64,000 bases of DNA from contig NZ_CP021645.1 of NCBI RefSeq assembly GCF_006384975.1, positions 2,880,001 to 2,944,000 on the forward strand. Direction: 5' to 3'. Positions within the stretch are counted from its first letter, which is position 1. Each line of letters starts with the position of its first letter. Both the position numbers and the translations under genes were made by a program. This document shows, piece after piece, positions 1 to 64,000 of this stretch. This DNA is from Pseudomonas oryzihabitans (GTDB lineage Bacteria; Pseudomonadota; Gammaproteobacteria; Pseudomonadales; Pseudomonadaceae). The notes beneath the pieces were generated by a model that was given only the letters and a program-made list of their open reading frames with translations, searched no databases and was not told the DNA's origin.

Positions 1-185
1 ATACACGAGCCCTTCAATTAGCGTGTATCTGTAGGTGGCGCGCAGCACTGTGATGCAAAGTCTTGCCAGCGGCTAGGCCAAGAATAATAAGGGCCTAGCT
101 GCCCTCTTGGACGATGCGTGGACTACGGGCAGTAGAGGTCAGCGACAGGTTGTAGAGGCTGATACCTCTACGAGAAAGTGGACTC
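1..185 (-). pseudogene. Decayed LysR-family regulator fragment
   Basis: Read by eye against the intact LysR gene of this window, bases 1 to about 185 align collinearly with about 2554-2740, at roughly 70 percent identity with small gaps. Shared blocks include the runs around 1-16, 30-48, 104-118 and 150-160. The matching part encodes the C-terminal effector-domain region of the regulator. No open frame survives: in-frame stops and indels break it. It lies just downstream of the first chemoreceptor while the intact LysR gene lies just upstream, in the same orientation, so it looks like a relic of a tandem duplication. The left end is cut by the window edge. Confidence 0.7.
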
Positions 186-216
186 GCCATGACTGCCTGC
201 CGGCAGCCATGGGCTT

Positions 217-2109
217 TCAGATCCGGAAACCACCCACCAGCTTTTGCAGCCGATCCGCCTCGGCTTCCAAGGCGGTGCAGGCCGCCAGGGTGGCCTGGAG
301 GTTGTCCACGCCCTGCTGGTTGAGCAGGTTGATCTCGCTGATGTCCTGGTTGAGCGTTTCCACCACCGAGGTCTGTTCTTCGGTGGCGGTGGCCACCGAC
401 TGGTTCTGGCCGTCGATCTCGCCGATGCGCTCGGTGACGCTGCCCAGACTGCTCCCGGCCTGCTGTGCCACCTGCATGCTGTGGGTGCTCTGCCGCTGGC
501 TTTCCTGCATGAGGGCCACCGCATCGCGCGAGCCGTTCTGCAATTCCTCGATCATCTGCTGGATCTGCTGCGCCGAACTCTGGGTGCGGCTGGCCAGGGA
601 GCGGACTTCATCAGCAACCACGGCGAAGCCACGACCGGCTTCACCGGCACGGGCCGCTTCGATGGCGGCGTTGAGCGCCAAGAGGTTGGTCTGCTCGGAA
701 ATACCGCGGATGACGTCGAGGATCTGGCCGATGTTGGCGGTCTTGCCGTTGAGCGCTTCGATGTGTTCGCAACTGGTGCCGATCTTGGCCGATAGCGCCT
801 GCATGGCGGTCATGGCCTCGTCCAGTACGCGTCGGCCTTCTTCGCCCTGCTGGCGCGCGCTGCGCGCCTCGCCGGAGGCGTGGGCGGCATTGCGGGCGAT
901 CTCCTGGGTGGCGGCGCCCATTTCGTTGATGGCCGCGGCCACACTGGTAGTGCGCTGGGATTGCACATCCGACTGTTGCATGGACGACTGCGAGGCCTCC
1001 AGCACCCGGCGGGTACCCTGGTTGAGCTGGCCAGTACTCTGGGCCACATCGCGGATCGAGGTATGAATCCGCGCCACGAACTGGTTGAAAGCCTGGGCCA
1101 GCAGGCCGAATTCGTCGCGCGTCTCCACCGGCAGGCGACGGGTCAGGTCGCCCTCGCCCTGGGCGATGTCTTCCATGGCACGGCCGAGGTCGCGGAGCGG
1201 GCGCAGCAGCCCCCGGATCAGCAGACCCAGCAGCAGCACCATGACGATGACCGCGACCACGGTCGCGACGATGGCCAGGTTGCGGGCCTGGGTCACCGGG
1301 GCATAGGCCTTGGCTTCGTCGATGGATAGGCCCAGGTACCACTTCGCGGCTACCGGCAGGCCTTCCACCGGGGTGAAACTCACCAGGCGATCACTGCCAC
1401 CGACCCGTACCGTCTGGAAGCCGGGCGCCAGGGTTGGCGTGTTATCCGGGAAGACGTCCTTGAGCGACTTGAGCACCTGTTCGGGATGGCTGCTGACCAG
1501 GACCTTGCCATTGGCGTCCACCAGGAAGGCCTCGCCCAGGCCACCCGCATCCAAGGCACTGATCATCTCCGTCAGGGTGGACAGATAGAGATAGCAGGCC
1601 ACCACGCCGCCCAGTTGGCCATTGCGCAGCAAGGGCGCCGAGATGGTCAGCCCCAGCTTGCCGTTCGAGGCGAAGATATAGGGAGAGGAAAGCGTGAGGC
1701 CGCCGGCGGCCACTGCCTCGGTGTACCAGGGCCGTTTGCGCGGATCGTAACCGGCGGGGACCGGCGAGCCGTTGCGGGCGATGAAGGTACCGTCCGGTTG
1801 CGCCAGGTAGAGGGTGGAGAACACCTCGGTATAAATCTTCTGCTCCGGCAGTTTGTCGAAGTTACCCGAGGGGGTGTCGGTGAGGATCGTCTGCACCAGG
1901 GCATCGGCTACCTTGATGCGGGTTTCCAACCAGTAGGACACATTGGTCGCCGTGATACGCCCCGTCTCGGTCAGGGTCTGCTGTAGCGTCTGATCGATGG
2001 CCTGGCGTTGCAGGTAGGCGTTGAAACTCGCGAAGGCAGCCAGGACTACCGCCATCACTAGAGCGGTTGCCAACAAGATCTTGTGGCTGAATTTGAGCTG
2101 CTTTAGCAC
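217..2109 (-). CDS. Methyl-accepting chemotaxis protein, dCACHE sensor
   Basis: Inner-membrane chemoreceptor of about 630 residues that signals to CheA/CheW. Order: membrane segment at about residues 10-28, periplasmic double-CACHE domain carrying the DPRKRPWY signature, second membrane segment near 275-297, HAMP, then a long cytoplasmic MCP coiled coil whose tip contains [20 protein letters not shown] chose the GTG at 2109 because a GGAGGG Shine-Dalgarno lies 6 bases upstream; an ATG 27 bases further upstream is open but lacks this. The dCACHE Asp expected after the GVV motif is Tyr here (GVVACYLYL), unlike the paralogue at 57062-58951, so its ligand may differ. The signalling halves of the two are nearly identical. 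Confidence 0.93.
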
Positions 2110-2442
2110 TGGGCGCCCTCCATGGGACTGATCCAAATGAAAATCTGTAACGGTATTTTGCTATCGGCACCATCAATAGCAGCCTTTAGCAGCAGCTCAT
2201 CCCGAAACCGGAACAGGCAGATGATTGGTACGAAAAAACCGACGCCTGCCGTTTCCAGACCGCGAACGCCCCTGGAGCGGGGCTTTCCTGGCTGCACATT
2301 CAGCTGACTGTCTCCCGTGACCAGCGCAGGAGCGATGAGGTGAAGCGCTAGGGTGAGTCCTTGCAGGAAACCGCCCTTTGCCGCGCGTGAAGAGGACTGC
2401 CGGCAGGCGCCACGGCCCCCAGCAGAATGCCCTAGAAGCGGC
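2110..2442. other. Intergenic gap without recognised gene
   Basis: This 333-base stretch between the chemoreceptor start and the LysR stop holds the chemoreceptor Shine-Dalgarno and a weak GC hairpin near 2265-2285 (GCCCC arm, GCGGGGC arm). I see no convincing ORF or RNA gene. The promoter of the chemoreceptor presumably lies here on the minus strand, but no clear consensus was found. Confidence 0.4.
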
Positions 2443-3330
2443 TCACTCGGCCGCCAGCAGCAACCTGGCGAAGGCCGCCGCCTGCGGCGAGGTCTCGTCC
2501 CGGCGCCGGAGCAACCACACCGCCGAGGTGGCTTCCGGGTCGTCCAGTTCGCGATACACCAGCCCTTCCATCTGGGTGCGCTGGTAGGTGGCGGGCAGCA
2601 CGGTGACGCCAAGCCCGGCGGCGACCAGGCCGAGGATGATGAGGACTTCGCTGGCCTCCTGGACGATGCGCGGGGTGAAGCCGACGCGGGCGGTGAGGGT
2701 CAGCAACTGGTCGTAGAGGCCGGTGCCGAAGGTGCGGGGGAAATAGACGAAGGGCTCTTCAGCGAGGGCGGCCAGGGGCAGTGGGCCGGTGCCCTGCTGG
2801 GCCAGGGGATGGTCGTGTCGCAGGGCGACCACCAGGGGTTCGCGGAAGAGTTCGATCGCCACCAGAGTATCGGGTAGTTCGATGGGGCGGATCAGGCCGA
2901 TCTGCAGGTTGCCGGCGAGCATGGCGTCGATCTGCTCGCGGCTGCTCATCTCCTGCAGTTGCAGTCGTACCTCGGGGTAGGCGCGGCGATAGGCGAACAG
3001 GGTCTTGGGGATGGTGGCGACGAAGGGCGAGGAGGCGCTGAAGCCCACCTGCAGTTGCCCGGTCTCGCCCCGCCCGGCGCGGCGGACCCGTTCGGCGGCC
3101 CGCTCGCTGGCGGCGAGCAATTGGCGGGCTTCGTCGAGAAACAGCCGACCGGCCTCGGTCAGGGCGACGCGTCGGTTGGTGCGCTCCAGCAGCCGGGTAC
3201 CCAGCTCCGCCTCCAGGGCCTGGATCTGCTGGCTGAGCGGCGGCTGGGAGAGATTCAGCCGTTGGGCGGCGCGACCGAAGTGCAGCTCCTCGGCCACCGC
3301 CACGAAGTACCTCAGGTGTCGCAGCTCCAT
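2443..3330 (-). CDS. LysR-family transcriptional regulator
   Basis: A 295-residue DNA-binding regulator. The N-terminus starts MELRHLRYFVAVAEELHFG and continues with the LysR winged helix-turn-helix (RAAQRLNLSQPPLSQQI, residues about 20-36). A periplasmic-binding-protein-like effector domain follows from about residue 90 to the end. The N-terminus resembles the BenM/CatM/YnfL branch. It is divergent from the MFS gene at 3452, with 121 bases between them, the usual arrangement for a LysR protein that controls its neighbour; E. coli ynfL/ynfM has the same layout. The effector is unknown. A decayed second copy of its 3' half sits at the left window edge. Confidence 0.93.
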   Translation of the reverse strand: MELRHLRYFVAVAEELHFGRAAQRLNLSQPPLSQQIQALEAELGTRLLERTNRRVALTEAGRLFLDEARQLLAASERAAERVRRAGRGETGQLQVGFSASSPFVATIPKTLFAYRRAYPEVRLQLQEMSSREQIDAMLAGNLQIGLIRPIELPDTLVAIELFREPLVVALRHDHPLAQQGTGPLPLAALAEEPFVYFPRTFGTGLYDQLLTLTARVGFTPRIVQEASEVLIILGLVAAGLGVTVLPATYQRTQMEGLVYRELDDPEATSAVWLLRRRDETSPQAAAFARLLLAAE

Positions 3331-3451
3331 GCCCGCCTCAATGAGTCGCAGAACCTATCAATCGAGACGAACAATATATTGGCCATATGACCGCTAGCAA
3401 CCTAGGGTGAAGAGGTCAGACCTGTAATCCCGCCCCGTCACCGAGGTACCC
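3331..3451. promoter_or_regulatory. Divergent LysR/MFS control region
   Basis: This 121-base region must hold both promoters and any LysR operator. It is locally AT-rich around 3360-3390, unlike the flanking genes, as expected of a promoter core. I looked for a T-N11-A dyad and found only imperfect ATAT-flanked candidates near 3372-3386, so no exact operator is claimed. The MFS gene has a GAGG motif about 6-9 bases before its GTG start. Confidence 0.4.
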
Positions 3452-4729
3452 GTGAATACGTCCCGGTCGTCCGCCACCCAGCCCGCGCCTGCATTGAGCA
3501 ACCGTCCCGCCGCCAACGAAGCGCAACACGAGCCGAGCGCCTTCATCGAGAAGGGCACGCCGCAATTCCTGCGCACCGCCCTGGCGCTGTTCTGCGGTGG
3601 CTTCGCCACCTTCGCCCTGCTCTATTGCGTGCAGCCGCTGATGCCGATCTTTTCCCAGGCCTTCGGCCTCACCGCGGCGGCCAGCAGCCTGTCGCTGTCC
3701 TTGGCCACCGGGTTGATGGCCTGCGGCCTGCTGGTGACCGGGCCGATTTCCGATGCCATAGGGCGCAAGTCGGTGATGGTCTTCGCGCTGTTCGCCGCCG
3801 GGGCCTTCACCCTGGCCAGCGCCCTGATGCCCACCTGGGACGGCATCCTGGTGACCCGCGCCCTGGTGGGGCTGTCGCTGGCCGGCGTCGCCGCGGTGGC
3901 CATGACCTACCTGGCCGAAGAGGTACACCCGGAGCACCTGGGGTATGCCATGGGCCTCTATATCAGCGGCAACGCCCTGGGCGGGATGTCCGGTCGGGTG
4001 ATCAGCGGGGTGGTGGTGGACTTCGTCTCCTGGCGCATCGCCCTGGGCGCCCTCGGGGTGTTGGCGCTGGTGGCGGCACTGCTGTTCAAGCGCAGCCTGC
4101 CGGACTCCAAGCGTTTCCAGCCGCGCCCCCTGCAGCCGCGCAATCTGCTCGCCGGCTATGCCTTGCACTTTCGCGATGCCGGTCTGCCCTGGCTGTTCCT
4201 GGAGGCCTTCCTGCTGATGGGCGCCTTCGTCACCCTGTTCAACTACATCGCCTATCGCCTGCTGGCCGAGCCCTACCATCTGAGCCAGGCCTGGATCGGT
4301 GTCCTGTCGCTGGTCTATCTGGCGGGCATCTACAGCTCGGCCAAGTTCGGCAGCCTGGCCGACCGCTTTGGCCGGCGCCGGGTGTTCACCGCTGCCATCG
4401 TGCTGCAGCTCGGCGGCCTGCTGCTGACGCTGTGTTCCCCGCTGTGGCTGATACTGGTGGGCATGCTGCTGTTCACCTTCGGCTTCTTCGGCGCCCATTC
4501 GGTGGCCAGCAGCTGGGTCGGTCGGCGTGCCCGCCAGGCCCGGGGCCAGGCCTCGTCGCTCTATCTGTTCAGCTACTACGCCGGCTCCAGCGTGGCCGGC
4601 ACCCTCGGTGGCTTCTGCTGGTACCTGGGCGGTTGGACCGGTGTCGGCCTGTTCATCGGTGCCCTGCTGCTGGTGGCCTTGGCGGTCGCCGTGCGGCTGT
4701 CGAAGTTGCAGCCACTGCCGGCGGCATGA
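3452..4729 (+). CDS. MFS transporter, YnfM-like
   Basis: A 425-residue inner-membrane major facilitator with about 12 predicted membrane segments. After a ~45-residue hydrophilic N-terminus comes the family-typical stretch GFATFALLYCVQPLMPIFSQ, then the loop-2/3 signature region GPISDAIGRK (residues about 100-110). This resembles the YnfM/arabinose-efflux-type DHA1 carriers. It starts at GTG 3452, preceded by GAGG at a normal distance. It is divergent from a LysR gene that probably controls it. The substrate cannot be read from sequence; efflux of a small organic molecule is the family expectation. A strong hairpin follows at 4751-4785. Confidence 0.9.
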   Translation: MNTSRSSATQPAPALSNRPAANEAQHEPSAFIEKGTPQFLRTALALFCGGFATFALLYCVQPLMPIFSQAFGLTAAASSLSLSLATGLMACGLLVTGPISDAIGRKSVMVFALFAAGAFTLASALMPTWDGILVTRALVGLSLAGVAAVAMTYLAEEVHPEHLGYAMGLYISGNALGGMSGRVISGVVVDFVSWRIALGALGVLALVAALLFKRSLPDSKRFQPRPLQPRNLLAGYALHFRDAGLPWLFLEAFLLMGAFVTLFNYIAYRLLAEPYHLSQAWIGVLSLVYLAGIYSSAKFGSLADRFGRRRVFTAAIVLQLGGLLLTLCSPLWLILVGMLLFTFGFFGAHSVASSWVGRRARQARGQASSLYLFSYYAGSSVAGTLGGFCWYLGGWTGVGLFIGALLLVALAVAVRLSKLQPLPAA

Positions 4730-4750
4730 CGCCGCTCCCCGCCATCAAGA

Positions 4751-4785
4751 CCGCTCCAGCCGAGCGGAAAATGCTCCTGGAGCGG
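4751..4785 (+). terminator. Hairpin after MFS gene
   Basis: A perfect 9-base inverted repeat (CCGCTCCAG / CTGGAGCGG) encloses a nested 4-base stem (GAGC / GCTC), 22 bases after the MFS stop. There is no U-tract, so it is a weak terminator candidate or an RNA 3'-end stabiliser. A second 7-base hairpin (GCCGCTC / GAGCGGC) lies at about 4869-4890. The rest of 4730-4990 shows nothing recognisable. Confidence 0.45.
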
Positions 4786-4991
4786 CACAGGCAGCCATGA
4801 TCGCGATAACCGTCAGCAATCACGTCGCCTTTACGTTCGATCATCGACCGCGAATCCGCCCTTTCACTGCCGCTCGTCGCACGGAGCGGCGTTTCGTTCC
4901 CTGAAAAGGGGCTCTCTCTTCCCTGCCACGCTAGCCTGTCGCTGGTTCAACGCGCGCGGCTGTTACCTCTTCGCAAAGTTCATACAAATGT

Positions 4992-5020
4992 TTGCCTAGG
5001 GTAGAAGCCACTTGGATAAT
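4992..5020 (+). promoter_or_regulatory. Candidate sigma70 promoter of the APE operon
   Basis: TTGCCT (-35, four of six consensus) at 4992-4997 and GATAAT (-10, five of six) at 5015-5020 are separated by exactly 17 bases, inside an AT-richer patch of the 330-base gap before the aryl-polyene cluster. A transcript would start near 5027, giving a 30-80 base leader depending on the first gene's start. No other comparable promoter was seen inside the following 16 kb. Confidence 0.6.
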
Positions 5021-5104
5021 GCGCGCCGAACGCTGCAATACCCTGCTCATCAGGGATAGATGAACGGCAAGCACGTAGGCTCCGGGGTAGATTCAGCCGT
5101 GAAC

Positions 5105-5827
5105 ATGCAATTCCAGATCAGCGATTGGCGCGCCTGGGCGCCTGGTCTCGTCGACCAGGACGCTTGGCGGCAGTGGTGCGCCGCGCCCTGGAGCCCGGCG
5201 GACGATGGCAGTCAACCCGATGCCAGCTTCCTGCCAGCCATGCAGCGCCGCCGCCTGAGCCGCCTGGCACGCATGACCTTCCAAGTGGCCTGGCCACTGG
5301 CCGATGCCCATGGCGCGCCGCTGCCGCTGATCTTCGCCTCGCGCCACGGCGAGACCCCGCGCACCCTGGCCATCCTCCAGGAGCTGGCCCGCGGCGAGCC
5401 GCTCTCCCCGACTCAGTTCAGCCTCTCGGTGCACAACGCCATCATCGGCCAGTGGTCGATCCTGCGTGGCGACCACAGCGAGATGAATGCCCTGGCTACC
5501 GGCCGCGACGGTCTCGAGCATGCCGTGCTGGAAGCTTGCACCCTGCTGGCCGAAGGCGCCACCGGGGTCCTGGTGGTGATCGCCGAGGAGGCGCCGCCAA
5601 CCCTCTATGCACCGCAGATCGACGACGTACCCTTTCCCTACGCCGTTGGCCTGCTGCTCACCCCTGGCAGCACCTGCGCCCTGAGTGGCGAGCCGGCGCC
5701 GACAGAAGCTGCGACCAGCAGTTGGCCCCACGCCCTGGAACTGCTGCGCCTGCTGGAAAGCCGCGGCGCCCTGCACCACGCCTACGCCGGGCGCGCCTGG
5801 CACTGGCAGGCGGAGGCCTACGGATGA
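5105..5827 (+). CDS. Short beta-ketoacyl-synthase-like protein (APE chain-length-factor type)
   Basis: About 240 residues resembling only the N-terminal half of a ketosynthase (Ketoacyl-synt_2 type), such as the short KS-like partner found at the head of aryl-polyene clusters. Seen: hydrophilic N-terminus MQFQISDWRAWAPGL, then the conserved SVHNAIIGQWSILRG block near residue 110. The Cys-His-His set of a full KS is not evident, so a non-catalytic partner or chain-length role for one of the full KSs is likely. The start is uncertain: ATG 5060 has AGGGA upstream but an unconserved leader, and GTG 5099 and ATG 5105 fit the usual family start. The stop overlaps the next gene (ATGA). Confidence 0.8.
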   Translation: MQFQISDWRAWAPGLVDQDAWRQWCAAPWSPADDGSQPDASFLPAMQRRRLSRLARMTFQVAWPLADAHGAPLPLIFASRHGETPRTLAILQELARGEPLSPTQFSLSVHNAIIGQWSILRGDHSEMNALATGRDGLEHAVLEACTLLAEGATGVLVVIAEEAPPTLYAPQIDDVPFPYAVGLLLTPGSTCALSGEPAPTEAATSSWPHALELLRLLESRGALHHAYAGRAWHWQAEAYG

Positions 5828-6591
5828 TCAACCGGCTGGACTACGGCTACCGACTGCTGGCCACGGGGCTCAATTTCGTGGTGTTCGGCTGCGGCGCGCT
5901 GATCTTCCGGCTGTTGGTCCTGCCCGTCCTGTTGGCGCTGCCGGGCGATACGCTACGGCGCCGCCAGCGTGCGCGGCGAGCCAACGCCTGGCTGTTCCGT
6001 TCCTTCGTCGCCTTCATGGTATTGACCCGGGTGATGAACCTACGCATCCAGGGCCGCGAGCGCCTGGGTCGCCCGGGCCAGTTGATCATCGCCAACCACC
6101 CCTCGCTGATCGACGTGGTGGTGCTCATCGGCCTGGTGCCCGATGCCAATTGCGTGGTCAAGCAAGGCCTCTGGCAGAATCCCTATCTCAAGCGGCAGAT
6201 CCAGGCCGCCGGCTACATCAGCAACGACGGCAGCGCCGAGATGCTCGATGCCGCCGCCGACTCCCTGCGCCAGGGCCAGACGCTGATCGTCTTTCCCGAA
6301 GGCACCCGCACCACCCCCGGCGAGCCCCCACGCTTCCATCGCGGCGCCGCCGCCATCGCCCTGCGCGGCGCTCGCTGCATCACCCCGGTGATCATCCGCG
6401 TGGTGCCCAGCACCCTGACCAAGGCCACGCCCTGGTATCGCATTCCGTCGCGGCGCTTCGACTTTCAGCTGGACGTCGGCGCCGACATCGACCCCACCAC
6501 CTTCGCCGGACGGCCGCTGCCGCTGGCGTCGCGTGAACTCAACGACCAGCTGCACCAGCTCTACCTGAAGGAAACCGGCAACCATGACTGA
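5824..6591 (+). CDS. PlsC-type lysophospholipid acyltransferase
   Basis: A 255-residue 1-acyl-sn-glycerol-3-phosphate acyltransferase-family protein. Two hydrophobic segments at about 15-45 and 60-75 precede the catalytic NHPSLID (HX4D) near residue 92 and the FPEGTR motif near 158. It is probably membrane-associated and transfers an acyl chain. In aryl-polyene clusters this enzyme is thought to help attach the polyene to, or build, its lipid anchor. The ATG overlaps the previous stop by ATGA and its own stop overlaps the first ACP by 8 bases, so translation is coupled. The acyl donor here (polyene-ACP or fatty acyl-ACP) is not determined by sequence. Confidence 0.88.
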   Translation: MINRLDYGYRLLATGLNFVVFGCGALIFRLLVLPVLLALPGDTLRRRQRARRANAWLFRSFVAFMVLTRVMNLRIQGRERLGRPGQLIIANHPSLIDVVVLIGLVPDANCVVKQGLWQNPYLKRQIQAAGYISNDGSAEMLDAAADSLRQGQTLIVFPEGTRTTPGEPPRFHRGAAAIALRGARCITPVIIRVVPSTLTKATPWYRIPSRRFDFQLDVGADIDPTTFAGRPLPLASRELNDQLHQLYLKETGNHD

Positions 6592-6844
6592 CCTCAACAT
6601 CGAGCTCAAAAGCCTGATCATCGAGGCACTCGGCCTCGAGGACGTCACCGTCGACGACATCGGCGACGAACAGACCCTGTTCGGCGACGGCCTGGGCCTG
6701 GATTCGGTGGATGCCCTGGAGCTGGGCCTGGCGATCCAGAAGCGCTATGGCATCCGCATCGACGCCGAAGCCAAGGACACCCGTACCCACTTCGCCAACG
6801 TCAACGCCCTCGCGGCCTTCGTCGCCGCCCAGCGCGCCGCCTGA
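6584..6844 (+). CDS. Acyl carrier protein 1 (APE)
   Basis: An acidic 86-residue carrier protein. The phosphopantetheine attachment serine is Ser41 in GLDSVDALELG, followed by the helix-II/III pattern of type II ACPs. It carries the growing aryl-polyene or the activated aryl starter as a thioester in the cytoplasm. It overlaps the acyltransferase stop by 8 bases and lies 10 bases before a second, different ACP. The DSVD (rather than DSLD) core is common in this cluster family. Which of the two ACPs holds the starter is not visible from sequence. Confidence 0.93.
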   Translation: MTDLNIELKSLIIEALGLEDVTVDDIGDEQTLFGDGLGLDSVDALELGLAIQKRYGIRIDAEAKDTRTHFANVNALAAFVAAQRAA

Positions 6845-6854
6845 GGAGAACGCC

Positions 6855-7109
6855 ATGCAAACCCGTGACGCCATCTTCGAGACCCTGCGCAACGCCCTGG
6901 TCGAACTCTTCGAGCTGGAGCCCGAGCGCGTGACCCTGGATGCCAACCTCTACGAGGACCTGGAGATCGACAGCATCGACGCCGTCGACCTGATCGACCA
7001 CCTGCGCCGCCAGACCGGCCACAAGATCGCCGCCGAACAATTCCGCCAGGTGCGCACCGTGGGCGATGTGGTCGAAGCGGTCCATCGCATCAGCCAAGCG
7101 GAAACCTGA
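6855..7109 (+). CDS. Acyl carrier protein 2 (APE)
   Basis: An acidic 84-residue carrier protein with the pantetheine serine Ser40 in EIDSIDAVDLIDHL. It has a strong GAGGAG Shine-Dalgarno 8 bases before the ATG. It is clearly distinct from the first ACP, so it is not a recent duplication. Paired, non-identical ACPs are a hallmark of aryl-polyene type II PKS loci; one is expected to take the ligase product and the other to serve the elongation cycle, but the division of labour here is inference. Confidence 0.93.
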   Translation: MQTRDAIFETLRNALVELFELEPERVTLDANLYEDLEIDSIDAVDLIDHLRRQTGHKIAAEQFRQVRTVGDVVEAVHRISQAET

Positions 7110-7119
7110 TCCGCCGCTT

Positions 7120-7692
7120 ATGAGTGCCCTGCCTTCCCGCTCCCCGCTGGGCCTGGTCGCCGGTGCCCTGCTGCTCCTGCTCGGCCTGGCCTATCCCTTC
7201 GCCGTCTATTTCGGCCTGCAGGCCCTCTCGCCACGGCTATTCGCCGCCGGTCTCGGTGCCCTTTGGGGGCTACGGCTGCTGCAACCCGGCCTCAATGGCC
7301 TGCAGCGCAGTACCGCCCTGGTCGCCCTGGGTTTCTGCCTGTTGCTGGCGCTGAGCGATGCCGCCGTGCTCTTGCGCTGGTATCCGGTGCTGCTCAGCCT
7401 GTTCCTGCTAGCGCTGTTCGGCCTGAGTCTGCTGCGTGGCCAGCCGGTGATCGAGCGGCTGGCACGGCTGCGCGAACCCGAGCTGCCGCCGCGGGCGGTG
7501 CGCTATACCCGCCGGGTGACCCAGGTCTGGTGCCTGTTTTTCCTGCTCAATGCCGCGACCGCCGCGGCCCTGGCGCTCTGGGCGCCGCTGGCCTGGTGGA
7601 CGCTCTATACCGGCGTGATCGCCTACGGCCTGATGGGCCTATTGTTCGCCGGTGAATGGCTGATCCGCCAGCGCGTGCGGAGGCAGCCATGA
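7120..7692 (+). CDS. APE-cluster integral membrane protein (COG4648-like)
   Basis: A very hydrophobic 190-residue protein with about six membrane segments, starting just after a basic N-terminus (MSALPSRSPLGL). The region around PELPPRAVRYTRRVTQVW is a charged cytoplasmic-type loop between the third-fourth and fifth-sixth segments. It resembles the uncharacterised membrane proteins seen in aryl-polyene clusters. No catalytic motif is visible. A role in membrane assembly or export of the polyene lipid is inferred from position only. The ATG at 7120 lies 10 bases after the ACP stop; the end overlaps the ligase start as ATGA. An upstream in-frame start would overlap the ACP and is unlikely. Confidence 0.82.
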   Translation: MSALPSRSPLGLVAGALLLLLGLAYPFAVYFGLQALSPRLFAAGLGALWGLRLLQPGLNGLQRSTALVALGFCLLLALSDAAVLLRWYPVLLSLFLLALFGLSLLRGQPVIERLARLREPELPPRAVRYTRRVTQVWCLFFLLNAATAAALALWAPLAWWTLYTGVIAYGLMGLLFAGEWLIRQRVRRQP

Positions 7693-9335
7693 ACGTCACG
7701 CCCCTGGCCGATCTGCTAGGCCCCGCGAGCCCATTAAGCGCCGCCCTGCAACAGCGCGCCCTGCGCCTGGCAGCGGCTTTCCAGGCGGCTGGACTCCAGC
7801 GCCTGGCCCTGCATCTCGACGACGCCGAGGATCTGGCCTGCGCCCTGCTCGGCGCCTGGCGCGCCGGGATCGAGGTGATCCTGCCGGCCGACGATCAATC
7901 CGCCACCCGCGCTCGGCTCACCCCGACCCTCGACGCCTGGCTGGACGACCTCGAAGGCTGGACGGCTGCCGAACCCCTGACGCCCGCCCTACTCGATCTG
8001 CAGGCGCCGCTGCTGACCCTGAGCACCTCGGGCTCCAGCGGTGAACCCAAACTGATCGCCAAGCAGCTGTTCCAGCTGGCCAACGAGGTGGCGGCCCTGG
8101 AGCGGTTGTGGGGTGAATCCCTCGGCGACGCCACTATCCTCGGCAGCGTCTCCACCCAACATATCTACGGCCTGCTGTTCCGCGTGCTCTGGCCGCTCTG
8201 CGCCGGTCGGCCCTTCGCCCGCCAGGCGCTGCCCTTCACTGAGGAGCTGCAACGGGAGACCGCCGCCCTGCTGCGCGAAGGCCGGCGGGCGGTATGGATC
8301 AGCAGTCCGGCGCTGCTCAAGCGCCTCGGCGAGAATCTCGACGACGCCATTCTCGGCCAGGTGGTGCGGGTGTTTTCCTCCGGTGGGGTGCTGCCGGAAG
8401 CGGCGGCTTCGGCTTGCCAGGCGCGCTTTGGCAGCTACCCCACCGAGGTCTATGGCAGCTCCGAAACCGGCGGCATCGCCTGGCGCCAAGGCCCCCAGCC
8501 CTGGCAAGCCTTCGCCGGCATCGAACTGGGCCAGGATCAGGAGGGTGCCCTCTGGCTGACCTCGCCCTATCTGCCTCAGGGTCTGCGCGAGCAGACCATG
8601 GATGGCGTGCGCCTGCTGGGTGACGGCCGCTTCGAGTTGCTCGGGCGCCTGGATCGCATCGTCAAGCTGGAAGAAAAGCGCATCGCCCTGCCGGCCCTGG
8701 AAGAACGCCTGCTGGGCCACCCGGCTATCGCCGACGTGCGCCTGGGTGTGGTGCACCAGGGTCGCGCCCTGCTCGGCGCCCTGGTGGCCCTGAGCGAGAG
8801 CGGCCTGCATCAGCTGCGCAACGGCGGTCGCCGCGCCCTGGTGGCCGAGCTGCGCGAACACCTGGTCGGCCATTGCGAGGCCATCGCCCTGCCCCGCCGC
8901 TGGCGCCTGCTGCTGGCGCTGCCCTACAGCGCCCAGGGCAAGCTGGCCCAGGCCGAGGTGGAGCGCCTGCTGGCCCAGCCAAGGCCGGTGGATATCGAGC
9001 CGCTGAGCGTCGAGCGCACGGCAGACGGCTGGCGCCTGGAGTTAACGGTCGCCCCGGACCTGGCGTTCTTTTCCGGCCATTTCCCCACGGCGCCGGTAGT
9101 GCCCGGAGTGGTACAGGTCGGCTGGGCCCAGCGCCTGGCCCGCCAGCACCTGGAGCTACCCGCTGACTTCGCCGGTCTGGAGGTGCTCAAGTTCCAGCAG
9201 TTGCTGCGGCCGGGTGATCGGGTGACCCTGACCTTCCACTTCGATGCCGCTCGCAGCAAGCTGCACTTCGCCTTTCGCCGCGGCGAGGCGGCCTGTTCGT
9301 CCGGGCGCATTCTGCTCAAGGAGAACACGCCATGA
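7689..9335 (+). CDS. AMP-dependent aryl/acyl ligase fused to hotdog dehydratase
   Basis: A 548-residue two-domain protein. Residues about 1-430 are an adenylate-forming enzyme: phosphate-binding loop STSGSSGEPK near 110, VYGSSETGG near 255, and the hinge region GRLDRIVKLEEKR near 320. It should activate an aryl acid (cinnamate or 4-hydroxycinnamate type) and load an ACP. Residues about 440-548 form a hotdog fold with FFSGHFPTAPVVPGV around His464, the FabZ/FabA-like dehydratase signature. In several characterised aryl-polyene loci these activities are separate neighbouring genes; here they are one polypeptide. The start overlaps the previous stop (ATGA). Confidence 0.9.
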   Translation: MNVTPLADLLGPASPLSAALQQRALRLAAAFQAAGLQRLALHLDDAEDLACALLGAWRAGIEVILPADDQSATRARLTPTLDAWLDDLEGWTAAEPLTPALLDLQAPLLTLSTSGSSGEPKLIAKQLFQLANEVAALERLWGESLGDATILGSVSTQHIYGLLFRVLWPLCAGRPFARQALPFTEELQRETAALLREGRRAVWISSPALLKRLGENLDDAILGQVVRVFSSGGVLPEAAASACQARFGSYPTEVYGSSETGGIAWRQGPQPWQAFAGIELGQDQEGALWLTSPYLPQGLREQTMDGVRLLGDGRFELLGRLDRIVKLEEKRIALPALEERLLGHPAIADVRLGVVHQGRALLGALVALSESGLHQLRNGGRRALVAELREHLVGHCEAIALPRRWRLLLALPYSAQGKLAQAEVERLLAQPRPVDIEPLSVERTADGWRLELTVAPDLAFFSGHFPTAPVVPGVVQVGWAQRLARQHLELPADFAGLEVLKFQQLLRPGDRVTLTFHFDAARSKLHFAFRRGEAACSSGRILLKENTP

Positions 9336-10069
9336 GCTTTCGGGCCTGCGCGGTGATCCCGGTGTTCGACCACGAACATGCCCTGCCACTGGTGGTGCAG
9401 GCTCTGCGTCAACGCGCCCTGCCCTGCGTGCTGGTGGACGATGCCTCCGGCCCCGCCTGCGCCCAGGTGATGGACGAGCTGGCGACCCAACCCGACATCC
9501 ATCTGCTGCGCCTGCCGGTCAACCAGGGCAAGGGCGGCGCGGTGATGGCGGGGCTCGCCGAGGCGCAGCGACTGGGCTTCACCCACGCCCTGCAGGTGGA
9601 CGCCGACGGCCAGCACGATCTCGCCGACGTCGCCGCCTTCCTGGCCGAGGCCCAGGCCCATCCCGAGGCGCTGATCTGCGGCTATCCGCGTTTCGACGAC
9701 TCGGTACCCAAGGGCCGGCTCTATGCCCGTTACCTCACCCACGTCTGGGTCTGGATCAATAGTCTGTCGCTCAAGATCCGCGACAGCATGTGCGGCTTTC
9801 GCGTCTATCCCCTGGCGCCGACCCTGGCGGTGATCCGCGCGGGTGGCCTGGGCAAGCGCATGGATTTCGACCCGGAGATCCTGGTACGCCTGGCCTGGCG
9901 CGACCAGCCCATGCGCTGGCGCCCGACCCGAGTGCACTACCCGCTGGATGGCCGCTCGCACTTTCGCCTCTGGCAGGACAACGTACTGATCTCGCGCATG
10001 CATACCCGGCTGTTCTTCGGCATGCTGGTGCGCGCGCCGCGCCTGCTCTGGCGGCGGATGCGCGGGTGA
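9332..10069 (+). CDS. Family 2 glycosyltransferase (APE cluster)
   Basis: A 245-residue GT-A glycosyltransferase of the dolichol-phosphate-mannose-synthase-like GT2 type. Seen: CAVIPVFDHEHALPLVVQAL at the N-terminus, LVDDASG near residue 35, NQGKGGAVMAGL near 65 and the metal/nucleotide motif DADGQHD near 88. There are no C-terminal membrane helices. It probably adds a sugar to the polyene or its lipid head group at the cytoplasmic face. It overlaps its neighbours on both sides (ATGA and GTGA). In enterobacterial APE loci a GT2 domain is, from memory, fused to the acyltransferase encoded next; here they are separate genes. Confidence 0.88.
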   Translation: MSFRACAVIPVFDHEHALPLVVQALRQRALPCVLVDDASGPACAQVMDELATQPDIHLLRLPVNQGKGGAVMAGLAEAQRLGFTHALQVDADGQHDLADVAAFLAEAQAHPEALICGYPRFDDSVPKGRLYARYLTHVWVWINSLSLKIRDSMCGFRVYPLAPTLAVIRAGGLGKRMDFDPEILVRLAWRDQPMRWRPTRVHYPLDGRSHFRLWQDNVLISRMHTRLFFGMLVRAPRLLWRRMRG

Positions 10070-10986
10070 GCGGTCACTGGGCGCAGCAACGCGAGCGCGG
10101 CAGCCCCGTGCTGATGCGTCTCACCGCCTGGTTGGCGCGGCACCTGGGCCGCCGCGCCATTGCCCCGCTGCTGCGGCTGATCGTGCTGTACTTCTTCCTG
10201 TTCGGCGGTCGTGCTCGCCGCGGCATCCTGGAGTACCAACAGCGTCTGGCCGCCTGGAGCGGACGCCCCGAGCCGGGTCCGAGCTGGCGCAGCGGCTACG
10301 CCCAGTTCATGGCCTTCGCCGAAGCCCTGCTGGACAAGCTCGACGCCTGGAATGGCCGCCTCGGCCTGGATCAGGTGCAATTGCATGACGACGATCAGGT
10401 CCATGCGCGGATGAACGCTCCCCGTGGCGAGATCCTGGTCACCGCCCACCTGGGCAATCTGGAGGTCTGTCGTGCCCTGGCCCAGTTGGGGCGGAGGGTC
10501 CGGCTCAATGTGCTGGTCCACACCCGTCACGCCGAGGCCTTCAATCGCCTGCTGGAAGAAGCCGGCGCCAACGACCTGCGGCTGATCCAGGTCAGCGAAT
10601 TGGACCCGGCGGTCATGCTGCAACTGAGCGAACGCCTGGAGCGCGGCGAATGGCTGGCCATCGCCGGTGACCGGGTGCCGCTGCACGGCGGACGCACCGT
10701 GGAAGTGGATTTCCTCGGCGCCCCGGCGCCCTTCCCCCAAGGGCCCTGGCTGCTGGCGCACCTGCTGCGCTGCCCGACCAACCTGCTGTTCTGCCTGCGC
10801 GAGGACGACGGCTATCACGTCTACCTGGAAGACTTCGCCCCTATTCCCGCCTGGCGCCGCCAGGAACGCGCCGCCGGCATCCAGGGCCTGGCCCAGGCCT
10901 ATGCCGAGCGCCTTGCCGCCTATTGCCTGAAGGCGCCGCGGCAGTGGTTCAACTTCTATCCGTTCTGGAGTCGCCATGAACGCTAA
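10066..10986 (+). CDS. LpxL/HtrB-like acyltransferase (APE cluster)
   Basis: A 306-residue membrane-associated acyltransferase of the lipid A biosynthesis (LpxL/HtrB) superfamily. Seen: one N-terminal hydrophobic segment (IAPLLRLIVLYFFLFGG, about 35-50), the HX4D/E-type motif in TAHLGNLE near residue 127, and the later GDRVPLHGG block near 205. It starts at GTG 10066, whose GTGA overlaps the previous stop; the frame is open further upstream only inside the GT2 gene. It probably transfers an acyl or polyene chain during anchoring of the pigment. It ends inside the ammonia-lyase start with an 11-base overlap. Confidence 0.85.
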   Translation: MSGHWAQQRERGSPVLMRLTAWLARHLGRRAIAPLLRLIVLYFFLFGGRARRGILEYQQRLAAWSGRPEPGPSWRSGYAQFMAFAEALLDKLDAWNGRLGLDQVQLHDDDQVHARMNAPRGEILVTAHLGNLEVCRALAQLGRRVRLNVLVHTRHAEAFNRLLEEAGANDLRLIQVSELDPAVMLQLSERLERGEWLAIAGDRVPLHGGRTVEVDFLGAPAPFPQGPWLLAHLLRCPTNLLFCLREDDGYHVYLEDFAPIPAWRRQERAAGIQGLAQAYAERLAAYCLKAPRQWFNFYPFWSRHER

Positions 10987-12502
10987 GGTAGTTTTCGGCA
11001 GCACCACCCTCGCCCTCGAAGACCTGGTGGCCCTGGCCGAAGGCCGCGCCGAGGCCGCCTTGCAGGAAGATCCCGCCTTCCGCGACGGCATCGCCCGCGG
11101 CGCACTCTTCGTCGATTCGCTGCTGGCCCGCGAAGGCTCGGTCTATGGCATCACCACCGGCTACGGCGATTCCTGCGTGGTCGCCGTGCCCCTCGCCCAG
11201 GTCGAGGCGCTGCCGCGCCAGCTCTACACCTTCCATGGCTGCGGCCTGGGTCGGCACCTGGACGCGGCGGCAACGCGCGCGGTGCTGGCCGCGCGGCTGC
11301 AGTCGCTGTGCCAGGGCGTCTCCGGGGTGCGCGTCGAATTGCTGGAGCGACTCACCGCCTTCCTGCGCGAAGACATCCTGCCGCTGATCCCCGAGGAAGG
11401 CTCGGTGGGCGCCAGCGGCGATCTCACCCCGCTGTCCTACGTCGCCGCCGCGCTCTGCGGTGAGCGCCAGGTGCTCTGGCGCAACGAGGTACGGGAGGCG
11501 GCCGACGTCCATGCCGAGCTGGGCTGGACGCCCCTGGTGCTCCGGCCCAAGGAAGCCCTGGCCTTGATGAACGGCACCGCGGTGATGACTGGCCTGGCCT
11601 GCCTGGCCTTCGCCCGCGCCGAGTATCTGTTGCACTTGGCCACCCGCATCACCGCCCTCAACGTGGTGGCCCTGGCCGGCAATCCCGAGCACTTCGACCA
11701 GCGCCTGTTCGCCGCCAAGCCCCATCCGGGCCAGGGCCAGGTGGCCGCCTGGCTGAGGACCGATCTCGCCGCCGAAGGTCCCGCGGCACCGTTGCACCGC
11801 TTGCAGGACCGCTATTCGCTGCGTTGCGCGCCCCATGTGCTGGGGGTGCTGGCCGACAGCCTGCCCTGGCTGCGCCAATTCATCGAGACCGAACTCAACA
11901 GCGCCAACGATAATCCGCTGATTGACGCCGAGGACGAGCGGGTGCTGCACGGCGGCCACTTCTATGGCGGCCACATCGCCTGCGCCATGGACAGTCTCAA
12001 GACCCTGGTGGCCAATGTCGCCGATCTGCTCGACCGCCAGCTCGCCCTGCTGGTGGATGCGCGCTACAACCACGGCCTGCCGGGCAACCTTTCCGGGGCG
12101 CCGGCCGAACGGGCCATGCTCAACCACGGCTTCAAGGCGGTGCAGATCGGCGCCAGCGCCTGGACCGCCGAAGCGCTCAAGGGCACCCTGCCGGCCAGCG
12201 TCTTCTCCCGCTCCACCGAATGCCACAACCAGGACAAGGTCAGCATGGGCACCATCGCCGCTCGCGACGCCCTGCGCGTGCTGGAACTCACAGAGCAGGT
12301 GGCCGCCGCCGCCCTGCTGGCGGCGCAACAGGGTGTCTGGCTCAGGTGCCAGCAGGGCGTGGAACCGCCCGCGCCCCTGGCCGCCATGCACCGGGAGTTG
12401 GCCGAGACCTTCCCTCCCTTGTTCGAGGATCGTGCCCTGGAGGCCGAATTGCGCCAGGCCCTGGGCCTGATCCGCGCCCGCCACTGGAGGCTCTATGCGT
12501 AA
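10976..12502 (+). CDS. HAL/PAL/TAL-family aromatic ammonia lyase
   Basis: A 508-residue lyase, the usual length for the histidine/tyrosine ammonia-lyase family. The MIO cofactor triad Ala146-Ser147-Gly148 sits in GSVGASGDLTPLSYVAA, the catalytic Tyr57 in VYGITTGYG, and the late NQDKVSMG block is present. At the substrate-selectivity loop the sequence is YTFHGCG with His87, as expected for tyrosine-specific rather than histidine-specific enzymes, so production of 4-hydroxycinnamate (p-coumarate) as aryl starter is inferred. Its position inside the APE operon, not a hut operon, supports this. It overlaps the acyltransferase and thioesterase genes on either side. Confidence 0.88.
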   Translation: MNAKVVFGSTTLALEDLVALAEGRAEAALQEDPAFRDGIARGALFVDSLLAREGSVYGITTGYGDSCVVAVPLAQVEALPRQLYTFHGCGLGRHLDAAATRAVLAARLQSLCQGVSGVRVELLERLTAFLREDILPLIPEEGSVGASGDLTPLSYVAAALCGERQVLWRNEVREAADVHAELGWTPLVLRPKEALALMNGTAVMTGLACLAFARAEYLLHLATRITALNVVALAGNPEHFDQRLFAAKPHPGQGQVAAWLRTDLAAEGPAAPLHRLQDRYSLRCAPHVLGVLADSLPWLRQFIETELNSANDNPLIDAEDERVLHGGHFYGGHIACAMDSLKTLVANVADLLDRQLALLVDARYNHGLPGNLSGAPAERAMLNHGFKAVQIGASAWTAEALKGTLPASVFSRSTECHNQDKVSMGTIAARDALRVLELTEQVAAAALLAAQQGVWLRCQQGVEPPAPLAAMHRELAETFPPLFEDRALEAELRQALGLIRARHWRLYA

Positions 12503-12929
12503 GACCGGTGCCCTGCAGGTCGAGGTGGAGATCGACATCCCCTTCTTCGACGTCGACATGATGGAGATCGTCTGGCACGGCCATTATGTGAAGTACCTGG
12601 AGGTGGCGCGCTGCGCCCTGCTCGACCGTCTCCAGCACAACTACCTGCAGATGCGCGATTCCGGCTATGGCTGGCCGGTGATCGACCTGCAGATCCGCTA
12701 CATCCGCCCGCTGCTGTTCCAACAGCGCATTCGCGTGCGGGTCGACCTGGTGGAATGGGAGAACCGCCTCAAGCTCCATTACCTGATCACCGATGCCGCC
12801 ACCGGCGAACGCCTGACCCGCGCCAGCACCGTGCAGGTCGCCGTGGACATGGCCAGCCGCGAGATGCAGCTGGCCTCGCCCAAGGTGTTCGTCGAGGCGG
12901 TGGAGAGGGCTCTGGCATGCGCCGACTGA
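12495..12929 (+). CDS. 4HBT-family acyl-CoA/ACP thioesterase
   Basis: A 144-residue single-hotdog thioesterase of the YbgC/4-hydroxybenzoyl-CoA type, with the catalytic-loop motif DVDMMEIVWHGHYVKYLE at about residues 16-33 (Asp in the D-x-M position, WHGHY). It probably hydrolyses stalled or finished thioesters from the ACPs. It overlaps the ammonia-lyase stop by 8 bases and the next gene by 13 bases. This is the third hotdog-fold unit of the operon, distinct from the two dehydratase-type domains by lacking the HFPxxPxxPGV signature. Confidence 0.9.
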   Translation: MRKTGALQVEVEIDIPFFDVDMMEIVWHGHYVKYLEVARCALLDRLQHNYLQMRDSGYGWPVIDLQIRYIRPLLFQQRIRVRVDLVEWENRLKLHYLITDAATGERLTRASTVQVAVDMASREMQLASPKVFVEAVERALACAD

Positions 12930-13501
12930 TCGCTCTGTTGCTGCTCCTGGCCGCGCCCCTGGCCCAGGCCTTCGACCTCGACGACCTGGCCACCCAGCTG
13001 GCGCGGCCGGCGGTGGTCGAGGGTAGCTTCGTCCAGCAGCGCTATCTGCGCGCCCTGCCGCAGCCGCTCACCAGCAGCGGCCACTTCACCCTGGCGCGTG
13101 GCCTGGGCCTGCTCTGGCGGCTGGAAAAGCCCCTGGCGCAGACCTATCGCATCACCCCCGGCGCCATCGCCAAGCAGACGCCGTCCGGCTGGACGCCGCT
13201 GCCCGGCAGCGACCTGGCCGCCCGCCAGAGCGCCCTGTTCCTCGCCGTGCTCGGCGGTGATCGCAGCGGCCTGGAACGCGACTTCGAGCTGGCCCTGAGC
13301 GGTGACGCCAGTCACTGGCAGCTACGCCTGACCCCGCGCGGCGCCCTGCTCAAGCAGGTGTTCGACGGCATCCTCATCCAGGGCGGTGCCCTGGTGGAGC
13401 AGGTGGAGATCCGCGAGACCCAGGGCGATCGCAGCCTGCTCAAACTGGACGGCCAGGCCAGCGACGCCCTCTCCGCCGACCAGCGCGCGGCCTTCCAGTG
13501 A
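12917..13501 (+). CDS. LolA-like periplasmic carrier (APE cluster)
   Basis: 194 residues with a clear Sec signal peptide (MRRLIALLLLLAAPLAQA, cleavage before F19) and a LolA-type outer-membrane lipoprotein-carrier pattern: VVEGSFVQQRYLRALPQPLTS after the signal and the LLWRLEKPLAQTYRIT strand pair. It should ferry a hydrophobic cargo, here presumably the polyene lipid, across the periplasm in partnership with the MMPL exporter encoded next. The ATG at 12917 lies inside the thioesterase gene; an in-frame upstream start would destroy the signal peptide. It ends with a GTGA overlap with the exporter. Confidence 0.88.
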   Translation: MRRLIALLLLLAAPLAQAFDLDDLATQLARPAVVEGSFVQQRYLRALPQPLTSSGHFTLARGLGLLWRLEKPLAQTYRITPGAIAKQTPSGWTPLPGSDLAARQSALFLAVLGGDRSGLERDFELALSGDASHWQLRLTPRGALLKQVFDGILIQGGALVEQVEIRETQGDRSLLKLDGQASDALSADQRAAFQ

Positions 13502-15822
13502 TCCGCCTGCAGCGCCCCTTCCTGCTGTTCCTCCTGGCCCTGCTGGCGCTCAGCGCCTGGCAGTGGCGGCACGGTCCGCCGGTGGCCGCCGATCTGCTGG
13601 CGCTCCTGCCCCAGGGCGCCGGTGATGCCCTCACCCAGCAGGCCGAGGCGCGCATGGCCGAGCCGCTCAATCGCGAGGTGCTCTTGCTGGTCGGTCATCC
13701 GCAACGCGAGCGGGTGGCGTCGCTGGCCGAGCGGCTGGGCCAGGCCTGGTCCCGGGAACCGCTGTTCGAAAAGGTACAATGGCAGCTCACGCCCGACCTG
13801 CCCGGCTTGCGCCAGCAACTCCTGGCCAGTCGCCTGGCGCTGCCATTGGGTCCGGCGCGCGACGAATTGATCAAGACGCCCGACGGCTATCTGCAGGCCC
13901 GCGCCGCCGCCCTCTTCGATCCCTTCGCCGGGGCCGGCGCCCTGCCCCTGGAGCAGGATTGGTTCGGCCTTGGCCTGCTCTTGCAGCGCCAGCTCACCCC
14001 GGCCAGCAAGGTCGACTTCGACGCTGGCAGCGGCCTCTTGCTGACCCAGGGCGACGGCCTGACCTGGGCGCTGATCCGCGCCCGCACCCGCGCCGATGCC
14101 TTCGATTTCGACGCCCCGCCGCGAGTGGAGGCCCTGATCGAGAGCGCCCGCCGTGAGGTGGTGGCCGACGGTGGTCAGTTGCTCGCCGCCAGTGGTCTGA
14201 GATACGCCGCCAATGGCCAGGCCACCGCCAGCCGCGAGATGTCGCTGATCGGTGGGTTCGCCACCCTGGGCACCCTGGCCCTGCTGCTGGGGCTGTTCCG
14301 CCGCTGGCGGGTACTGCTCAGCCTCCTGGCGGTGGGCGTGGCCCTCCTGGCTGGCAGCGCGGCCTGCGTGCTCTTGTTCGGCCAGATCAACGCCCTCACC
14401 CTGATCCTCGGTGCCAGCCTTACCGGGGTGGCCGCCGACTATCCGCTGCACTATCTCAGTAAGAGCTGGAAGGGCGGCCCCTGGGACGCCGAGGCCATCC
14501 TGCGCGAGACGCTGCCGGGGCTGTCCCTGAGCCTGGCCACCAATCTGCTGGGCTATATGGCGCTGGCCTGCACGCCCTTTCCGGCGCTGACCCAGGTGGC
14601 GGTATTTTCCGCCGCCGGCCTGATCGGCGCCTATCTCACCACCGTCTGCCTGTTGCCGGCCTGGTGGCAACGCCTGGACCTGGCGCCGCCGGCCGCGCCG
14701 CTACGCGTCATGCAGCGCCTGCTGGGCCTGCGCCTGCGGCTGCTGGCCCGCACCGGCAGCCTGCCGCTGCTCTTGGCGCTGCTAGCCTTTTGCGCCGCCG
14801 GCCTCTGGCAGCTGCACACCCAGAACGACCTGCGCCTCTGGCTCGGCCAAGACCCGGCGCTGACCCGCGAAGCCCAGGCCATCGCCCGCCTCACCGGCTT
14901 GCAACCCACCAGCCAGTTCTTCCTGGTGCGCGGCGCCAATGCCGACGAGGTGCTGCAACGCCAGAGCGCCCTGGGCCAGCGCCTGGAGGGATTGGTCGAG
15001 GAGGGTCAGCTACAGGGCTATCGCGCCCTGAGCGGCCTGGTCGCCCCCGCTGCCGCCCAGGCGGAACTGCGCCAGGCCCTGGCCGGCTGGGACGAGCGCC
15101 TGCAACCGCTGCTGGCCGTCGGCCTTCCCGCCGAGGCCTTGCAGGCGGAGCTGAAACAACTGCAACAACTGCCCGACGTGACGCTCGACCAGGCCCTGGC
15201 CGGCCCCCTGGGCGAACCCTGGCGCCCGCTCTGGCTGGGCCGGACGGCCGACGGCGGCGCCGCGGGCCTGGTCAGTCTGCAAGGCCTGGGTAACGCCCAG
15301 GTGCTGCAACAGGTGGCTGACGGTCTGCCCGGCGTGCAACTGGTGGACCGCCTGGGCGAATTGCGCGGGCTGTTCGTCCATACCCAGCGCCTGGCGGTGG
15401 AACTCAAGCTCTTGGCCTCGGGCGCCATCTTCCTGCTCTTGCTCTGGGCCTTCGGTCGTCGCGCGGCGCTGCGCATCGTCTGCCTGCCGCTGCTGGCCGC
15501 CTTGGCCGCCCTGGCCTGCCTGGGTTGGCTGGGCCAGCCGCTGACCCTGTTCAGCCTGTTCGCCCTGCTGCTGATCACCGCCATCGGCGTGGACTACGCC
15601 ATCCTCATGCACGAGGCCATCGGCGGCCCGGCGGTGAGTCTGCTCGGTGGCCTGCTGTCGGGCGTCGGCAGTTGGCTATCCTTCGGTCTGCTGATGCTCA
15701 GTAGTACCCCGGCCATCGCCAACTTCGGCCTGGCCATCAGCCTGGGCCTGGTGTTCAGCTTCCTGCTGGCGCCCTGGGCCTCGCCCCCTGTTTCCCACGA
15801 AAAGGAATTTCGCCATGGTTGA
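13498..15822 (+). CDS. MMPL/RND-family exporter (APE cluster)
   Basis: A 774-residue inner-membrane exporter made of two MMPL-like halves: one N-terminal segment, a periplasmic domain, a bundle of about five helices (residues about 245-400), a second segment near 415, a second periplasmic domain and a final bundle (about 640-770). Charged in-membrane positions appear in GASLTGVAADYPLHYLSK and AIGVDYAILMHEA, matching the proton-relay helices of this family. It is expected to move the pigment lipid out of the inner membrane. It begins at GTG 13498 (GTGA overlap) and ends 8 bases inside the next gene. Confidence 0.9.
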   Translation: MIRLQRPFLLFLLALLALSAWQWRHGPPVAADLLALLPQGAGDALTQQAEARMAEPLNREVLLLVGHPQRERVASLAERLGQAWSREPLFEKVQWQLTPDLPGLRQQLLASRLALPLGPARDELIKTPDGYLQARAAALFDPFAGAGALPLEQDWFGLGLLLQRQLTPASKVDFDAGSGLLLTQGDGLTWALIRARTRADAFDFDAPPRVEALIESARREVVADGGQLLAASGLRYAANGQATASREMSLIGGFATLGTLALLLGLFRRWRVLLSLLAVGVALLAGSAACVLLFGQINALTLILGASLTGVAADYPLHYLSKSWKGGPWDAEAILRETLPGLSLSLATNLLGYMALACTPFPALTQVAVFSAAGLIGAYLTTVCLLPAWWQRLDLAPPAAPLRVMQRLLGLRLRLLARTGSLPLLLALLAFCAAGLWQLHTQNDLRLWLGQDPALTREAQAIARLTGLQPTSQFFLVRGANADEVLQRQSALGQRLEGLVEEGQLQGYRALSGLVAPAAAQAELRQALAGWDERLQPLLAVGLPAEALQAELKQLQQLPDVTLDQALAGPLGEPWRPLWLGRTADGGAAGLVSLQGLGNAQVLQQVADGLPGVQLVDRLGELRGLFVHTQRLAVELKLLASGAIFLLLLWAFGRRAALRIVCLPLLAALAALACLGWLGQPLTLFSLFALLLITAIGVDYAILMHEAIGGPAVSLLGGLLSGVGSWLSFGLLMLSSTPAIANFGLAISLGLVFSFLLAPWASPPVSHEKEFRHG

Positions 15823-17062
15823 ACATCATCCCCTGGTCGTCATCGGGGCCGGCCCAGCCGGTGCCGTGGTCGCCGCCATGCTCAAGCGTCGCGGTCATGC
15901 GGTGCTGGTGCTGGAGGCCCAGCATTTCCCGCGCTTCTCCATTGGCGAGAGCCTGCTGTCCCACAGCCTGGACTTCGTCGAGGAAGCCGGAATGCTGCCG
16001 GCCGTCGAAGCGGCGGGGTTCCAGACCAAGGTCGGCGCGGCCTTCGCCTGGGGCGAGCGCTATACCGACTTCGACTTCCGCGACACCTACAGTGGCGGGC
16101 GCAGTACCTTCCAGGTCCAGCGCGGTCCCTTCGACAAGATCCTCGCCGACGATGCCGCACGCCAGGGCGTGGAAATCCGCTATGGCCAGCGGGTGACCGC
16201 CGTGACCCTCGGGGAAGACGGCGCCAAGACCCAGCTCGACATCCTGGGCGACGACGGCCATGCCTATCGCCTCAGCACCGACTTCCTGCTCGACGCCAGC
16301 GGCTATGGCCGGGTCCTGCCGCGGCTGCTGGACCTGGAGGCACCGTCCAACTTCCCCGTGCGCCGCGCGCTCTTCACCCACGTCGAAGACCGCATCGACG
16401 ATCCCGGCTTCGATCGCGAACGCATCCTCATCACCACCCACCCGACCCTGCGCGACGTCTGGTTCTGGACCATTCCCTTCAGCGATGGCCGCACCTCGGT
16501 CGGGGTGGTCGCCGCCGCCGAGCGTTATGCCGGACGCGCCCTTGATCTCGCCACCTGTCTGCGCGACTGGGTGGCCGAGACCCCGAGCCTGGCCCGGGTG
16601 CTGCACAATGCGGTCTGGGATACCCCGGTGCGCGAGCTGGGCGGCTACGCGGCCAACGTCAAGCGCCTGCACGGCCCCGGTTTCGCCCTGCTGGGCAATG
16701 CCGCCGAGTTTCTCGATCCGGTGTTCTCCTCGGGCGTCACCATCGCCCTGCGCTCGGCCAGTCTGGCCGCACCGCTGGTGGATCGCCAGTTGCGCGGCGA
16801 GCCGGTGGACTGGGAAGCCGAATTCGCCCGGCCGCTCAAGGCGGGCGTCGATACGTTCCGCGCCTATGTGGAGGGCTGGTACGATGGCAGCTTCCAGGAC
16901 GTCATCTATTTCGAGCACGCCCAGCCCGAGATCCGCAGCATGATCTGCGCCATCCTCGCCGGCTACGCCTGGGACGTTCGCAACCCCTTCGTCAAGGAAC
17001 CCAAGCGGCGCCTGCGCCTGCTCGTGGAGCTTTGCCAGCTGAATTCGGCCCATCCTGCATGA
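15815..17062 (+). CDS. FAD-dependent oxidoreductase (halogenase/GGR-like)
   Basis: A 415-residue flavoprotein with an N-terminal dinucleotide-binding fold (VVIGAGPAGAVVAAML, residues about 8-23) and the PRFSIGESLL motif near 45, characteristic of the tryptophan-halogenase/geranylgeranyl-reductase group. The second FAD motif GFALLGNAAEFLDPVFSSG lies near 288-306. The WxWxIP halogenase motif appears only as FWTIPF, so halogenation should not be assumed. Members of this group occur in aryl-polyene and xanthomonadin-type loci. Oxidation or desaturation of the chain is inferred. It overlaps the exporter and lipoprotein genes. Confidence 0.85.
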   Translation: MVEHHPLVVIGAGPAGAVVAAMLKRRGHAVLVLEAQHFPRFSIGESLLSHSLDFVEEAGMLPAVEAAGFQTKVGAAFAWGERYTDFDFRDTYSGGRSTFQVQRGPFDKILADDAARQGVEIRYGQRVTAVTLGEDGAKTQLDILGDDGHAYRLSTDFLLDASGYGRVLPRLLDLEAPSNFPVRRALFTHVEDRIDDPGFDRERILITTHPTLRDVWFWTIPFSDGRTSVGVVAAAERYAGRALDLATCLRDWVAETPSLARVLHNAVWDTPVRELGGYAANVKRLHGPGFALLGNAAEFLDPVFSSGVTIALRSASLAAPLVDRQLRGEPVDWEAEFARPLKAGVDTFRAYVEGWYDGSFQDVIYFEHAQPEIRSMICAILAGYAWDVRNPFVKEPKRRLRLLVELCQLNSAHPA

Positions 17063-17556
17063 CCTTGCTCCGTCCGCTCCTCTTCGCGCTGGCCTGCCTG
17101 CTGCTCGCCGCCTGCGCCAGCCAGCCGCCGCTGCCCAGCAGCCCGCCGCCACTGGCGCATGCCCTCGTCTACCAGGTGGAACGCCAGACCGCCGAGGGCA
17201 GCGACGCCCTGCTGCTGGCGATCCAGCCGGAGGGCGCGGCCCTGCGCTTTTCCCTGTTCGATCCCCTGGGCGTGCCCCAGGCGCGCCAGCGGCTGATCGA
17301 CGGCGCCTGGCACGCCGACGGCCTGCTGCCACCCAATCCCCAGGCGCGCACCTTCTTCAGCGTGCTGCTGTTCGCCCTGACCCCAACCGACCAGTTGCCA
17401 CGAGCCTATGCTGCGGGTGACTGGCAGCAGGCCGCCGACGGCAGCCGTACCCTCAAGGCCTGGCAGGTACGCTATCCCGCCGCCGATCGCCTGGAACTGG
17501 GCGCGCCGGAGCAGCCGAGCTACCGCCTGACCCTGCTACCGGAGTCCGCCCCTTGA
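17059..17556 (+). CDS. DUF3261-type lipoprotein (APE cluster)
   Basis: A 165-residue lipoprotein: signal segment MTLLRPLLFALACLLLAAC with lipobox LLAAC, then a beta-rich domain containing LRFSLFDPLGVPQARQRL. It resembles the short DUF3261-like lipoproteins found beside the LolA-like and MMPL genes of aryl-polyene clusters. It is probably an outer-membrane lipoprotein that accepts cargo from the LolA-like protein, by analogy with LolA/LolB; that pairing is inference. The ATG overlaps the previous stop (ATGA) and its own stop lies inside the TTG start of the next gene. Confidence 0.82.
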   Translation: MTLLRPLLFALACLLLAACASQPPLPSSPPPLAHALVYQVERQTAEGSDALLLAIQPEGAALRFSLFDPLGVPQARQRLIDGAWHADGLLPPNPQARTFFSVLLFALTPTDQLPRAYAAGDWQQAADGSRTLKAWQVRYPAADRLELGAPEQPSYRLTLLPESAP

Positions 17557-18737
17557 GCGCCTATCTCAACGCTCTGGGGCTGCTTTGTGCCCTGGGCCGG
17601 GGCAAGGCCGAGGTCGCCCGCGGCCTGTTCGCCGGCGACAGCTCCGGCATGCGACCCACCCCCGGCTGGATTCCCGAACGCCAGCCACCAGTGGGCACCG
17701 TCACCGCCGCCCTGCCGGCCTGGCCAGCGGCCTGGGCGCCCTTCTTCAGCCGCAACAACCAGCTCTTGCTGGCGGCCCTGACCGAAATCGAGCCCCAGGT
17801 GCGCCAGGCCATCGAGCGCCACGGCCCCGCCCGTATCGGCGTGGTGCTGGGCACCAGCACCTCGGGCATCCACGAGGCCAGCCAAGGCATCGCCGTGCAC
17901 CAGCGCAGCGGGCAACTGCCCGAGGGCTATCAATACGCCCAGCAGGAACTGGTGGCGCCCGCCGATTTCCTCGCCCGCTACCTGGGCTTGAGCGGCCCCT
18001 GCTACGGCCTTTCCACTGCCTGCACCAGCAGCGCCCGCGCCCTGCTCAGCGCCCGTCGGCTGCTGGTCCAGGGCCATTGCGATGCGGTGCTCTGCGGCGG
18101 CGTGGACAGCCTCTGCGGCCTGACCCTGAACGGCTTCGCCGCTCTGGAAGCGGTCAGCGAGACGCTGTGCAATCCCTTCTCGGTCAATCGCTGCGGCATC
18201 AATATCGGCGAGGGCGCGGCGCTGTTCCTGCTGACCCGCGAGCCAGGCCCCATCGCCCTGCTCGGCGGCGGCGCCAGTTCCGATGCCCACCACATCTCGG
18301 CTCCCGATCCCAGCGGTCGCGGCGCCATCCAGGCCATGCAGGCGGCCCTGCGCGCCAGTGGCCTGCAACCGGGCGACATCGGCTATCTCAACCTGCACGG
18401 CACCGCCACCCCGCACAACGACGCCATGGAAAGCCAGGCGACCCACCAAGTGTTTCCCGCCGGGGTGCCCTGCTCCTCGACCAAGCCGCTGACCGGCCAC
18501 ACCCTCGGCGCCGCCGGAGCGCTGGAAGTCGCCTTCGCCTGGCTGACCCTGGACCCGGTCCTCAACCCCGCGGGCCATTTGCCGCCGCAACGCTGGGATG
18601 GCCAGCCCGACCCGGCCCTGCCGCGCCTGGCGCTGACCGCGGGCGACAGCCGCCTGGACGGCCGCCGCCACGCCATGAGCAATAGCTTCGCCTTTGGCGG
18701 CAGCAACGTCAGCCTCATCCTCGGAGCCACGCCATGA
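17553..18737 (+). CDS. Beta-ketoacyl-ACP synthase, APE KS 1
   Basis: A 394-residue KAS I/II-type enzyme with a complete triad: Cys157 in LSTACTSSA, His in NLHGTATPHND (about 283) and His in TKPLTGHTLGAAG (about 316). It should condense malonyl-ACP onto aryl/polyene-ACP. The start is an uncommon TTG (17553-17555) whose TTGA overlaps the lipoprotein stop; no ATG gives the full N-terminus MSAYLNALGLLCALG. It is clearly different from the second KS at 19917, and either could pair with the short KS-like protein at 5105. It ends with an ATGA overlap. Confidence 0.92.
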   Translation: MSAYLNALGLLCALGRGKAEVARGLFAGDSSGMRPTPGWIPERQPPVGTVTAALPAWPAAWAPFFSRNNQLLLAALTEIEPQVRQAIERHGPARIGVVLGTSTSGIHEASQGIAVHQRSGQLPEGYQYAQQELVAPADFLARYLGLSGPCYGLSTACTSSARALLSARRLLVQGHCDAVLCGGVDSLCGLTLNGFAALEAVSETLCNPFSVNRCGINIGEGAALFLLTREPGPIALLGGGASSDAHHISAPDPSGRGAIQAMQAALRASGLQPGDIGYLNLHGTATPHNDAMESQATHQVFPAGVPCSSTKPLTGHTLGAAGALEVAFAWLTLDPVLNPAGHLPPQRWDGQPDPALPRLALTAGDSRLDGRRHAMSNSFAFGGSNVSLILGATP

Positions 18738-19183
18738 TCCCCTGGACCCTCGCCGAGCTGGTGCCCCACGCCGGCGACATGCTGCTGATCGACGAGATCC
18801 TCGCCTGTGACGAGGGCGGCATCGAGACCCGCCTGGTGGTACGCCCCGGCCTGTTCACCGATACCGACGGCGCCCTGCCGGCCTGGATCGGCGTGGAGCT
18901 GATGGCCCAGAGCGTGGCCGCCTTCGCCGGCTGCCAGGCGCGTCGCCGCGGCGAATCACCGGCGCTGGGCTTCCTGCTCGGCACCCGCCAGTTCGCCTGC
19001 GACGTGCCAGCCTTCCCCGCCGGCGCCGAATTGCGCATCCGCGCCCAGTCGGCGCTGGAAAACGAGGATGGCATGGCCATCTTCGACTGCCAGCTGCAGG
19101 GCCCTGGCTGCCAGGCCAGCGCCCGCTTGAACGTCTATCGTCCGCCCCAGGCGGATCTGTACCTAGAGGAACCCGCGCCATGA
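18734..19183 (+). CDS. 3-hydroxyacyl-ACP dehydratase (APE)
   Basis: A 149-residue single-hotdog protein of the FabZ-like dehydratase group used in aryl-polyene synthesis. His in ELVPHAGDMLLID (residue about 11) is the likely catalytic base and ELMAQSVAAFAG carries the second active-site region on the central helix. It removes water from 3-hydroxyacyl-ACP to extend the conjugated chain. A second dehydratase-type domain is fused to the ligase at 7689, so the operon has two. It overlaps both neighbours (ATGA). Confidence 0.88.
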   Translation: MIPWTLAELVPHAGDMLLIDEILACDEGGIETRLVVRPGLFTDTDGALPAWIGVELMAQSVAAFAGCQARRRGESPALGFLLGTRQFACDVPAFPAGAELRIRAQSALENEDGMAIFDCQLQGPGCQASARLNVYRPPQADLYLEEPAP

Positions 19184-19917
19184 GCGTTGCCCCCGCCCCG
19201 GTCCTGGTGACCGGCTCCAGCCGCGGCCTGGGCCGCGCCATCGCCCTGCGCCTGGCCGCCGCCGGCCATGACCTGGTGCTGCACTGCCGCAGCCGCCGCG
19301 AGGAAGCCGAGGCGGTGCGCGCCGAGGTCGAGGCCCTGGGTCGCAGCGCCCGGGTGCTGCAATTCGACGTCGGCGACCGCGCCGCCTGCGCCGCCATCCT
19401 GGAGGCCGACACCGAGGCCCACGGCGGCTACTACGGGGTGGTCTGCAACGCCGGCCTGACCCGCGACGGCGCCTTTCCGGCGCTGACCGGCGAAGACTGG
19501 GATATTGTCCTGCGCACCAACCTCGACGGCTTCTACAACGTGCTGCACCCGGTGGTCATGCCGATGATCCGCCGCCGCGCGCCGGGGCGTATCGTCTGCA
19601 TCACTTCGGTCTCCGGGCTGATCGGCAATCGCGGCCAGGTCAACTACAGCGCCTCCAAGGCCGGCCTCATCGGCGCCGCCAAGGCCCTGGCGGTGGAGCT
19701 GGCCAAGCGCAAGATCACCGTCAACTGCGTCGCCCCGGGGCTGATCGACACCGAGATCCTCGACGAGCACGTGCCAGTAGAGAAGATCCTCGAGATGATC
19801 CCCGCCGGGCGTATGGGCACCCCCGAGGAAGTGGCCCACGCCGTGGCCTTCCTGCTCGCCCCCGAGGCCGGCTACATCACCCGCCAGGTGCTGGCGGTCA
19901 ACGGAGGGCTGTGCTGA
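19180..19917 (+). CDS. 3-oxoacyl-ACP reductase, FabG-like (APE)
   Basis: A 245-residue classical SDR. The NADPH-binding motif TGSSRGLG lies at residues 11-18, NAG at 90-92, and the catalytic set Ser145, Tyr156 and Lys160 in the YSASK region. The order of motifs and the length are standard for FabG. It reduces the 3-keto intermediate in each elongation round of the polyene. It is embedded between the dehydratase and the second ketosynthase with 4-base and 1-base overlaps, so it is APE-dedicated rather than the housekeeping fabG. Confidence 0.92.
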   Translation: MSVAPAPVLVTGSSRGLGRAIALRLAAAGHDLVLHCRSRREEAEAVRAEVEALGRSARVLQFDVGDRAACAAILEADTEAHGGYYGVVCNAGLTRDGAFPALTGEDWDIVLRTNLDGFYNVLHPVVMPMIRRRAPGRIVCITSVSGLIGNRGQVNYSASKAGLIGAAKALAVELAKRKITVNCVAPGLIDTEILDEHVPVEKILEMIPAGRMGTPEEVAHAVAFLLAPEAGYITRQVLAVNGGLC

Positions 19918-21149
19918 TGAGCGGTCGCCGCGTCGTGATCACCGGAATGGCCGGCGTCACCGCCCTGGGCAGTGACTGGCCGACCATCCGCGCTAACTTC
20001 CTCGCCGGCCGGAGCGGTATCCGCCGCATGGACGCCTGGGATCGCTACACCGAGATGAACACCCGCCTGGGCGGGCCCATCGTCGACTTCCAGGTGCCGG
20101 GCCACTGGACCCGCAAGCAACTGCGCAGCATGGGTCGCGTCTCCCAGCTGGCGGTAGCCGCCGCCGAGTGCGCCCTGGCCGATGCCGGGCTGCTGGATGA
20201 CCCGAGCATCGCCGACGGTCGCATGGGCGTGGCCTGTGGCTCCTCCACCGGCAGTACCGACGACATCAAGGCGCTGGCCAACATGCTGCTCAGCGACGCC
20301 GCGGTGGGCCTCAACGCCAACACCTATGTGCGCATGATGCCGCACACCGCCGCCGCCAACCTGAGTCTGTTCTTCGGCCTCAAGGGCCGCTTGATTCCCA
20401 CCTCCAGCGCCTGCACCAGCGGCAGCCAGGGCATCGGCTATGCCTACGAGGCCATCAAGTTCGGGCGCCTGCCGCTGATGCTGGCCGGCGGCGCTGAAGA
20501 ACTCTGCCCCAGCGAGGCCATGGTCTTCGACACCCTCTATGCCACCAGCCTGCGCAACGACGCGCCCCACACCTCGCCACGGCCCTACGACCGCAGTCGC
20601 GACGGCCTGGTGATCGGCGAAGGCGCCGGCATCCTGGTACTGGAAGAACTGGAGCACGCCCTGGCCCGTGGCGCGCACATCCACGCCGAGATCGTCGGCT
20701 TCGGCAGCAACGCCGACGGCCAGCATTCCACCCGCCCCGAGCAGGCCACCATGCAGCGCGCCATGGAGCTGGCCCTGGAAGACGCCGGGCTGACCCCGGA
20801 CGCCATCGGCTACGTCAACGGCCACGGCACCGCCACCGAACAGGGCGACATCGCCGAAACTCGCGCCACCCAGGCGCTGTTCGGCGAGCGGATGCCCATC
20901 AGCTCGCAGAAGAGCTACCTGGGCCACACCCTCGGCGCCTGTGGCGCCCTGGAGTCCTGGTTCAGCATCGCCATGATGAACGAAGAACTGTTCGTGCCCA
21001 CTCTCAACCTCGATGAACTGGACCCCCAGTGTGGCGAACTGGACTATCTGCGCGGCGGGCCGCGGGCACTGCGCACCGACCACGTGATGAACAACAATTT
21101 CGCCTTCGGCGGGGTGAACACCTCGCTGATCTTCCGCCGCTGGTCCTGA
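19917..21149 (+). CDS. Beta-ketoacyl-ACP synthase, APE KS 2
   Basis: A 410-residue KAS II-like synthase. Cys166 lies in SSACTSGSQGIGYAYE, His in NGHGTATEQGD (about 302) and His in QKSYLGHTLGACGAL (about 336), so the triad is complete. It is the last biosynthetic gene of the operon. ATG 19917 shares its A with the previous TGA (TGATG) and has GGAGGG about 9 bases upstream; a GTG two codons earlier is also open. With the other full KS and the short KS-like protein, the locus has three KS-type units. Confidence 0.92.
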   Translation: MSGRRVVITGMAGVTALGSDWPTIRANFLAGRSGIRRMDAWDRYTEMNTRLGGPIVDFQVPGHWTRKQLRSMGRVSQLAVAAAECALADAGLLDDPSIADGRMGVACGSSTGSTDDIKALANMLLSDAAVGLNANTYVRMMPHTAAANLSLFFGLKGRLIPTSSACTSGSQGIGYAYEAIKFGRLPLMLAGGAEELCPSEAMVFDTLYATSLRNDAPHTSPRPYDRSRDGLVIGEGAGILVLEELEHALARGAHIHAEIVGFGSNADGQHSTRPEQATMQRAMELALEDAGLTPDAIGYVNGHGTATEQGDIAETRATQALFGERMPISSQKSYLGHTLGACGALESWFSIAMMNEELFVPTLNLDELDPQCGELDYLRGGPRALRTDHVMNNNFAFGGVNTSLIFRRWS

Positions 21150-21172
21150 TGCCCCTTGCCCGAGGTATGCCC

Positions 21173-21571
21173 ATGTTGCGTCGCCTGCTGCTCGTCTCCG
21201 CTCTGCTGTTCCTGGCGGCCTGCACTCGTGCGCCCCTGGTGACGCCCCAGGAGGTCTTTCCCGCCGATCGGGTGGAGAACGCCGCCGATGTCCGGCGTGC
21301 CATCGTCGAAGTCCTGCAAACCCGCGGCTGGACCGTGGGCAGCGAGAGCCCCGGTATGATCGTCGCCAGCATCCTGGTGCGCGGTCGTCACCAGGCCTGG
21401 GTCGACATCCCCTACAGCACCAAGGGCTACCAGATCCGCTACCGCGACAGCGCCGGTCTCGACTACGATGGCCGACGCATCCATCGCAACTACAATCGCT
21501 GGGTGCAGCGGCTCGACGCCGACATCCGCCGGCAATTGCAGCTGCCGGCGCCCACTGACGCTGCGGAGTGA
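21173..21571 (+). CDS. Small lipoprotein downstream of APE cluster
   Basis: A 132-residue predicted lipoprotein: MLRRLLLVSALLFLAAC with lipobox LAAC at Cys17, then a mature domain with VDIPYSTKGYQIRYRDSAGL, beta-rich and followed by an amphipathic C-terminal helix (YNRWVQRLDADIRRQL). The start at 21173 is preferred over ATGs at 21149 and 21167 because CGAGG sits about 7 bases upstream. It lies 23 bases after the last KS and on the same strand, so it may be co-transcribed with the pigment genes. No function is known to me. Confidence 0.8.
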   Translation: MLRRLLLVSALLFLAACTRAPLVTPQEVFPADRVENAADVRRAIVEVLQTRGWTVGSESPGMIVASILVRGRHQAWVDIPYSTKGYQIRYRDSAGLDYDGRRIHRNYNRWVQRLDADIRRQLQLPAPTDAAE

Positions 21572-21651
21572 AAGGCGCTTCGCTCGAGCAAGTTCGCAGA
21601 AACCCAGGCGTTCTGCGTTAAACAGTCATCCCCGTCCACAAGGAAGTCATC

Positions 21652-22101
21652 ATGCGTAACGTCGCACCGAAACTGGCCCTCGCCCTCAGCCTGGCCGCCT
21701 TGCTGCCCGCTGCCGCCCAGGCGCGCGACACCACCCTGCAACTGCCCTTCGCCGAAGTCGTCCAGGAAGCCCTGGCGGCCAAGCGCCTAGATGGCAGCGT
21801 CAAATTCTACCTGGCCGGCAATCCCGTCCCGGGCAAGGCCACCGTGGTGAACGCCAACATCACCACCAACCAGAAGACCAACGCCTTCAACAAGACCGAC
21901 GAGGCCGCCTGCCGCTGGGTGCTGCAATCGGCGCTGATCCGCCTGCAGGACGCGGCCAAGGCCGCCGGCGCCAATGCCGTCACCGACATCACCAGCTACT
22001 ACAAGAAGAACGAGTGGAGCGACCCCACCCGCTACGAGTGCCACGCCGGCGCCCTCATGGCCGGTGTCGCCCTCAAGGGCAAGCTGGTCATTCTCAAGTA
22101 G
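21652..22101 (+). CDS. Periplasmic protein, RcsF/YbjQ-like fold suspected
   Basis: 149 residues with a Sec signal peptide (cleavage after AAAQA, about residue 24). The mature part carries QSALIRLQDAAKAAGANAV followed by TDITSYYKKN, a helix-strand pattern reminiscent of the RcsF/YbjQ-like fold in which a helix ending AxxxGANAV packs on a sheet. Two Cys (in AACRW and YECHAG) could form a disulfide. Similar proteins are often mislabelled excinuclease in databases; nothing here resembles UvrA. It has AAGGAAG about 6 bases before the ATG and stands alone, 80 bases after the lipoprotein. Confidence 0.75.
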   Translation: MRNVAPKLALALSLAALLPAAAQARDTTLQLPFAEVVQEALAAKRLDGSVKFYLAGNPVPGKATVVNANITTNQKTNAFNKTDEAACRWVLQSALIRLQDAAKAAGANAVTDITSYYKKNEWSDPTRYECHAGALMAGVALKGKLVILK

Positions 22102-22160
22102 GCCGGAACGGCGGCGTGTCCGGACGGGTCTGTCTAGAAACCCGCTCCGAGGCCGCCGCC

Positions 22161-22397
22161 ATGCCCACCTTTCGCGTCCACTACCGCAAGGACGGCGAGT
22201 CCCGCCAGCTCGACCTCGAGCATCCGCAGGCGAGTCTCGCCCCTCACGAAGCCGCCCTGGCCGTGCTGGAACAGCTGCGTGCCGACGCCGAGAACAGCCT
22301 GGCGCTGCCGCCTGCCGACGCCCAGGCCGCGGCCATCCTGCGCCAGGCCGAGGTGCATGGACTGACGGATATCCGGGTGGAGCCGCAGGCTTCGTAA
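22161..22397 (+). CDS. Small conserved-looking protein, 78 residues
   Basis: A 78-residue soluble protein with an acidic, Ala/Leu-rich helical middle (HEAALAVLEQLRADAENSLA) and short strands at each end (MPTFRVHYRKDG; GLTDIRVEPQ). Codon use matches the neighbours and a CCGAGG motif precedes the ATG by about 8 bases. It lies 59 bases after the periplasmic protein and before a repeat-rich gap. I do not recognise a family; function unknown. Confidence 0.6.
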   Translation: MPTFRVHYRKDGESRQLDLEHPQASLAPHEAALAVLEQLRADAENSLALPPADAQAAAILRQAEVHGLTDIRVEPQAS

Positions 22398-22463
22398 GGT
22401 TGGCGCCGAGCGCAGCGAAGCTCAACGGGCGGTGCTATCGGTGTCTGGCCGCCCTCACCCCAG

Positions 22464-22484
22464 CCCTCTCCCAGAGGGAGAGGG
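22464..22484. repeat. CCCTCTCCC/GGGAGAGGG palindromic element
   Basis: A perfect 9-base inverted repeat with a 3-base loop, preceded by CCTCACCCCAGC. The same element recurs near 29608-29632, 31140-31160 and, in the other orientation, near 29471-29500 and 31016-31035. It is a dispersed intergenic hairpin family of this genome; the three copies near 30 kb belong to the duplicated unit described there. Confidence 0.8.
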
Positions 22485-22617
22485 GGCGGTCTGGTCCAGC
22501 GCGGGCTTGTGGGCTCATCGCGACCATGGCGGTCCGCCGCTGCGGTCGCGCCTACAAAAGCGTCATTCCCTGTAGGAGCGGTCGCTACGGCGCACCGGCA
22601 TGGCCGCGATCATCGCC

Positions 22618-22700
22618 GTAGCGTGGAAAACGGCGCAGCCTTTTCCACTGACAGGCTCCGGTGCCAACGGTGGATAAGGCTGCGCCGTTATCCACCCTAC
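22618..22700. repeat. REP-like doublet (BIME) between ORF78 and ilvA
   Basis: Two oppositely oriented copies of one palindromic unit: GTAGCGTGGAAAACGGCGCA... at 22618-22648 and the inverted form GTGGATAAGGCTGCGCCGTT... at about 22670-22700, separated by about 20 bases. Together with the 22464 hairpin and a GTTGGG-type half element at 22399-22430, it fills the 331-base gap. Sister doublets lie at 25052-25136 and 33911-33997. No gene was seen in this gap. Confidence 0.8.
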
Positions 22701-22728
22701 CTGCAGCGAAGCCCAACGCCGCCAGACC

Positions 22729-24243
22729 TCAGCCCAGGAACAACCGGTACGCCGGATTCTCCGTCTCGTCCCAATAGCGATAGCCGATGGCGTCCAGGGT
22801 CGCCAACAGCTCCGGCCGCTCGGCCTGACTGGCTTCCAGCGCGGCGAACACCCGCCCATCGGCTGCGCCGTGGTTGCGGTAATGGAACATGCTGATGTTC
22901 CAGCGGCCGCCTAGCCGTTCGAGGAAATCGAACAGCGCGCCGGGTCGCTCGGGGAATTCGAAGCGGAACACCTGCTCCTGATCCACCCGCGCCGCATGGC
23001 CGCCCACGGTGTGGCGGATATGCAGCTTGGCCAGTTCGTTGTCGGTCAGATCCAGCACCGGGAAACCCTGGTCGCGCAGGCCCTGCAGCAGCGCCTCGCG
23101 CGGATCGCGCTGGGGATGGGTCTGCACCCCGACGAAGATATGCGCCTCTTCGCCGGTGTGATAGCGATAGTTGAATTCGGTGATCTGCCGCCGGCCCAGG
23201 GCTTCGCAGAAGGCGCGGAAGCTGCCGGGCCGCTCGGGGATGGTCACGGCGATGATGGCTTCGCGCTGCTCGCCCAGTTCGGCGCGCTCGGCCACGTGGC
23301 GCAGCCGATCGAAGTTGATGTTGGCACCCGAATCGATGGCCACCAGCACCTGGCCACCGCTGCCTTCGCGCTCGGCGTATTTCTTGATCCCGGCCACGCC
23401 CAGGGCGCCGGCCGGTTCGGTGATGGAGCGGGTGTCGTCGTAGATGTCCTTGATCGCCGCGCAAATCTCGTCCGAGCTGACGGTGATGACTTCATCCACA
23501 TAACGCCGGCAAACCTCAAAGGTGTGGTGACCGATCTGGGCCACGGCCACGCCATCGGCGAACAGCCCGACTCGCGGCAACACCACCCGCTCGCCCGCCG
23601 CCATGGCCTGCTGCAGGCAATTGGAATCGTCCGGCTCGACGCCGATCACCTTGATCTCCGGGCGCAGGTATTTCACATAGGCGGCGATACCGGCGATCAG
23701 GCCACCACCGCCTACGGGGACGAAGATGGCGTCCAGGCGACCGGGATGCTGGCGCAGGATCTCCATGGCCACGGTGCCCTGGCCGGCGATGACGTCCGGG
23801 TCGTCATAGGGCGGCACGAAGGTGTAGCCCTGCTCCTCGACCAGGCGCAGGGCCTCAGCCAGGGCATCGGGGAAGGCGTCGCCATGCAGCACCACCTCGC
23901 CACCGCGGGACTGCACGCCGATGACCTTGAGCTCAGGCGTGGTCCGCGGCATGACGATGATCGCCCGCACGCCCAGCTCACGGGCCGCCAGGGCCAGGCC
24001 CTGGGCGTGGTTGCCGGCGCTGGCGGCGATCACCCCGCGGGCCTTTTCCTCGGCCGAGAGGCTGGCCAGCTTGGTGTAGGCGCCGCGGATCTTGAAGGAG
24101 AACACCGGCTGCAGGTCCTCGCGCTTGAGCAGCACCTGGCAACCGAGTCGCTCGGACAGCGCCCGCGCCGGTTGCAGGGGCGTTTCGATGGCCACGTCGT
24201 AGACGGGGGCGAGCAGGGTCTTCTTCACGTACTGTTCGAGCAT
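22729..24243 (-). CDS. ilvA: Threonine ammonia-lyase, biosynthetic
   Basis: A 504-residue PLP enzyme that deaminates L-threonine to 2-oxobutanoate, the first step of isoleucine synthesis. PLP lysine Lys51 lies in PVFSFKIRGAY, the phosphate-binding glycines are in PVGGGGLIAG (about residue 187), and two ACT-like regulatory domains occupy about 330-504 (REAIIAVTIPERPGSF and the later QVFRFEFPERPGALF). The length and double ACT mark the feedback-regulated biosynthetic form, not the short catabolic TdcB. It is divergent from rpiA, an arrangement also known in P. aeruginosa. Confidence 0.96.
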   Translation of the reverse strand: MLEQYVKKTLLAPVYDVAIETPLQPARALSERLGCQVLLKREDLQPVFSFKIRGAYTKLASLSAEEKARGVIAASAGNHAQGLALAARELGVRAIIVMPRTTPELKVIGVQSRGGEVVLHGDAFPDALAEALRLVEEQGYTFVPPYDDPDVIAGQGTVAMEILRQHPGRLDAIFVPVGGGGLIAGIAAYVKYLRPEIKVIGVEPDDSNCLQQAMAAGERVVLPRVGLFADGVAVAQIGHHTFEVCRRYVDEVITVSSDEICAAIKDIYDDTRSITEPAGALGVAGIKKYAEREGSGGQVLVAIDSGANINFDRLRHVAERAELGEQREAIIAVTIPERPGSFRAFCEALGRRQITEFNYRYHTGEEAHIFVGVQTHPQRDPREALLQGLRDQGFPVLDLTDNELAKLHIRHTVGGHAARVDQEQVFRFEFPERPGALFDFLERLGGRWNISMFHYRNHGAADGRVFAALEASQAERPELLATLDAIGYRYWDETENPAYRLFLG

Positions 24244-24305
24244 CGGCGGGACGATCCGGTGGGTGCGGCGGGGGCGAAAAGTCTACTACGGGCACCCCAG
24301 GGTAG

Positions 24306-24334
24306 GTTAGCCAAGCCGTCCGAGCGGCTATAAT
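24306..24334 (+). promoter_or_regulatory. rpiA promoter, perfect -10
   Basis: A perfect TATAAT lies at 24329-24334, 36 bases before the rpiA ATG, in an otherwise GC-rich gap. The -35 is weak (GTTAGC or TTAGCC around 24306-24312, spacing 16-17). A transcript would start near 24341. The divergent ilvA promoter must lie in the same 127-base gap, but I see no clear match for it. Confidence 0.6.
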
Positions 24335-24370
24335 CGGCGCCCCTCCACCCGTTTCTCTGCGGATACCCCC

Positions 24371-25045
24371 ATGAATCAGGACCAGCTCAAGCAGGCCGTC
24401 GCCCAGGCCGCGGTCGACCTCATCCTCCCCCAGCTCTCCCGCGACAGCGTGGTCGGCGTGGGCACCGGCTCGACCGCTAACTTCTTTATCGACCTGCTGG
24501 CCAAGCACAAGCTGGAATTCGACGGCGCCGTGGCCAGCTCCCAGGCCACCGCCGACCGGCTGAAGAGCCACGGCATCACCGTCTATGACCTCAATGGCGT
24601 GAGCGACCTGGAATTCTACGTGGACGGCGCCGACGAGGCCGACGGCCACCTCAACCTGATCAAGGGCGGCGGCGCGGCCCTGACCCGCGAGAAGATCGTC
24701 GCCGCCGTGGCGCGCAAATTCATCTGCATCGCCGATGCCAGCAAGCGCGTCGACGTCCTCGGCGAATTCCCGCTACCGGTGGAAGTCATCCCCATGGCCC
24801 GCAGCCACGTGGCCCGCGAGTTGGTGAAGCTGGGCGGCGACCCGGAATACCGCGACGGCGTGGTGACCGACAACGGCAACGTCATCCTCGACGTGCACAA
24901 TATGCACATCGTCGATCCGGTGGGCCTGGAAGCCAAGATCAACAACATCGTCGGCGTGGTCGCCAACGGCCTCTTCGCCGCCCGCCCGGCGGACGTGCTG
25001 CTGCTGGGTACCGCCCAGGGCGTGGAGCGCCTGGAGCGGAGCTGA
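24371..25045 (+). CDS. rpiA: Ribose-5-phosphate isomerase A
   Basis: A 224-residue cytoplasmic isomerase interconverting ribose-5-phosphate and ribulose-5-phosphate in the pentose phosphate pathway. Seen: [16 protein letters not shown] near residue 32, the catalytic VDGADEAD near 83-90 and [11 protein letters not shown] near 97-107, all diagnostic of RpiA. The length equals the family norm. It stands alone on the plus strand, divergent from ilvA, with a consensus -10 in front and a repeat-rich gap behind. Confidence 0.97.
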
Positions 25046-25051
25046 GCCATT

Positions 25052-25136
25052 CGTAGCGTGGAAAACCGCGCCAGCGTTTTCCACAGAGAGGTTCGTGCGT
25101 GATCGGTGGATAAGGCTACGCCGTTATCCACCCTAC
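25052..25136. repeat. REP-like doublet after rpiA
   Basis: Two inverted copies of the GTGG...CCAC palindrome: CGTAGCGTGGAAAACCGCGC... and GTGGATAAGGCTACGCCGTT..., arranged head to head seven bases after the rpiA stop. Same family as at 22618 and 33911, with some base changes. Confidence 0.8.
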
Positions 25137-25140
25137 GCGG

Positions 25141-25221
25141 TGTTGGGCTTCGACGATGGAGCCGTCTCAACCCAACCTACGGGAATTGCCATAGGTTGGG
25201 TTGAGCGCAGCGAAGCCCAAC
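25141..25221. repeat. GTTGGGCTTCG...CCAACCTAC repeat pair
   Basis: A divergent copy at 25142-25180 (GTTGGGCTTCG ... CAACCCAACCTAC) is followed by an inverted, well-conserved copy at 25192-25221 (TAGGTTGGGTTGAGCGCAGC...). The second family of dispersed palindromes in this window; other copies lie near 29546, 31078, 33545 and 34302. Confidence 0.75.
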
Positions 25222-25242
25222 GATCCCCGCACCCAGCCCACG

Positions 25243-25280
25243 AAAAAGCCCCGGTCAGGCGAACCCGACCGGGGCTTTTT
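25243..25280. terminator. Bidirectional rho-independent terminator (rpiA/serA)
   Basis: An A-run, the stem GCCCCGGTC, an 8-base-class loop, the complementary GACCGGGGC and a TTTTT run make a symmetrical hairpin, usable in both directions. It lies 17 bases after the serA stop (minus strand) and ends rightward transcription from rpiA. Confidence 0.9.
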
Positions 25281-25296
25281 CATGACGCCTTGAGGC

Positions 25297-26526
25297 TTAG
25301 AACAGCACGCGGCAGCGGATGGTGCCCTTGACGTTCTGCAGCTTCTCCTGGGCCAGGTCGGAGTACTCGGCGTCGACGTCGATCACCACGTAGCCGACCT
25401 TCTCGTCGGTCTGCAGGTACTGGCCGGAGATGTTGATGCCGCTCTCGGAGAAGACGCGGTTGATCTCCGACAGCACGCCCGGCACGTTCTGGTGGATGTG
25501 CAGCAGGCGGTGCTTGCCCGGATGCGACGGCAGGGCCACTTCGGGGAAGTTGACCGAGGACACCGAGGTACCGTTGTCGCTGTACTTGACCAGCTTCTCG
25601 GCCACTTCCAGACCGATGTTGGCCTGGGCTTCGGCAGTGGAACCGCCGATGTGCGGGGTGAGGATGACATTGTCCAGGCCACGCAGCGGCGAGACGAATT
25701 CGTCGTTGTTGGAGCGCGGCTCCACCGGGAAGACGTCGATGGCGGCGCCGATCAGGTGCTCGTCCTTGATGGCCGCGGCCAGGGCGTCGAGGTCGACCAC
25801 GGTGCCACGGGCGGCGTTGATCAGGATGCCACCCTTCTTGATGGCGCGGATCTCGCGCTCGCCGATCATCAGCTGGGTGGCGGGGGTTTCCGGCACGTGC
25901 AGAGTGACGATGTCGCTCATGCCGAGCAATTCGGTGAGCGAGCCGACCTGCTGGGCATTGCCTAGGGGCAGCTTGGTGACCACGTCATAGAAATAGACCT
26001 GCATGCCCAGGCCCTCGGCCAGCACCGACAGCTGGGTGCCGATGGAGCCGTAGCCGATGATGCCCAGCTTCTTGCCGCGGATCTCGAAGGAATTGGCCGC
26101 GCTCTTGATCCAGCCGCCGCGGTGGCAGGAGGCGTTCTTGGCCGGGATGCCGCGCAGCAGCAGGATGGCTTCGGCCAGCACCAGTTCGGCCACCGAACGG
26201 GTGTTGGAATAGGGGGCGTTGAATACGGCGATACCACGCTCACGGGCCGCCTGCAGGTCGACCTGGTTGGTGCCGATGCAGAAGCAGCCGACAGCGACTA
26301 GCTTCTTGGCGCAGTCGAACACCTCTTCGGTGAGCTGGGTCCGGGAGCGGATACCGATGAAGTGGGCGTCGGCGATCTTTTCCTTGAGCTGGGCTTCCGG
26401 CAGGGAACTGGTGACGTACTCGATGTTGCTGTAACCCGCGGACTTCAGGGTATCCACGGCGGACTGGTGGACGCCTTCCAGGAGAAGGAAGCGGATCTTG
26501 CTCTTGTCGAGGGAAGTCTTGCTCAT
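25297..26526 (-). CDS. serA: D-3-phosphoglycerate dehydrogenase
   Basis: A 409-residue NAD-dependent enzyme oxidising 3-phosphoglycerate to 3-phosphohydroxypyruvate, the first step of serine synthesis. The N-terminus MSKTSLDKSKIRFLLLEGVH matches the E. coli-type short SerA. The Rossmann motif LGIIGYGSIGTQL lies near 153-165, the catalytic His region LTPHIGGSTAEAQ near 290, and a C-terminal serine-binding ACT domain covers about 335-409 (RLLHIHQNVPGVLSEI). ATG 26526 is chosen over an open upstream extension because the family starts here. Confidence 0.97.
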   Translation of the reverse strand: MSKTSLDKSKIRFLLLEGVHQSAVDTLKSAGYSNIEYVTSSLPEAQLKEKIADAHFIGIRSRTQLTEEVFDCAKKLVAVGCFCIGTNQVDLQAARERGIAVFNAPYSNTRSVAELVLAEAILLLRGIPAKNASCHRGGWIKSAANSFEIRGKKLGIIGYGSIGTQLSVLAEGLGMQVYFYDVVTKLPLGNAQQVGSLTELLGMSDIVTLHVPETPATQLMIGEREIRAIKKGGILINAARGTVVDLDALAAAIKDEHLIGAAIDVFPVEPRSNNDEFVSPLRGLDNVILTPHIGGSTAEAQANIGLEVAEKLVKYSDNGTSVSSVNFPEVALPSHPGKHRLLHIHQNVPGVLSEINRVFSESGINISGQYLQTDEKVGYVVIDVDAEYSDLAQEKLQNVKGTIRCRVLF

Positions 26527-26711
26527 CTGCGTTGAATCCAGGGTTGCCAGGGAGAAGGAGGCCGCCGCGCGGCAGGCCAGAGCAGCCAGCGGCGAAAAGG
26601 GCAGCCATCTTAACATGCGCCGCCCGATGCAGGTCCGATTGCGACCTGAAGCTTTCTCAGTGCGACCATGAGCACCTCGCGACCAGCGCCGCGCCGCGCG
26701 GGCCGCTTTTG

Positions 26712-26736
26712 GTTAAGATCGTGTAGTTAAGATCGT
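26712..26736 (+). repeat. Direct repeat GTTAAGATCGT x2, upstream of FAH gene
   Basis: Two exact 11-base copies, GTTAAGATCGT at 26712-26722 and 26726-26736, repeat with a 14-base period, 30 bases before the next gene. The reverse-strand core GTTAAGAT also occurs at 26607-26614 on the serA side, where it may be part of the serA -10 region. This may be a regulator site or duplicated -10 sequence. Confidence 0.55.
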
Positions 26737-26765
26737 CGGCGGACGCCACTCACCAGGAGCACAAG

Positions 26766-27431
26766 ATGGCCTATCAGCACCAGTATCTCGACGGCACCAA
26801 GATCCACTTCCCCCTGGGCAAGGTCGTCTGCATCGGCCGCAACTACGCCGAGCACGCCAAGGAACTGAACAATCCGGTTCCCACCGAGCCCCTGCTGTTC
26901 ATCAAGCCAGCCAGTTGCGTGGTGCCGGTGGCGGGAGGCTTCGCCATCCCCACCGACCAGGGTTCGGTGCACTACGAGGCCGAGATCGCCGTGTTGATCG
27001 GCAAGCCGCTGTCGAAGAAGCCCTCCGCCGAGGAAGTGCGCGACGCCATCTCCGGCTTCGCGCCCTCCCTGGATCTGACCCTGCGCGAGGTACAGAGCCG
27101 CCTCAAGGAAAAAGGCTATCCCTGGGAGATCGCCAAGAGCTTCGACGGCGCCTGCGTACTCGCCCCCTTCGTGCCGGGCGACGCCTTCGCTGATCTCGCC
27201 GACATCCCGGTGCGCCTGACCATCAACGGCGAGGTGCGCCAGGACGGCAACAGCCGCGACATGCTCAATCCCATCCTGCCGCTGATCCAGACCATCGCCG
27301 GGCATTTCTCACTGCAACCGGGCGACGTCATCCTCACCGGTACGCCCGTGGGTGTCGGACCGCTCAACGTGGGCGACGAGCTGGTGCTAGAGCTGCCCGA
27401 CGTTAGCCGCTTCGAAACGCGCGTGCTATAA
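26766..27431 (+). CDS. Fumarylacetoacetate hydrolase-family protein
   Basis: A 221-residue FAH-fold enzyme of the YcgM/FAHD1 size class. Seen: KVVCIGRNYAEHAKEL near residue 21, FIKPASCVVP near 45, the metal-binding Glu pair in VHYEAEIAVLIG near 71-75, and GDVILTGTPVGVGPL near 187. Such enzymes act on acylpyruvates or as oxaloacetate decarboxylase-like proteins; the exact substrate is not readable. AGGAG lies 8 bases before the ATG. It is divergent from serA, with 239 bases between. Confidence 0.9.
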   Translation: MAYQHQYLDGTKIHFPLGKVVCIGRNYAEHAKELNNPVPTEPLLFIKPASCVVPVAGGFAIPTDQGSVHYEAEIAVLIGKPLSKKPSAEEVRDAISGFAPSLDLTLREVQSRLKEKGYPWEIAKSFDGACVLAPFVPGDAFADLADIPVRLTINGEVRQDGNSRDMLNPILPLIQTIAGHFSLQPGDVILTGTPVGVGPLNVGDELVLELPDVSRFETRVL

Positions 27432-27442
27432 CGCCGCATCCC

Positions 27443-27474
27443 CACCGTCGCTCGGCTGGTGCCAGGCGACGGTG
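27443..27474 (+). terminator. Hairpin after FAH-family gene
   Basis: A perfect 9-base inverted repeat CACCGTCGC / GCGACGGTG with a 14-base loop, 12 bases after the stop codon. No U-tract follows, so termination strength is doubtful. Confidence 0.4.
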
Positions 27475-27520
27475 CGTCTGGCCTGCTGCGACCCTCTAAC
27501 AAGAAGCCGCTCGAGCCAGC

Positions 27521-28426
27521 ATGTCCAGACTCCCCCGCCTCGTCCTGTTCCGTCTATTGCCCGCCTTCGTCCTGCTGGTGCTGCTGGTCCTCACCTTCGT
27601 CTGGCACTGGAACGACCGGGCGCTGTTCTGGTGGCAGGAATACCGGACGCCGCCGGCGGTGCGCGCCCAATCCGTCTGGCTGCCGGACTATCGGGCGGTG
27701 ATCCAGGGCAAGCAGCTGCCGGGCCTGGCCGAGGCCGAGACCTCCGATCTCACCTACGACAGACGCACCCATACCCTGTTCGCCGTCACCGGCAACACCC
27801 CCTACCTGGTGCAATTGAGCCTGACCGGCGACATCCTGCGCCGCATCCCGATCCACAACGCCGCCAATCTGGAAGGGGTGACCACCCTGGAAGACGGGCG
27901 CCTGGCCATCGTCGACGAGCGCCAGCGGCGGCTGTCGCTGTTCACGCTCGCCGACGATACCCGGGAGCTGGACGCCAACACCTTCGAACACCATGACCTG
28001 GGCTTTCCCGACGCCGGCAACAAGGGCTTCGAAGGCATCGCCTGGGACCCGCAGCACCAGCGGTTGATCCTCAGCAAGGAACGTGACCCGGCCGCTCTCT
28101 TCACCCTGGTCAGCGATGGCCACGGCGTCAGCGGCAACCTTGCGCCCCTCCCGGTCAAGCAACTGGTGCTCGACTACTCCGCGGTGGCGGTCGATCCGCG
28201 TACCGGTCACCTGCTGGCGCTATCCGACCAGTCCCACACCCTGGTGGAACTGACCGCCGAGGGCCAGCCGGTCAGCTTCATCAGCCTGAGGCGCGGACTG
28301 CACGGCCTGGATGCCACCCTGGAGCAACCGGAAGGCGTGGCCCTCGACGACGACGGCAATCTCTACCTGATCGGTGAGCCCAATCTCTTCCATGTGTTTC
28401 ATAAGGTATCCGGCAGCGCGCAATGA
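27521..28426 (+). CDS. SdiA-regulated-family protein A
   Basis: 301 residues: one N-terminal membrane anchor (LVLFRLLPAFVLLVLLVLTFVW, about 7-28), then a beta-propeller-like SdiA-regulated (YjiK) domain with repeated strands such as ETSDLTYDRRTHTLFAVTG, LEGVTTLEDGRLAIVDE, GFEGIAWDPQHQRLILSKE and EGVALDDDGNLYLIGEPN. It is probably anchored in the inner membrane facing the periplasm. The family takes its name from regulation in enterobacteria; the biochemical role is unknown. Tandem with a paralogue 70 bases downstream. Confidence 0.85.
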   Translation: MSRLPRLVLFRLLPAFVLLVLLVLTFVWHWNDRALFWWQEYRTPPAVRAQSVWLPDYRAVIQGKQLPGLAEAETSDLTYDRRTHTLFAVTGNTPYLVQLSLTGDILRRIPIHNAANLEGVTTLEDGRLAIVDERQRRLSLFTLADDTRELDANTFEHHDLGFPDAGNKGFEGIAWDPQHQRLILSKERDPAALFTLVSDGHGVSGNLAPLPVKQLVLDYSAVAVDPRTGHLLALSDQSHTLVELTAEGQPVSFISLRRGLHGLDATLEQPEGVALDDDGNLYLIGEPNLFHVFHKVSGSAQ

Positions 28427-28496
28427 GCGATCATTCAGCTTGAATTCAGCCTGGCGCCCTTAGGCTGCGCGGCACTGTTGTCGTAGGATCCTGCCG

Positions 28497-29420
28497 ATGT
28501 TCCCGCTGTTTTCCTTACGCGTTCTGGGCGCCGTACTGGGCGCCGCCGTGCTGCTGGCCCTGACCCTGGTGGCCCAGCAGCACCGCTTGTTCGAGCGACT
28601 CTGGTTCAACCTCCAGAGCCAATTCCACGCCGAGAGTCGCGAGGCTCGTTCGCTGTGGCTGCCAGCTTATCGAGTCACCGTGGAAGCGCGCCCCATCGGC
28701 GAGGGCATCACCGATGTTTCGGCGCTGAGCTTCGATCCAGATCGCCGCACCCTGGTCAGCGTCACCAACAAGCCGGCACGCTTTCTCGAACTGGACCTGA
28801 ACGGCAAGCTGCTGCGCCAGGTGGATCTCAAAGGCTTCAGCGATCCCGAAGCCATCGAGTACATCGCGCCGGGCGTCTACATGATCAGCGAAGAGCGCCG
28901 CCAGCGCCTGGTGCGGGTGCACATCGGCGCCGACACCCGCGAAGTGGACATCGACGACCGCAGCGTCAGCCATCCCTTCAGCCTGAGCGACGTGGAAAGC
29001 GACAACCGCGGCAACGAAGGCCTGGCCTACGACGCCGCCCGCCAGCGCTTCTTCGTCGCCAAGGAAAGCGATCCGGTACGCATCTACGAGATCGACGGCC
29101 TGGGCAGCGAAGCCTTCGACGGGCTGCAGGCCCTGTCGCTACGCAGCGATCCCCAACGCGATCGCCGGCTGTTCGTGCGCGACCTCTCCAGCCTGCAATT
29201 CGACCCCGGCACAGGCCATTTGCTGGCGCTCTCCGACCAGTCGCGACTGGTCTTGGAGCTGGACGACGACGGCAAGCCGATCAGCTCGCTGTCGCTGCTG
29301 CGCGGCCAGCACTGCCTCAGTCGCAGCGTGCCCCAGGCCGAAGGCGTGGCCATGGACGACCAGGGTACGCTGTACGTGGTCAGCGAGCCGAATCTGTTCT
29401 ATCGCTTCGAGAAGCCGTGA
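28497..29420 (+). CDS. SdiA-regulated-family protein B
   Basis: 307 residues, a divergent tandem paralogue of the preceding gene: N-terminal anchor (FSLRVLGAVLGAAVLLALTLVA), then the same order of propeller strands (ITDVSALSFDPDRRTLVSVT, EAIEYIAPGVYMISEERRQR, NEGLAYDAARQRFFVAKESD, GVAMDDQGTLYVVSEPNLF). The motifs RQR after the third strand and SEPNLF near the end are shared by both. AGGAT lies about 9 bases before the ATG. The two are similar but far from identical, so the duplication is old. Confidence 0.85.
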   Translation: MFPLFSLRVLGAVLGAAVLLALTLVAQQHRLFERLWFNLQSQFHAESREARSLWLPAYRVTVEARPIGEGITDVSALSFDPDRRTLVSVTNKPARFLELDLNGKLLRQVDLKGFSDPEAIEYIAPGVYMISEERRQRLVRVHIGADTREVDIDDRSVSHPFSLSDVESDNRGNEGLAYDAARQRFFVAKESDPVRIYEIDGLGSEAFDGLQALSLRSDPQRDRRLFVRDLSSLQFDPGTGHLLALSDQSRLVLELDDDGKPISSLSLLRGQHCLSRSVPQAEGVAMDDQGTLYVVSEPNLFYRFEKP

Positions 29421-29448
29421 GGTAGATACCCACTGGCCGCCAATTGGA

Positions 29449-29693
29449 GCCAAAAGCCTGCTCGGACAGCCCCCTCTCCCTTGGGTAGAGGGTTGGGGTG
29501 AGGGCACGCCTGACACGAAGCCGTGGCGCCCCACCTGCCCTGTAGGTTGGGTTGAGCGATAGCGAAGCCCAACAGGCCTGGGGGATCGGCGCGGCTCTAC
29601 CCTCACCCTAGCCCTCTCCCAGAGGGAGAGGGGACGGTCCGGCGCCAGCGGATAGAGTGGTGACAGCTGATCGCGAGCCTGCCCGAGCCACTG
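29449..29693. repeat. Duplicated intergenic unit, copy 1 (intact)
   Basis: A unit of about 245 bases: GCCAAAAGCCTGCTCGGACA lead-in, a CCCTCTCCCTTGGG...GGGTTGGGGTGAGGG palindrome, a GTAGGTTGGGTTGAGCGATA palindrome, the CCTCACCCTAGCCCTCTCCC hairpin, and the tail GCTGATCGCGAGCCTGCCCG. It is followed directly by a second copy in the same orientation. No coding potential was seen. Confidence 0.8.
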
Positions 29694-29729
29694 GGGCCAA
29701 AAGCCTGCTCGGACAGCTCCCTCTCCCTT
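29694..29729. repeat. Duplicated intergenic unit, copy 2, left part
   Basis: The first 36 bases of copy 2 (GGCCAAAAGCCTGCTCGGAC..., ending CCCTCTCCCTT), interrupted by the IS element. The last three bases, CTT (29727-29729), are repeated at 31014-31016 on the other side of the IS. Confidence 0.8.
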
Positions 29730-31013
29730 GTGTATAGCCCGGAGACATGGTGGACACCTGTTCGAGGACATGGTGGACAGGTGTCAGGCGACGGAACGTC
29801 CCGTCGTCGCCGTCCGGGTGTGTGCGTTCAAACACGCGATGCGCCAGGTGCGCCAGAACACGTCGTACTGGCCGTCCACGCCCTCGGGACGGATCAGCAC
29901 GGGCTCGCCGATGAAGGCCTTGCCCACGTGCCACTGATGACCTCGCCAGTTGATGAGCCCCTGATCGCGTACCGTGCGGACGATACCGCCTTCAGCGTAC
30001 AACGGCGCGGATGGCGCGGGGCAATAGGCGCGGGGGCTGGGTTGATAGCGTGTCTGGGGCACCTGCATGCCCAGCGCCTGATGCGGCCGCTGGGCATTGT
30101 AGAGCTGTCGCCAGTGGTCGAAGGCCCGCTGCGCCTTGTCCAGGTCTGCCCACGGCGGGCCTTGCAGGACTTCGGCCTTGAGCGTGCGGTGGAAGCGTTC
30201 GTCCTTGCCCTGCGTCTGCGGATGATAGGGCCGCGAATGGCTGACCCGGATGCCCTGGGCCATCAGCCAGACGTCCAGCCGAGTGTAGTGCTGGCCATCC
30301 GTGCCCCAGGGGCTGCCGTTGTCCATGGTCATTCGCGCCGGCAGGCCATAGCGCTCGAATGCGGCGATCAGGCACTGACGCACGGTGGTTTCCCGCTCGT
30401 CGCCGCAGGCCTGCAACACCACTGCGTAGCGCGAATGGTCGTCCAATACGGTCAACGGATGACAGCGTCCCCGCAACAGGGGTACATGACCCTTGAAGTC
30501 CATCTGCCACAGATCGTTGGCGTGCGTGTGTTCAAAGCGCTGCCAGGGCTTGGCCGCCGCTGAAGCCGCCGCGCTCACCGCGCCGTGGCGGACCAGGATT
30601 GCATGCACCGTGCTGATGGCTGGCATCGAGACGCCCTGATCTTCCAGCCGACGCGCCAGCTTACGTGCACCCCAAGCCGGGTGCTGCGCGCGCAAGGCCA
30701 TGACCTGCGCCTCGCATTCCGCTGCACAGCGGCCTGGCGACGTCGCCGGACGGCGCGAGCGATCCGTCAGCGCCTCACCGGCCCTGGCACGCGCCAGCCA
30801 CTTGTATCCCGTCGTCGGACTAATCCCGAAGCGGCGACACAGCAGGCGTACGTTTGCTCCCGTCTGTTGGGCCAAGCCAACGAATTCCTCGCGTAGCTCC
30901 ATCGTGGACCTCTCCTGCCACGGCATCGGCCTGCTCCCACCTGCCAAATGCCACAGCGTGAAGTGTCCACCCTGTCTCCGAACAGGTGTTCACCATGTCC
31001 CCGGGCCATACAC
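29730..31013 (-). mobile_element. IS481-family insertion sequence, 1284 bp
   Basis: The ends are imperfect inverted repeats of about 52 bases: 29730-29781 begins GTGTATAGCCCGGAGACATG and the reverse complement of 30962-31013 begins GTGTATGGCCCGGGGACATG, about 44 of 52 matching. Each end carries two copies of a GACATGGTGGACA-like box, probable transposase-binding sites. It holds one transposase gene. The flanks show a 3-base CTT duplication (29727-29729 and 31014-31016). Removing the IS and one CTT restores a CCCTCTCCCTTGGGGAGAGGG palindrome, matching the intact copy at 29471-29500, so the boundaries are well supported. Confidence 0.9.
29784..30902 (-). CDS. IS481-family transposase
   Basis: A 372-residue DDE transposase: N-terminal helix-turn-helix (LLCRRFGISPTTGYKWLARA, about 20-39), then an RNase-H-like core with Asp135 (WQMDFKG), Asp194 (MTMDNGSPWG) and Glu235 (GKDERFHRTL), and the C-terminal YNAQRPHQALG. 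The start is ATG 30902, with AGGAGAGG 7 bases upstream; ATGs at 30926 and 30947 are also open but lack this. It is full-length with no frameshift, so possibly active. One copy in this window. Confidence 0.93.
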   Translation of the reverse strand: MELREEFVGLAQQTGANVRLLCRRFGISPTTGYKWLARARAGEALTDRSRRPATSPGRCAAECEAQVMALRAQHPAWGARKLARRLEDQGVSMPAISTVHAILVRHGAVSAAASAAAKPWQRFEHTHANDLWQMDFKGHVPLLRGRCHPLTVLDDHSRYAVVLQACGDERETTVRQCLIAAFERYGLPARMTMDNGSPWGTDGQHYTRLDVWLMAQGIRVSHSRPYHPQTQGKDERFHRTLKAEVLQGPPWADLDKAQRAFDHWRQLYNAQRPHQALGMQVPQTRYQPSPRAYCPAPSAPLYAEGGIVRTVRDQGLINWRGHQWHVGKAFIGEPVLIRPEGVDGQYDVFWRTWRIACLNAHTRTATTGRSVA

Positions 31014-31228
31014 CTTGGGGAGAGGGTTGGGGTGAGGGCGCGCCTGGCACGAATGCCATGGCGCTACACCTGCCCTGTAGGTTGGGTTGAGCGATAGCGA
31101 AGCCCAACAGGCCTGGGGGATCGGCGCGGCTCTACCCTCACCCTAGCCCTCTCCCAGAGAGAGGGGATGGTCCGGCGTCAGCAGATGGGGATGGCGACAG
31201 CTGATCGCGAGCCTGCCCGAGCCACTGG
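31014..31228. repeat. Duplicated intergenic unit, copy 2, right part
   Basis: The continuation of copy 2 after the IS: CTTGGGGAGAGGGTTGGGGT..., the GTAGGTTGGGTTGAGCGATA palindrome near 31077, the hairpin near 31140 (a few bases shorter than in copy 1), and the tail ending GAGCCACTGGAG at about 31228. Aligned to copy 1 it is about 90 percent identical by eye. Confidence 0.8.
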
Positions 31229-31237
31229 AGACGCCCC

Positions 31238-31762
31238 CTACTCCCCCTGCTCGAACAACTCCTCCAGATAGCGCCGCGCATTAGCCACGTAGACCTGGGC
31301 ATTGGCGGCGAGCTGGGCCTGTTGGGCATCGCTCAGGGTGCGGACCACCTTGGCCGGCGAGCCGAGCACGAGGGAGCCGTCGGGAATCACGCTGTTCTCG
31401 GTGACCAGGGCATTGGCGCCCACCAGGCAGTGGCGACCGATACGCGCGCCGTTGAGCACCACGGCATGGATGCCGATCAGGCTGCCGTCGCCGATCTCGC
31501 AGCCGTGCAGCATGGCCTGGTGCCCGACAGTTACCCCGCGGCCCAGGGTCAGCGGTGAGCCGGGGTCGGTGTGCAGCACGGCGCCATCCTGCACGTTACT
31601 GTCCGGGCCTATGTGGATCAGTTCGTTGTCGCCACGCAGCACCGCGCCGAACCAGACACTGGCGCCTTCGTCCAGGCGGACCTTGCCGATCACCGCGGCG
31701 GTGGGCGCGACCCAGCTCTGTGGATGGGCCTCGACCCGCTGTTCTCCCAGGCGGTATTTCAT
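31238..31762 (-). CDS. Gamma-carbonic anhydrase-family protein
   Basis: 174 residues with a left-handed beta-helix built of hexapeptide repeats ([21 protein letters not shown] onward). The metal-ligand histidines are visible in [13 protein letters not shown], and upstream [20 protein letters not shown] carries the usual Gln/His region. This is the YrdA/PaaY/Cam-like group, trimeric and cytoplasmic, with a Zn or Fe site; carbonic anhydrase activity is not certain for every member. ATG 31762 has an AGGAAG motif upstream; an in-frame extension to 32029 is unsupported by the family. Confidence 0.92.
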
Positions 31763-32068
31763 GCTGCTCTTCCTCGTGTTGTTGTCGTTGGCGGAACGCC
31801 CGATTGTTCGCCGGTAGGGACCACGGGTGCAATCGGTGGCGACGAGAGTCATCCGCCTCGTTGCAAGTAATTCTCGATAAGTAAAGAATGTTTTGCGGAA
31901 CCCCAGGCCGGCGGACTGCGACGAATGACCACGGCCAGGGCGCTGGGAAAGGGCTTCGCGCTTTGCAAAGCTTGGCGCCGCTGCAAGCAAGGGGAGCCTG
32001 GCAGGCGCAAGGACGGCGCTACGTGTCATCCATCAGCCACCCTGACCACCGCCATCTGCGAGAGCCCA
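31763..32068. other. Divergent gap, no recognised element
   Basis: 306 bases between the gamma-CA and the DASS transporter, divergently oriented. An AT-rich patch at about 31862-31892 (TTGCAAGTAATTCTCGATAA) could be a promoter core, but no hexamer pair fits well. Short open frames here have no ribosome sites or protein-like composition. Confidence 0.35.
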
Positions 32069-33520
32069 ATGCGTACCACCTGGAAATTCTTCTTGCCCCT
32101 CGCAGTCGCCGGTCTGCTGGCGCTGCTGCCCGCCCCGGACGGCCTGCCCACCCATGCCTGGCTGTACTTCGCCCTCTTCGCCGGGGTGGTGGTGGGCCTG
32201 ATCCTCGAACCCCTGCCCGGTGCGGTGATCGGCCTGATCGGCGTGGCCCTGGCGGCCCTGCTGGCGCCCTGGGTGCTGTTCAGCCCGGCGCAACTGGCCA
32301 CGCCCGGCTTCCGCGCCCCTCAGGAGGCGCTGCGCTGGGGCCTGGCGGGCTTCGCCAACAACACCGTCTGGCTGATTTTCAGTGCCTTCATGTTCGCCCT
32401 GGGCTACGAGAAGACTGGCCTTGGCCGCCGCATCGCCCTGCTGCTGGTCAAGGCCATGGGTCGCCGGACCCTGACCCTGGGCTACGCGGTAATGCTGGCC
32501 GACCTAGCCCTGGCGCCCTTCACGCCGTCCAACACCGCACGCAGCGGCGGCACCGTCTACCCCGTGATCCGCAACCTGCCGCTGCTCTACGATTCCAAGC
32601 CCAACGACCCCAGTGCCCGGCGCATCGGCTCCTATCTGATGTGGGTGGCGATTTCCTCCACCTGCGTGACCAGCACCCTCTTCCTCACCGCCCTGGCGCC
32701 CAACCTGCTGGCGGCCGCCCTGATCGAGAAGACCGCTCAGGTGCACATCAGTTGGGGCCAGTGGTTCATCGCCGCCGCGCCCATGGGCATCCTCTTGCTG
32801 GCCCTGCTACCGCTGCTGACCTATTGGCTGTATCCGCCGGAGATCAAGCGTAACGATCAGGTGCCGCTGTGGGCAGCCAAGGAACTGGCCGAACTCGGTC
32901 CGCTGACCCACAACGAGAAGCTGCTGCTGGCCCTGGTGATCGGTGCCCTGGCGCTGTGGATCTTCGGCGCCGCCTGGGCCGATCCGGCGCTGGTGGGCAT
33001 CCTGGTGATCGTGCTGATGCTCCTGCTGCGGGTCATCACCTGGGATGACGCCCTGGGCAACAAGGCTGCCTGGAACACCTTCGCCTGGTTCGCCACCCTG
33101 GTGGCCCTGGCCGACGGCCTGACCCGGGTCGGCTTCGTCGCCTGGTTCGGCCAGTGGGTCGCCGGTCACCTCGGCGGCTTCCATGCCGGTACCGCCATGG
33201 TGGTGCTGGTGGTGGTCTTCTACCTCGCCCACTACCTATTCGCCAGCTCCACCGCCCATACCACCGCGTTGCTGCCGGTGATGCTGGCCGCCGGCATGGG
33301 CATCCCCGGCATCGACCTGCCGGTGTTCGCCCTGCTGCTGGGCACGTCCCTGGGCCTGATGGGCATCATCACCCCCTACGGCACGGGGCCGAGTCCGGTG
33401 TACTACGGCAGCGGCTATCTGCCCAGTGCGGACTATTGGCGACTGGGGACGATCTTCGGGGCGCTGTTCCTGCTGGTACTGCTGGGGATCGGGGTGCCAT
33501 GGATCATGATGGTGGTGTGA
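32069..33520 (+). CDS. DASS/SLC13-family anion (dicarboxylate) transporter
   Basis: 483 residues, about 11-12 membrane segments, of the divalent anion:Na+ symporter family (CitT/2-oxoglutarate-malate translocator type). The two substrate/sodium hairpins are visible: PFTPSNTARSGGTVYPV near 150 and FASSTAHTTALLPVM near 390, each with the SNT/STA-type motif. It probably imports or exchanges C4-dicarboxylates, tartrate or citrate. The start is ATG 32069; a 48-residue upstream extension is not hydrophobic and not family-like. Monocistronic. Confidence 0.9.
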   Translation: MRTTWKFFLPLAVAGLLALLPAPDGLPTHAWLYFALFAGVVVGLILEPLPGAVIGLIGVALAALLAPWVLFSPAQLATPGFRAPQEALRWGLAGFANNTVWLIFSAFMFALGYEKTGLGRRIALLLVKAMGRRTLTLGYAVMLADLALAPFTPSNTARSGGTVYPVIRNLPLLYDSKPNDPSARRIGSYLMWVAISSTCVTSTLFLTALAPNLLAAALIEKTAQVHISWGQWFIAAAPMGILLLALLPLLTYWLYPPEIKRNDQVPLWAAKELAELGPLTHNEKLLLALVIGALALWIFGAAWADPALVGILVIVLMLLLRVITWDDALGNKAAWNTFAWFATLVALADGLTRVGFVAWFGQWVAGHLGGFHAGTAMVVLVVVFYLAHYLFASSTAHTTALLPVMLAAGMGIPGIDLPVFALLLGTSLGLMGIITPYGTGPSPVYYGSGYLPSADYWRLGTIFGALFLLVLLGIGVPWIMMVV

Positions 33521-33544
33521 GGCCGAGGCCCGGGTGGAGCACCG

Positions 33545-33575
33545 TAGGTTGGGTTGAGCGATAGCGAAGCCCAAC
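33545..33575. repeat. GTAGGTTGGGTTGAGC palindrome after DASS gene
   Basis: A copy of the TAGGTTGGGTTGAGCGATAG...CCCAACA family, 25 bases after the transporter stop, nearly identical to the copies at 29546 and 31078. A further inverted copy lies at about 34302-34328. Confidence 0.75.
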
Positions 33576-33626
33576 ATTGCGGCGGTTGCAGTGATGCCTT
33601 GGTTTATCGGTGCCCTTGCTGCTTAT

Positions 33627-33890
33627 CGAGTGCTCGGATGACTTTTGTTTCGCCCACCCGGGCGACTCACTTTTGCCAATCGCCGCAAAAGTAAGCAAAA
33701 ACGCTTGCCCCGACCATCCGGCCTTCCGCTGCGCTCCAGGTCCGCTCACGCCAGCGCCGTTCCGGGGTCGGCCTACACGGGCCGTCCATGGCCCGTTAGG
33801 CCTCTCGCCGCATCCATGCGGCTCGACCCACTCCACGACACTGGCGTTCGCCCTGCTGAACGGGGCGGTTTCGCAGCCTGAAAGTTTTGG
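33627..33890. repeat. Long dispersed repeat, left arm
   Basis: Begins CGAGTGCTCGGATGACTTTT and contains TTTCGCCCACCCGGGCGACT and CACTTTTGCCAATCGCCGCA, then a CG-rich tail with GCATCCATGCGGCTCGACCC. The first ~95 bases are mirrored, inverted, at 34180-34268. This composition recalls unannotated multi-copy intergenic repeats common in Pseudomonas genomes. Open frames through it look like translation artefacts. Confidence 0.7.
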
Positions 33891-33910
33891 TTGAAGAGCC
33901 ACGAACAGCT

Positions 33911-33997
33911 CGTAGCGTGGACAACGGCGCAGCCTTGTCCACAGGGATCGGCGTTACTCCCTCAGTGGAAAACGCTGCGCGGTTTTCCACGCTACGA
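33911..33997. repeat. REP-like doublet at the centre of the repeat nest
   Basis: CGTAGCGTGGACAACGGCGC... and, inverted, GTGGAAAACGCTGCGCGGTT...GCTACGAAC. Same family as at 22618 and 25052. It sits between the two arms of the long inverted repeat. Confidence 0.8.
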
Positions 33998-34049
33998 ACC
34001 CTGAACGCCGAATCCTCAGGCTTGCGCCCCGTCCCCGTCAGTGAGACCG

Positions 34050-34268
34050 AGTGTAGGTGTTGCGGAGGGGGATGCGAGGCAGGACGCCGAGCAAGGCGCG
34101 AGGGGCAGGAGGCCCCTTCGTGCCGCGCCCCCGGAGCGGCACCGGAGCGAGGGGACCCGGAGCGTAGCGGAGGGCCGAAACGTGGGGACAGCGTTTTTGG
34201 TTACTTTTGCCGCGACTGGCAAAAGTGACTCGCCCGAGGGGGCGAAACAAAAACCATCAAAGCACTCG
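34050..34268. repeat. Long dispersed repeat, right (inverted) arm
   Basis: The reverse complement of 34180-34268 reads CCGAGTGCTTTGATGGTTTT, TTTCGCCCCCTCGGGCGAGT, CACTTTTGCCAGTCGCGGCA, matching the left arm with few differences. The remaining inner part (34050-34180) is GC-rich, with CCGGAGCGAGGGGACCCGGA. The 922-base gap 33521-34442 therefore consists almost wholly of repeats, with no gene seen. Confidence 0.7.
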
Positions 34269-34442
34269 GTAATCCGCCTGGGGATTGATCAAAGCCCAAA
34301 GCGTTGGGCCTCGCTATCGCTCAACCCACCCCACTCTCCAAAATTTCCCCACCACCCGACCTTTTGCTTAGGGACCTAAGCATCCCTTCGGCGTAGAATC
34401 CACATTCTTAGTGTGCTTTCGATAACACCCGTAGAGGTCGTC

Positions 34443-35978
34443 ATGTCCCACCGTATTCGCCACCCCGGCTTCGCTGCCAAACGCCAAAGCGCTGAGCAGG
34501 CCGCCCAGTTCATCCGTCACGGCATGACCGTGGGCATGAGCGGCTTCACCGGGGCCGGTTATCCCAAGGCCGTGCCCGGCGCCCTGGCCCAGCGCATCAC
34601 CGCCAGCCACGGGGCCGGCGAGCCCTTTCGCATCAAGGTGCTGACCGGCGCCTCCACCGCGCCGGAACTGGACGGCGCCCTGGCGCGGGTCGATGGCATT
34701 GAGTTGCGGGTGCCCTTCCAGTCCGATCCGGAGCTACGCAGCCGCATCAACGCCGGCGGCCTGGAGTACATGGACATCCACCTGGGCCAACTGGCGGAAA
34801 AGGTCCGCTACGGCTTCTTCGGCAAGATCGACGTGGCGGTGGTGGAAATCGCCGCGATTCGTGAGGACGGCCGGCTGGTGCCCTCCTCCTCGGTGGGCAA
34901 CAACAAGACCTGGCTGGACATGGCCGATGCGGTGATCCTCGAGGTCAATCGCTGGCAGCCCGATGCCCTGGACGGCATGCACGACATCTACACCGACGGC
35001 GCCCTACCACCCCGGCGCACGCCGATACCGCTGGAACATCCCGGCGACCGCATCGGCTCGCCCTACCTGGAGGTACCGCTGGACAAGGTGGTGGCCGTGG
35101 TGGAAACCGATGCCCCCGATCGCAACAGCCCGTTCAAGGCGCCGGACGCCGCCTCCCAGGCCATCGCCGGACATCTGCTGGACTTCCTACGTTTCGAGGT
35201 GCGCCAGGGCCGCATTCCCGCCAACCTGCTGCCGATCCAGTCGGGCGTGGGCAATATCGCCAACGCCTTCATGCAGGGCCTGGCCGCGAGCGAGTTCGAA
35301 GGCCTGACCGCCTTCACCGAGGTCATCCAGGACGGCATGCTGGAGTTGCTCATCAGCGGCAAGATGGAACTGGCCTCGGCCACCTCATTCTCGCTGAGCC
35401 CGGTGGGCATCGAGCGCTTCCTCGAACACGCCGAGTCCCTGCGCCAGCGCATCATCCTGCGCCAGCAGGGGGTGAGCAATCACCCGGAACTGGTGCGCCG
35501 CCTGGGCTGCATCGCCTTGAACGGCATGCTGGAAGCCGACCTCTATGGCAACGTCAACTCCACCCACCAGATGGGTACCGGGATGATGAACGGCATCGGC
35601 GGCTCCGGCGACTTCGCCCGCAACGCCTATCTGTCGGTGTTCATGGCGCCGAGCACGGCCAAGAACGGCCTGATCTCGACCCTGGTGCCCATGGTCAGCC
35701 ACGTCGACCACACCGAGCACGATGTCGCGGTGATCGTCACCGACCAGGGCCTGGCCGATCTGCGCATGCTCAGTCCTAAGCAGCGCGCCCGCGCCATCCT
35801 CGAACAGTGCGTGCACCCAAGTTTCCGCCCCGCGTTGGAAGACTATTTCGAGCGCGCCCTAGCCGGCAGCCACGGCAAGCACACCCCGCACCTGCTGCCC
35901 GAGGCCCTTTCCTGGCACGAGCGCTACCTGGTCACCGGCAGCATGCTCGGCCCCGCTGCCCAGGAAGCCCACGACTGA
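34443..35978 (+). CDS. Acetyl-CoA hydrolase/succinate CoA-transferase family
   Basis: A 511-residue class I CoA transferase of the AarC/Cat1 type that moves CoA between succinyl-CoA and acetate or propionate. Seen: MTVGMSGFTGAGYPKAVP near residue 28, the QSGVGNIANAFMQGL loop near 267, and the active-site Glu in GLTAFTEVIQDGMLELL near 293. The length matches the family. The plus-strand transcript starts after the repeat nest and ends at a hairpin, so it is probably a single-gene unit. Role: acetate/propionate handling. Confidence 0.9.
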   Translation: MSHRIRHPGFAAKRQSAEQAAQFIRHGMTVGMSGFTGAGYPKAVPGALAQRITASHGAGEPFRIKVLTGASTAPELDGALARVDGIELRVPFQSDPELRSRINAGGLEYMDIHLGQLAEKVRYGFFGKIDVAVVEIAAIREDGRLVPSSSVGNNKTWLDMADAVILEVNRWQPDALDGMHDIYTDGALPPRRTPIPLEHPGDRIGSPYLEVPLDKVVAVVETDAPDRNSPFKAPDAASQAIAGHLLDFLRFEVRQGRIPANLLPIQSGVGNIANAFMQGLAASEFEGLTAFTEVIQDGMLELLISGKMELASATSFSLSPVGIERFLEHAESLRQRIILRQQGVSNHPELVRRLGCIALNGMLEADLYGNVNSTHQMGTGMMNGIGGSGDFARNAYLSVFMAPSTAKNGLISTLVPMVSHVDHTEHDVAVIVTDQGLADLRMLSPKQRARAILEQCVHPSFRPALEDYFERALAGSHGKHTPHLLPEALSWHERYLVTGSMLGPAAQEAHD

Positions 35979-35983
35979 AAAGC

Positions 35984-36013
35984 AAGGCGCCCCAGGCCTC
36001 TCGGGCGCCCTTT
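35984..36013 (+). terminator. Hairpin terminator after CoA transferase
   Basis: The stem GGCGCCC / GGGCGCC with a 10-base loop and a short TTT, six bases after the stop. Downstream, the promoter region of the next gene includes a perfect TTGACA at 36065-36070, but no good -10 at the right distance. Confidence 0.6.
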
Positions 36014-36219
36014 CGCTCCGCTATTCCCGCCGTTCGTCGCCCATCTGCAACTAATTGTGACTTTTTGACAGCGCGCTGTGTAAAAAGCTGCCTTGTCGGA
36101 TTCCCAGCCGACATTCCGGGTGATAAAAGACGTGAAATCTTTGCGCAATGTCCTTGATCTGCAAGGGGCATTGCCGTTCGCGGTTGTTCTAACTCCGCCC
36201 CCCTTTGAGAGCTGTCATC

Positions 36220-37131
36220 GTGAAGATCTGTCATCAACTTGCCGGCCTGTTGCTGGCTGGCTTGGTCGGGCTGAGTCCGGTCGCTTTGGCCCAGACCCCA
36301 CCCAAGGTCAAGGCCGCGGCCGCCGCCACTGCCCAGCGCCTGGCCTCCAACCACGCCCTGGTCGTGGACCTCAAGACCAACCAGGTGCTGTTCGCCCAGA
36401 ATCCCGACCAAGTCGCCCCCATCGCTTCGGTCACCAAGCTGATGACCGCGATGGTGGTACTGGACGCCAAGCAGCCGCTGGACCAAGTCATCGACATCGA
36501 CATCAGCGAGAACCCGGCCATGCGCGGCGTCTTCTCGCGGGTGCGCCTGGGCAGCGAGCTGACCCGTCGCGACATGCTGCAACTGGCGCTGATGTCCTCG
36601 GAAAACCGGGCCGCCACCAGCCTCGCCTATCACTACCCGGGCGGTCAGAAGGCCTTCGTCGCCGCCATGAACGCCAAGGCCCGCGCCCTGGGCATGAAGA
36701 ACACGCGCTACGCCGAGCCCACCGGCCTGTCGCCGCTCAATGTCTCCACCGCCCGCGACCTGGTGACGCTGCTCAAGGCGACCGAGCACTATCCGCTGCT
36801 CGGCCAGCTCAGCACCACACCGGAAAAGACCCAGGCGTTCCGCAATCCCAACTACGTGCTGGGCTTTCGCAACACCAACCACCTGATCTACAACCCCGAC
36901 TGGAGTGTGCAGCTGACCAAGACCGGCTACACCGACAAGGCCGGGCATTGCCTGGTGATGCGCACCGTGATGGCCGGTCGGCCGGTAGCCTTCGTGGTGA
37001 TGGATGCCTTCGGCAAGTTCACCCATATGGCCGACGCTACCCGCGTCCGCCGCTGGCTGGAAACCGGCGCCCTGAGCCCCCTGCCGGGCGCGCCCAAGGG
37101 TGGCCGCAGCACGGTGCTGGCACGGCAGTGA
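36220..37131 (+). CDS. pbpG: D-alanyl-D-alanine endopeptidase (PBP7-type)
   Basis: 303 residues with a Sec signal peptide ([24 protein letters not shown]). It is a penicillin-binding serine peptidase with all three motifs: Ser70-V-T-Lys73, Ser127-E-Asn129 and Lys234-T-Gly236. The short length without the C-terminal domain of PBP5/6 indicates the PBP7/8 endopeptidase group, which cuts D-Ala-DAP cross-links in the periplasm. GTG 36220 is preferred, with GAGAG 8 bases upstream; TTG 36205 is open too. A clear terminator follows. Confidence 0.93.
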
Positions 37132-37151
37132 CCGGCGCCTGAGCGAGCCCC

Positions 37152-37177
37152 AAGCCGCGTCCTTGACGCGGCTTTTT
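37152..37177 (+). terminator. Rho-independent terminator after pbpG
   Basis: A perfect 10-base stem AAGCCGCGTC / GACGCGGCTT with a 3-base loop, followed by TTT, 21 bases after the pbpG stop. Confidence 0.88.
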
Positions 37178-37241
37178 CATGGGCGCGGCACCCTGGGCGG
37201 CAGCGGAGGTCTAGCTTTTACCCCCGCAGGAGTCCTCCGTC

Positions 37242-37484
37242 ATGGCCGATACCCCTACTCCGCAGCAATACTACGAGACGCTCACCGGCCGCTGCTGGCT
37301 GGACGACGTGCGCGAATGGCGCCGTCTGCAAGCCGAGGCCCAGGCCGCCGCCGACCACTACCTGGCCTGCCCGGACGACTTCGGCACGCCCGAGCGCGAG
37401 CGTCTGGAACGGGAATGGCGCACCATCAACGAAAGGGCCGGGGCCTTCTGGCAGCGCATGTGGGGGAATCTGGATCGTCAGTGA
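37242..37484 (+). CDS. Small hypothetical protein, 80 residues
   Basis: An 80-residue hydrophilic, Trp-rich protein (CWLDDVREWRRL, EREWRTINERAG, FWQRMWGNLDRQ), probably all-helical. AGGAG sits 10 bases before the ATG and it has its own space after the pbpG terminator, so it is likely real. The last 7 bases overlap the stop of the convergent acetyltransferase gene. No family recognised. Confidence 0.65.
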   Translation: MADTPTPQQYYETLTGRCWLDDVREWRRLQAEAQAAADHYLACPDDFGTPERERLEREWRTINERAGAFWQRMWGNLDRQ

Positions 37485-37915
37485 GCCGCGATGGGCCGCT
37501 GGTGCAGGGTCAGGCTATAGGTCTCGAAGCCTAGCGACGCCCAGAAGGCCCGGCCACGCTTATTGGTGGCCAGGACATCGAGTCTCACCGGCCAATCAGC
37601 CGGCCATAGCTGATCGCGCAGATGATGGTAGAAGGCACGGCCCAGGCCCTGGCGGCGCGCCTCGGGCGCCACATAGAGATGGCGCAGGAAAATTGCCGCC
37701 TCTTCCAGACGATAGAGAGCGTAGCCCAGCGACTGGCCGTCCCGCTCGGCCAGGACGGCCTGATATTCACCGCGACTCAACCAGTCCACCATGCGCTGGC
37801 GCAATGCCGCCTCGGCGAGGGGCTGTGGGCTTCCCTGATCACGCTGCAAACCGGCATTGAAGCCCGTCAGCACCTCCAGGTCGGCCAGGCCGGCGGTGCG
37901 GTAGACAGGGGTCAT
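37478..37915 (-). CDS. GNAT-family N-acetyltransferase
   Basis: A 145-residue GNAT. The acetyl-CoA loop is seen in FLRHLYVAPEARRQGLGRAFYHHL (R/Q-x-x-G-x-G/A form, about residue 84-97), with LDVLATNKRGRAFWASLGFE at the C-terminus. The substrate is unknown. It starts 2 bases after the stop of the AI-2E-family permease gene, so the pair is an operon. A longer in-frame extension runs inside the permease and is not used. Its stop overlaps the convergent 80-residue ORF. Confidence 0.9.
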   Translation of the reverse strand: MTPVYRTAGLADLEVLTGFNAGLQRDQGSPQPLAEAALRQRMVDWLSRGEYQAVLAERDGQSLGYALYRLEEAAIFLRHLYVAPEARRQGLGRAFYHHLRDQLWPADWPVRLDVLATNKRGRAFWASLGFETYSLTLHQRPIAAH

Positions 37916-37917
37916 GA

Positions 37918-38928
37918 CTAGACCAGCCCTTCCGCCTTCAACTCGCTCTTGAGATAGGCGTAGTAGACCGGCGCCGCCACCAGGCCGGGCAGGCCGAAGG
38001 CCGCCTCGAACACCAGCATGGCCACCAGCAGCTCCCAGGAGCGGGCGCTGATCTGGCCGCCGACGATGCGGGCGTTGAGGAAGTATTCCAGCTTGTGGAT
38101 GGCGATCAGGTAGCCCAGCGCCGCCACCGCGACCCAGATCGACAGCGACAGGCCAGCGATGAAGATCAGGGTGTTGGACATCAGGTTGCCGATCACCGGC
38201 AGCAGGCCAAGGATGAAGGTGAGGATCACCAGGGTCTTGGCCAGCGGCAGGTGGACGTCGAACAGTGGCAGCACGCCGAGCAGGAAGATGCCGGTCAGGG
38301 TGGTGTTGAGCAGCGAGATCTTGATCTGGGCGAAGACGATGTTGCGAAAGGCCTGGGCCACCAGGCCGAGACGCACCAGCAGTGCGCCGGACAGCGGCCT
38401 CAGCCGCTCGGGATCGGGAGCGGGCTGCAGGGCGACGATGGCACCGAGGATCATGCCGATCAGCACGATGACGAAGGTCCGCGCGGCGTCGCGGCCGAAC
38501 AGCTGCAATTGCGCCACATGGGCGCGCACCCATTCCACCAATTCGCGCTTCATGCTATCGGCATTGGCCGGCAGGTAGGCGTCCAGCGAGGGCGGCAACT
38601 GGGCGCGGGCGCGCTCGGTGAGCACCATGAACTTGTCCAGCAGGCGCCCGGGGTTCTGCACCTCCTGGATGATGAAGCTGGTGAACCAGACGAAAAACAG
38701 CGTCAGCAGGCTCACCACCAGGGCCCCGAGCAGGGCCACCGCCAGCCAGCGCGCGCCTCCGCCGGGCAGATGGCGCTGCAGACGCCCGGCCAGGGTGTTG
38801 ACCAGCTCGTACACCAGCAGTCCGGCCAGCAGGCTGGGCAGCAGCTTGAGCGGGAGAACCAGATAGAGGGCGGTGAAGACGATGATCCAGCTGGCCAAGA
38901 TGGCCTGGCGTTGCGTGAAGGCGTACAT
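37918..38928 (-). CDS. AI-2E transporter family (PerM) permease
   Basis: 336 residues with about seven to eight membrane segments in the 2+1+5-like layout of the AI-2E/PerM (UPF0118) family. Seen: N-terminal ILASWIIVFTALYLVLPLKLLPSLLAG, a soluble linker at about 85-145, and the late LVILTFILGLLPVIGNLMSN motif, well conserved in the family. Functions of members range from autoinducer-2 export to Na+/H+ antiport, so the substrate is open. First gene of a two-gene unit with the GNAT. Confidence 0.9.
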   Translation of the reverse strand: MYAFTQRQAILASWIIVFTALYLVLPLKLLPSLLAGLLVYELVNTLAGRLQRHLPGGGARWLAVALLGALVVSLLTLFFVWFTSFIIQEVQNPGRLLDKFMVLTERARAQLPPSLDAYLPANADSMKRELVEWVRAHVAQLQLFGRDAARTFVIVLIGMILGAIVALQPAPDPERLRPLSGALLVRLGLVAQAFRNIVFAQIKISLLNTTLTGIFLLGVLPLFDVHLPLAKTLVILTFILGLLPVIGNLMSNTLIFIAGLSLSIWVAVAALGYLIAIHKLEYFLNARIVGGQISARSWELLVAMLVFEAAFGLPGLVAAPVYYAYLKSELKAEGLV

Positions 38929-39046
38929 AGATTACCGAACGGCAGAATCCCTGCGCGCAGTCTGCCAGCCCGCCGCCTCGCCGCCCAGCCTGGGTGAAGA
39001 AGAAAGCCCGAGCCTCTGTTACCCGGCGTTACCCGCGCAGCGTCGT

Positions 39047-39987
39047 TCAGCCCGCCAGTTCGGCAGCGCAGACCCGCGCCCGTCCTTGGTGCTTGGCCGC
39101 ATAGAGCTGCGCATCGGCTGCGGTGATCAGGGCTGCCGGGTCGACGGCGGTCGGCGGCAGCGCGGTGGCTACGCCCAGACTCAGGGTGACATAGCCGGTC
39201 ACCGATGAATGACCGTGGGGCAGGCGCTGATCGCGCACCTGCTGCAGCAAGCGTTCGGCGACCTGGCTTGCGCCCTCCAGATCGGTCCCCGGCAGCAGGC
39301 AGCCGAATTCCTCGCCGCCGTAGCGCGCCAGCAGGTCGTAGGGGCGGAACAGGCCCTGGCCCAGGGCCTGGGCGACCTGGCGCAGGCACTGGTCGCCGGC
39401 GAGATGGCCGTAGTGATCGTTGTAGGCCTTGAAGTGATCGATATCCATGAGGATCAGCGAGAAGGGCGTGCCTTCACGCTGACTCTGGCGCCAGCCGCGC
39501 AGCAGTGCCTCGTCGAACTGGCGACGATTGGCGATGCCGGTAAGGCCGTCGACCAGGGCGATGCTGCGCAGGACGTCGCGTTGCGCCTTGAGCGTGAGCT
39601 GGGTGCGGACCCGGGCGCGGACGATCACCGGGTTGATCGGCTTGTTGATGAAATCGACGGCGCCCAGCTCCAGTCCGATCACCTCCTCGTCGGGGCCTTC
39701 CTGGCCGGTGACGAAGATCACCGGGATGGCCGCGGTGGCCGGATCGGCCTGCAGCCGCCGCAGCACCTCGTGGCCATCGAGCTGGGGCATCATCACGTCG
39801 AGCAGGATCAGGTCCGGCTGCTGGGCGAGGGCCAGTTGCAACGCCTGGGCGCCGTTGGTGGCCATCAGGGTCTCGCAATCCTCGCGCAAGAGTTCGTGGA
39901 GGATACGAATGTTGAGCGGCTGGTCGTCGACGATCAGCAGCTTGGGTTTGCTGCGCCGCCCGGTGGTCTCGGCGGCGGTCGGCAGAT

Positions 39988-39991
<4 letters not shown>
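39047..39991 (-). CDS. Response regulator with GGDEF diguanylate cyclase
   Basis: 314 residues: REC domain at about 16-135 with phosphoacceptor Asp65 (LILLDVMMPQ) and the acidic pair in IVDDQPLN; GGDEF domain at about 150-305 with active-site GGEEF in ARYGGEEFG and an intact product-inhibition site RPYD five residues before it. It should make cyclic di-GMP when phosphorylated. Its ATG overlaps the stop of the hybrid kinase (ATGA), strongly suggesting that the kinase is its phosphodonor. Confidence 0.93.
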
Positions 39992-44832
<4,841 letters not shown>

Positions 44833-45027
44833 TGCCCTGTTGAAGATCCACTCCGCGTGGATCGAACGAACGGGACCAGGGCATGGGAAAGGCTGGAAAG
44901 CCGCGCCTTATTCAGAGATGAAGTGACTTATGGGAAGCGAAGCGCCGCTGGCCAACTAATGACCACATCGGCAGTGCGGGAAAATTTCTTGATACCGTGG
45001 ATCGTTTCGCAGGCCCGTGCGAAAACG

Positions 45028-45061
45028 AAAAAAGCGGCTGAACCCTGGACGTTGAGCCGCT
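45028..45061 (-). terminator. Terminator of the porin gene
   Basis: On the minus strand: stem AGCGGCTCAAC / GTTCAGCCGCT (one mismatch), a short loop, then TTTTTT, about 67 bases after the porin stop. The remaining gap 44833-45127 shows no gene. Confidence 0.85.
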
Positions 45062-45127
45062 GAGAACCCCTCAACCCATATGACTATTTCAGACGAACGG
45101 CGAGGGGGATCGCCGTTCGCATCCTGG

Positions 45128-46774
<1,647 letters not shown>

Positions 46775-46849
46775 TCACCTTTTGTTTTTTTTGTCTGTGG
46801 TCTTGCTGGAGCGACGTTCCGAACCCCTTACCTTCCGGAACGCCACCGC

Positions 46850-46901
46850 TTGACAAACCGTCGGTCAGGTCCGTCAATGCACGGCAGTGTTAACGTTACC
46901 A
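46850..46901 (+). promoter_or_regulatory. GH32 promoter with LacI-type operator
   Basis: A perfect -35 TTGACA at 46850-46855, a 17-base spacer, and a weak -10 GTCAAT at 46873-46878 are followed at 46888-46901 by TGTTAACGTTACCA, a 14-base near-palindrome centred on CG with 5 of 6 half-site bases matching. That is the usual LacI/GalR operator form, placed at about +4 to +17, ideal for repression. The rest of the 346-base divergent gap has an A/T-rich patch (46900-46935), possibly the porin promoter core. Confidence 0.65.
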
Positions 46902-47117
46902 AAACAAAAAACAAGAGCGCTCGAAAAATTTTTCAGCTGCATGGATAAGCGCCGAAGCCCCCTAGGGCGTGCGTTCAAGCGCAACGGCTCGACGTAGCCC
47001 AGGCCACGCCGACCATGCCGAGTAGCCCTGCTGGTTTGCAGGTCGCAGGCGCTGCCTCCTTGCCTGTGCGAGCGAGCGTTCTCGTGCCCTTTTCACTTTT
47101 CTTCGAGACCCGATTTC

Positions 47118-48593
47118 ATGCTTTCTTCCGCGCTGTCCAAGGCTCACGAGGCGATCCTCGAACAACTTGAGCAACGTCACGACGCCTGGCGTCCGGCCTA
47201 CCACCTGGCGCCTCAGGTGGGCTGGATGAACGACCCGAATGGGCTGGTGTTCTTCCAGGGCGAATACCACGTCTTCTATCAGTACCACCCCTACTCGACG
47301 AAATGGGGCCCCATGCATTGGGGCCATGCCAAGAGCGCCGATCTGGTCCATTGGCAACACTTGCCGGTCGCCTTGGCGCCGGATACCGAAGCCGATCGCG
47401 ACGGCTGCTTCTCGGGCTCTGCGGTGGTCTGGGAAGACCGGCTCTACCTGCTCTATACCGGCCATCGCTGGTTGGGCGAGCCGGGGCGCGAAGACCAGGG
47501 GCTGTACCAGGTGCAGTGCCTGGCCAGCAGTGAGGACGGCTTGGTGTTCACCAAGCACGGCACGGTGATCGAACCGCCGGTCCCCGAGATGCAGCACTTC
47601 CGCGATCCCAAGGTCTGGCGGCGCGACGACGCCTGGTGGATGGCCCTCGGCGCTCGCGAGGGTGACGATCCCCGGCTGCTGCTCTATCGCTCCCACGACC
47701 TCTTCCATTGGGAAGCTCTGGGCACCGCCCTGGGCGGCACCCGCGAGCAGGATGGCTACATGTGGGAGTGTCCCGATCTCTTCCCGCTGGGTGACGAGGA
47801 CGTCTTCCTCTGCTCGCCGCAGGGGCTGCGTCCCCGGGGCTATCGCTATCGCAATCTCTACCAGAACGCCTATCGTCTGGGCCGGCTCACCGACGCGGCG
47901 CGCTTCCTGCCGCGTACCGACTTCATCGAGCTCGACCATGGCCACGATTTCTATGCCGCCCAGACGCTGGAGGCACCGGATGGTCGCCGCCTGCTCTGGG
48001 CCTGGCTGGACATGTGGGAAAGCCCCATGCCGAGCCAGGCCGACGGCTGGTGCGGCATGCTTTCGCTGCCGCGTGAAGTCAGCCGGGAAGGAGACCGCCT
48101 GCGGCAAAGACCCGCGCGGGAGTTGATAGCCCTTCGGGAAAGCGAGCATCCCCTCGCCGGGCAGCACCTGAAGAGCGAAAGACTGCTGCTGCCGCTGGAG
48201 GGCGAGCGCCTGGAACTCGAGATCGAGATCGATCTCCACGCCAGCGATGCCGAGCGCTTCGGCCTGGCCCTGCGGGTCGACCCGAATGGGCGCGAGGAAA
48301 CGCTGCTCTACGTGGATGCCCAGGCCGGCCGCCTGGTGCTGGATCGCGAACGCGCCGGACGCGGTGTGGCGGGCGTGCGCAGCCTACCGCTCACCGCCGG
48401 CCAGACGACGCTGCATCTGCGTCTCTACCTGGATAGATCGTCGCTGGAAGTCTTCGTCGACGACGGCCTCCACACCTTCGGCAGCCGCCTCTATCCGGGG
48501 CCGGACAGCCAGGGAGTAGCGCTCTTCGCCAGCAACGGCAGCGCCCGCTTCAGCCAACTGCGGGCCTGGACGCTGCGCGATCTGGCCCTCTGA
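47118..48593 (+). CDS. GH32 sucrase / beta-fructofuranosidase
   Basis: A 491-residue glycoside hydrolase family 32 enzyme with the catalytic set: nucleophile Asp39 in WMNDPNG, transition-state stabiliser in RDP (162-164), acid/base Glu217 in ECPDLF. A C-terminal beta-sandwich follows from about residue 350. No signal peptide, so it is cytoplasmic, like ScrB-type sucrose(-6-phosphate) hydrolases. No sucrose PTS is encoded nearby, so free sucrose is the more likely substrate here. It precedes the LacI regulator by 53 bases on the same strand. Confidence 0.92.
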   Translation: MLSSALSKAHEAILEQLEQRHDAWRPAYHLAPQVGWMNDPNGLVFFQGEYHVFYQYHPYSTKWGPMHWGHAKSADLVHWQHLPVALAPDTEADRDGCFSGSAVVWEDRLYLLYTGHRWLGEPGREDQGLYQVQCLASSEDGLVFTKHGTVIEPPVPEMQHFRDPKVWRRDDAWWMALGAREGDDPRLLLYRSHDLFHWEALGTALGGTREQDGYMWECPDLFPLGDEDVFLCSPQGLRPRGYRYRNLYQNAYRLGRLTDAARFLPRTDFIELDHGHDFYAAQTLEAPDGRRLLWAWLDMWESPMPSQADGWCGMLSLPREVSREGDRLRQRPARELIALRESEHPLAGQHLKSERLLLPLEGERLELEIEIDLHASDAERFGLALRVDPNGREETLLYVDAQAGRLVLDRERAGRGVAGVRSLPLTAGQTTLHLRLYLDRSSLEVFVDDGLHTFGSRLYPGPDSQGVALFASNGSARFSQLRAWTLRDLAL

Positions 48594-48646
48594 CCCCTGC
48601 TGATTTGGCATACTCCCCTCCTGATCAAGCGAGCGGGAGGGATGGG

Positions 48647-49639
48647 ATGCCATCGGTGAAGGATGTGGCCCGGCTGGCCGGCGTCTCGGCCATGACGGTT
48701 TCGCGCGCGCTGAACAATCCGGAAAAGCTCGGCGCCGAGACCCTGACCCGCATCCAGTCGGCGATCCAGACGCTCGGCTACGTACCGGACCTGGCCGCCC
48801 GCCGGATTCGCGGTGGACGCTCCAGCGGCAAGACCATCGGCGTCTTCGCCCTGGGCACCGCCACCACCCCCTTCGCCGTGGATCTACTGCTGGGCCTGGA
48901 GCGCACGACGCGGGAGCATGGCTGGAATCTGTTCATCCTCAACCTGCTGGAGGACCGCCCCAGCCCCGAGGACATCGAATTGATGCTGGCGCACCGCCCG
49001 GACGGCATCGTCTTCAGCTCCATGCACCTGCGCGCCGTAGCGGTCCCCAGCGGCCTGGGGGAACGCCCCGTGGTCCTGAGCAACTGCTATGCCGAACGCG
49101 CAGCGATGGCCTGCTACGTACCGGACGATGCCGAGGGGCAATACCAGGCGGTGCGCACGGCCCTGGCTCGCGGCTATCGACGCCCGCTGAGCATCAATCT
49201 GCCGCGTCCCAGTCCGGCTTGGCCGCTTCGCCAGGAGGGTCTGCTGCGCGCCTGCCGGGAAGCCGGTCTGGCTGACGCCCTCGGCCAGTATGACCTGAGC
49301 ACCGACGACGCCTACGACGAGACCCGCCTCGAGCTGGAGCGCCGTTTCGCCACCGCAGCGACCACCCCGGACCTGCTGATCTGCGGCAACGACCGGATCG
49401 CCCTGGTGGCCTACCAATGGCTGCTGGCCCGCGGACTGCGCATTCCGCAAGACGTGGCCGTGCTCGGCTACGACAACATGGTCGGCGTCGCCGAGTTGTT
49501 CCATCCGCCCCTGACCACCGTTCAGCTACCGCACTTCGAACTCGGGCGTGAGGCGGCCCTGCACCTGATCGAAGGACGCGCCAACGACCGGGCGCGCCAT
49601 CAGTTGGCCTGTCCGCTGGTGGATCGCGCCTCCCTCTAG
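48647..49639 (+). CDS. LacI-family regulator (sucrose locus)
   Basis: A 330-residue LacI/GalR repressor: N-terminal helix-turn-helix VKDVARLAGVSAMTVSRALN with the hinge LAARRIRGGRSS, then a periplasmic-binding-like sugar-sensing core (LLICGNDRIALVAYQWLLAR, VLGYDNMVGVAELFHPPLTTV). Start ATG 48647 follows GGGAGGG; an in-frame upstream start lacks the motif. It lies behind the GH32 gene, so autoregulation with porin/GH32 through the operator at 46888 is likely. Its stop shares CTAG with the stop of the next, convergent LacI gene. Confidence 0.93.
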   Translation: MPSVKDVARLAGVSAMTVSRALNNPEKLGAETLTRIQSAIQTLGYVPDLAARRIRGGRSSGKTIGVFALGTATTPFAVDLLLGLERTTREHGWNLFILNLLEDRPSPEDIELMLAHRPDGIVFSSMHLRAVAVPSGLGERPVVLSNCYAERAAMACYVPDDAEGQYQAVRTALARGYRRPLSINLPRPSPAWPLRQEGLLRACREAGLADALGQYDLSTDDAYDETRLELERRFATAATTPDLLICGNDRIALVAYQWLLARGLRIPQDVAVLGYDNMVGVAELFHPPLTTVQLPHFELGREAALHLIEGRANDRARHQLACPLVDRASL

Positions 49640-50667
49640 CACGACGAACGCACCGGACCGGTGGACGTACCGGGGATCAGCGGCACGTCCCAGACCTCCA
49701 CCAGTTCTGCCGCGGGTACGCCGCGGGCACGTTCGATGGCCATGTGGGCGATGCGCCGCCCGGCCAGACGGATCGAGGAACGCAAGACGGTGAGCCCCGG
49801 TGCGGCGATCTCCGTCGGCAGCGCCGCGACGACGTCGTCGTGGGCGATGAGGGAGACGTCACCAGGAATGCTCAGCCCGGCTTCGGCGATGGCCTGGGCT
49901 GCGCCTATGGCCTGCAGCACCGAAGAGCAGAGGAAGGCAGTCGGCGGCTCGACCAGGGCCAGCATGCCGCGCGCCGCCTCGTAGCCGCGGGCATAGGTCT
50001 GCTGCCCGGCAGCCATCAGAGCGGGATCGGCGCTCAGGCCCGCGGCGGCGAGCTCGGCCAGATAGCCCGCTCGGCGATCACGGCCATAGGCCAGATGCTC
50101 TTCACCATTGAGCAGGGCGATGCGCCGATGGCCGAACGCCGTCAGGTGTGCGGTGCCCTTGGCGAAAGCACCAACGCTGTCGACGCTGAGCGAGGCGACG
50201 TTCTGGCCAAAGACCGGCAAGCCGTGGGCGACCACCGGAAAGGCGATCTCGGCGAGGTCGGCGGTCTCCGGATCGTCGAACACCGGCGACAGCAACACCA
50301 GGGCGTCCACCGCCCCCGAGCCTATGACGCGCTCGCACACGGCCCGCTCCTGCCCCTTGAGCGTGGGCAGCAGATGAATGGCCAGGCCGCATTCGGCGGC
50401 CGTTTCGCTGATGCCCGTCAACAGATCGGTGACGATGGGATTTTCCAGCATGTTGTCGTGGATCGACAGCAGGATACCCAGGGCATCGGCCCGCCCGGTC
50501 GCCAGCCGCAGCGCGGTCGGGTTCGGCTGGTAGTTGAGGCGTTGCGCCGCTTCCAGTACTCGCTGGCGAGTCTTGGCCCCCACCTCCGGATAGCCGTTCA
50601 GCGCCCGGCTCACGGTGGTCGGCGAGAGGCCCAGATGGGCCGCGAGATCCTTCAGGCTATTGATCAT
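49636..50667 (-). CDS. LacI-family regulator (alpha-glucoside ABC locus)
   Basis: A 343-residue LacI/GalR repressor: LKDLAAHLGLSPTTVSRALN helix-turn-helix and hinge (TALRLATGRAD), then the effector domain with VSLIAHDDVVAALPTEI near residue 275. It resembles AglR-type repressors by context: divergent from an ABC sugar importer plus alpha-glucosidase. It overlaps the neighbouring LacI gene tail-to-tail by 4 bases. Its operator candidate is the perfect palindrome at 50789. Confidence 0.93.
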   Translation of the reverse strand: MINSLKDLAAHLGLSPTTVSRALNGYPEVGAKTRQRVLEAAQRLNYQPNPTALRLATGRADALGILLSIHDNMLENPIVTDLLTGISETAAECGLAIHLLPTLKGQERAVCERVIGSGAVDALVLLSPVFDDPETADLAEIAFPVVAHGLPVFGQNVASLSVDSVGAFAKGTAHLTAFGHRRIALLNGEEHLAYGRDRRAGYLAELAAAGLSADPALMAAGQQTYARGYEAARGMLALVEPPTAFLCSSVLQAIGAAQAIAEAGLSIPGDVSLIAHDDVVAALPTEIAAPGLTVLRSSIRLAGRRIAHMAIERARGVPAAELVEVWDVPLIPGTSTGPVRSSC

Positions 50668-50788
50668 GTTGTTGTAGGTACCTGGCGGATAGGTGAAGCC
50701 GTTCGAAGAAGAAGCTCATCGGGATGCGGCCGGATAATACGGTGATTGACACCCCCGGCAAAGTAGCGCAGTCTGCATTTAGCGCTTT

Positions 50789-50802
50789 CAAAGCGCTTTG
50801 AA
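50789..50802. promoter_or_regulatory. LacI-type operator palindrome before ABC operon
   Basis: TCAAAGCGCTTTGA is a perfect 14-base palindrome centred on GC, in the classic LacI/GalR-family form, preceded by a second overlapping AGCGCTTT half at 50782-50789. It lies in the 361-base divergent gap between the LacI gene and the sugar-binding-protein gene, about 227 bases before the latter's start. The rest of the gap is an unexplained leader without a convincing ORF. Confidence 0.7.
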
Positions 50803-51028
50803 TAAGGTTTTCATCGACTTCTCCTGGTGACTTGAGCTGGTTGTGAAGTGGGTCGACAGAGCGCCTCGACATATTCGAAGGCCTGTATCGATCCGCGCCA
50901 CGCAGCGTCCGTACCTGGGAAGACAACAACAACAATGAAAGGCCAGGTAACCGTTTCGCCTTCGCTCGCGCCGCTCACAGGGGCGACGAAGGCTGCCACG
51001 GACGGTTGCCTGCCAGGAGATGAACAGT

Positions 51029-52285
51029 ATGTTTAAGCGACTAGCCGGAGTGCTCGTCACCGGTGTTCTGCTGGGCGGCGTCGCCCAGGCCGAGGAGTTG
51101 TCCATCGTCGCCGGCTCGATCGGCAAGGACATCGAGGAGTTGCGCCTGCAACTCGATGCCTTCGAAAAGGCCAGTGGACACAAGGTGAAGATCGTAACCA
51201 TGCCCGCCTCGGCCACCGACCAGTTCGGCCAATACCGCCTCTGGCTGTCGGCCGGCAACAAGGACATCGACGTCTACCGCACCGACGTGGTCTGGGCCCC
51301 GCAACTCGCCGCCAGCTTCGTCGACCTTTCGGACGCCATGAAGGACGTCGTCGGTCAACACTCGCCGTCGGTGATCGCCTCCCAGACCGTGAATGGCAAG
51401 CTGGTGGCCATGCCGATGTTCTCCGATGCCCCGGCGCTCTACTACCGCAAGGACCTGCTGGAAAAATACGGCAAGCCCGTGCCCACCACCTGGACCGAAC
51501 TGGCGACCACCGCCAAGGAAATCCAGGACGCGGAACGTGCCGCCGGGCAACCCCAGCTCAACGGCTACGTGTTCCAGGGCGCTGCCTACGAGGGCACCAC
51601 CTGCATGGGCCTGGAGTTGATCGCCTCCAATGGCGGCGGCGATATCGTCTCGCCCCAGGGTGACATCACCGTCAACAACCCCAAGGCCGCCGAGGCGCTG
51701 AGTATGGCCCACGGCTGGGTCGGCACCATCGCGCCCAAGGGCGTCCTCGGCTATCAAGAGGAGGATGCGCGCGGCGTCTGGCAAACCGGCAACGCCGTGT
51801 TCATGCGCAACTGGCCCTATGCCTACCCGCTGGGTAACGGCGCCGACTCGCCCATCAAGGGCAAGTTCGAGGTCGCGCCCCTGCCGGCCGGCGCCGGTGG
51901 CAAGTCGGCGGCCTGCCTGGGTGGCTGGAATCTCGCGGTCTCCAAGTACTCGACCCACCAGCAGGCGGCCATCGAGTTGGTTCGCTACCTGGTCTCGGCC
52001 GAGGCCCAGAAGCAACGGGCGCTGCTGAACGTTCGCCTGCCATCGATCCCCGCGCTGTACCAGGATCCGGACATCGTTGCCCAGCAACCGCTGGTGGCCC
52101 GTTGGAAGGACGTCTTCGAGAACGCTACCCCGCGTCCCTCGGCGCCGACCAAAACGCGCTACAACGAGGTCTCGCAGCAGTTCTGGACCACCGTCAACCG
52201 CACCCTGGCCGGCCAGGGCGATGCGGCGAGCAATCTCGACGCCCTGGACAAGCAGTTGCGACGCCTGAAGCGCAACGACTGGTAA
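51029..52285 (+). CDS. ABC sugar transporter, solute-binding protein
   Basis: A 418-residue periplasmic binding protein of the extracellular solute-binding family 1 (MalE/ThuE/AglE type). Signal peptide MFKRLAGVLVTGVLLGGVAQA; mature start EELSIVAGSIGKD. Seen: GQYRLWLSAGNKDIDVYRTD near 60-80, the GLELIASNGGG region near 175, and GWNLAVSKYSTHQQAAIELVRY near 290. The start at 51029 is 9 bases after AGGAG, better than ATG 51020 that abuts it. Likely ligands: trehalose, maltose, sucrose or related alpha-glucosides. Confidence 0.9.
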   Translation: MFKRLAGVLVTGVLLGGVAQAEELSIVAGSIGKDIEELRLQLDAFEKASGHKVKIVTMPASATDQFGQYRLWLSAGNKDIDVYRTDVVWAPQLAASFVDLSDAMKDVVGQHSPSVIASQTVNGKLVAMPMFSDAPALYYRKDLLEKYGKPVPTTWTELATTAKEIQDAERAAGQPQLNGYVFQGAAYEGTTCMGLELIASNGGGDIVSPQGDITVNNPKAAEALSMAHGWVGTIAPKGVLGYQEEDARGVWQTGNAVFMRNWPYAYPLGNGADSPIKGKFEVAPLPAGAGGKSAACLGGWNLAVSKYSTHQQAAIELVRYLVSAEAQKQRALLNVRLPSIPALYQDPDIVAQQPLVARWKDVFENATPRPSAPTKTRYNEVSQQFWTTVNRTLAGQGDAASNLDALDKQLRRLKRNDW

Positions 52286-52367
52286 GGCCTGCACGAGCGC
52301 TCGGACCTCGCCCCGAGGTCCGAGCGCATGTCCTTGGTGGCTGTCCCGGCCACGCCAAGCTTCACGG

Positions 52368-53365
52368 ATGCACCCGATCATGACCCACTTCGAATCCGCT
52401 CCCACGCCTCCTGCGGCGGTCACCCCCAAGGCGGCGCATTCGCGCTCCAGGCTGTCCCGCCAACGGCAGCGCGCCGCCCTGCTGTTCATCGCGCCGATGC
52501 TGGTGGTGCTCGCCGGGGTAGCCGCCTGGCCGCTACTCAAGACGATCTACTTCTCCTTCACCGATGCCCGCCTGGGTGATCTATCCAGCGCTGCCTTCGT
52601 CGGCTTGCGTAACTACTACGAGTGGGTGGATTACGGCGATGGTCAGGGCGAGGCCTTCGGCGTGCTGGTGGATCCGGTCTGGTGGCAGGCGGTCTGGAAC
52701 ACGGTGCGCTACACCCTGATCTCGGTCAGCCTGGAGACCTTTTTCGGCCTGATCGTGGCGCTGGTGCTCAACGCCCGGTTTCCCGGACGCGCGCTGGTCA
52801 GGGCGGCGGTGCTGATTCCCTGGGCCATTCCCACCATCGTCTCGGCCAAGCTGTGGGCCTGGATGATGAACGACCAGTTCGGCATTTTGAACGATCTGCT
52901 GGTCCACCTCGGCCTCCTGGCGGCGCCCATCGCCTGGACCGCCTCGCCGGATACCGCCATGACCGCGGTCATCATCGTCGACGTATGGAAGACCACGCCC
53001 TTCATGGCCCTGCTGATCCTGGCCGGTCTGCAGCTGGTGCCCGGCGACGTCTACGAAGCCGCCCGCATCGATGGCGTGCATCCAGTCAAGGTGTTCTTCC
53101 GCGTGACCCTGCCGCTGATCCGGCCGGCGATCCTGGTGGCGGTGATCTTCCGCGCCCTCGATGCCCTGCGCGTCTTCGATCTGATCTACGTGCTGACGCC
53201 GAACAATTCCGAGACCAAGACCATGAGCGTCTATGCCCAGGAAAATCTGTTCCAGTTCGACAACTTCGCCCAGGGCTCGGCGGCCTCGACCCTGCTGTTC
53301 CTGGTGGTCGCGCTGATCACCCTGATCTACCTCAAGACCGCCCGTCTCGACCTGGGAGCCAGCAA

Positions 53366-53369
<4 letters not shown>
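52368..53369 (+). CDS. ABC sugar transporter, permease 1 (MalF-type)
   Basis: A 333-residue permease with six membrane segments and the EAA loop YEAARIDGVHPVKVFFRVTLPL near 227-248, which docks the ATPase. The N-terminal soluble stretch is short compared with E. coli MalF. Starts are possible at 52368 or 52380; both are reasonable. It lies 82 bases after the binding protein and overlaps the next permease gene by ATGA. Confidence 0.92.
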
Positions 53370-54208
<839 letters not shown>

Positions 54209-54214
54209 TCCGCC

Positions 54215-55900
54215 ATGGCCAATACTCAGACCCAGGCCGTCGACCGCGACTGGTGGCGTGGCGCGGTGATCTACGAGATCTATCCACGCTCCTTCCAGGA
54301 CAGCAACGGCGACGGTATCGGCGATCTCGCCGGCATCACCGCGCGCCTGCCCTATGTCGCCGACCTGGGGGTCGACGCCATCTGGATCGCGCCCTTCATG
54401 CGCTCGCCCATGGCCGATTTCGGCTATGACGTCTCCGACTACCGCGACGTCGATCCGCAATTCGGCACCCTCGCCGACTTCGATGCTCTGGTCAGCCGCG
54501 CCCACGAACTGGGCCTGAAGGTGATGATCGACCTGGTGCTGTCGCACACCTCCAGCCGCCATCCCTGGTTCGCCGAAAGTCGCAGTGATCGCCACAACGC
54601 CCGCGCCGACTGGTACGTCTGGGCCGATGCCAAGCCCGACGGCTCGCCGCCCAACAACTGGCTGTCCAACTTCGGCGGTTCCTCCTGGGAATGGGACGCC
54701 GGCCGTGGCCAGTACTACCTGCACAATTTCCTCATCGAGCAGCCCGACCTCAACTTCCACAACGAAGCTGTGGTGCAGGCGGTGCTGGACGTGGTGCGCT
54801 TCTGGCTCGACCGGGGCGTCGACGGCTTCCGCCTCGATACCGCGAACTTCTATTTCCACGACGCCGAGCTAAGAGACAATCCACCGCTGCCGCCGGAATT
54901 GCAGAACGAGCGCCTGGCCCCGCGGGATCGCCCCTACAACTGGCAAGATCACCGCTACGACAAGAATCGCCCGGAAAACCTCGGTTTCCTGCGGCGTTTC
55001 CGCGCCCTGCTCGACGAGTATCCGGCGGCCACCGCCGTCGGCGAGGTGGGCGAAATGATTCATGGCACGGCGCTGATGGCCGAATACACCGGCGGCGGCG
55101 ATCGACTGCACATGTGCTACGCCTTCGACTTCCTCAACACCGCCCTGCCGGCGGTAGAGGATATCCGGCCGGTGATCGAGGACTTCGAGCGGGCGGCCGC
55201 CGATGGCTGGGCCTGCTGGGCCTTTTCCAACCATGACGTGGTGCGCCATGCCTCGCGCTGGGCCAAGGACCGGCCGGACGGCACGGCCATCCTGCGCCTG
55301 GCGGCGGCGATCCTGCTCACCCTGCGCGGCTCGGTGTGCCTGTACCAGGGCGAAGAACTGGGCCAGACCGAGGCGGACATCGCCTTCGCCGACATCGTCG
55401 ATCCCTGGGGCAAGCGCTACTGGCCGGCCATCAAGGGCCGCGACGGCTGCCGTACGCCCATGGTCTGGAGCGCCGCGCTGCCTCATGGTGGTTTCACCGA
55501 GTCGACGGCCAGACCCTGGCTGCCGGTACCGGCCAAACACCTGCCGCTGGCGGTCGATCGTCAGGCGCAACGCGTCGACTCCCTGCTCGCCTGCTATCGC
55601 ACCCTGCTCGCCTGGCGCCGAACGCTCCCGGCATTGGTCAAGGGCTCGATCGAGTTTCTCGACCTGCATCCGCAGGTGCTCGCCTTCGAAAGACAGCTCG
55701 GCGAAGAACGCCTGCTGGTGGCCTTCAACCTGGCCGATGGCCAGCCGCTGGAACTGGCGCTTGCGCCGAATCTCGCCGAGCACCTGCGGGAAGATCTCAC
55801 GCCAGCGCTGCTGGGCGGTCGCCTCGAGCGCCAGCGCCTGCTGCTACCGCCCCATTCCGGCCTGATCGCCCGCCTCGCGGGCGGCGCCGATCACCGCTAA
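54215..55900 (+). CDS. GH13 alpha-glucosidase
   Basis: A 561-residue cytoplasmic GH13 enzyme. Conserved regions: DLVLSHTSSRHPWF (I), nucleophile Asp208 in GFRLDTAN (II), acid/base Glu277 in AVGEVGE (III), NHD with His340-Asp341 (IV), and QPDLNFHN at 176-183, which marks the oligo-1,6-glucosidase/alpha-glucosidase subgroup. It probably hydrolyses imported alpha-glucosides (maltose, sucrose, trehalulose or isomaltose type). It sits between permease 2 and the ATPase, the same order as the agl operon of Sinorhizobium. Confidence 0.92.
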   Translation: MANTQTQAVDRDWWRGAVIYEIYPRSFQDSNGDGIGDLAGITARLPYVADLGVDAIWIAPFMRSPMADFGYDVSDYRDVDPQFGTLADFDALVSRAHELGLKVMIDLVLSHTSSRHPWFAESRSDRHNARADWYVWADAKPDGSPPNNWLSNFGGSSWEWDAGRGQYYLHNFLIEQPDLNFHNEAVVQAVLDVVRFWLDRGVDGFRLDTANFYFHDAELRDNPPLPPELQNERLAPRDRPYNWQDHRYDKNRPENLGFLRRFRALLDEYPAATAVGEVGEMIHGTALMAEYTGGGDRLHMCYAFDFLNTALPAVEDIRPVIEDFERAAADGWACWAFSNHDVVRHASRWAKDRPDGTAILRLAAAILLTLRGSVCLYQGEELGQTEADIAFADIVDPWGKRYWPAIKGRDGCRTPMVWSAALPHGGFTESTARPWLPVPAKHLPLAVDRQAQRVDSLLACYRTLLAWRRTLPALVKGSIEFLDLHPQVLAFERQLGEERLLVAFNLADGQPLELALAPNLAEHLREDLTPALLGGRLERQRLLLPPHSGLIARLAGGADHR

Positions 55901-55917
55901 CCGATGAGGACTTCTGG

Positions 55918-57012
55918 ATGACCACGCTCACCCTCAAAGGGATCAAGAAACGCTACGGCAACGTCGAGATCCTGCAGCACATCGACCTCGACATCCGCTC
56001 GGGAGAATTCATCGTCTTCGTCGGCCCGTCCGGCTGCGGCAAGTCGACCCTGCTGCGGGTCATCGCCGGCCTGGAAGACATCACTGCGGGCACCTTCTCC
56101 ATCGATGGCGAGGTGGTCAACGACCGCACGCCCAAGGAGCGCGGGATCGCCATGGTGTTCCAGTCCTATGCGCTCTATCCGCACATGACGGTCTACCAGA
56201 ACATGGCCTTCGGCCTGACCCTGGACAAGGGCACGCCCAAGTCGGAGATCGACGTCCGCGTCCGCCGCGCCGCCGAGGCGCTGCAACTCACGCCTTACCT
56301 CGAGCGGCTGCCCAAGGCGCTGTCCGGTGGCCAGCGCCAGCGCGTGGCGATCGGCCGGGCCATTACCCGCGATCCCAAGGTGTTCCTGTTCGACGAACCC
56401 CTGTCCAACCTCGACGCCGCCCTGCGCGTGCAGACGCGCATCGAGATCGCCCGGCTGCACGAGCAGATGCCCAACACCACCATGATCTACGTCACCCACG
56501 ATCAGGTGGAGGCCATGACCCTGGCCGACCGCATCGTGGTGCTCAACGGCGGTCGCGTCGAGCAGGTCGGTTCGCCCCTGGAACTCTACGACGATCCGGA
56601 CAACCTGTTCGTCGCCCGCTTCCTCGGCTCGCCGGCGATGAACATCCTGCCCGCCACCGCCCGCGAAGGGCACCTGGATCTGCACGGTGCGCAAGGCGCT
56701 CAAACGCTGAGCGCGCCGGCCGGCATCCAGGGTGAGCTGCACCTGGGCGTCCGCCCGGAGCATCTACACCTGGTCCCGGCCGGCCAGGGCATCCTGTCCG
56801 GCACCGTCACCCTGACCGAGCAACTCGGCGAATTGACGCTGGTGTATGTGGACCTAGGCAACGGCGGTGAACCGCTGGTGGCCAAGGTAGCCGGCAAGGC
56901 CGAGCTGCACCACGGCCAACAGGTACAGCTGACCAGCGCCCCCGAACACCTGCGCTACTTCGATGCGGAAGGTCGCGCGCTGCGCCAGCACCGGCATAGC
57001 GCGGTCGCCTGA
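55918..57012 (+). CDS. ABC sugar transporter ATPase (MalK/UgpC-type)
   Basis: A 364-residue ATPase: Walker A GPSGCGKST (36-44), Q-loop FQSYALYPHM near 82, signature LSGGQRQR near 134, Walker B VFLFDEPLSNLD near 155, and a C-terminal TOBE/MalK-regulatory domain from about 235. It drives the two permeases. Last gene of the operon, 17 bases after the GH13 gene; a GC-rich hairpin follows. Confidence 0.93.
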   Translation: MTTLTLKGIKKRYGNVEILQHIDLDIRSGEFIVFVGPSGCGKSTLLRVIAGLEDITAGTFSIDGEVVNDRTPKERGIAMVFQSYALYPHMTVYQNMAFGLTLDKGTPKSEIDVRVRRAAEALQLTPYLERLPKALSGGQRQRVAIGRAITRDPKVFLFDEPLSNLDAALRVQTRIEIARLHEQMPNTTMIYVTHDQVEAMTLADRIVVLNGGRVEQVGSPLELYDDPDNLFVARFLGSPAMNILPATAREGHLDLHGAQGAQTLSAPAGIQGELHLGVRPEHLHLVPAGQGILSGTVTLTEQLGELTLVYVDLGNGGEPLVAKVAGKAELHHGQQVQLTSAPEHLRYFDAEGRALRQHRHSAVA

Positions 57013-57020
57013 GGGCTCCA

Positions 57021-57054
57021 CCGCCGCGCCGCCTCGAGCAGGGAGGCGCGGCGG
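57021..57054. terminator. GC-rich hairpin between ABC operon and chemoreceptor
   Basis: A 12-base stem (CCGCCGCGCC...CTC / GAGGCGCGGCGG, with a 3-base bulge) lies between two convergent genes. No U-tract, so possibly a bidirectional, weak terminator. Confidence 0.5.
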
Positions 57055-57061
57055 GCACTTA

Positions 57062-58951
57062 CTAGATCCTGAAACCACCGACCAGCCGTTGCAGCCGACC
57101 GGCCTCGGCTTCCAGCGCCGTGCAAGCCGCCAGGGTCGCCTGGAGGTTGTCCACGCCCTGCTGGTTCAGCAGGTTGATCTCGCTGATATCCATGTTCAGG
57201 GTTTCCACCACCGAGGTCTGCTCTTCGGTCGCGGTGGCGACGGACTGGTTCTGGCCGTCGATCTCGCCGATGCGCTCGGTGACGCTGCCCAGACTGCTCC
57301 CGGCCTGCTGCGCCACCTGCATGCTGTGGGCGCTCTGCCGCTGGCTTTCCTGCATCAGCGCCACCGCATCGCGCGAACCGTTCTGCAGTTCTTCGATCAT
57401 CTGCTGGATCTGCTGCGCCGAACTCTGGGTGCGGCTGGCCAGGGAGCGGACTTCATCAGCAACCACGGCGAAGCCACGGCCGGCCTCGCCCGCGCGGGCT
57501 GCCTCGATGGCGGCGTTGAGTGCCAAGAGGTTGGTCTGCTCGGAAATACCGCGGATGACTTCGAGGATCTGACCGATGTTGGCGGCCTTGCCGTTGAGCG
57601 CTTCGATATGCTCGCAACTGGTGCCGATCTTCGCTGACAGCGCCTGCATGGCGTGCAGGGCTTCGTTGAGCACCTCACGGCCTTCTTCGCCCTGTTGGCG
57701 CGCACTACGCGCCTCGCCGGAGGCGTGGGCGGCGTTGCGGGCGATCTCCTGAGTGGCGGCGCCCATTTCGTTGATGGCCGCGGCCACACTGGTAGTGCGC
57801 TGGGATTGCACATCCGACTGCTGCATGGAGGACTGCGAAGACTCCAGCACGCGCCGGGTGCTCTGGTTCAGCTCGCCGGTGGTCTGGGCCACCTCGCGGA
57901 TCGAGGTGTGGATACGGGCCACGAACTGATTGAAGGCTTCGGCCAAGACACCGAATTCATCGCGGGTCTGCACCGGTAGCCGACGGGTCAGATCGCCCTC
58001 ACCCTGGGCGATGTCCTGCATGGCGCGGGACAGGTCGCGCAGCGGTCGCAGCAGCACCCGGATCAACAGGCCCAGCAGCAAAATGATGGCGATCACCGCG
58101 ATCACCGTCGCCACGATGGCCAGGTTGCGCGCCTGGGTGACCGGAGCATAGGCCTTGGCCTGGTCGATGGACTGGCCCAGGTACCACTTGACCGAGGGCA
58201 GGCCTTCCACCGGCGTGAAGCTGATCAGGCGTTCGGTGCCGTCCTGGTAGGTAGTGCTGAAGCCCGGGGTGACGCTTGGCGTATCGTCGGGAAAGATGTC
58301 CTTGAGATTCTTCAGGACCTGTTCGGGGTGACCGCTGACGAGAATCTTGCCGTCGCCGTCGACCAGAAAGGCCTCACCCAGACCGCCCGCATTGAGCGAG
58401 GTGATGATGCTGGTCAGGGTCGAGAGATTGACGTCGCCCCCTACCACGCCGATGACCTGACCATCGCGGATCAGGGGGGTGGTGATGGGCATGCCCAGCT
58501 TGCCGGTGGTAGCGAAGACATAGGGCTTCATCAACACGGTCCTGCCCGCGGTCGTGGGCTCGATGTACCAGGGTCTCTTGCGCGGATCGTAGCCAGCCGG
58601 CACCGGGGATTGCGGATAGGCCGTATAGGAACCATCGGCACCGCCCAGGTAGGCGGTATCGAAACTCGCGGCGTAAGTCTTCTGCTGCAGCACGGCGCTG
58701 AGCGTTTCCGGCGAGCTATCACGGCGCAGTACGTCCGCCTGGCTTTCCAACAGGCGGATACGGCCATCCAGCCAGAACGCGATGTTGGCCGCGGCGATTC
58801 GTCCGCCTTCGCTCAGGGAGGCCCGCAGTTCGCGGTCGATGGTCGTGCGCTGCAGATAGGCGTTGAATCCGGAAAAACCCACCAGCGCGACGGTCACGAC
58901 CAGCGCCGCCGTCAATAAGATCTTGTGACTGAACCTGAGTTGTCCGCGCAT
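57062..58951 (-). CDS. Methyl-accepting chemotaxis protein, dCACHE amino-acid type
   Basis: A 629-residue chemoreceptor with the same layout as the one at 217-2109: membrane segment about 9-28, dCACHE, second segment near 275-297, HAMP, MCP signalling domain. Its CACHE pocket keeps DPRKRPWY plus Asp in [10 protein letters not shown], the pattern known for amino-acid-binding dCACHE domains such as PctA, so amino acids are the likely attractants despite its sugar-gene neighbours. ATG 58951 follows AAGGAC; ATG 58987 is open but less likely. The C-terminal 340 residues nearly equal those of its paralogue. Confidence 0.93.
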
Positions 58952-59062
58952 CGTATGTCCTTGGACAGATGAGAAAAAAGGCAGCACCGGAACAATACCG
59001 CCGCCTCTCTGTATCGGCTGTTAAAGCCGCGTCCTTGAGCCTCCCGCCAGGAATTTAGCGTC

Positions 59063-60013
59063 TTATATCAGGCTCAATGCTTTCAGCAACAATAGGCCGA
59101 GGTTGGTGGTAAACATCCCGCCCAGGGTACTGATCACCACGATGGCCGCCGCCAGTTGGGCATTGCCCCCTGCGGCGCGAGCCATGACGAAGCTGGAGGC
59201 AGCCGTGGGGCAGCCCAGGTAGAGGAACAGGATACCCAGCGCCGGTCCCTGGATGCCCAGGGCCAGAGCGCCCAGCACGCCGAGCAGGGGTATCCAGACG
59301 ATCTTCCACAGGCTGGCCCCCAGTGCCAGACGGCTGCTCTCGCGCAGCGCCGCCAACGAGAGGGTGGCGCCGATGCACATCAGTGCCAGCGGCAGGGTGA
59401 GCCCAGCGAAGTAGCGCGCTGAACTCTCCAGCCAGCGCGGCAGTTGCCATTGCCAGTAGGCGAAGGGAATGGCCACCAGGATGCCGATGATCAGCGGATT
59501 GCCGAGGATACTGCGCAGGATGGTGCGCCAGTTGGCCTGCAAGTGCGGGCTATAGAGCGCCAGCACGATGGTCGAGAGCACGTTGTAGAAGAGGATGACC
59601 ATGCCGGCCAGGATGCCGCCCACCGACAGGCCATAGTCGCCGTACTGGGTGGCCGCCAGCGCCAGGCCGACGATGCCGCAGTTGCCGCGAAAGGCGCCCT
59701 GCACGTACACCCCCCGATCGGCATGGGGACAGCGCCAGATCGCCCAGGCCCAGACGAGCAGGAAGCTCGTCACCGTGGCCAGCGCGAAATAGCCCAGCAG
59801 CAGGGGTTGCAAGGCTTCGCCCAGGTCCGCCTTGATGATGCCGAGAAACAGCAGGGTCGGCATGGTGGCGCGAAAAACCAGGCTGGACGCGGTATTGACG
59901 AAGGCCGTGTCGATCCAGCCCAGTCGCTTGAGCACGCAGCCGAGCAGCACCAGGGCAAAGACGGGTGCGGTGACGTTGAAGGTCGCCTGGACCAGGGTTA
60001 GGACGTCGGACAT
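59063..60013 (-). CDS. AEC-family (auxin efflux carrier) transporter
   Basis: A 316-residue membrane protein with about ten helices in two halves of five, the PIN/AEC layout. Seen: VTAPVFALVLLGCVLKRLGW at the N-terminus, FRGNCGIVGLALAATQYG near 110 (conserved crossover Asn-Cys/Gly), LALMCIGATLSL near 225. Bacterial AEC proteins export or take up malate, malonate or similar acids; the substrate is unknown here. ATG 60013 is used; a longer frame upstream is not hydrophobic. Confidence 0.88.
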   Translation of the reverse strand: MSDVLTLVQATFNVTAPVFALVLLGCVLKRLGWIDTAFVNTASSLVFRATMPTLLFLGIIKADLGEALQPLLLGYFALATVTSFLLVWAWAIWRCPHADRGVYVQGAFRGNCGIVGLALAATQYGDYGLSVGGILAGMVILFYNVLSTIVLALYSPHLQANWRTILRSILGNPLIIGILVAIPFAYWQWQLPRWLESSARYFAGLTLPLALMCIGATLSLAALRESSRLALGASLWKIVWIPLLGVLGALALGIQGPALGILFLYLGCPTAASSFVMARAAGGNAQLAAAIVVISTLGGMFTTNLGLLLLKALSLI

Positions 60014-60340
60014 GGACAGGGCGGGCCGGGGAAAAGGCTGGCGATGGTAGCAGGGTGGCGTCGCCTGGGGCCGCTCCGGCAATCATCGCGAAGTGACATC
60101 AGAAGGTCCTTAGCTTACTATCTACCCGCCCGATTCAGACGACACCCTCCAAGCCAGCCCACGGCTCGCCTCAGCGCAACCGCTCTAGGCTACCCGCCAG
60201 GGAAGCCCACGAAGGGGTGGAACGATAAGACAGACAATAGGTTCAGACGTAGCAGACGACAGATCCGCATGCGGTTCCGATTTGCGATGTCGTCGATCGA
60301 GTCGAACATCCTCTTCTACGATTGTATTGCGAGCGCTGCT
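60014..60340. other. Divergent gap before glucose dehydrogenase
   Basis: 327 bases with no gene. The stretch 60260-60335 is less GC-rich (ATTGTATTGCG near 60322) and may hold the dehydrogenase promoter, but no hexamer pair stands out. The open frame through this gap into the dehydrogenase is coding noise. Confidence 0.35.
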
Positions 60341-62773
60341 ATGACTGTCACTTCCTCTGCGAGACCGGGAGGCCTGCCTACCAGGTTACTCGGCATCCTG
60401 TTTATCCTCCTGGGCCTGGGCCTCTTGGGGCTGGGCATCAAACTGGCCACCCTCGGGGGCTCCCTGTACTACCTCGGCGGTGGCGTGCTGCTCGCCCTGA
60501 GCGGTTACCTGCTGTTCATCCGGCGCGCCAGTGGCGTCTGGGTCTATGCCTTCTTCCTGGTGGTCTCCACCGCCTGGGCCGTGCTGGAAGTGCAATTCGA
60601 CTGGTGGCAACTGGTGCCGCGCCTGGCGCTGTGGTTCGTGCTCGGCCTGGTCCTGCTGATCCCGGCATTCCGCCGGCCGCTGGACAGCCGCAGCGGTGGC
60701 CTGCCGCTGATCGGTTCCCTGGTGATCGCCGGCGTCGTCGCCCTGGTCGCCCAGTTCGTCAACTACAACCGTCTGGACGGTGACCTGGGCCGCGATACCG
60801 CCGGCACCACGAGCGCCGCTCCGACCGCCGCCGATGGTGACTGGCCCTCCTACGGCCGTACCGCCTTCGGTGATCGCTACTCGCCGCTCAAGCAGATCGA
60901 CGTGAACAACGTGAAGGATCTGGAAGTGGCCTGGACCACCCGTACCGGCGACCTTCCCGGACCGAACGATCCCCAGGAGACCACCGCGGAAAACACCCCG
61001 CTCAAGGTCAACGGCATGCTCTACGTCTGCACGCCGCACAGCCAGGTGATCGCCTTGGATCCCGACAGCGGCAAGGAAATCTGGCGCTTCGATCCCAAGC
61101 TGAGCACCCAGCACGCCGACAGCTTCAAGGGCTGGGCGCACATGACCTGCCGTGGCGTGGCCTACCACGACGACGCCACCTACGCTGGCACCACCACCGC
61201 GGGCCAGAGCCCGGCCACCGGCGCCGCCGTTCCGGTCGACGAGCAGAGCACCCCGGCCGCCAACAGCTGCCCGCGGCGTCTGTTCCTGCCCACCGCCGAC
61301 ACCCGCCTGATCGCCATCAACGCCGATACCGGCAAGGTGTGCAGCGACTTCGGCGACAACGGCCAGGTCGACCTGACCGCCAACATGGGCAGCTTCACGC
61401 CCGGTGGTTACTACTCCACCTCGCCGCCGGCAGTCACCCGCAACCTGGTGATCATCGGTGGCCACGTCACCGATAACGTCTCCACCGACGAGCCCTCCGG
61501 CGTCGTGCGGGCCTACGACGTGCACACCGGCAAGCTGGTGTGGAACTGGGACAGCGGCAATCCGGACGCCACCGCGCCCATCGCCGCCGATGGCATCTAC
61601 ACCCGCAACTCGCCCAACATGTGGTCGATGATGGCAGTCGACGAAAAGGTCGGCATGGTCTATCTGCCCATGGGCAACCAGATGCCCGACCAGTGGGGCG
61701 GTGACCGTACCCCGGCCTCCGAGAAGTACAGCGCTGGCGTCGTCGCCCTCGATATCGCCACCGGCAAGGTGCGCTGGAACTACCAGTTCACCCACCATGA
61801 CCTCTGGGACATGGACGTGGGCGGCCAGCCGACCCTGGTGGACATCAAGACCGCTGACGGCGTGAAACCCGCGCTGATGGCCTCGACCAAGCAGGGCAGC
61901 ATCTATGTGCTGGACCGCACCAATGGTCAGCCCATCTACCCGATCACCGAAACCCCGGTGCCCCAGGGCGCGGTGGCAGGCGACCACACCTCGCCGACCC
62001 AGCCGATCTCCTCGATCAACCTGGCCGCGCCGACCCTCAAGGAAAGCGACATGTGGGGCGGTACGCCTTTCGACCAGGCACTGTGCCGCATCGCCTTCCG
62101 CGAGCACCGCTACGAGGGCATCTACACCCCGCCGTCCACCCAGGGCTCCATCGTCTACCCGGGTAACTTCGGCGTGTTCGACTGGGGTGGTATCTCGGTC
62201 GATCCGGTACGCCAGATCGCCTTCCTCAACCCCAGCTACATGGCCTTCACCTCCAAGCTGATCCCGCGCGAGGAAATCGCCAACCAGCCGGCGCGAAAGA
62301 GCGAGACCGAGGGCATCCAGCCCAACAAGGGCGCGCCCTATGGCGTGATCCTGTCGGCCTTCCTGTCGCCCCTGGGCCTGCCCTGCCAGGCACCCGCCTG
62401 GGGCTACGTGGCCGGTCTCGACCTGACCACCGGCAAGCTGGTCTACAAGCACAAGAACGGCACCGTGCGCGACAACTCGCCGGTCCCGCTGCCGCTGCCC
62501 ATGGGCGTGCCCAGCCTGGGCGGCACCGTCACCACCGCCGGTGGCGTGGCTTTCCTCAGCGGCACCCTGGACCAGTACCTGCGCGCCTATGACGTGAAGA
62601 ACGGCAAGGAACTGTGGAAAGGCCGCCTGCCGGCCGGTGGCCAGACCACCCCCATGACCTACACCGGCAAGGACGGTCGCCAGTACGTGCTGGTCTACGC
62701 CGGCGGCCATGGTTCGCTGGGTACCAAGCAAGGCGACTACGTGATGGCCTTCGCCCTGCCCGAGAAGAAGTAA
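60341..62773 (+). CDS. gcd: Membrane-bound PQQ glucose dehydrogenase
   Basis: An 810-residue quinoprotein. Five membrane segments occupy about residues 13-145; a periplasmic eight-bladed PQQ propeller follows, with TPLKVNGMLYVCTPHSQVIALD near 220, the Trp-docking repeats (GKEIWRFDP, GKLVWNWD, GKVRWNY) and the ending GGHGSLGTKQGDYVMAFALP. Length and these features fit Gcd, which oxidises glucose to gluconolactone and passes electrons to ubiquinone. Quinate dehydrogenase is a relative and cannot be wholly ruled out. ATG 60341 chosen at the first hydrophobic segment. Confidence 0.88.
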   Translation: MTVTSSARPGGLPTRLLGILFILLGLGLLGLGIKLATLGGSLYYLGGGVLLALSGYLLFIRRASGVWVYAFFLVVSTAWAVLEVQFDWWQLVPRLALWFVLGLVLLIPAFRRPLDSRSGGLPLIGSLVIAGVVALVAQFVNYNRLDGDLGRDTAGTTSAAPTAADGDWPSYGRTAFGDRYSPLKQIDVNNVKDLEVAWTTRTGDLPGPNDPQETTAENTPLKVNGMLYVCTPHSQVIALDPDSGKEIWRFDPKLSTQHADSFKGWAHMTCRGVAYHDDATYAGTTTAGQSPATGAAVPVDEQSTPAANSCPRRLFLPTADTRLIAINADTGKVCSDFGDNGQVDLTANMGSFTPGGYYSTSPPAVTRNLVIIGGHVTDNVSTDEPSGVVRAYDVHTGKLVWNWDSGNPDATAPIAADGIYTRNSPNMWSMMAVDEKVGMVYLPMGNQMPDQWGGDRTPASEKYSAGVVALDIATGKVRWNYQFTHHDLWDMDVGGQPTLVDIKTADGVKPALMASTKQGSIYVLDRTNGQPIYPITETPVPQGAVAGDHTSPTQPISSINLAAPTLKESDMWGGTPFDQALCRIAFREHRYEGIYTPPSTQGSIVYPGNFGVFDWGGISVDPVRQIAFLNPSYMAFTSKLIPREEIANQPARKSETEGIQPNKGAPYGVILSAFLSPLGLPCQAPAWGYVAGLDLTTGKLVYKHKNGTVRDNSPVPLPLPMGVPSLGGTVTTAGGVAFLSGTLDQYLRAYDVKNGKELWKGRLPAGGQTTPMTYTGKDGRQYVLVYAGGHGSLGTKQGDYVMAFALPEKK

Positions 62774-62806
62774 GGGCAGGCGCGAAAGCGCACGTAAGAG
62801 CGTAAG

Positions 62807-62838
62807 AAAAAGCCCCGGCCAATTGGTCGGGGCTTTTT
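62807..62838. terminator. Bidirectional terminator (gcd / binding protein)
   Basis: AAAAAGCCCCG(A)CC-type stem: AAAAAGCCCCGGCC, a short loop, and GGTCGGGGCTTTTT form a symmetrical hairpin between two convergent genes, 34 bases after the gcd stop. Confidence 0.9.
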
Positions 62839-62880
62839 CGTTCAGGCGCCTTGAACAGCGCTTTCGGTGGCGGGCCTTAT

Positions 62881-63798
62881 TCAGCGATTCTTGAATTGCG
62901 CGACGTTGTCCGCCGTCACCAGTTCGAAGGGAATGTCCACCACCGCCGGGACCGTTTCCTTGCGCGCGGCCTTGACCGCGTTCTCGATGGCCGCACGGCC
63001 CTGGCCCTTGGCGTCGTGGAACACGGTGACGGTGAGCAGGCCACGCTGCAGGGCGGCCAGGCCGTCCGGGGTGCCGTCGACGCCGCCGATGAAGACGTCC
63101 TTGCCCGGCTGCTTGCCGGCCTGGCGCAAGGCCATGGCGGCACCGATGGCCATCTCGTCGTTGTTGGAGGCCACGGCGTCGATCTGGCGACCGGACGTCA
63201 GCCAGTTGCTCATCAGGTCCATGCCCTTGTCACGCTGCCATTCGGCGGTCTGCTCTTCCACCACCTTGATGTCCGGGTACTTGGCCAGCACCTCCTTGAC
63301 CCCGGCGGTACGGCCATGGGTGGCATCGTTGGAGAGCAGGCCGAGCATGATGGCGAGATTGCCCTTGCCGCCCATCTTCTGCGCCAGCGCCTCCATCTGC
63401 AGCCGACCGGCCAGCTTCTCGTTGGAGCCGATGTACACCACGCCAGCGGGCAGCTCTTCCTGGGGCCGACGATTAACGTACAGCAGCGGGATGCCGGCCT
63501 TCTTGGCCGCGGCGGTCATATTGCGGGTGGCAGCGGTGTCCACCGGCGTCACCACCACGGCATCGACCTTCTGGTTGACGAAGCTTTCCACCTGGCTCAG
63601 TTGGCGCACCACGTCACCGCGGGCGTCCTCGAATTGCAGCTGCACCCCACCCTCGCGCTTGGCCTCGTCGGCCATGGCCTCGCGCAGGTAGGTAAGGAAG
63701 TTGTCGTCGAACTGGGCGATGCTCACCCCTATGCGCAGATCGGCCAACGCCAGGGTGCTGAACAGGGTGGAGATGACGAGCAGACAAACTCTTTTCAT
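62881..63798 (-). CDS. Sugar ABC substrate-binding protein (inositol/ribose type)
   Basis: A 305-residue periplasmic binding protein of the Peripl_BP_4 (RbsB/inositol-binding) group. Signal peptide MKRVCLLVISTLFSTLALA; mature DLRIGVSIAQFDDNFL; ligand-domain marks AVVVTPVDTAATRNMTAAAKKAGIP, NDEMAIGAAMALRQAGK and GGVDGTPDGLAALQRG. It resembles myo-inositol or rhizopine-binding proteins. It follows, with 69 bases between, an oxidoreductase of the inositol-dehydrogenase family on the same strand, which supports inositol import. Confidence 0.9.
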   Translation of the reverse strand: MKRVCLLVISTLFSTLALADLRIGVSIAQFDDNFLTYLREAMADEAKREGGVQLQFEDARGDVVRQLSQVESFVNQKVDAVVVTPVDTAATRNMTAAAKKAGIPLLYVNRRPQEELPAGVVYIGSNEKLAGRLQMEALAQKMGGKGNLAIMLGLLSNDATHGRTAGVKEVLAKYPDIKVVEEQTAEWQRDKGMDLMSNWLTSGRQIDAVASNNDEMAIGAAMALRQAGKQPGKDVFIGGVDGTPDGLAALQRGLLTVTVFHDAKGQGRAAIENAVKAARKETVPAVVDIPFELVTADNVAQFKNR

Positions 63799-63867
63799 GA
63801 CGGGTCTTCTCTTGTTTTGGTGTTATGGGGACCACGGAAGCGCCAGCCGCACGCAGCCGGCAGGGCG

Positions 63868-64000
63868 TTACAGGGTGACGCTGGCGCCGCTGCGCAAGGA
63901 CTCGATGGCCGCCTCGGCCAGGCGCTGGGCCTGGTAGCCGTCCTCGAAGCTGGGCTGGATGGCCGCGCCCTGCTCCACCGCCGTGACGAAGGCACCAACC
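63868..64000 (-). CDS. Gfo/Idh/MocA-family oxidoreductase, C-terminal end (partial)
   Basis: The last 43 residues of a minus-strand gene cut by the window edge: ...AAIQPSFEDGYQAQRLAEAA...ending ASVTL and TAA. The P-S-F-E-D-G-x-x-A-Q-x-L-A-x-A-A pattern is the C-terminal signature of Gfo/Idh/MocA dehydrogenases such as inositol 2-dehydrogenase (IolG/MviM). It lies just upstream of the inositol/ribose-type binding protein gene, so an inositol catabolic locus probably continues beyond the window. Confidence 0.75.
   Translation of the reverse strand, partial: VGAFVTAVEQGAAIQPSFEDGYQAQRLAEAAIESLRSGASVTL

Follow-up and report, generated by a model that had tools for sequence, protein, structure and literature searches.

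An aryl-polyene biosynthesis and export operon in Pseudomonas oryzihabitans

Gene content and organization

The window analysed is a 64,000-nucleotide stretch of the Pseudomonas oryzihabitans genome (NZ_CP021645.1). It contains a run of genes on one strand (Table 1) that we identify, with little room for doubt, as a 19-gene operon for aryl-polyene (APE) biosynthesis and export (5105-21571) with one conserved promoter.

Table 1. Features of the ape locus, with positions in the window
Feature	Position	Strand	Evidence
Sigma-70-type promoter, TTGCCT-17-GATAAT	4992..5020	+	Hexamers conserved; one match in scan
Highly conserved operon leader	5021..5104	+	Invariant columns in 8 sequences
apeC, chain-length-factor-like ketosynthase N-domain	5105..5827	+	PF13723 240.8 bits, full length; 6qsp_B 4e-29; 35% to E. 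coli ApeC
apeD, PlsC-type acyltransferase	5824..6591	+	PF01553; 39% to E. coli ApeD
apeE, acyl carrier protein (LGLDSVD)	6584..6844	+	NF006617 over cut-off; 58% to E. coli ApeE
apeF, acyl carrier protein (EIDSID)	6855..7109	+	NF003757 over cut-off; 53% to E. coli ApeF
apeG, membrane protein	7120..7692	+	47% to E. coli ApeG over 133 residues
apeH-apeI fusion, AMP ligase and hot-dog dehydratase	7689..9335	+	PF00501, PF22818 ApeI-like; halves match E. coli ApeH and ApeI
apeJ first half, family 2 glycosyltransferase	9332..10069	+	PF00535; 55% to E. coli ApeJ residues 3-242
apeJ second half, LpxL-type acyltransferase, GTG start	10066..10986	+	PF03279; 38% to E. coli ApeJ residues 247-553
Aromatic amino-acid ammonia-lyase (MIO motif ASGDL)	10976..12502	+	PF00221 521 bits
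apeK, 4HBT thioesterase	12495..12929	+	PF13279; 52% to E. coli ApeK
apeL, LolA-like periplasmic carrier	12917..13501	+	PF19574; 31% to E. coli ApeL
apeM, MMPL/RND-type exporter, GTG start	13498..15822	+	29% to E. coli ApeM over 634 residues, E 4e-55
Flavin-dependent halogenase-like protein	15815..17062	+	PF04820; K72, WxWxIP, FxxPxxSxG
apeN position, small lipoprotein, proposed LolB-like	17059..17556	+	Synteny and lipobox-like LAAC only
apeO, elongating ketosynthase, TTG start	17553..18737	+	NF006618 530.6 bits; 6qsp_A 1e-111; 51% to E. coli ApeO
apeP, dehydratase	18734..19183	+	PF22817 ApeP-like 69.4 bits; 32% to E. coli ApeP
apeQ, ketoreductase	19180..19917	+	NF004200, TIGR01831 over cut-off; 54% to E. 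coli ApeQ
apeR, initiating ketosynthase	19917..21149	+	NF006587 723.6 bits; 58% to E. coli ApeR
apeA homologue, lipoprotein	21149..21571	+	37% to E. coli ApeA, E 9e-18
149-aa secreted protein, possible last operon gene	21652..22101	+	Homologue at most 800 nt 3' of apeR in 47/77 loci

An earlier, sequence-only reading described 18 genes on one strand, and all 18 frames are indeed open and co-directional on the + strand at 5105-21149. We place the 3' end of the operon at 21571 rather than 21149, because that reading missed the apeA homologue, which starts within the apeR stop codon. A further ATG is present in this gene at 21167. A homologue of apeA lies at most 150 nt 3' of apeR in 16 of 77 loci. 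The secreted protein encoded after it has no Pfam match.

Most junctions had been said to overlap, and within 5105-21149 this is so for 15/17: nine overlaps are of 4 bases (ATGA, GTGA or TTGA), five are of 8-13 bases and one is of a single base, provided that apeR starts at ATG 19917. This start is preferred over GTG 19911 since orthologues mostly have ATG or GTG at that residue. At the other two junctions (6844/6855 and 7109/7120), 10 bases separate the genes. Inclusion of the 19th gene brings the overlaps to 16/18 junctions, compared with 6/27 adjacent same-strand gene pairs in 50 kb of E. coli K-12, a yardstick from another species (Fisher p = 1.1e-5). Overlap is a property of the cluster type, as the E. 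coli ape cluster also overlaps at 11/17 junctions. The three non-ATG starts reported earlier were seen as well (GTG at 10066 and 13498, TTG at 17553). The TTG start of apeO is kept in 8/8 sister-clade loci; ATG occupies this place in 71/80 fetched loci.

Promoter and leader

The claim of one recognisable promoter agrees with our scan for sigma-70-like sites, which gave a single match in 4700-22800. As 0.7 matches are expected by chance, the scan by itself proves nothing and the case rests on conservation. Both hexamers are invariant in 8/8 genus sequences (window included), and TTGCTA-17-GATAAT was found by eye at the same place in the three other Pseudomonas genomes examined (L098-L100).

The leader is more conserved than its surroundings, with 78/84 columns invariant in the eight sequences (130/156 in the 5' end of apeC and 73/130 upstream). 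A start of apeC at ATG 5060 was rejected: small insertions fall between 5060 and 5105 in 5/7 sister sequences in the alignment, so this segment looks like leader and not coding sequence. A structured RNA in the leader was also considered. An Rfam search found no family at gathering score (two weak matches are both on the opposite strand inside apeC), and the predicted fold is no stabler than shuffled sequences (z 1.13; 174/200 shuffles at least as good), both of which argue against such an RNA.

Polyketide core

The components expected of an APE cluster are encoded. These include the ApeO ketosynthase with a truncated ApeC chain-length factor, ApeR, two acyl carrier proteins, a ketoreductase, and ApeI-like and ApeP-like dehydratases (profiles over cut-off). 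The AMP-ligase half of ApeHI has an AMP-binding domain and a 32% match to E. coli ApeH, and is predicted to load an aromatic acid. The catalytic Cys/His/His residues are kept in 80/80 ApeO and 77/77 ApeR sequences aligned, NYSASK in 80/80 ApeQ, and the ApeE motif in 24/24 sequences (window included throughout). The best solved-structure match of ApeO and ApeC is the chain pair in 6qsp, which we take to be the ApeO-ApeC complex. Significant counterparts were found in the window for 16/18 Ape proteins of E. coli CFT073.

The aryl-polyene type II PKS content proposed earlier is thus borne out for ketosynthases, carrier proteins, dehydratases and ketoreductase in three ways: profile matches, solved structures and comparison of the single genes with those of E. 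coli. That proposal would have failed on ketosynthases nearest to fatty-acid or other PKS families. We ran the comparison of ketosynthases and carrier proteins with APE proteins, and the ketosynthases are not nearest to such families. FabG-like and FabF-like profiles do score high on ApeQ and ApeR, which would fit a cluster of fatty-acid or dialkylresorcinol type. Given PF22817, PF22818, the 6qsp pair and the E. coli counterparts, we regard this alternative as negligible; a fatty-acid or other PKS origin of the ketosynthases was likewise rejected. Profile searches identified no dar genes among the 19 operon genes, as would be needed for a flexirubin (APE-dialkylresorcinol) cluster.

Lipid attachment and export

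Genes predicted to function in Lol/MMPL-type export and acyl transfer are also present, with ApeD, ApeJ, ApeL, ApeM and ApeA matched to E. coli proteins and ApeN placed by position. The protein at the apeN position has no significant similarity to E. coli ApeN, and its LolB-like nature was confirmed by neither blastp nor hhalign. The products of apeG and apeM have no Pfam match over cut-off; ApeG is given as COG4648 in the E. coli paper.

Predicted pathway

Gene content, gene order, active-site motifs and promoter conservation, on which the operon reading is based, were observed directly. The enzymatic steps and their order are all taken from characterised homologues. We predict that synthesis begins when the AMP-ligase half of ApeHI attaches an aromatic acid to one of the carrier proteins (probably ApeE), and that ApeR and ApeO-ApeC lengthen the chain with malonyl units. 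Reduction by ApeQ and dehydration by ApeI/ApeP in each round would give a conjugated polyene. Its attachment to a lipid would fall to ApeD and both halves of ApeJ, and its transport to the outer membrane to ApeM, ApeL, ApeA and the lipoprotein at the apeN position.

Ammonia-lyase and the starter unit

The lyase does not reach the cut-off for histidine ammonia-lyase (382.6 bits versus 539; HutH of the same genome scores 729.7). Its signatures, FH and NQD, occur in the window and in 74/74 aligned orthologues, while both HutH-like proteins of the genome carry SH and QED instead. The gene is present in 75/80 fetched loci, and four of the others end at a contig edge before the lyase site. The remaining one (L009, P. 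oryzihabitans of the same clade) keeps the rest of the cluster, with 36 nt between the matches to the second apeJ half and apeK. A search of the L009 genome for a lyase copy gave best matches just 37% and 34% identical. The lyase is thus not always needed, and its standing as a fixed part of the cluster is weakened.

The PAL/TAL-type lyase of the cluster could supply the starter, although this is less certain than the operon itself. Alternatively, the starter may be UbiC-derived 4-hydroxybenzoate, as proposed for E. coli, with the lyase having another or an optional role. The genome encodes a UbiC-type chorismate lyase (PF04345), and ApeH of the window and of E. coli, the latter described as a 4-hydroxybenzoate enzyme, share their best profile. 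This profile is that of 4-coumarate ligase; as E. coli ApeH hits it too, it does not discriminate between starters and was dropped as evidence for a coumarate starter. Because of the lyase-free cluster of L009, we raised the odds of 4-hydroxybenzoate somewhat, to a serious possibility still short of even. Against it, the lyase lies within the operon, overlapping on both sides, is retained in nearly all fetched loci and has signatures unlike those of the HutH-like proteins. Flexirubin synthesis also makes its starter with such a lyase, according to the accessible part of PMC3992019.

Halogenase-like protein and methylation

An active-site Lys, WxWxIP and FxxPxxSxG are marks of the flavin-dependent halogenase family. 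The Lys, W-[FY]-W-[TS]-IP and FLDPVFSSG were found in 81/81 sequences of the halogenase-like protein (window included). However, its best structure match is 3nix (352 bits), titled flavoprotein/dehydrogenase, followed by halogenases at 148 bits and less. A matching Lys, WxWxIP and FLDPxFSSG are present in 3nix as well. The gene, the apeN-position gene and apeO adjoin in 80/80 fetched loci. Among 109 genomes (E 1e-80), 47 have both ApeO and the halogenase-like protein, two have ApeO only, two the halogenase-like protein only and 58 neither. The protein may modify the aryl head, an assignment that we hold with less certainty. Our literature search found no paper joining an aryl polyene with a flavin-dependent halogenase, a weak result given that subscription papers were mostly outside the search.

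The cluster had been called complete, which is too strong. Besides apeA having been overlooked, neither an ApeB-like head-group methyltransferase nor that of other Pseudomonas ape loci was found in the genome (best match to E. coli ApeB 27.5 bits and 22% identity; best match to the Pseudomonas type 26.5 bits). As a control, the search recovered the methyltransferase in 3/3 carriers and in 0/3 clade genomes. ApeB is present in E. coli and is unnecessary for APE membership. A cluster lacking a methylation gene should not be taken for the whole gene set of E. coli. The product here is probably not methylated, whereas the E. coli one is. The Pseudomonas methyltransferase is present in 56/79 related loci: 47 have both it and a membrane protein of ~385 aa, nine the methyltransferase only, nine the membrane protein only and 14, like the window, neither. 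Absence of both is not unique to the clade, since the 14 comprise eight sister-clade loci and six others.

The lyase and halogenase-like protein are additions relative to E. coli, and both are common in pseudomonad ape loci. We think it improbable that the clade makes a new APE chemotype. In this reading the operon's own lyase would derive the aryl head from Phe or Tyr, much as flexirubin synthesis starts but in a gammaproteobacterium; halogenation would take place on the carrier protein, and no methyl group would be added. The reading was rated slightly less improbable before the lyase-free sister strain was found. The association of both genes with APE loci across Pseudomonadaceae, along with that sister strain, does yield testable predictions on head-group chemistry.

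Yellow colour and a carotenoid cluster

The operon was also said to explain a yellow cell-bound pigment, which our results do not support. The same genome has a carotenoid cluster of zeaxanthin-diglucoside type (within G000:C1:294000-307000). Genes for a YegS-like kinase, hydroxylase, gluconate-2-dh3, phytoene synthase, desaturase-type oxidase, lycopene cyclase and glycosyltransferase lie side by side, along with an FMN_dh protein whose length of 349 aa equals that of the published idi. Together they cover the greater part of the genes in the cluster published for zeaxanthin diglucoside. Phytoene synthase (PF00494) is encoded in 13/13 genus genomes and ApeO in 10/13. In Pseudomonas sp. 102515, a close relative, zeaxanthin diglucoside was identified as the yellow compound (PMC6676639), and a record of that name (L008) carries the same ape cluster. 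It is therefore likely that the operon makes a polyene while the main yellow source is the carotenoid cluster; this concerns the phenotype and not the identity of the operon. Against this, CrtE was not identified among ten frames scanned in the carotenoid cluster, and one major HPLC peak was characterised in PMC6676639, leaving room for an APE share. Loss of yellow would be a poor test of the operon, and an ape cluster in a yellow pseudomonad need not be what colours the cells.

Relationship to known clusters

The cluster is real, correctly named APE and ordinary, and an APE cluster of this clade has already been published. An APE cluster found by antiSMASH is reported for P. psychrotolerans (PMC6676639, in part), and variants are described for marine Pseudomonadaceae in the available section of PMC10165715. 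In the literature accessible to us we found no report of an APE isolated from the clade.

Like the window, the ape cluster of E. coli CFT073 (apeA-R) is on one strand and has an ACP pair, a KS trio, a DH pair, LolA and MMPL proteins. The window differs in that apeH and apeI are fused, apeJ is split in two and apeA is last rather than first. The flexirubin cluster of Chitinophaga pinensis likewise has an aromatic ammonia-lyase and a coumarate-ligase-type enzyme at its start (PMC3992019, accessible part), and differs in its dialkylresorcinol genes; its FlxJ-type methyltransferase was not found in our genome. A halogenase gene is described in Xanthomonas xanthomonadin clusters in the part of PMC3691225 consulted; the starter enzyme there is XanB2-type, in contrast to the lyase of the window.

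Gene order is the same as in the window in APE clusters of P. oryzihabitans, P. psychrotolerans, Pseudomonas sp. 102515 and other Pseudomonadaceae. Across L002-L009, the eight loci of the sister clade, the ape genes are 84-99% identical to those of the window, with apeC seen in one of these loci.

Gene content and organization

The cluster is a genuine, well-preserved aryl-polyene (APE) operon of a widespread kind that has already been reported in the clade, and it merits corrected annotation rather than discovery status. The sequence-only reading had proposed eighteen genes of APE type on one strand at 5105-21149, and all 18 frames are open. Core enzymes were matched by their own profiles, and 16 of the 18 Ape proteins of E. 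coli CFT073 have a significant counterpart. ApeO and ApeC share a best solved match, one chain each, in 6qsp, presumably the Xenorhabdus ApeO-ApeC complex. ApeB of E. coli CFT073 has no counterpart among the cluster proteins and no real match in the genome as a whole (best, 27.5 bits); its own closest family is that of the FlxJ methyltransferases (470 bits, below the family cut-off of 560). The protein at the apeN position has no significant match to E. coli ApeN (hhalign probability 7.4%) and is assigned by position only. Differences from the E. coli cluster are an apeH-apeI fusion, a split apeJ, the place of apeA at the cluster end, and two extra genes, one encoding an ammonia-lyase and the other a halogenase-like flavoprotein.

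The proposed end at 21149 does not hold, as an apeA homologue in the next frame had been overlooked. Of the 77 loci with at least 800 nt of sequence behind apeR, 16 have an apeA homologue no more than 150 nt downstream of it. The small secreted protein that follows has a homologue within 800 nt downstream of apeR in 47 of these 77 and is a possible operon member. Of 79 related loci, 36 have, downstream of apeR, a homologue of the MFS transporter gene that precedes the operon. Also encoded in the window are two tandem SdiA-regulated family proteins (PF06977).

Features in and around the aryl-polyene operon
Feature	Coordinates	Remarks
MFS transporter	3452-4729	upstream
Leader	5021-5104	84 bases
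Ammonia-lyase	10976-12502	between the second apeJ half and apeK
apeM	13498-15822	
Halogenase-like flavoprotein	15815-17062	
apeN position	17059-17556	
apeO	17553-18737	
apeA homologue, lipoprotein	21149-21571	ATG 21149 inside apeR stop codon; 37% identity to E. coli ApeA (residues 21-135, E 9e-18)
Small secreted protein, 149 aa	21652-22101	no Pfam match
SdiA-regulated family protein	27521-28423	
SdiA-regulated family protein	28497-29417	

Nearly every junction overlaps, as had been noticed, and the three non-ATG starts are confirmed. Nine junctions overlap by 4 bases, five by 8-13 bases and apeQ-apeR by 1 base if apeR starts at ATG 19917, the start that orthologues favour; the other two are 10-base gaps. 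Counting the nineteenth gene, 16/18 junctions overlap, versus 6/27 between same-strand neighbours in a 50-kb stretch of E. coli K-12 (Fisher p 1.1e-5). Such dense packing is already known from clusters of this type, since 11 of 17 junctions overlap in the E. coli ape cluster too, where overlapping frames have been remarked upon (in the account of PMC8253772).

The promoter sequence TTGCCT-17-GATAAT is invariant in eight sequences of the genus, and TTGCTA-17-GATAAT was seen by eye at the equivalent place in three other Pseudomonas. Across the eight, 78/84 leader columns are conserved, versus 130/156 for the first 156 coding bases. The leader, which has no Rfam match or unusual fold, may be a regulatory site.

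Proposed starter supply and tailoring

Three PF00221 proteins are encoded in the genome. The first is HutH by profile (729.7 bits, cut-off 539). A second, HutH-like protein (L086:1501-2871, outside the window) scores 509.7 bits, just below that cut-off, and the ASGD (MIO) motif was not found in the stretch of it that was read. The cluster lyase scores 382.6 bits against the HutH profile and 404.4 against a tyrosine-lyase profile, both below cut-off. It carries FH and NQD where both HutH-like proteins have SH and QED, and FH and NQD are unchanged in all 74 orthologues aligned. The F aligns where two PDB chains, which we take to be Rhodobacter TAL and its H89F mutant, differ (H versus F). The first motif is an unsafe guide to substrate, because FlxA, whose tyrosine lyase activity in flexirubin synthesis is proven, is described as HAL-like in its first motif and TAL/PAL-type in its second (PMC3992019). 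We favour phenylalanine or tyrosine over histidine, with no preference between the two.

The lyase is present in 75 of 80 fetched loci (in one, cut at a contig end), and four end before its place. In the remaining locus, L009 of P. oryzihabitans DE0602, the ape cluster is otherwise full and the lyase gene is cleanly missing: the second apeJ half and apeK lie 36 nt apart (L009:6645-6681). The rest of that genome yielded no close copy; the best matches there, 37% and 34% identical, are comparable to HutH-like proteins at 37-35% in a lyase-keeping sister genome. This absence counts against a fixed role for the lyase in starter supply. Either the strain draws on a different starter, for example 4-hydroxybenzoate from UbiC, or it makes no normal product.

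The best solved match of the halogenase-like protein is 3nix, titled flavoprotein/dehydrogenase (352 bits), followed by halogenases including ChlB4 and PltA (at most 148 bits). The GFQxK lysine, W-[FY]-W-[TS]-IP and FLDPVFSSG are conserved in 81/81 sequences. Halogenation is still a prediction, because 3nix carries matching residues. Xanthomonas xanthomonadin clusters are described as containing a halogenase, possibly of another subfamily, and Lysobacter, without one, as producing non-brominated pigment (PMC3691225).

Two further genes are common in related loci, each occurring in 56/79. One, for a SAM methyltransferase, separates the halogenase-like gene from the apeN position; the other, lying between apeM and the halogenase-like gene, encodes a membrane protein of about 385 aa. 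Both are present in 47/79 and neither in 14, among them the window's clade. The methyltransferase was not found in 13 genus genomes (E 1e-20), by a search that recovered it in 3/3 carriers and 0/3 clade members. The membrane protein (e.g., L010:8836-9999, in a related locus) is multi-spanning, without a Pfam match, and absent from the window's clade. Per-gene and motif counts over loci omit genes beyond contig ends or the 10-kb flank; apeC was reached in 1 of 80 fetched loci, and separately in three more genomes.

Pigmentation and distribution

The genome also encodes a carotenoid cluster of zeaxanthin diglucoside type (L101:3875-12036, outside the window), with a hydroxylase, phytoene synthase, desaturase-type oxidase, lycopene cyclase, glycosyltransferase and a 349-aa FMN_dh protein. 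Like the published cluster, it also includes a YegS-like kinase and a gluconate-2-dehydrogenase subunit; CrtE was not identified among the frames scanned. The yellow compound of Pseudomonas sp. 102515 is described as confirmed zeaxanthin diglucoside, and P. psychrotolerans as having an APE cluster by antiSMASH (PMC6676639). A record named Pseudomonas sp. 102515 (L008) carries the window's ape cluster. Thus, the yellow pigment that had been expected of the operon is not a safe consequence of it.

Among the nearest records (L002-L009), in which the halogenase-like protein is 92-97% identical, are those of P. oryzihabitans, P. rhizoryzae and Pseudomonas sp. 102515. ApeO occurs in 10/13 genus genomes (E 1e-60). 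The genus genomes G002, G004 and G005 have phytoene synthase and no ApeO or halogenase-like match. Across 109 genomes of the family (E 1e-80), ApeO and the halogenase-like protein were each identified in 49 and together in 47; the two with the halogenase-like protein and no ApeO are assemblies of 310 and 340 contigs.
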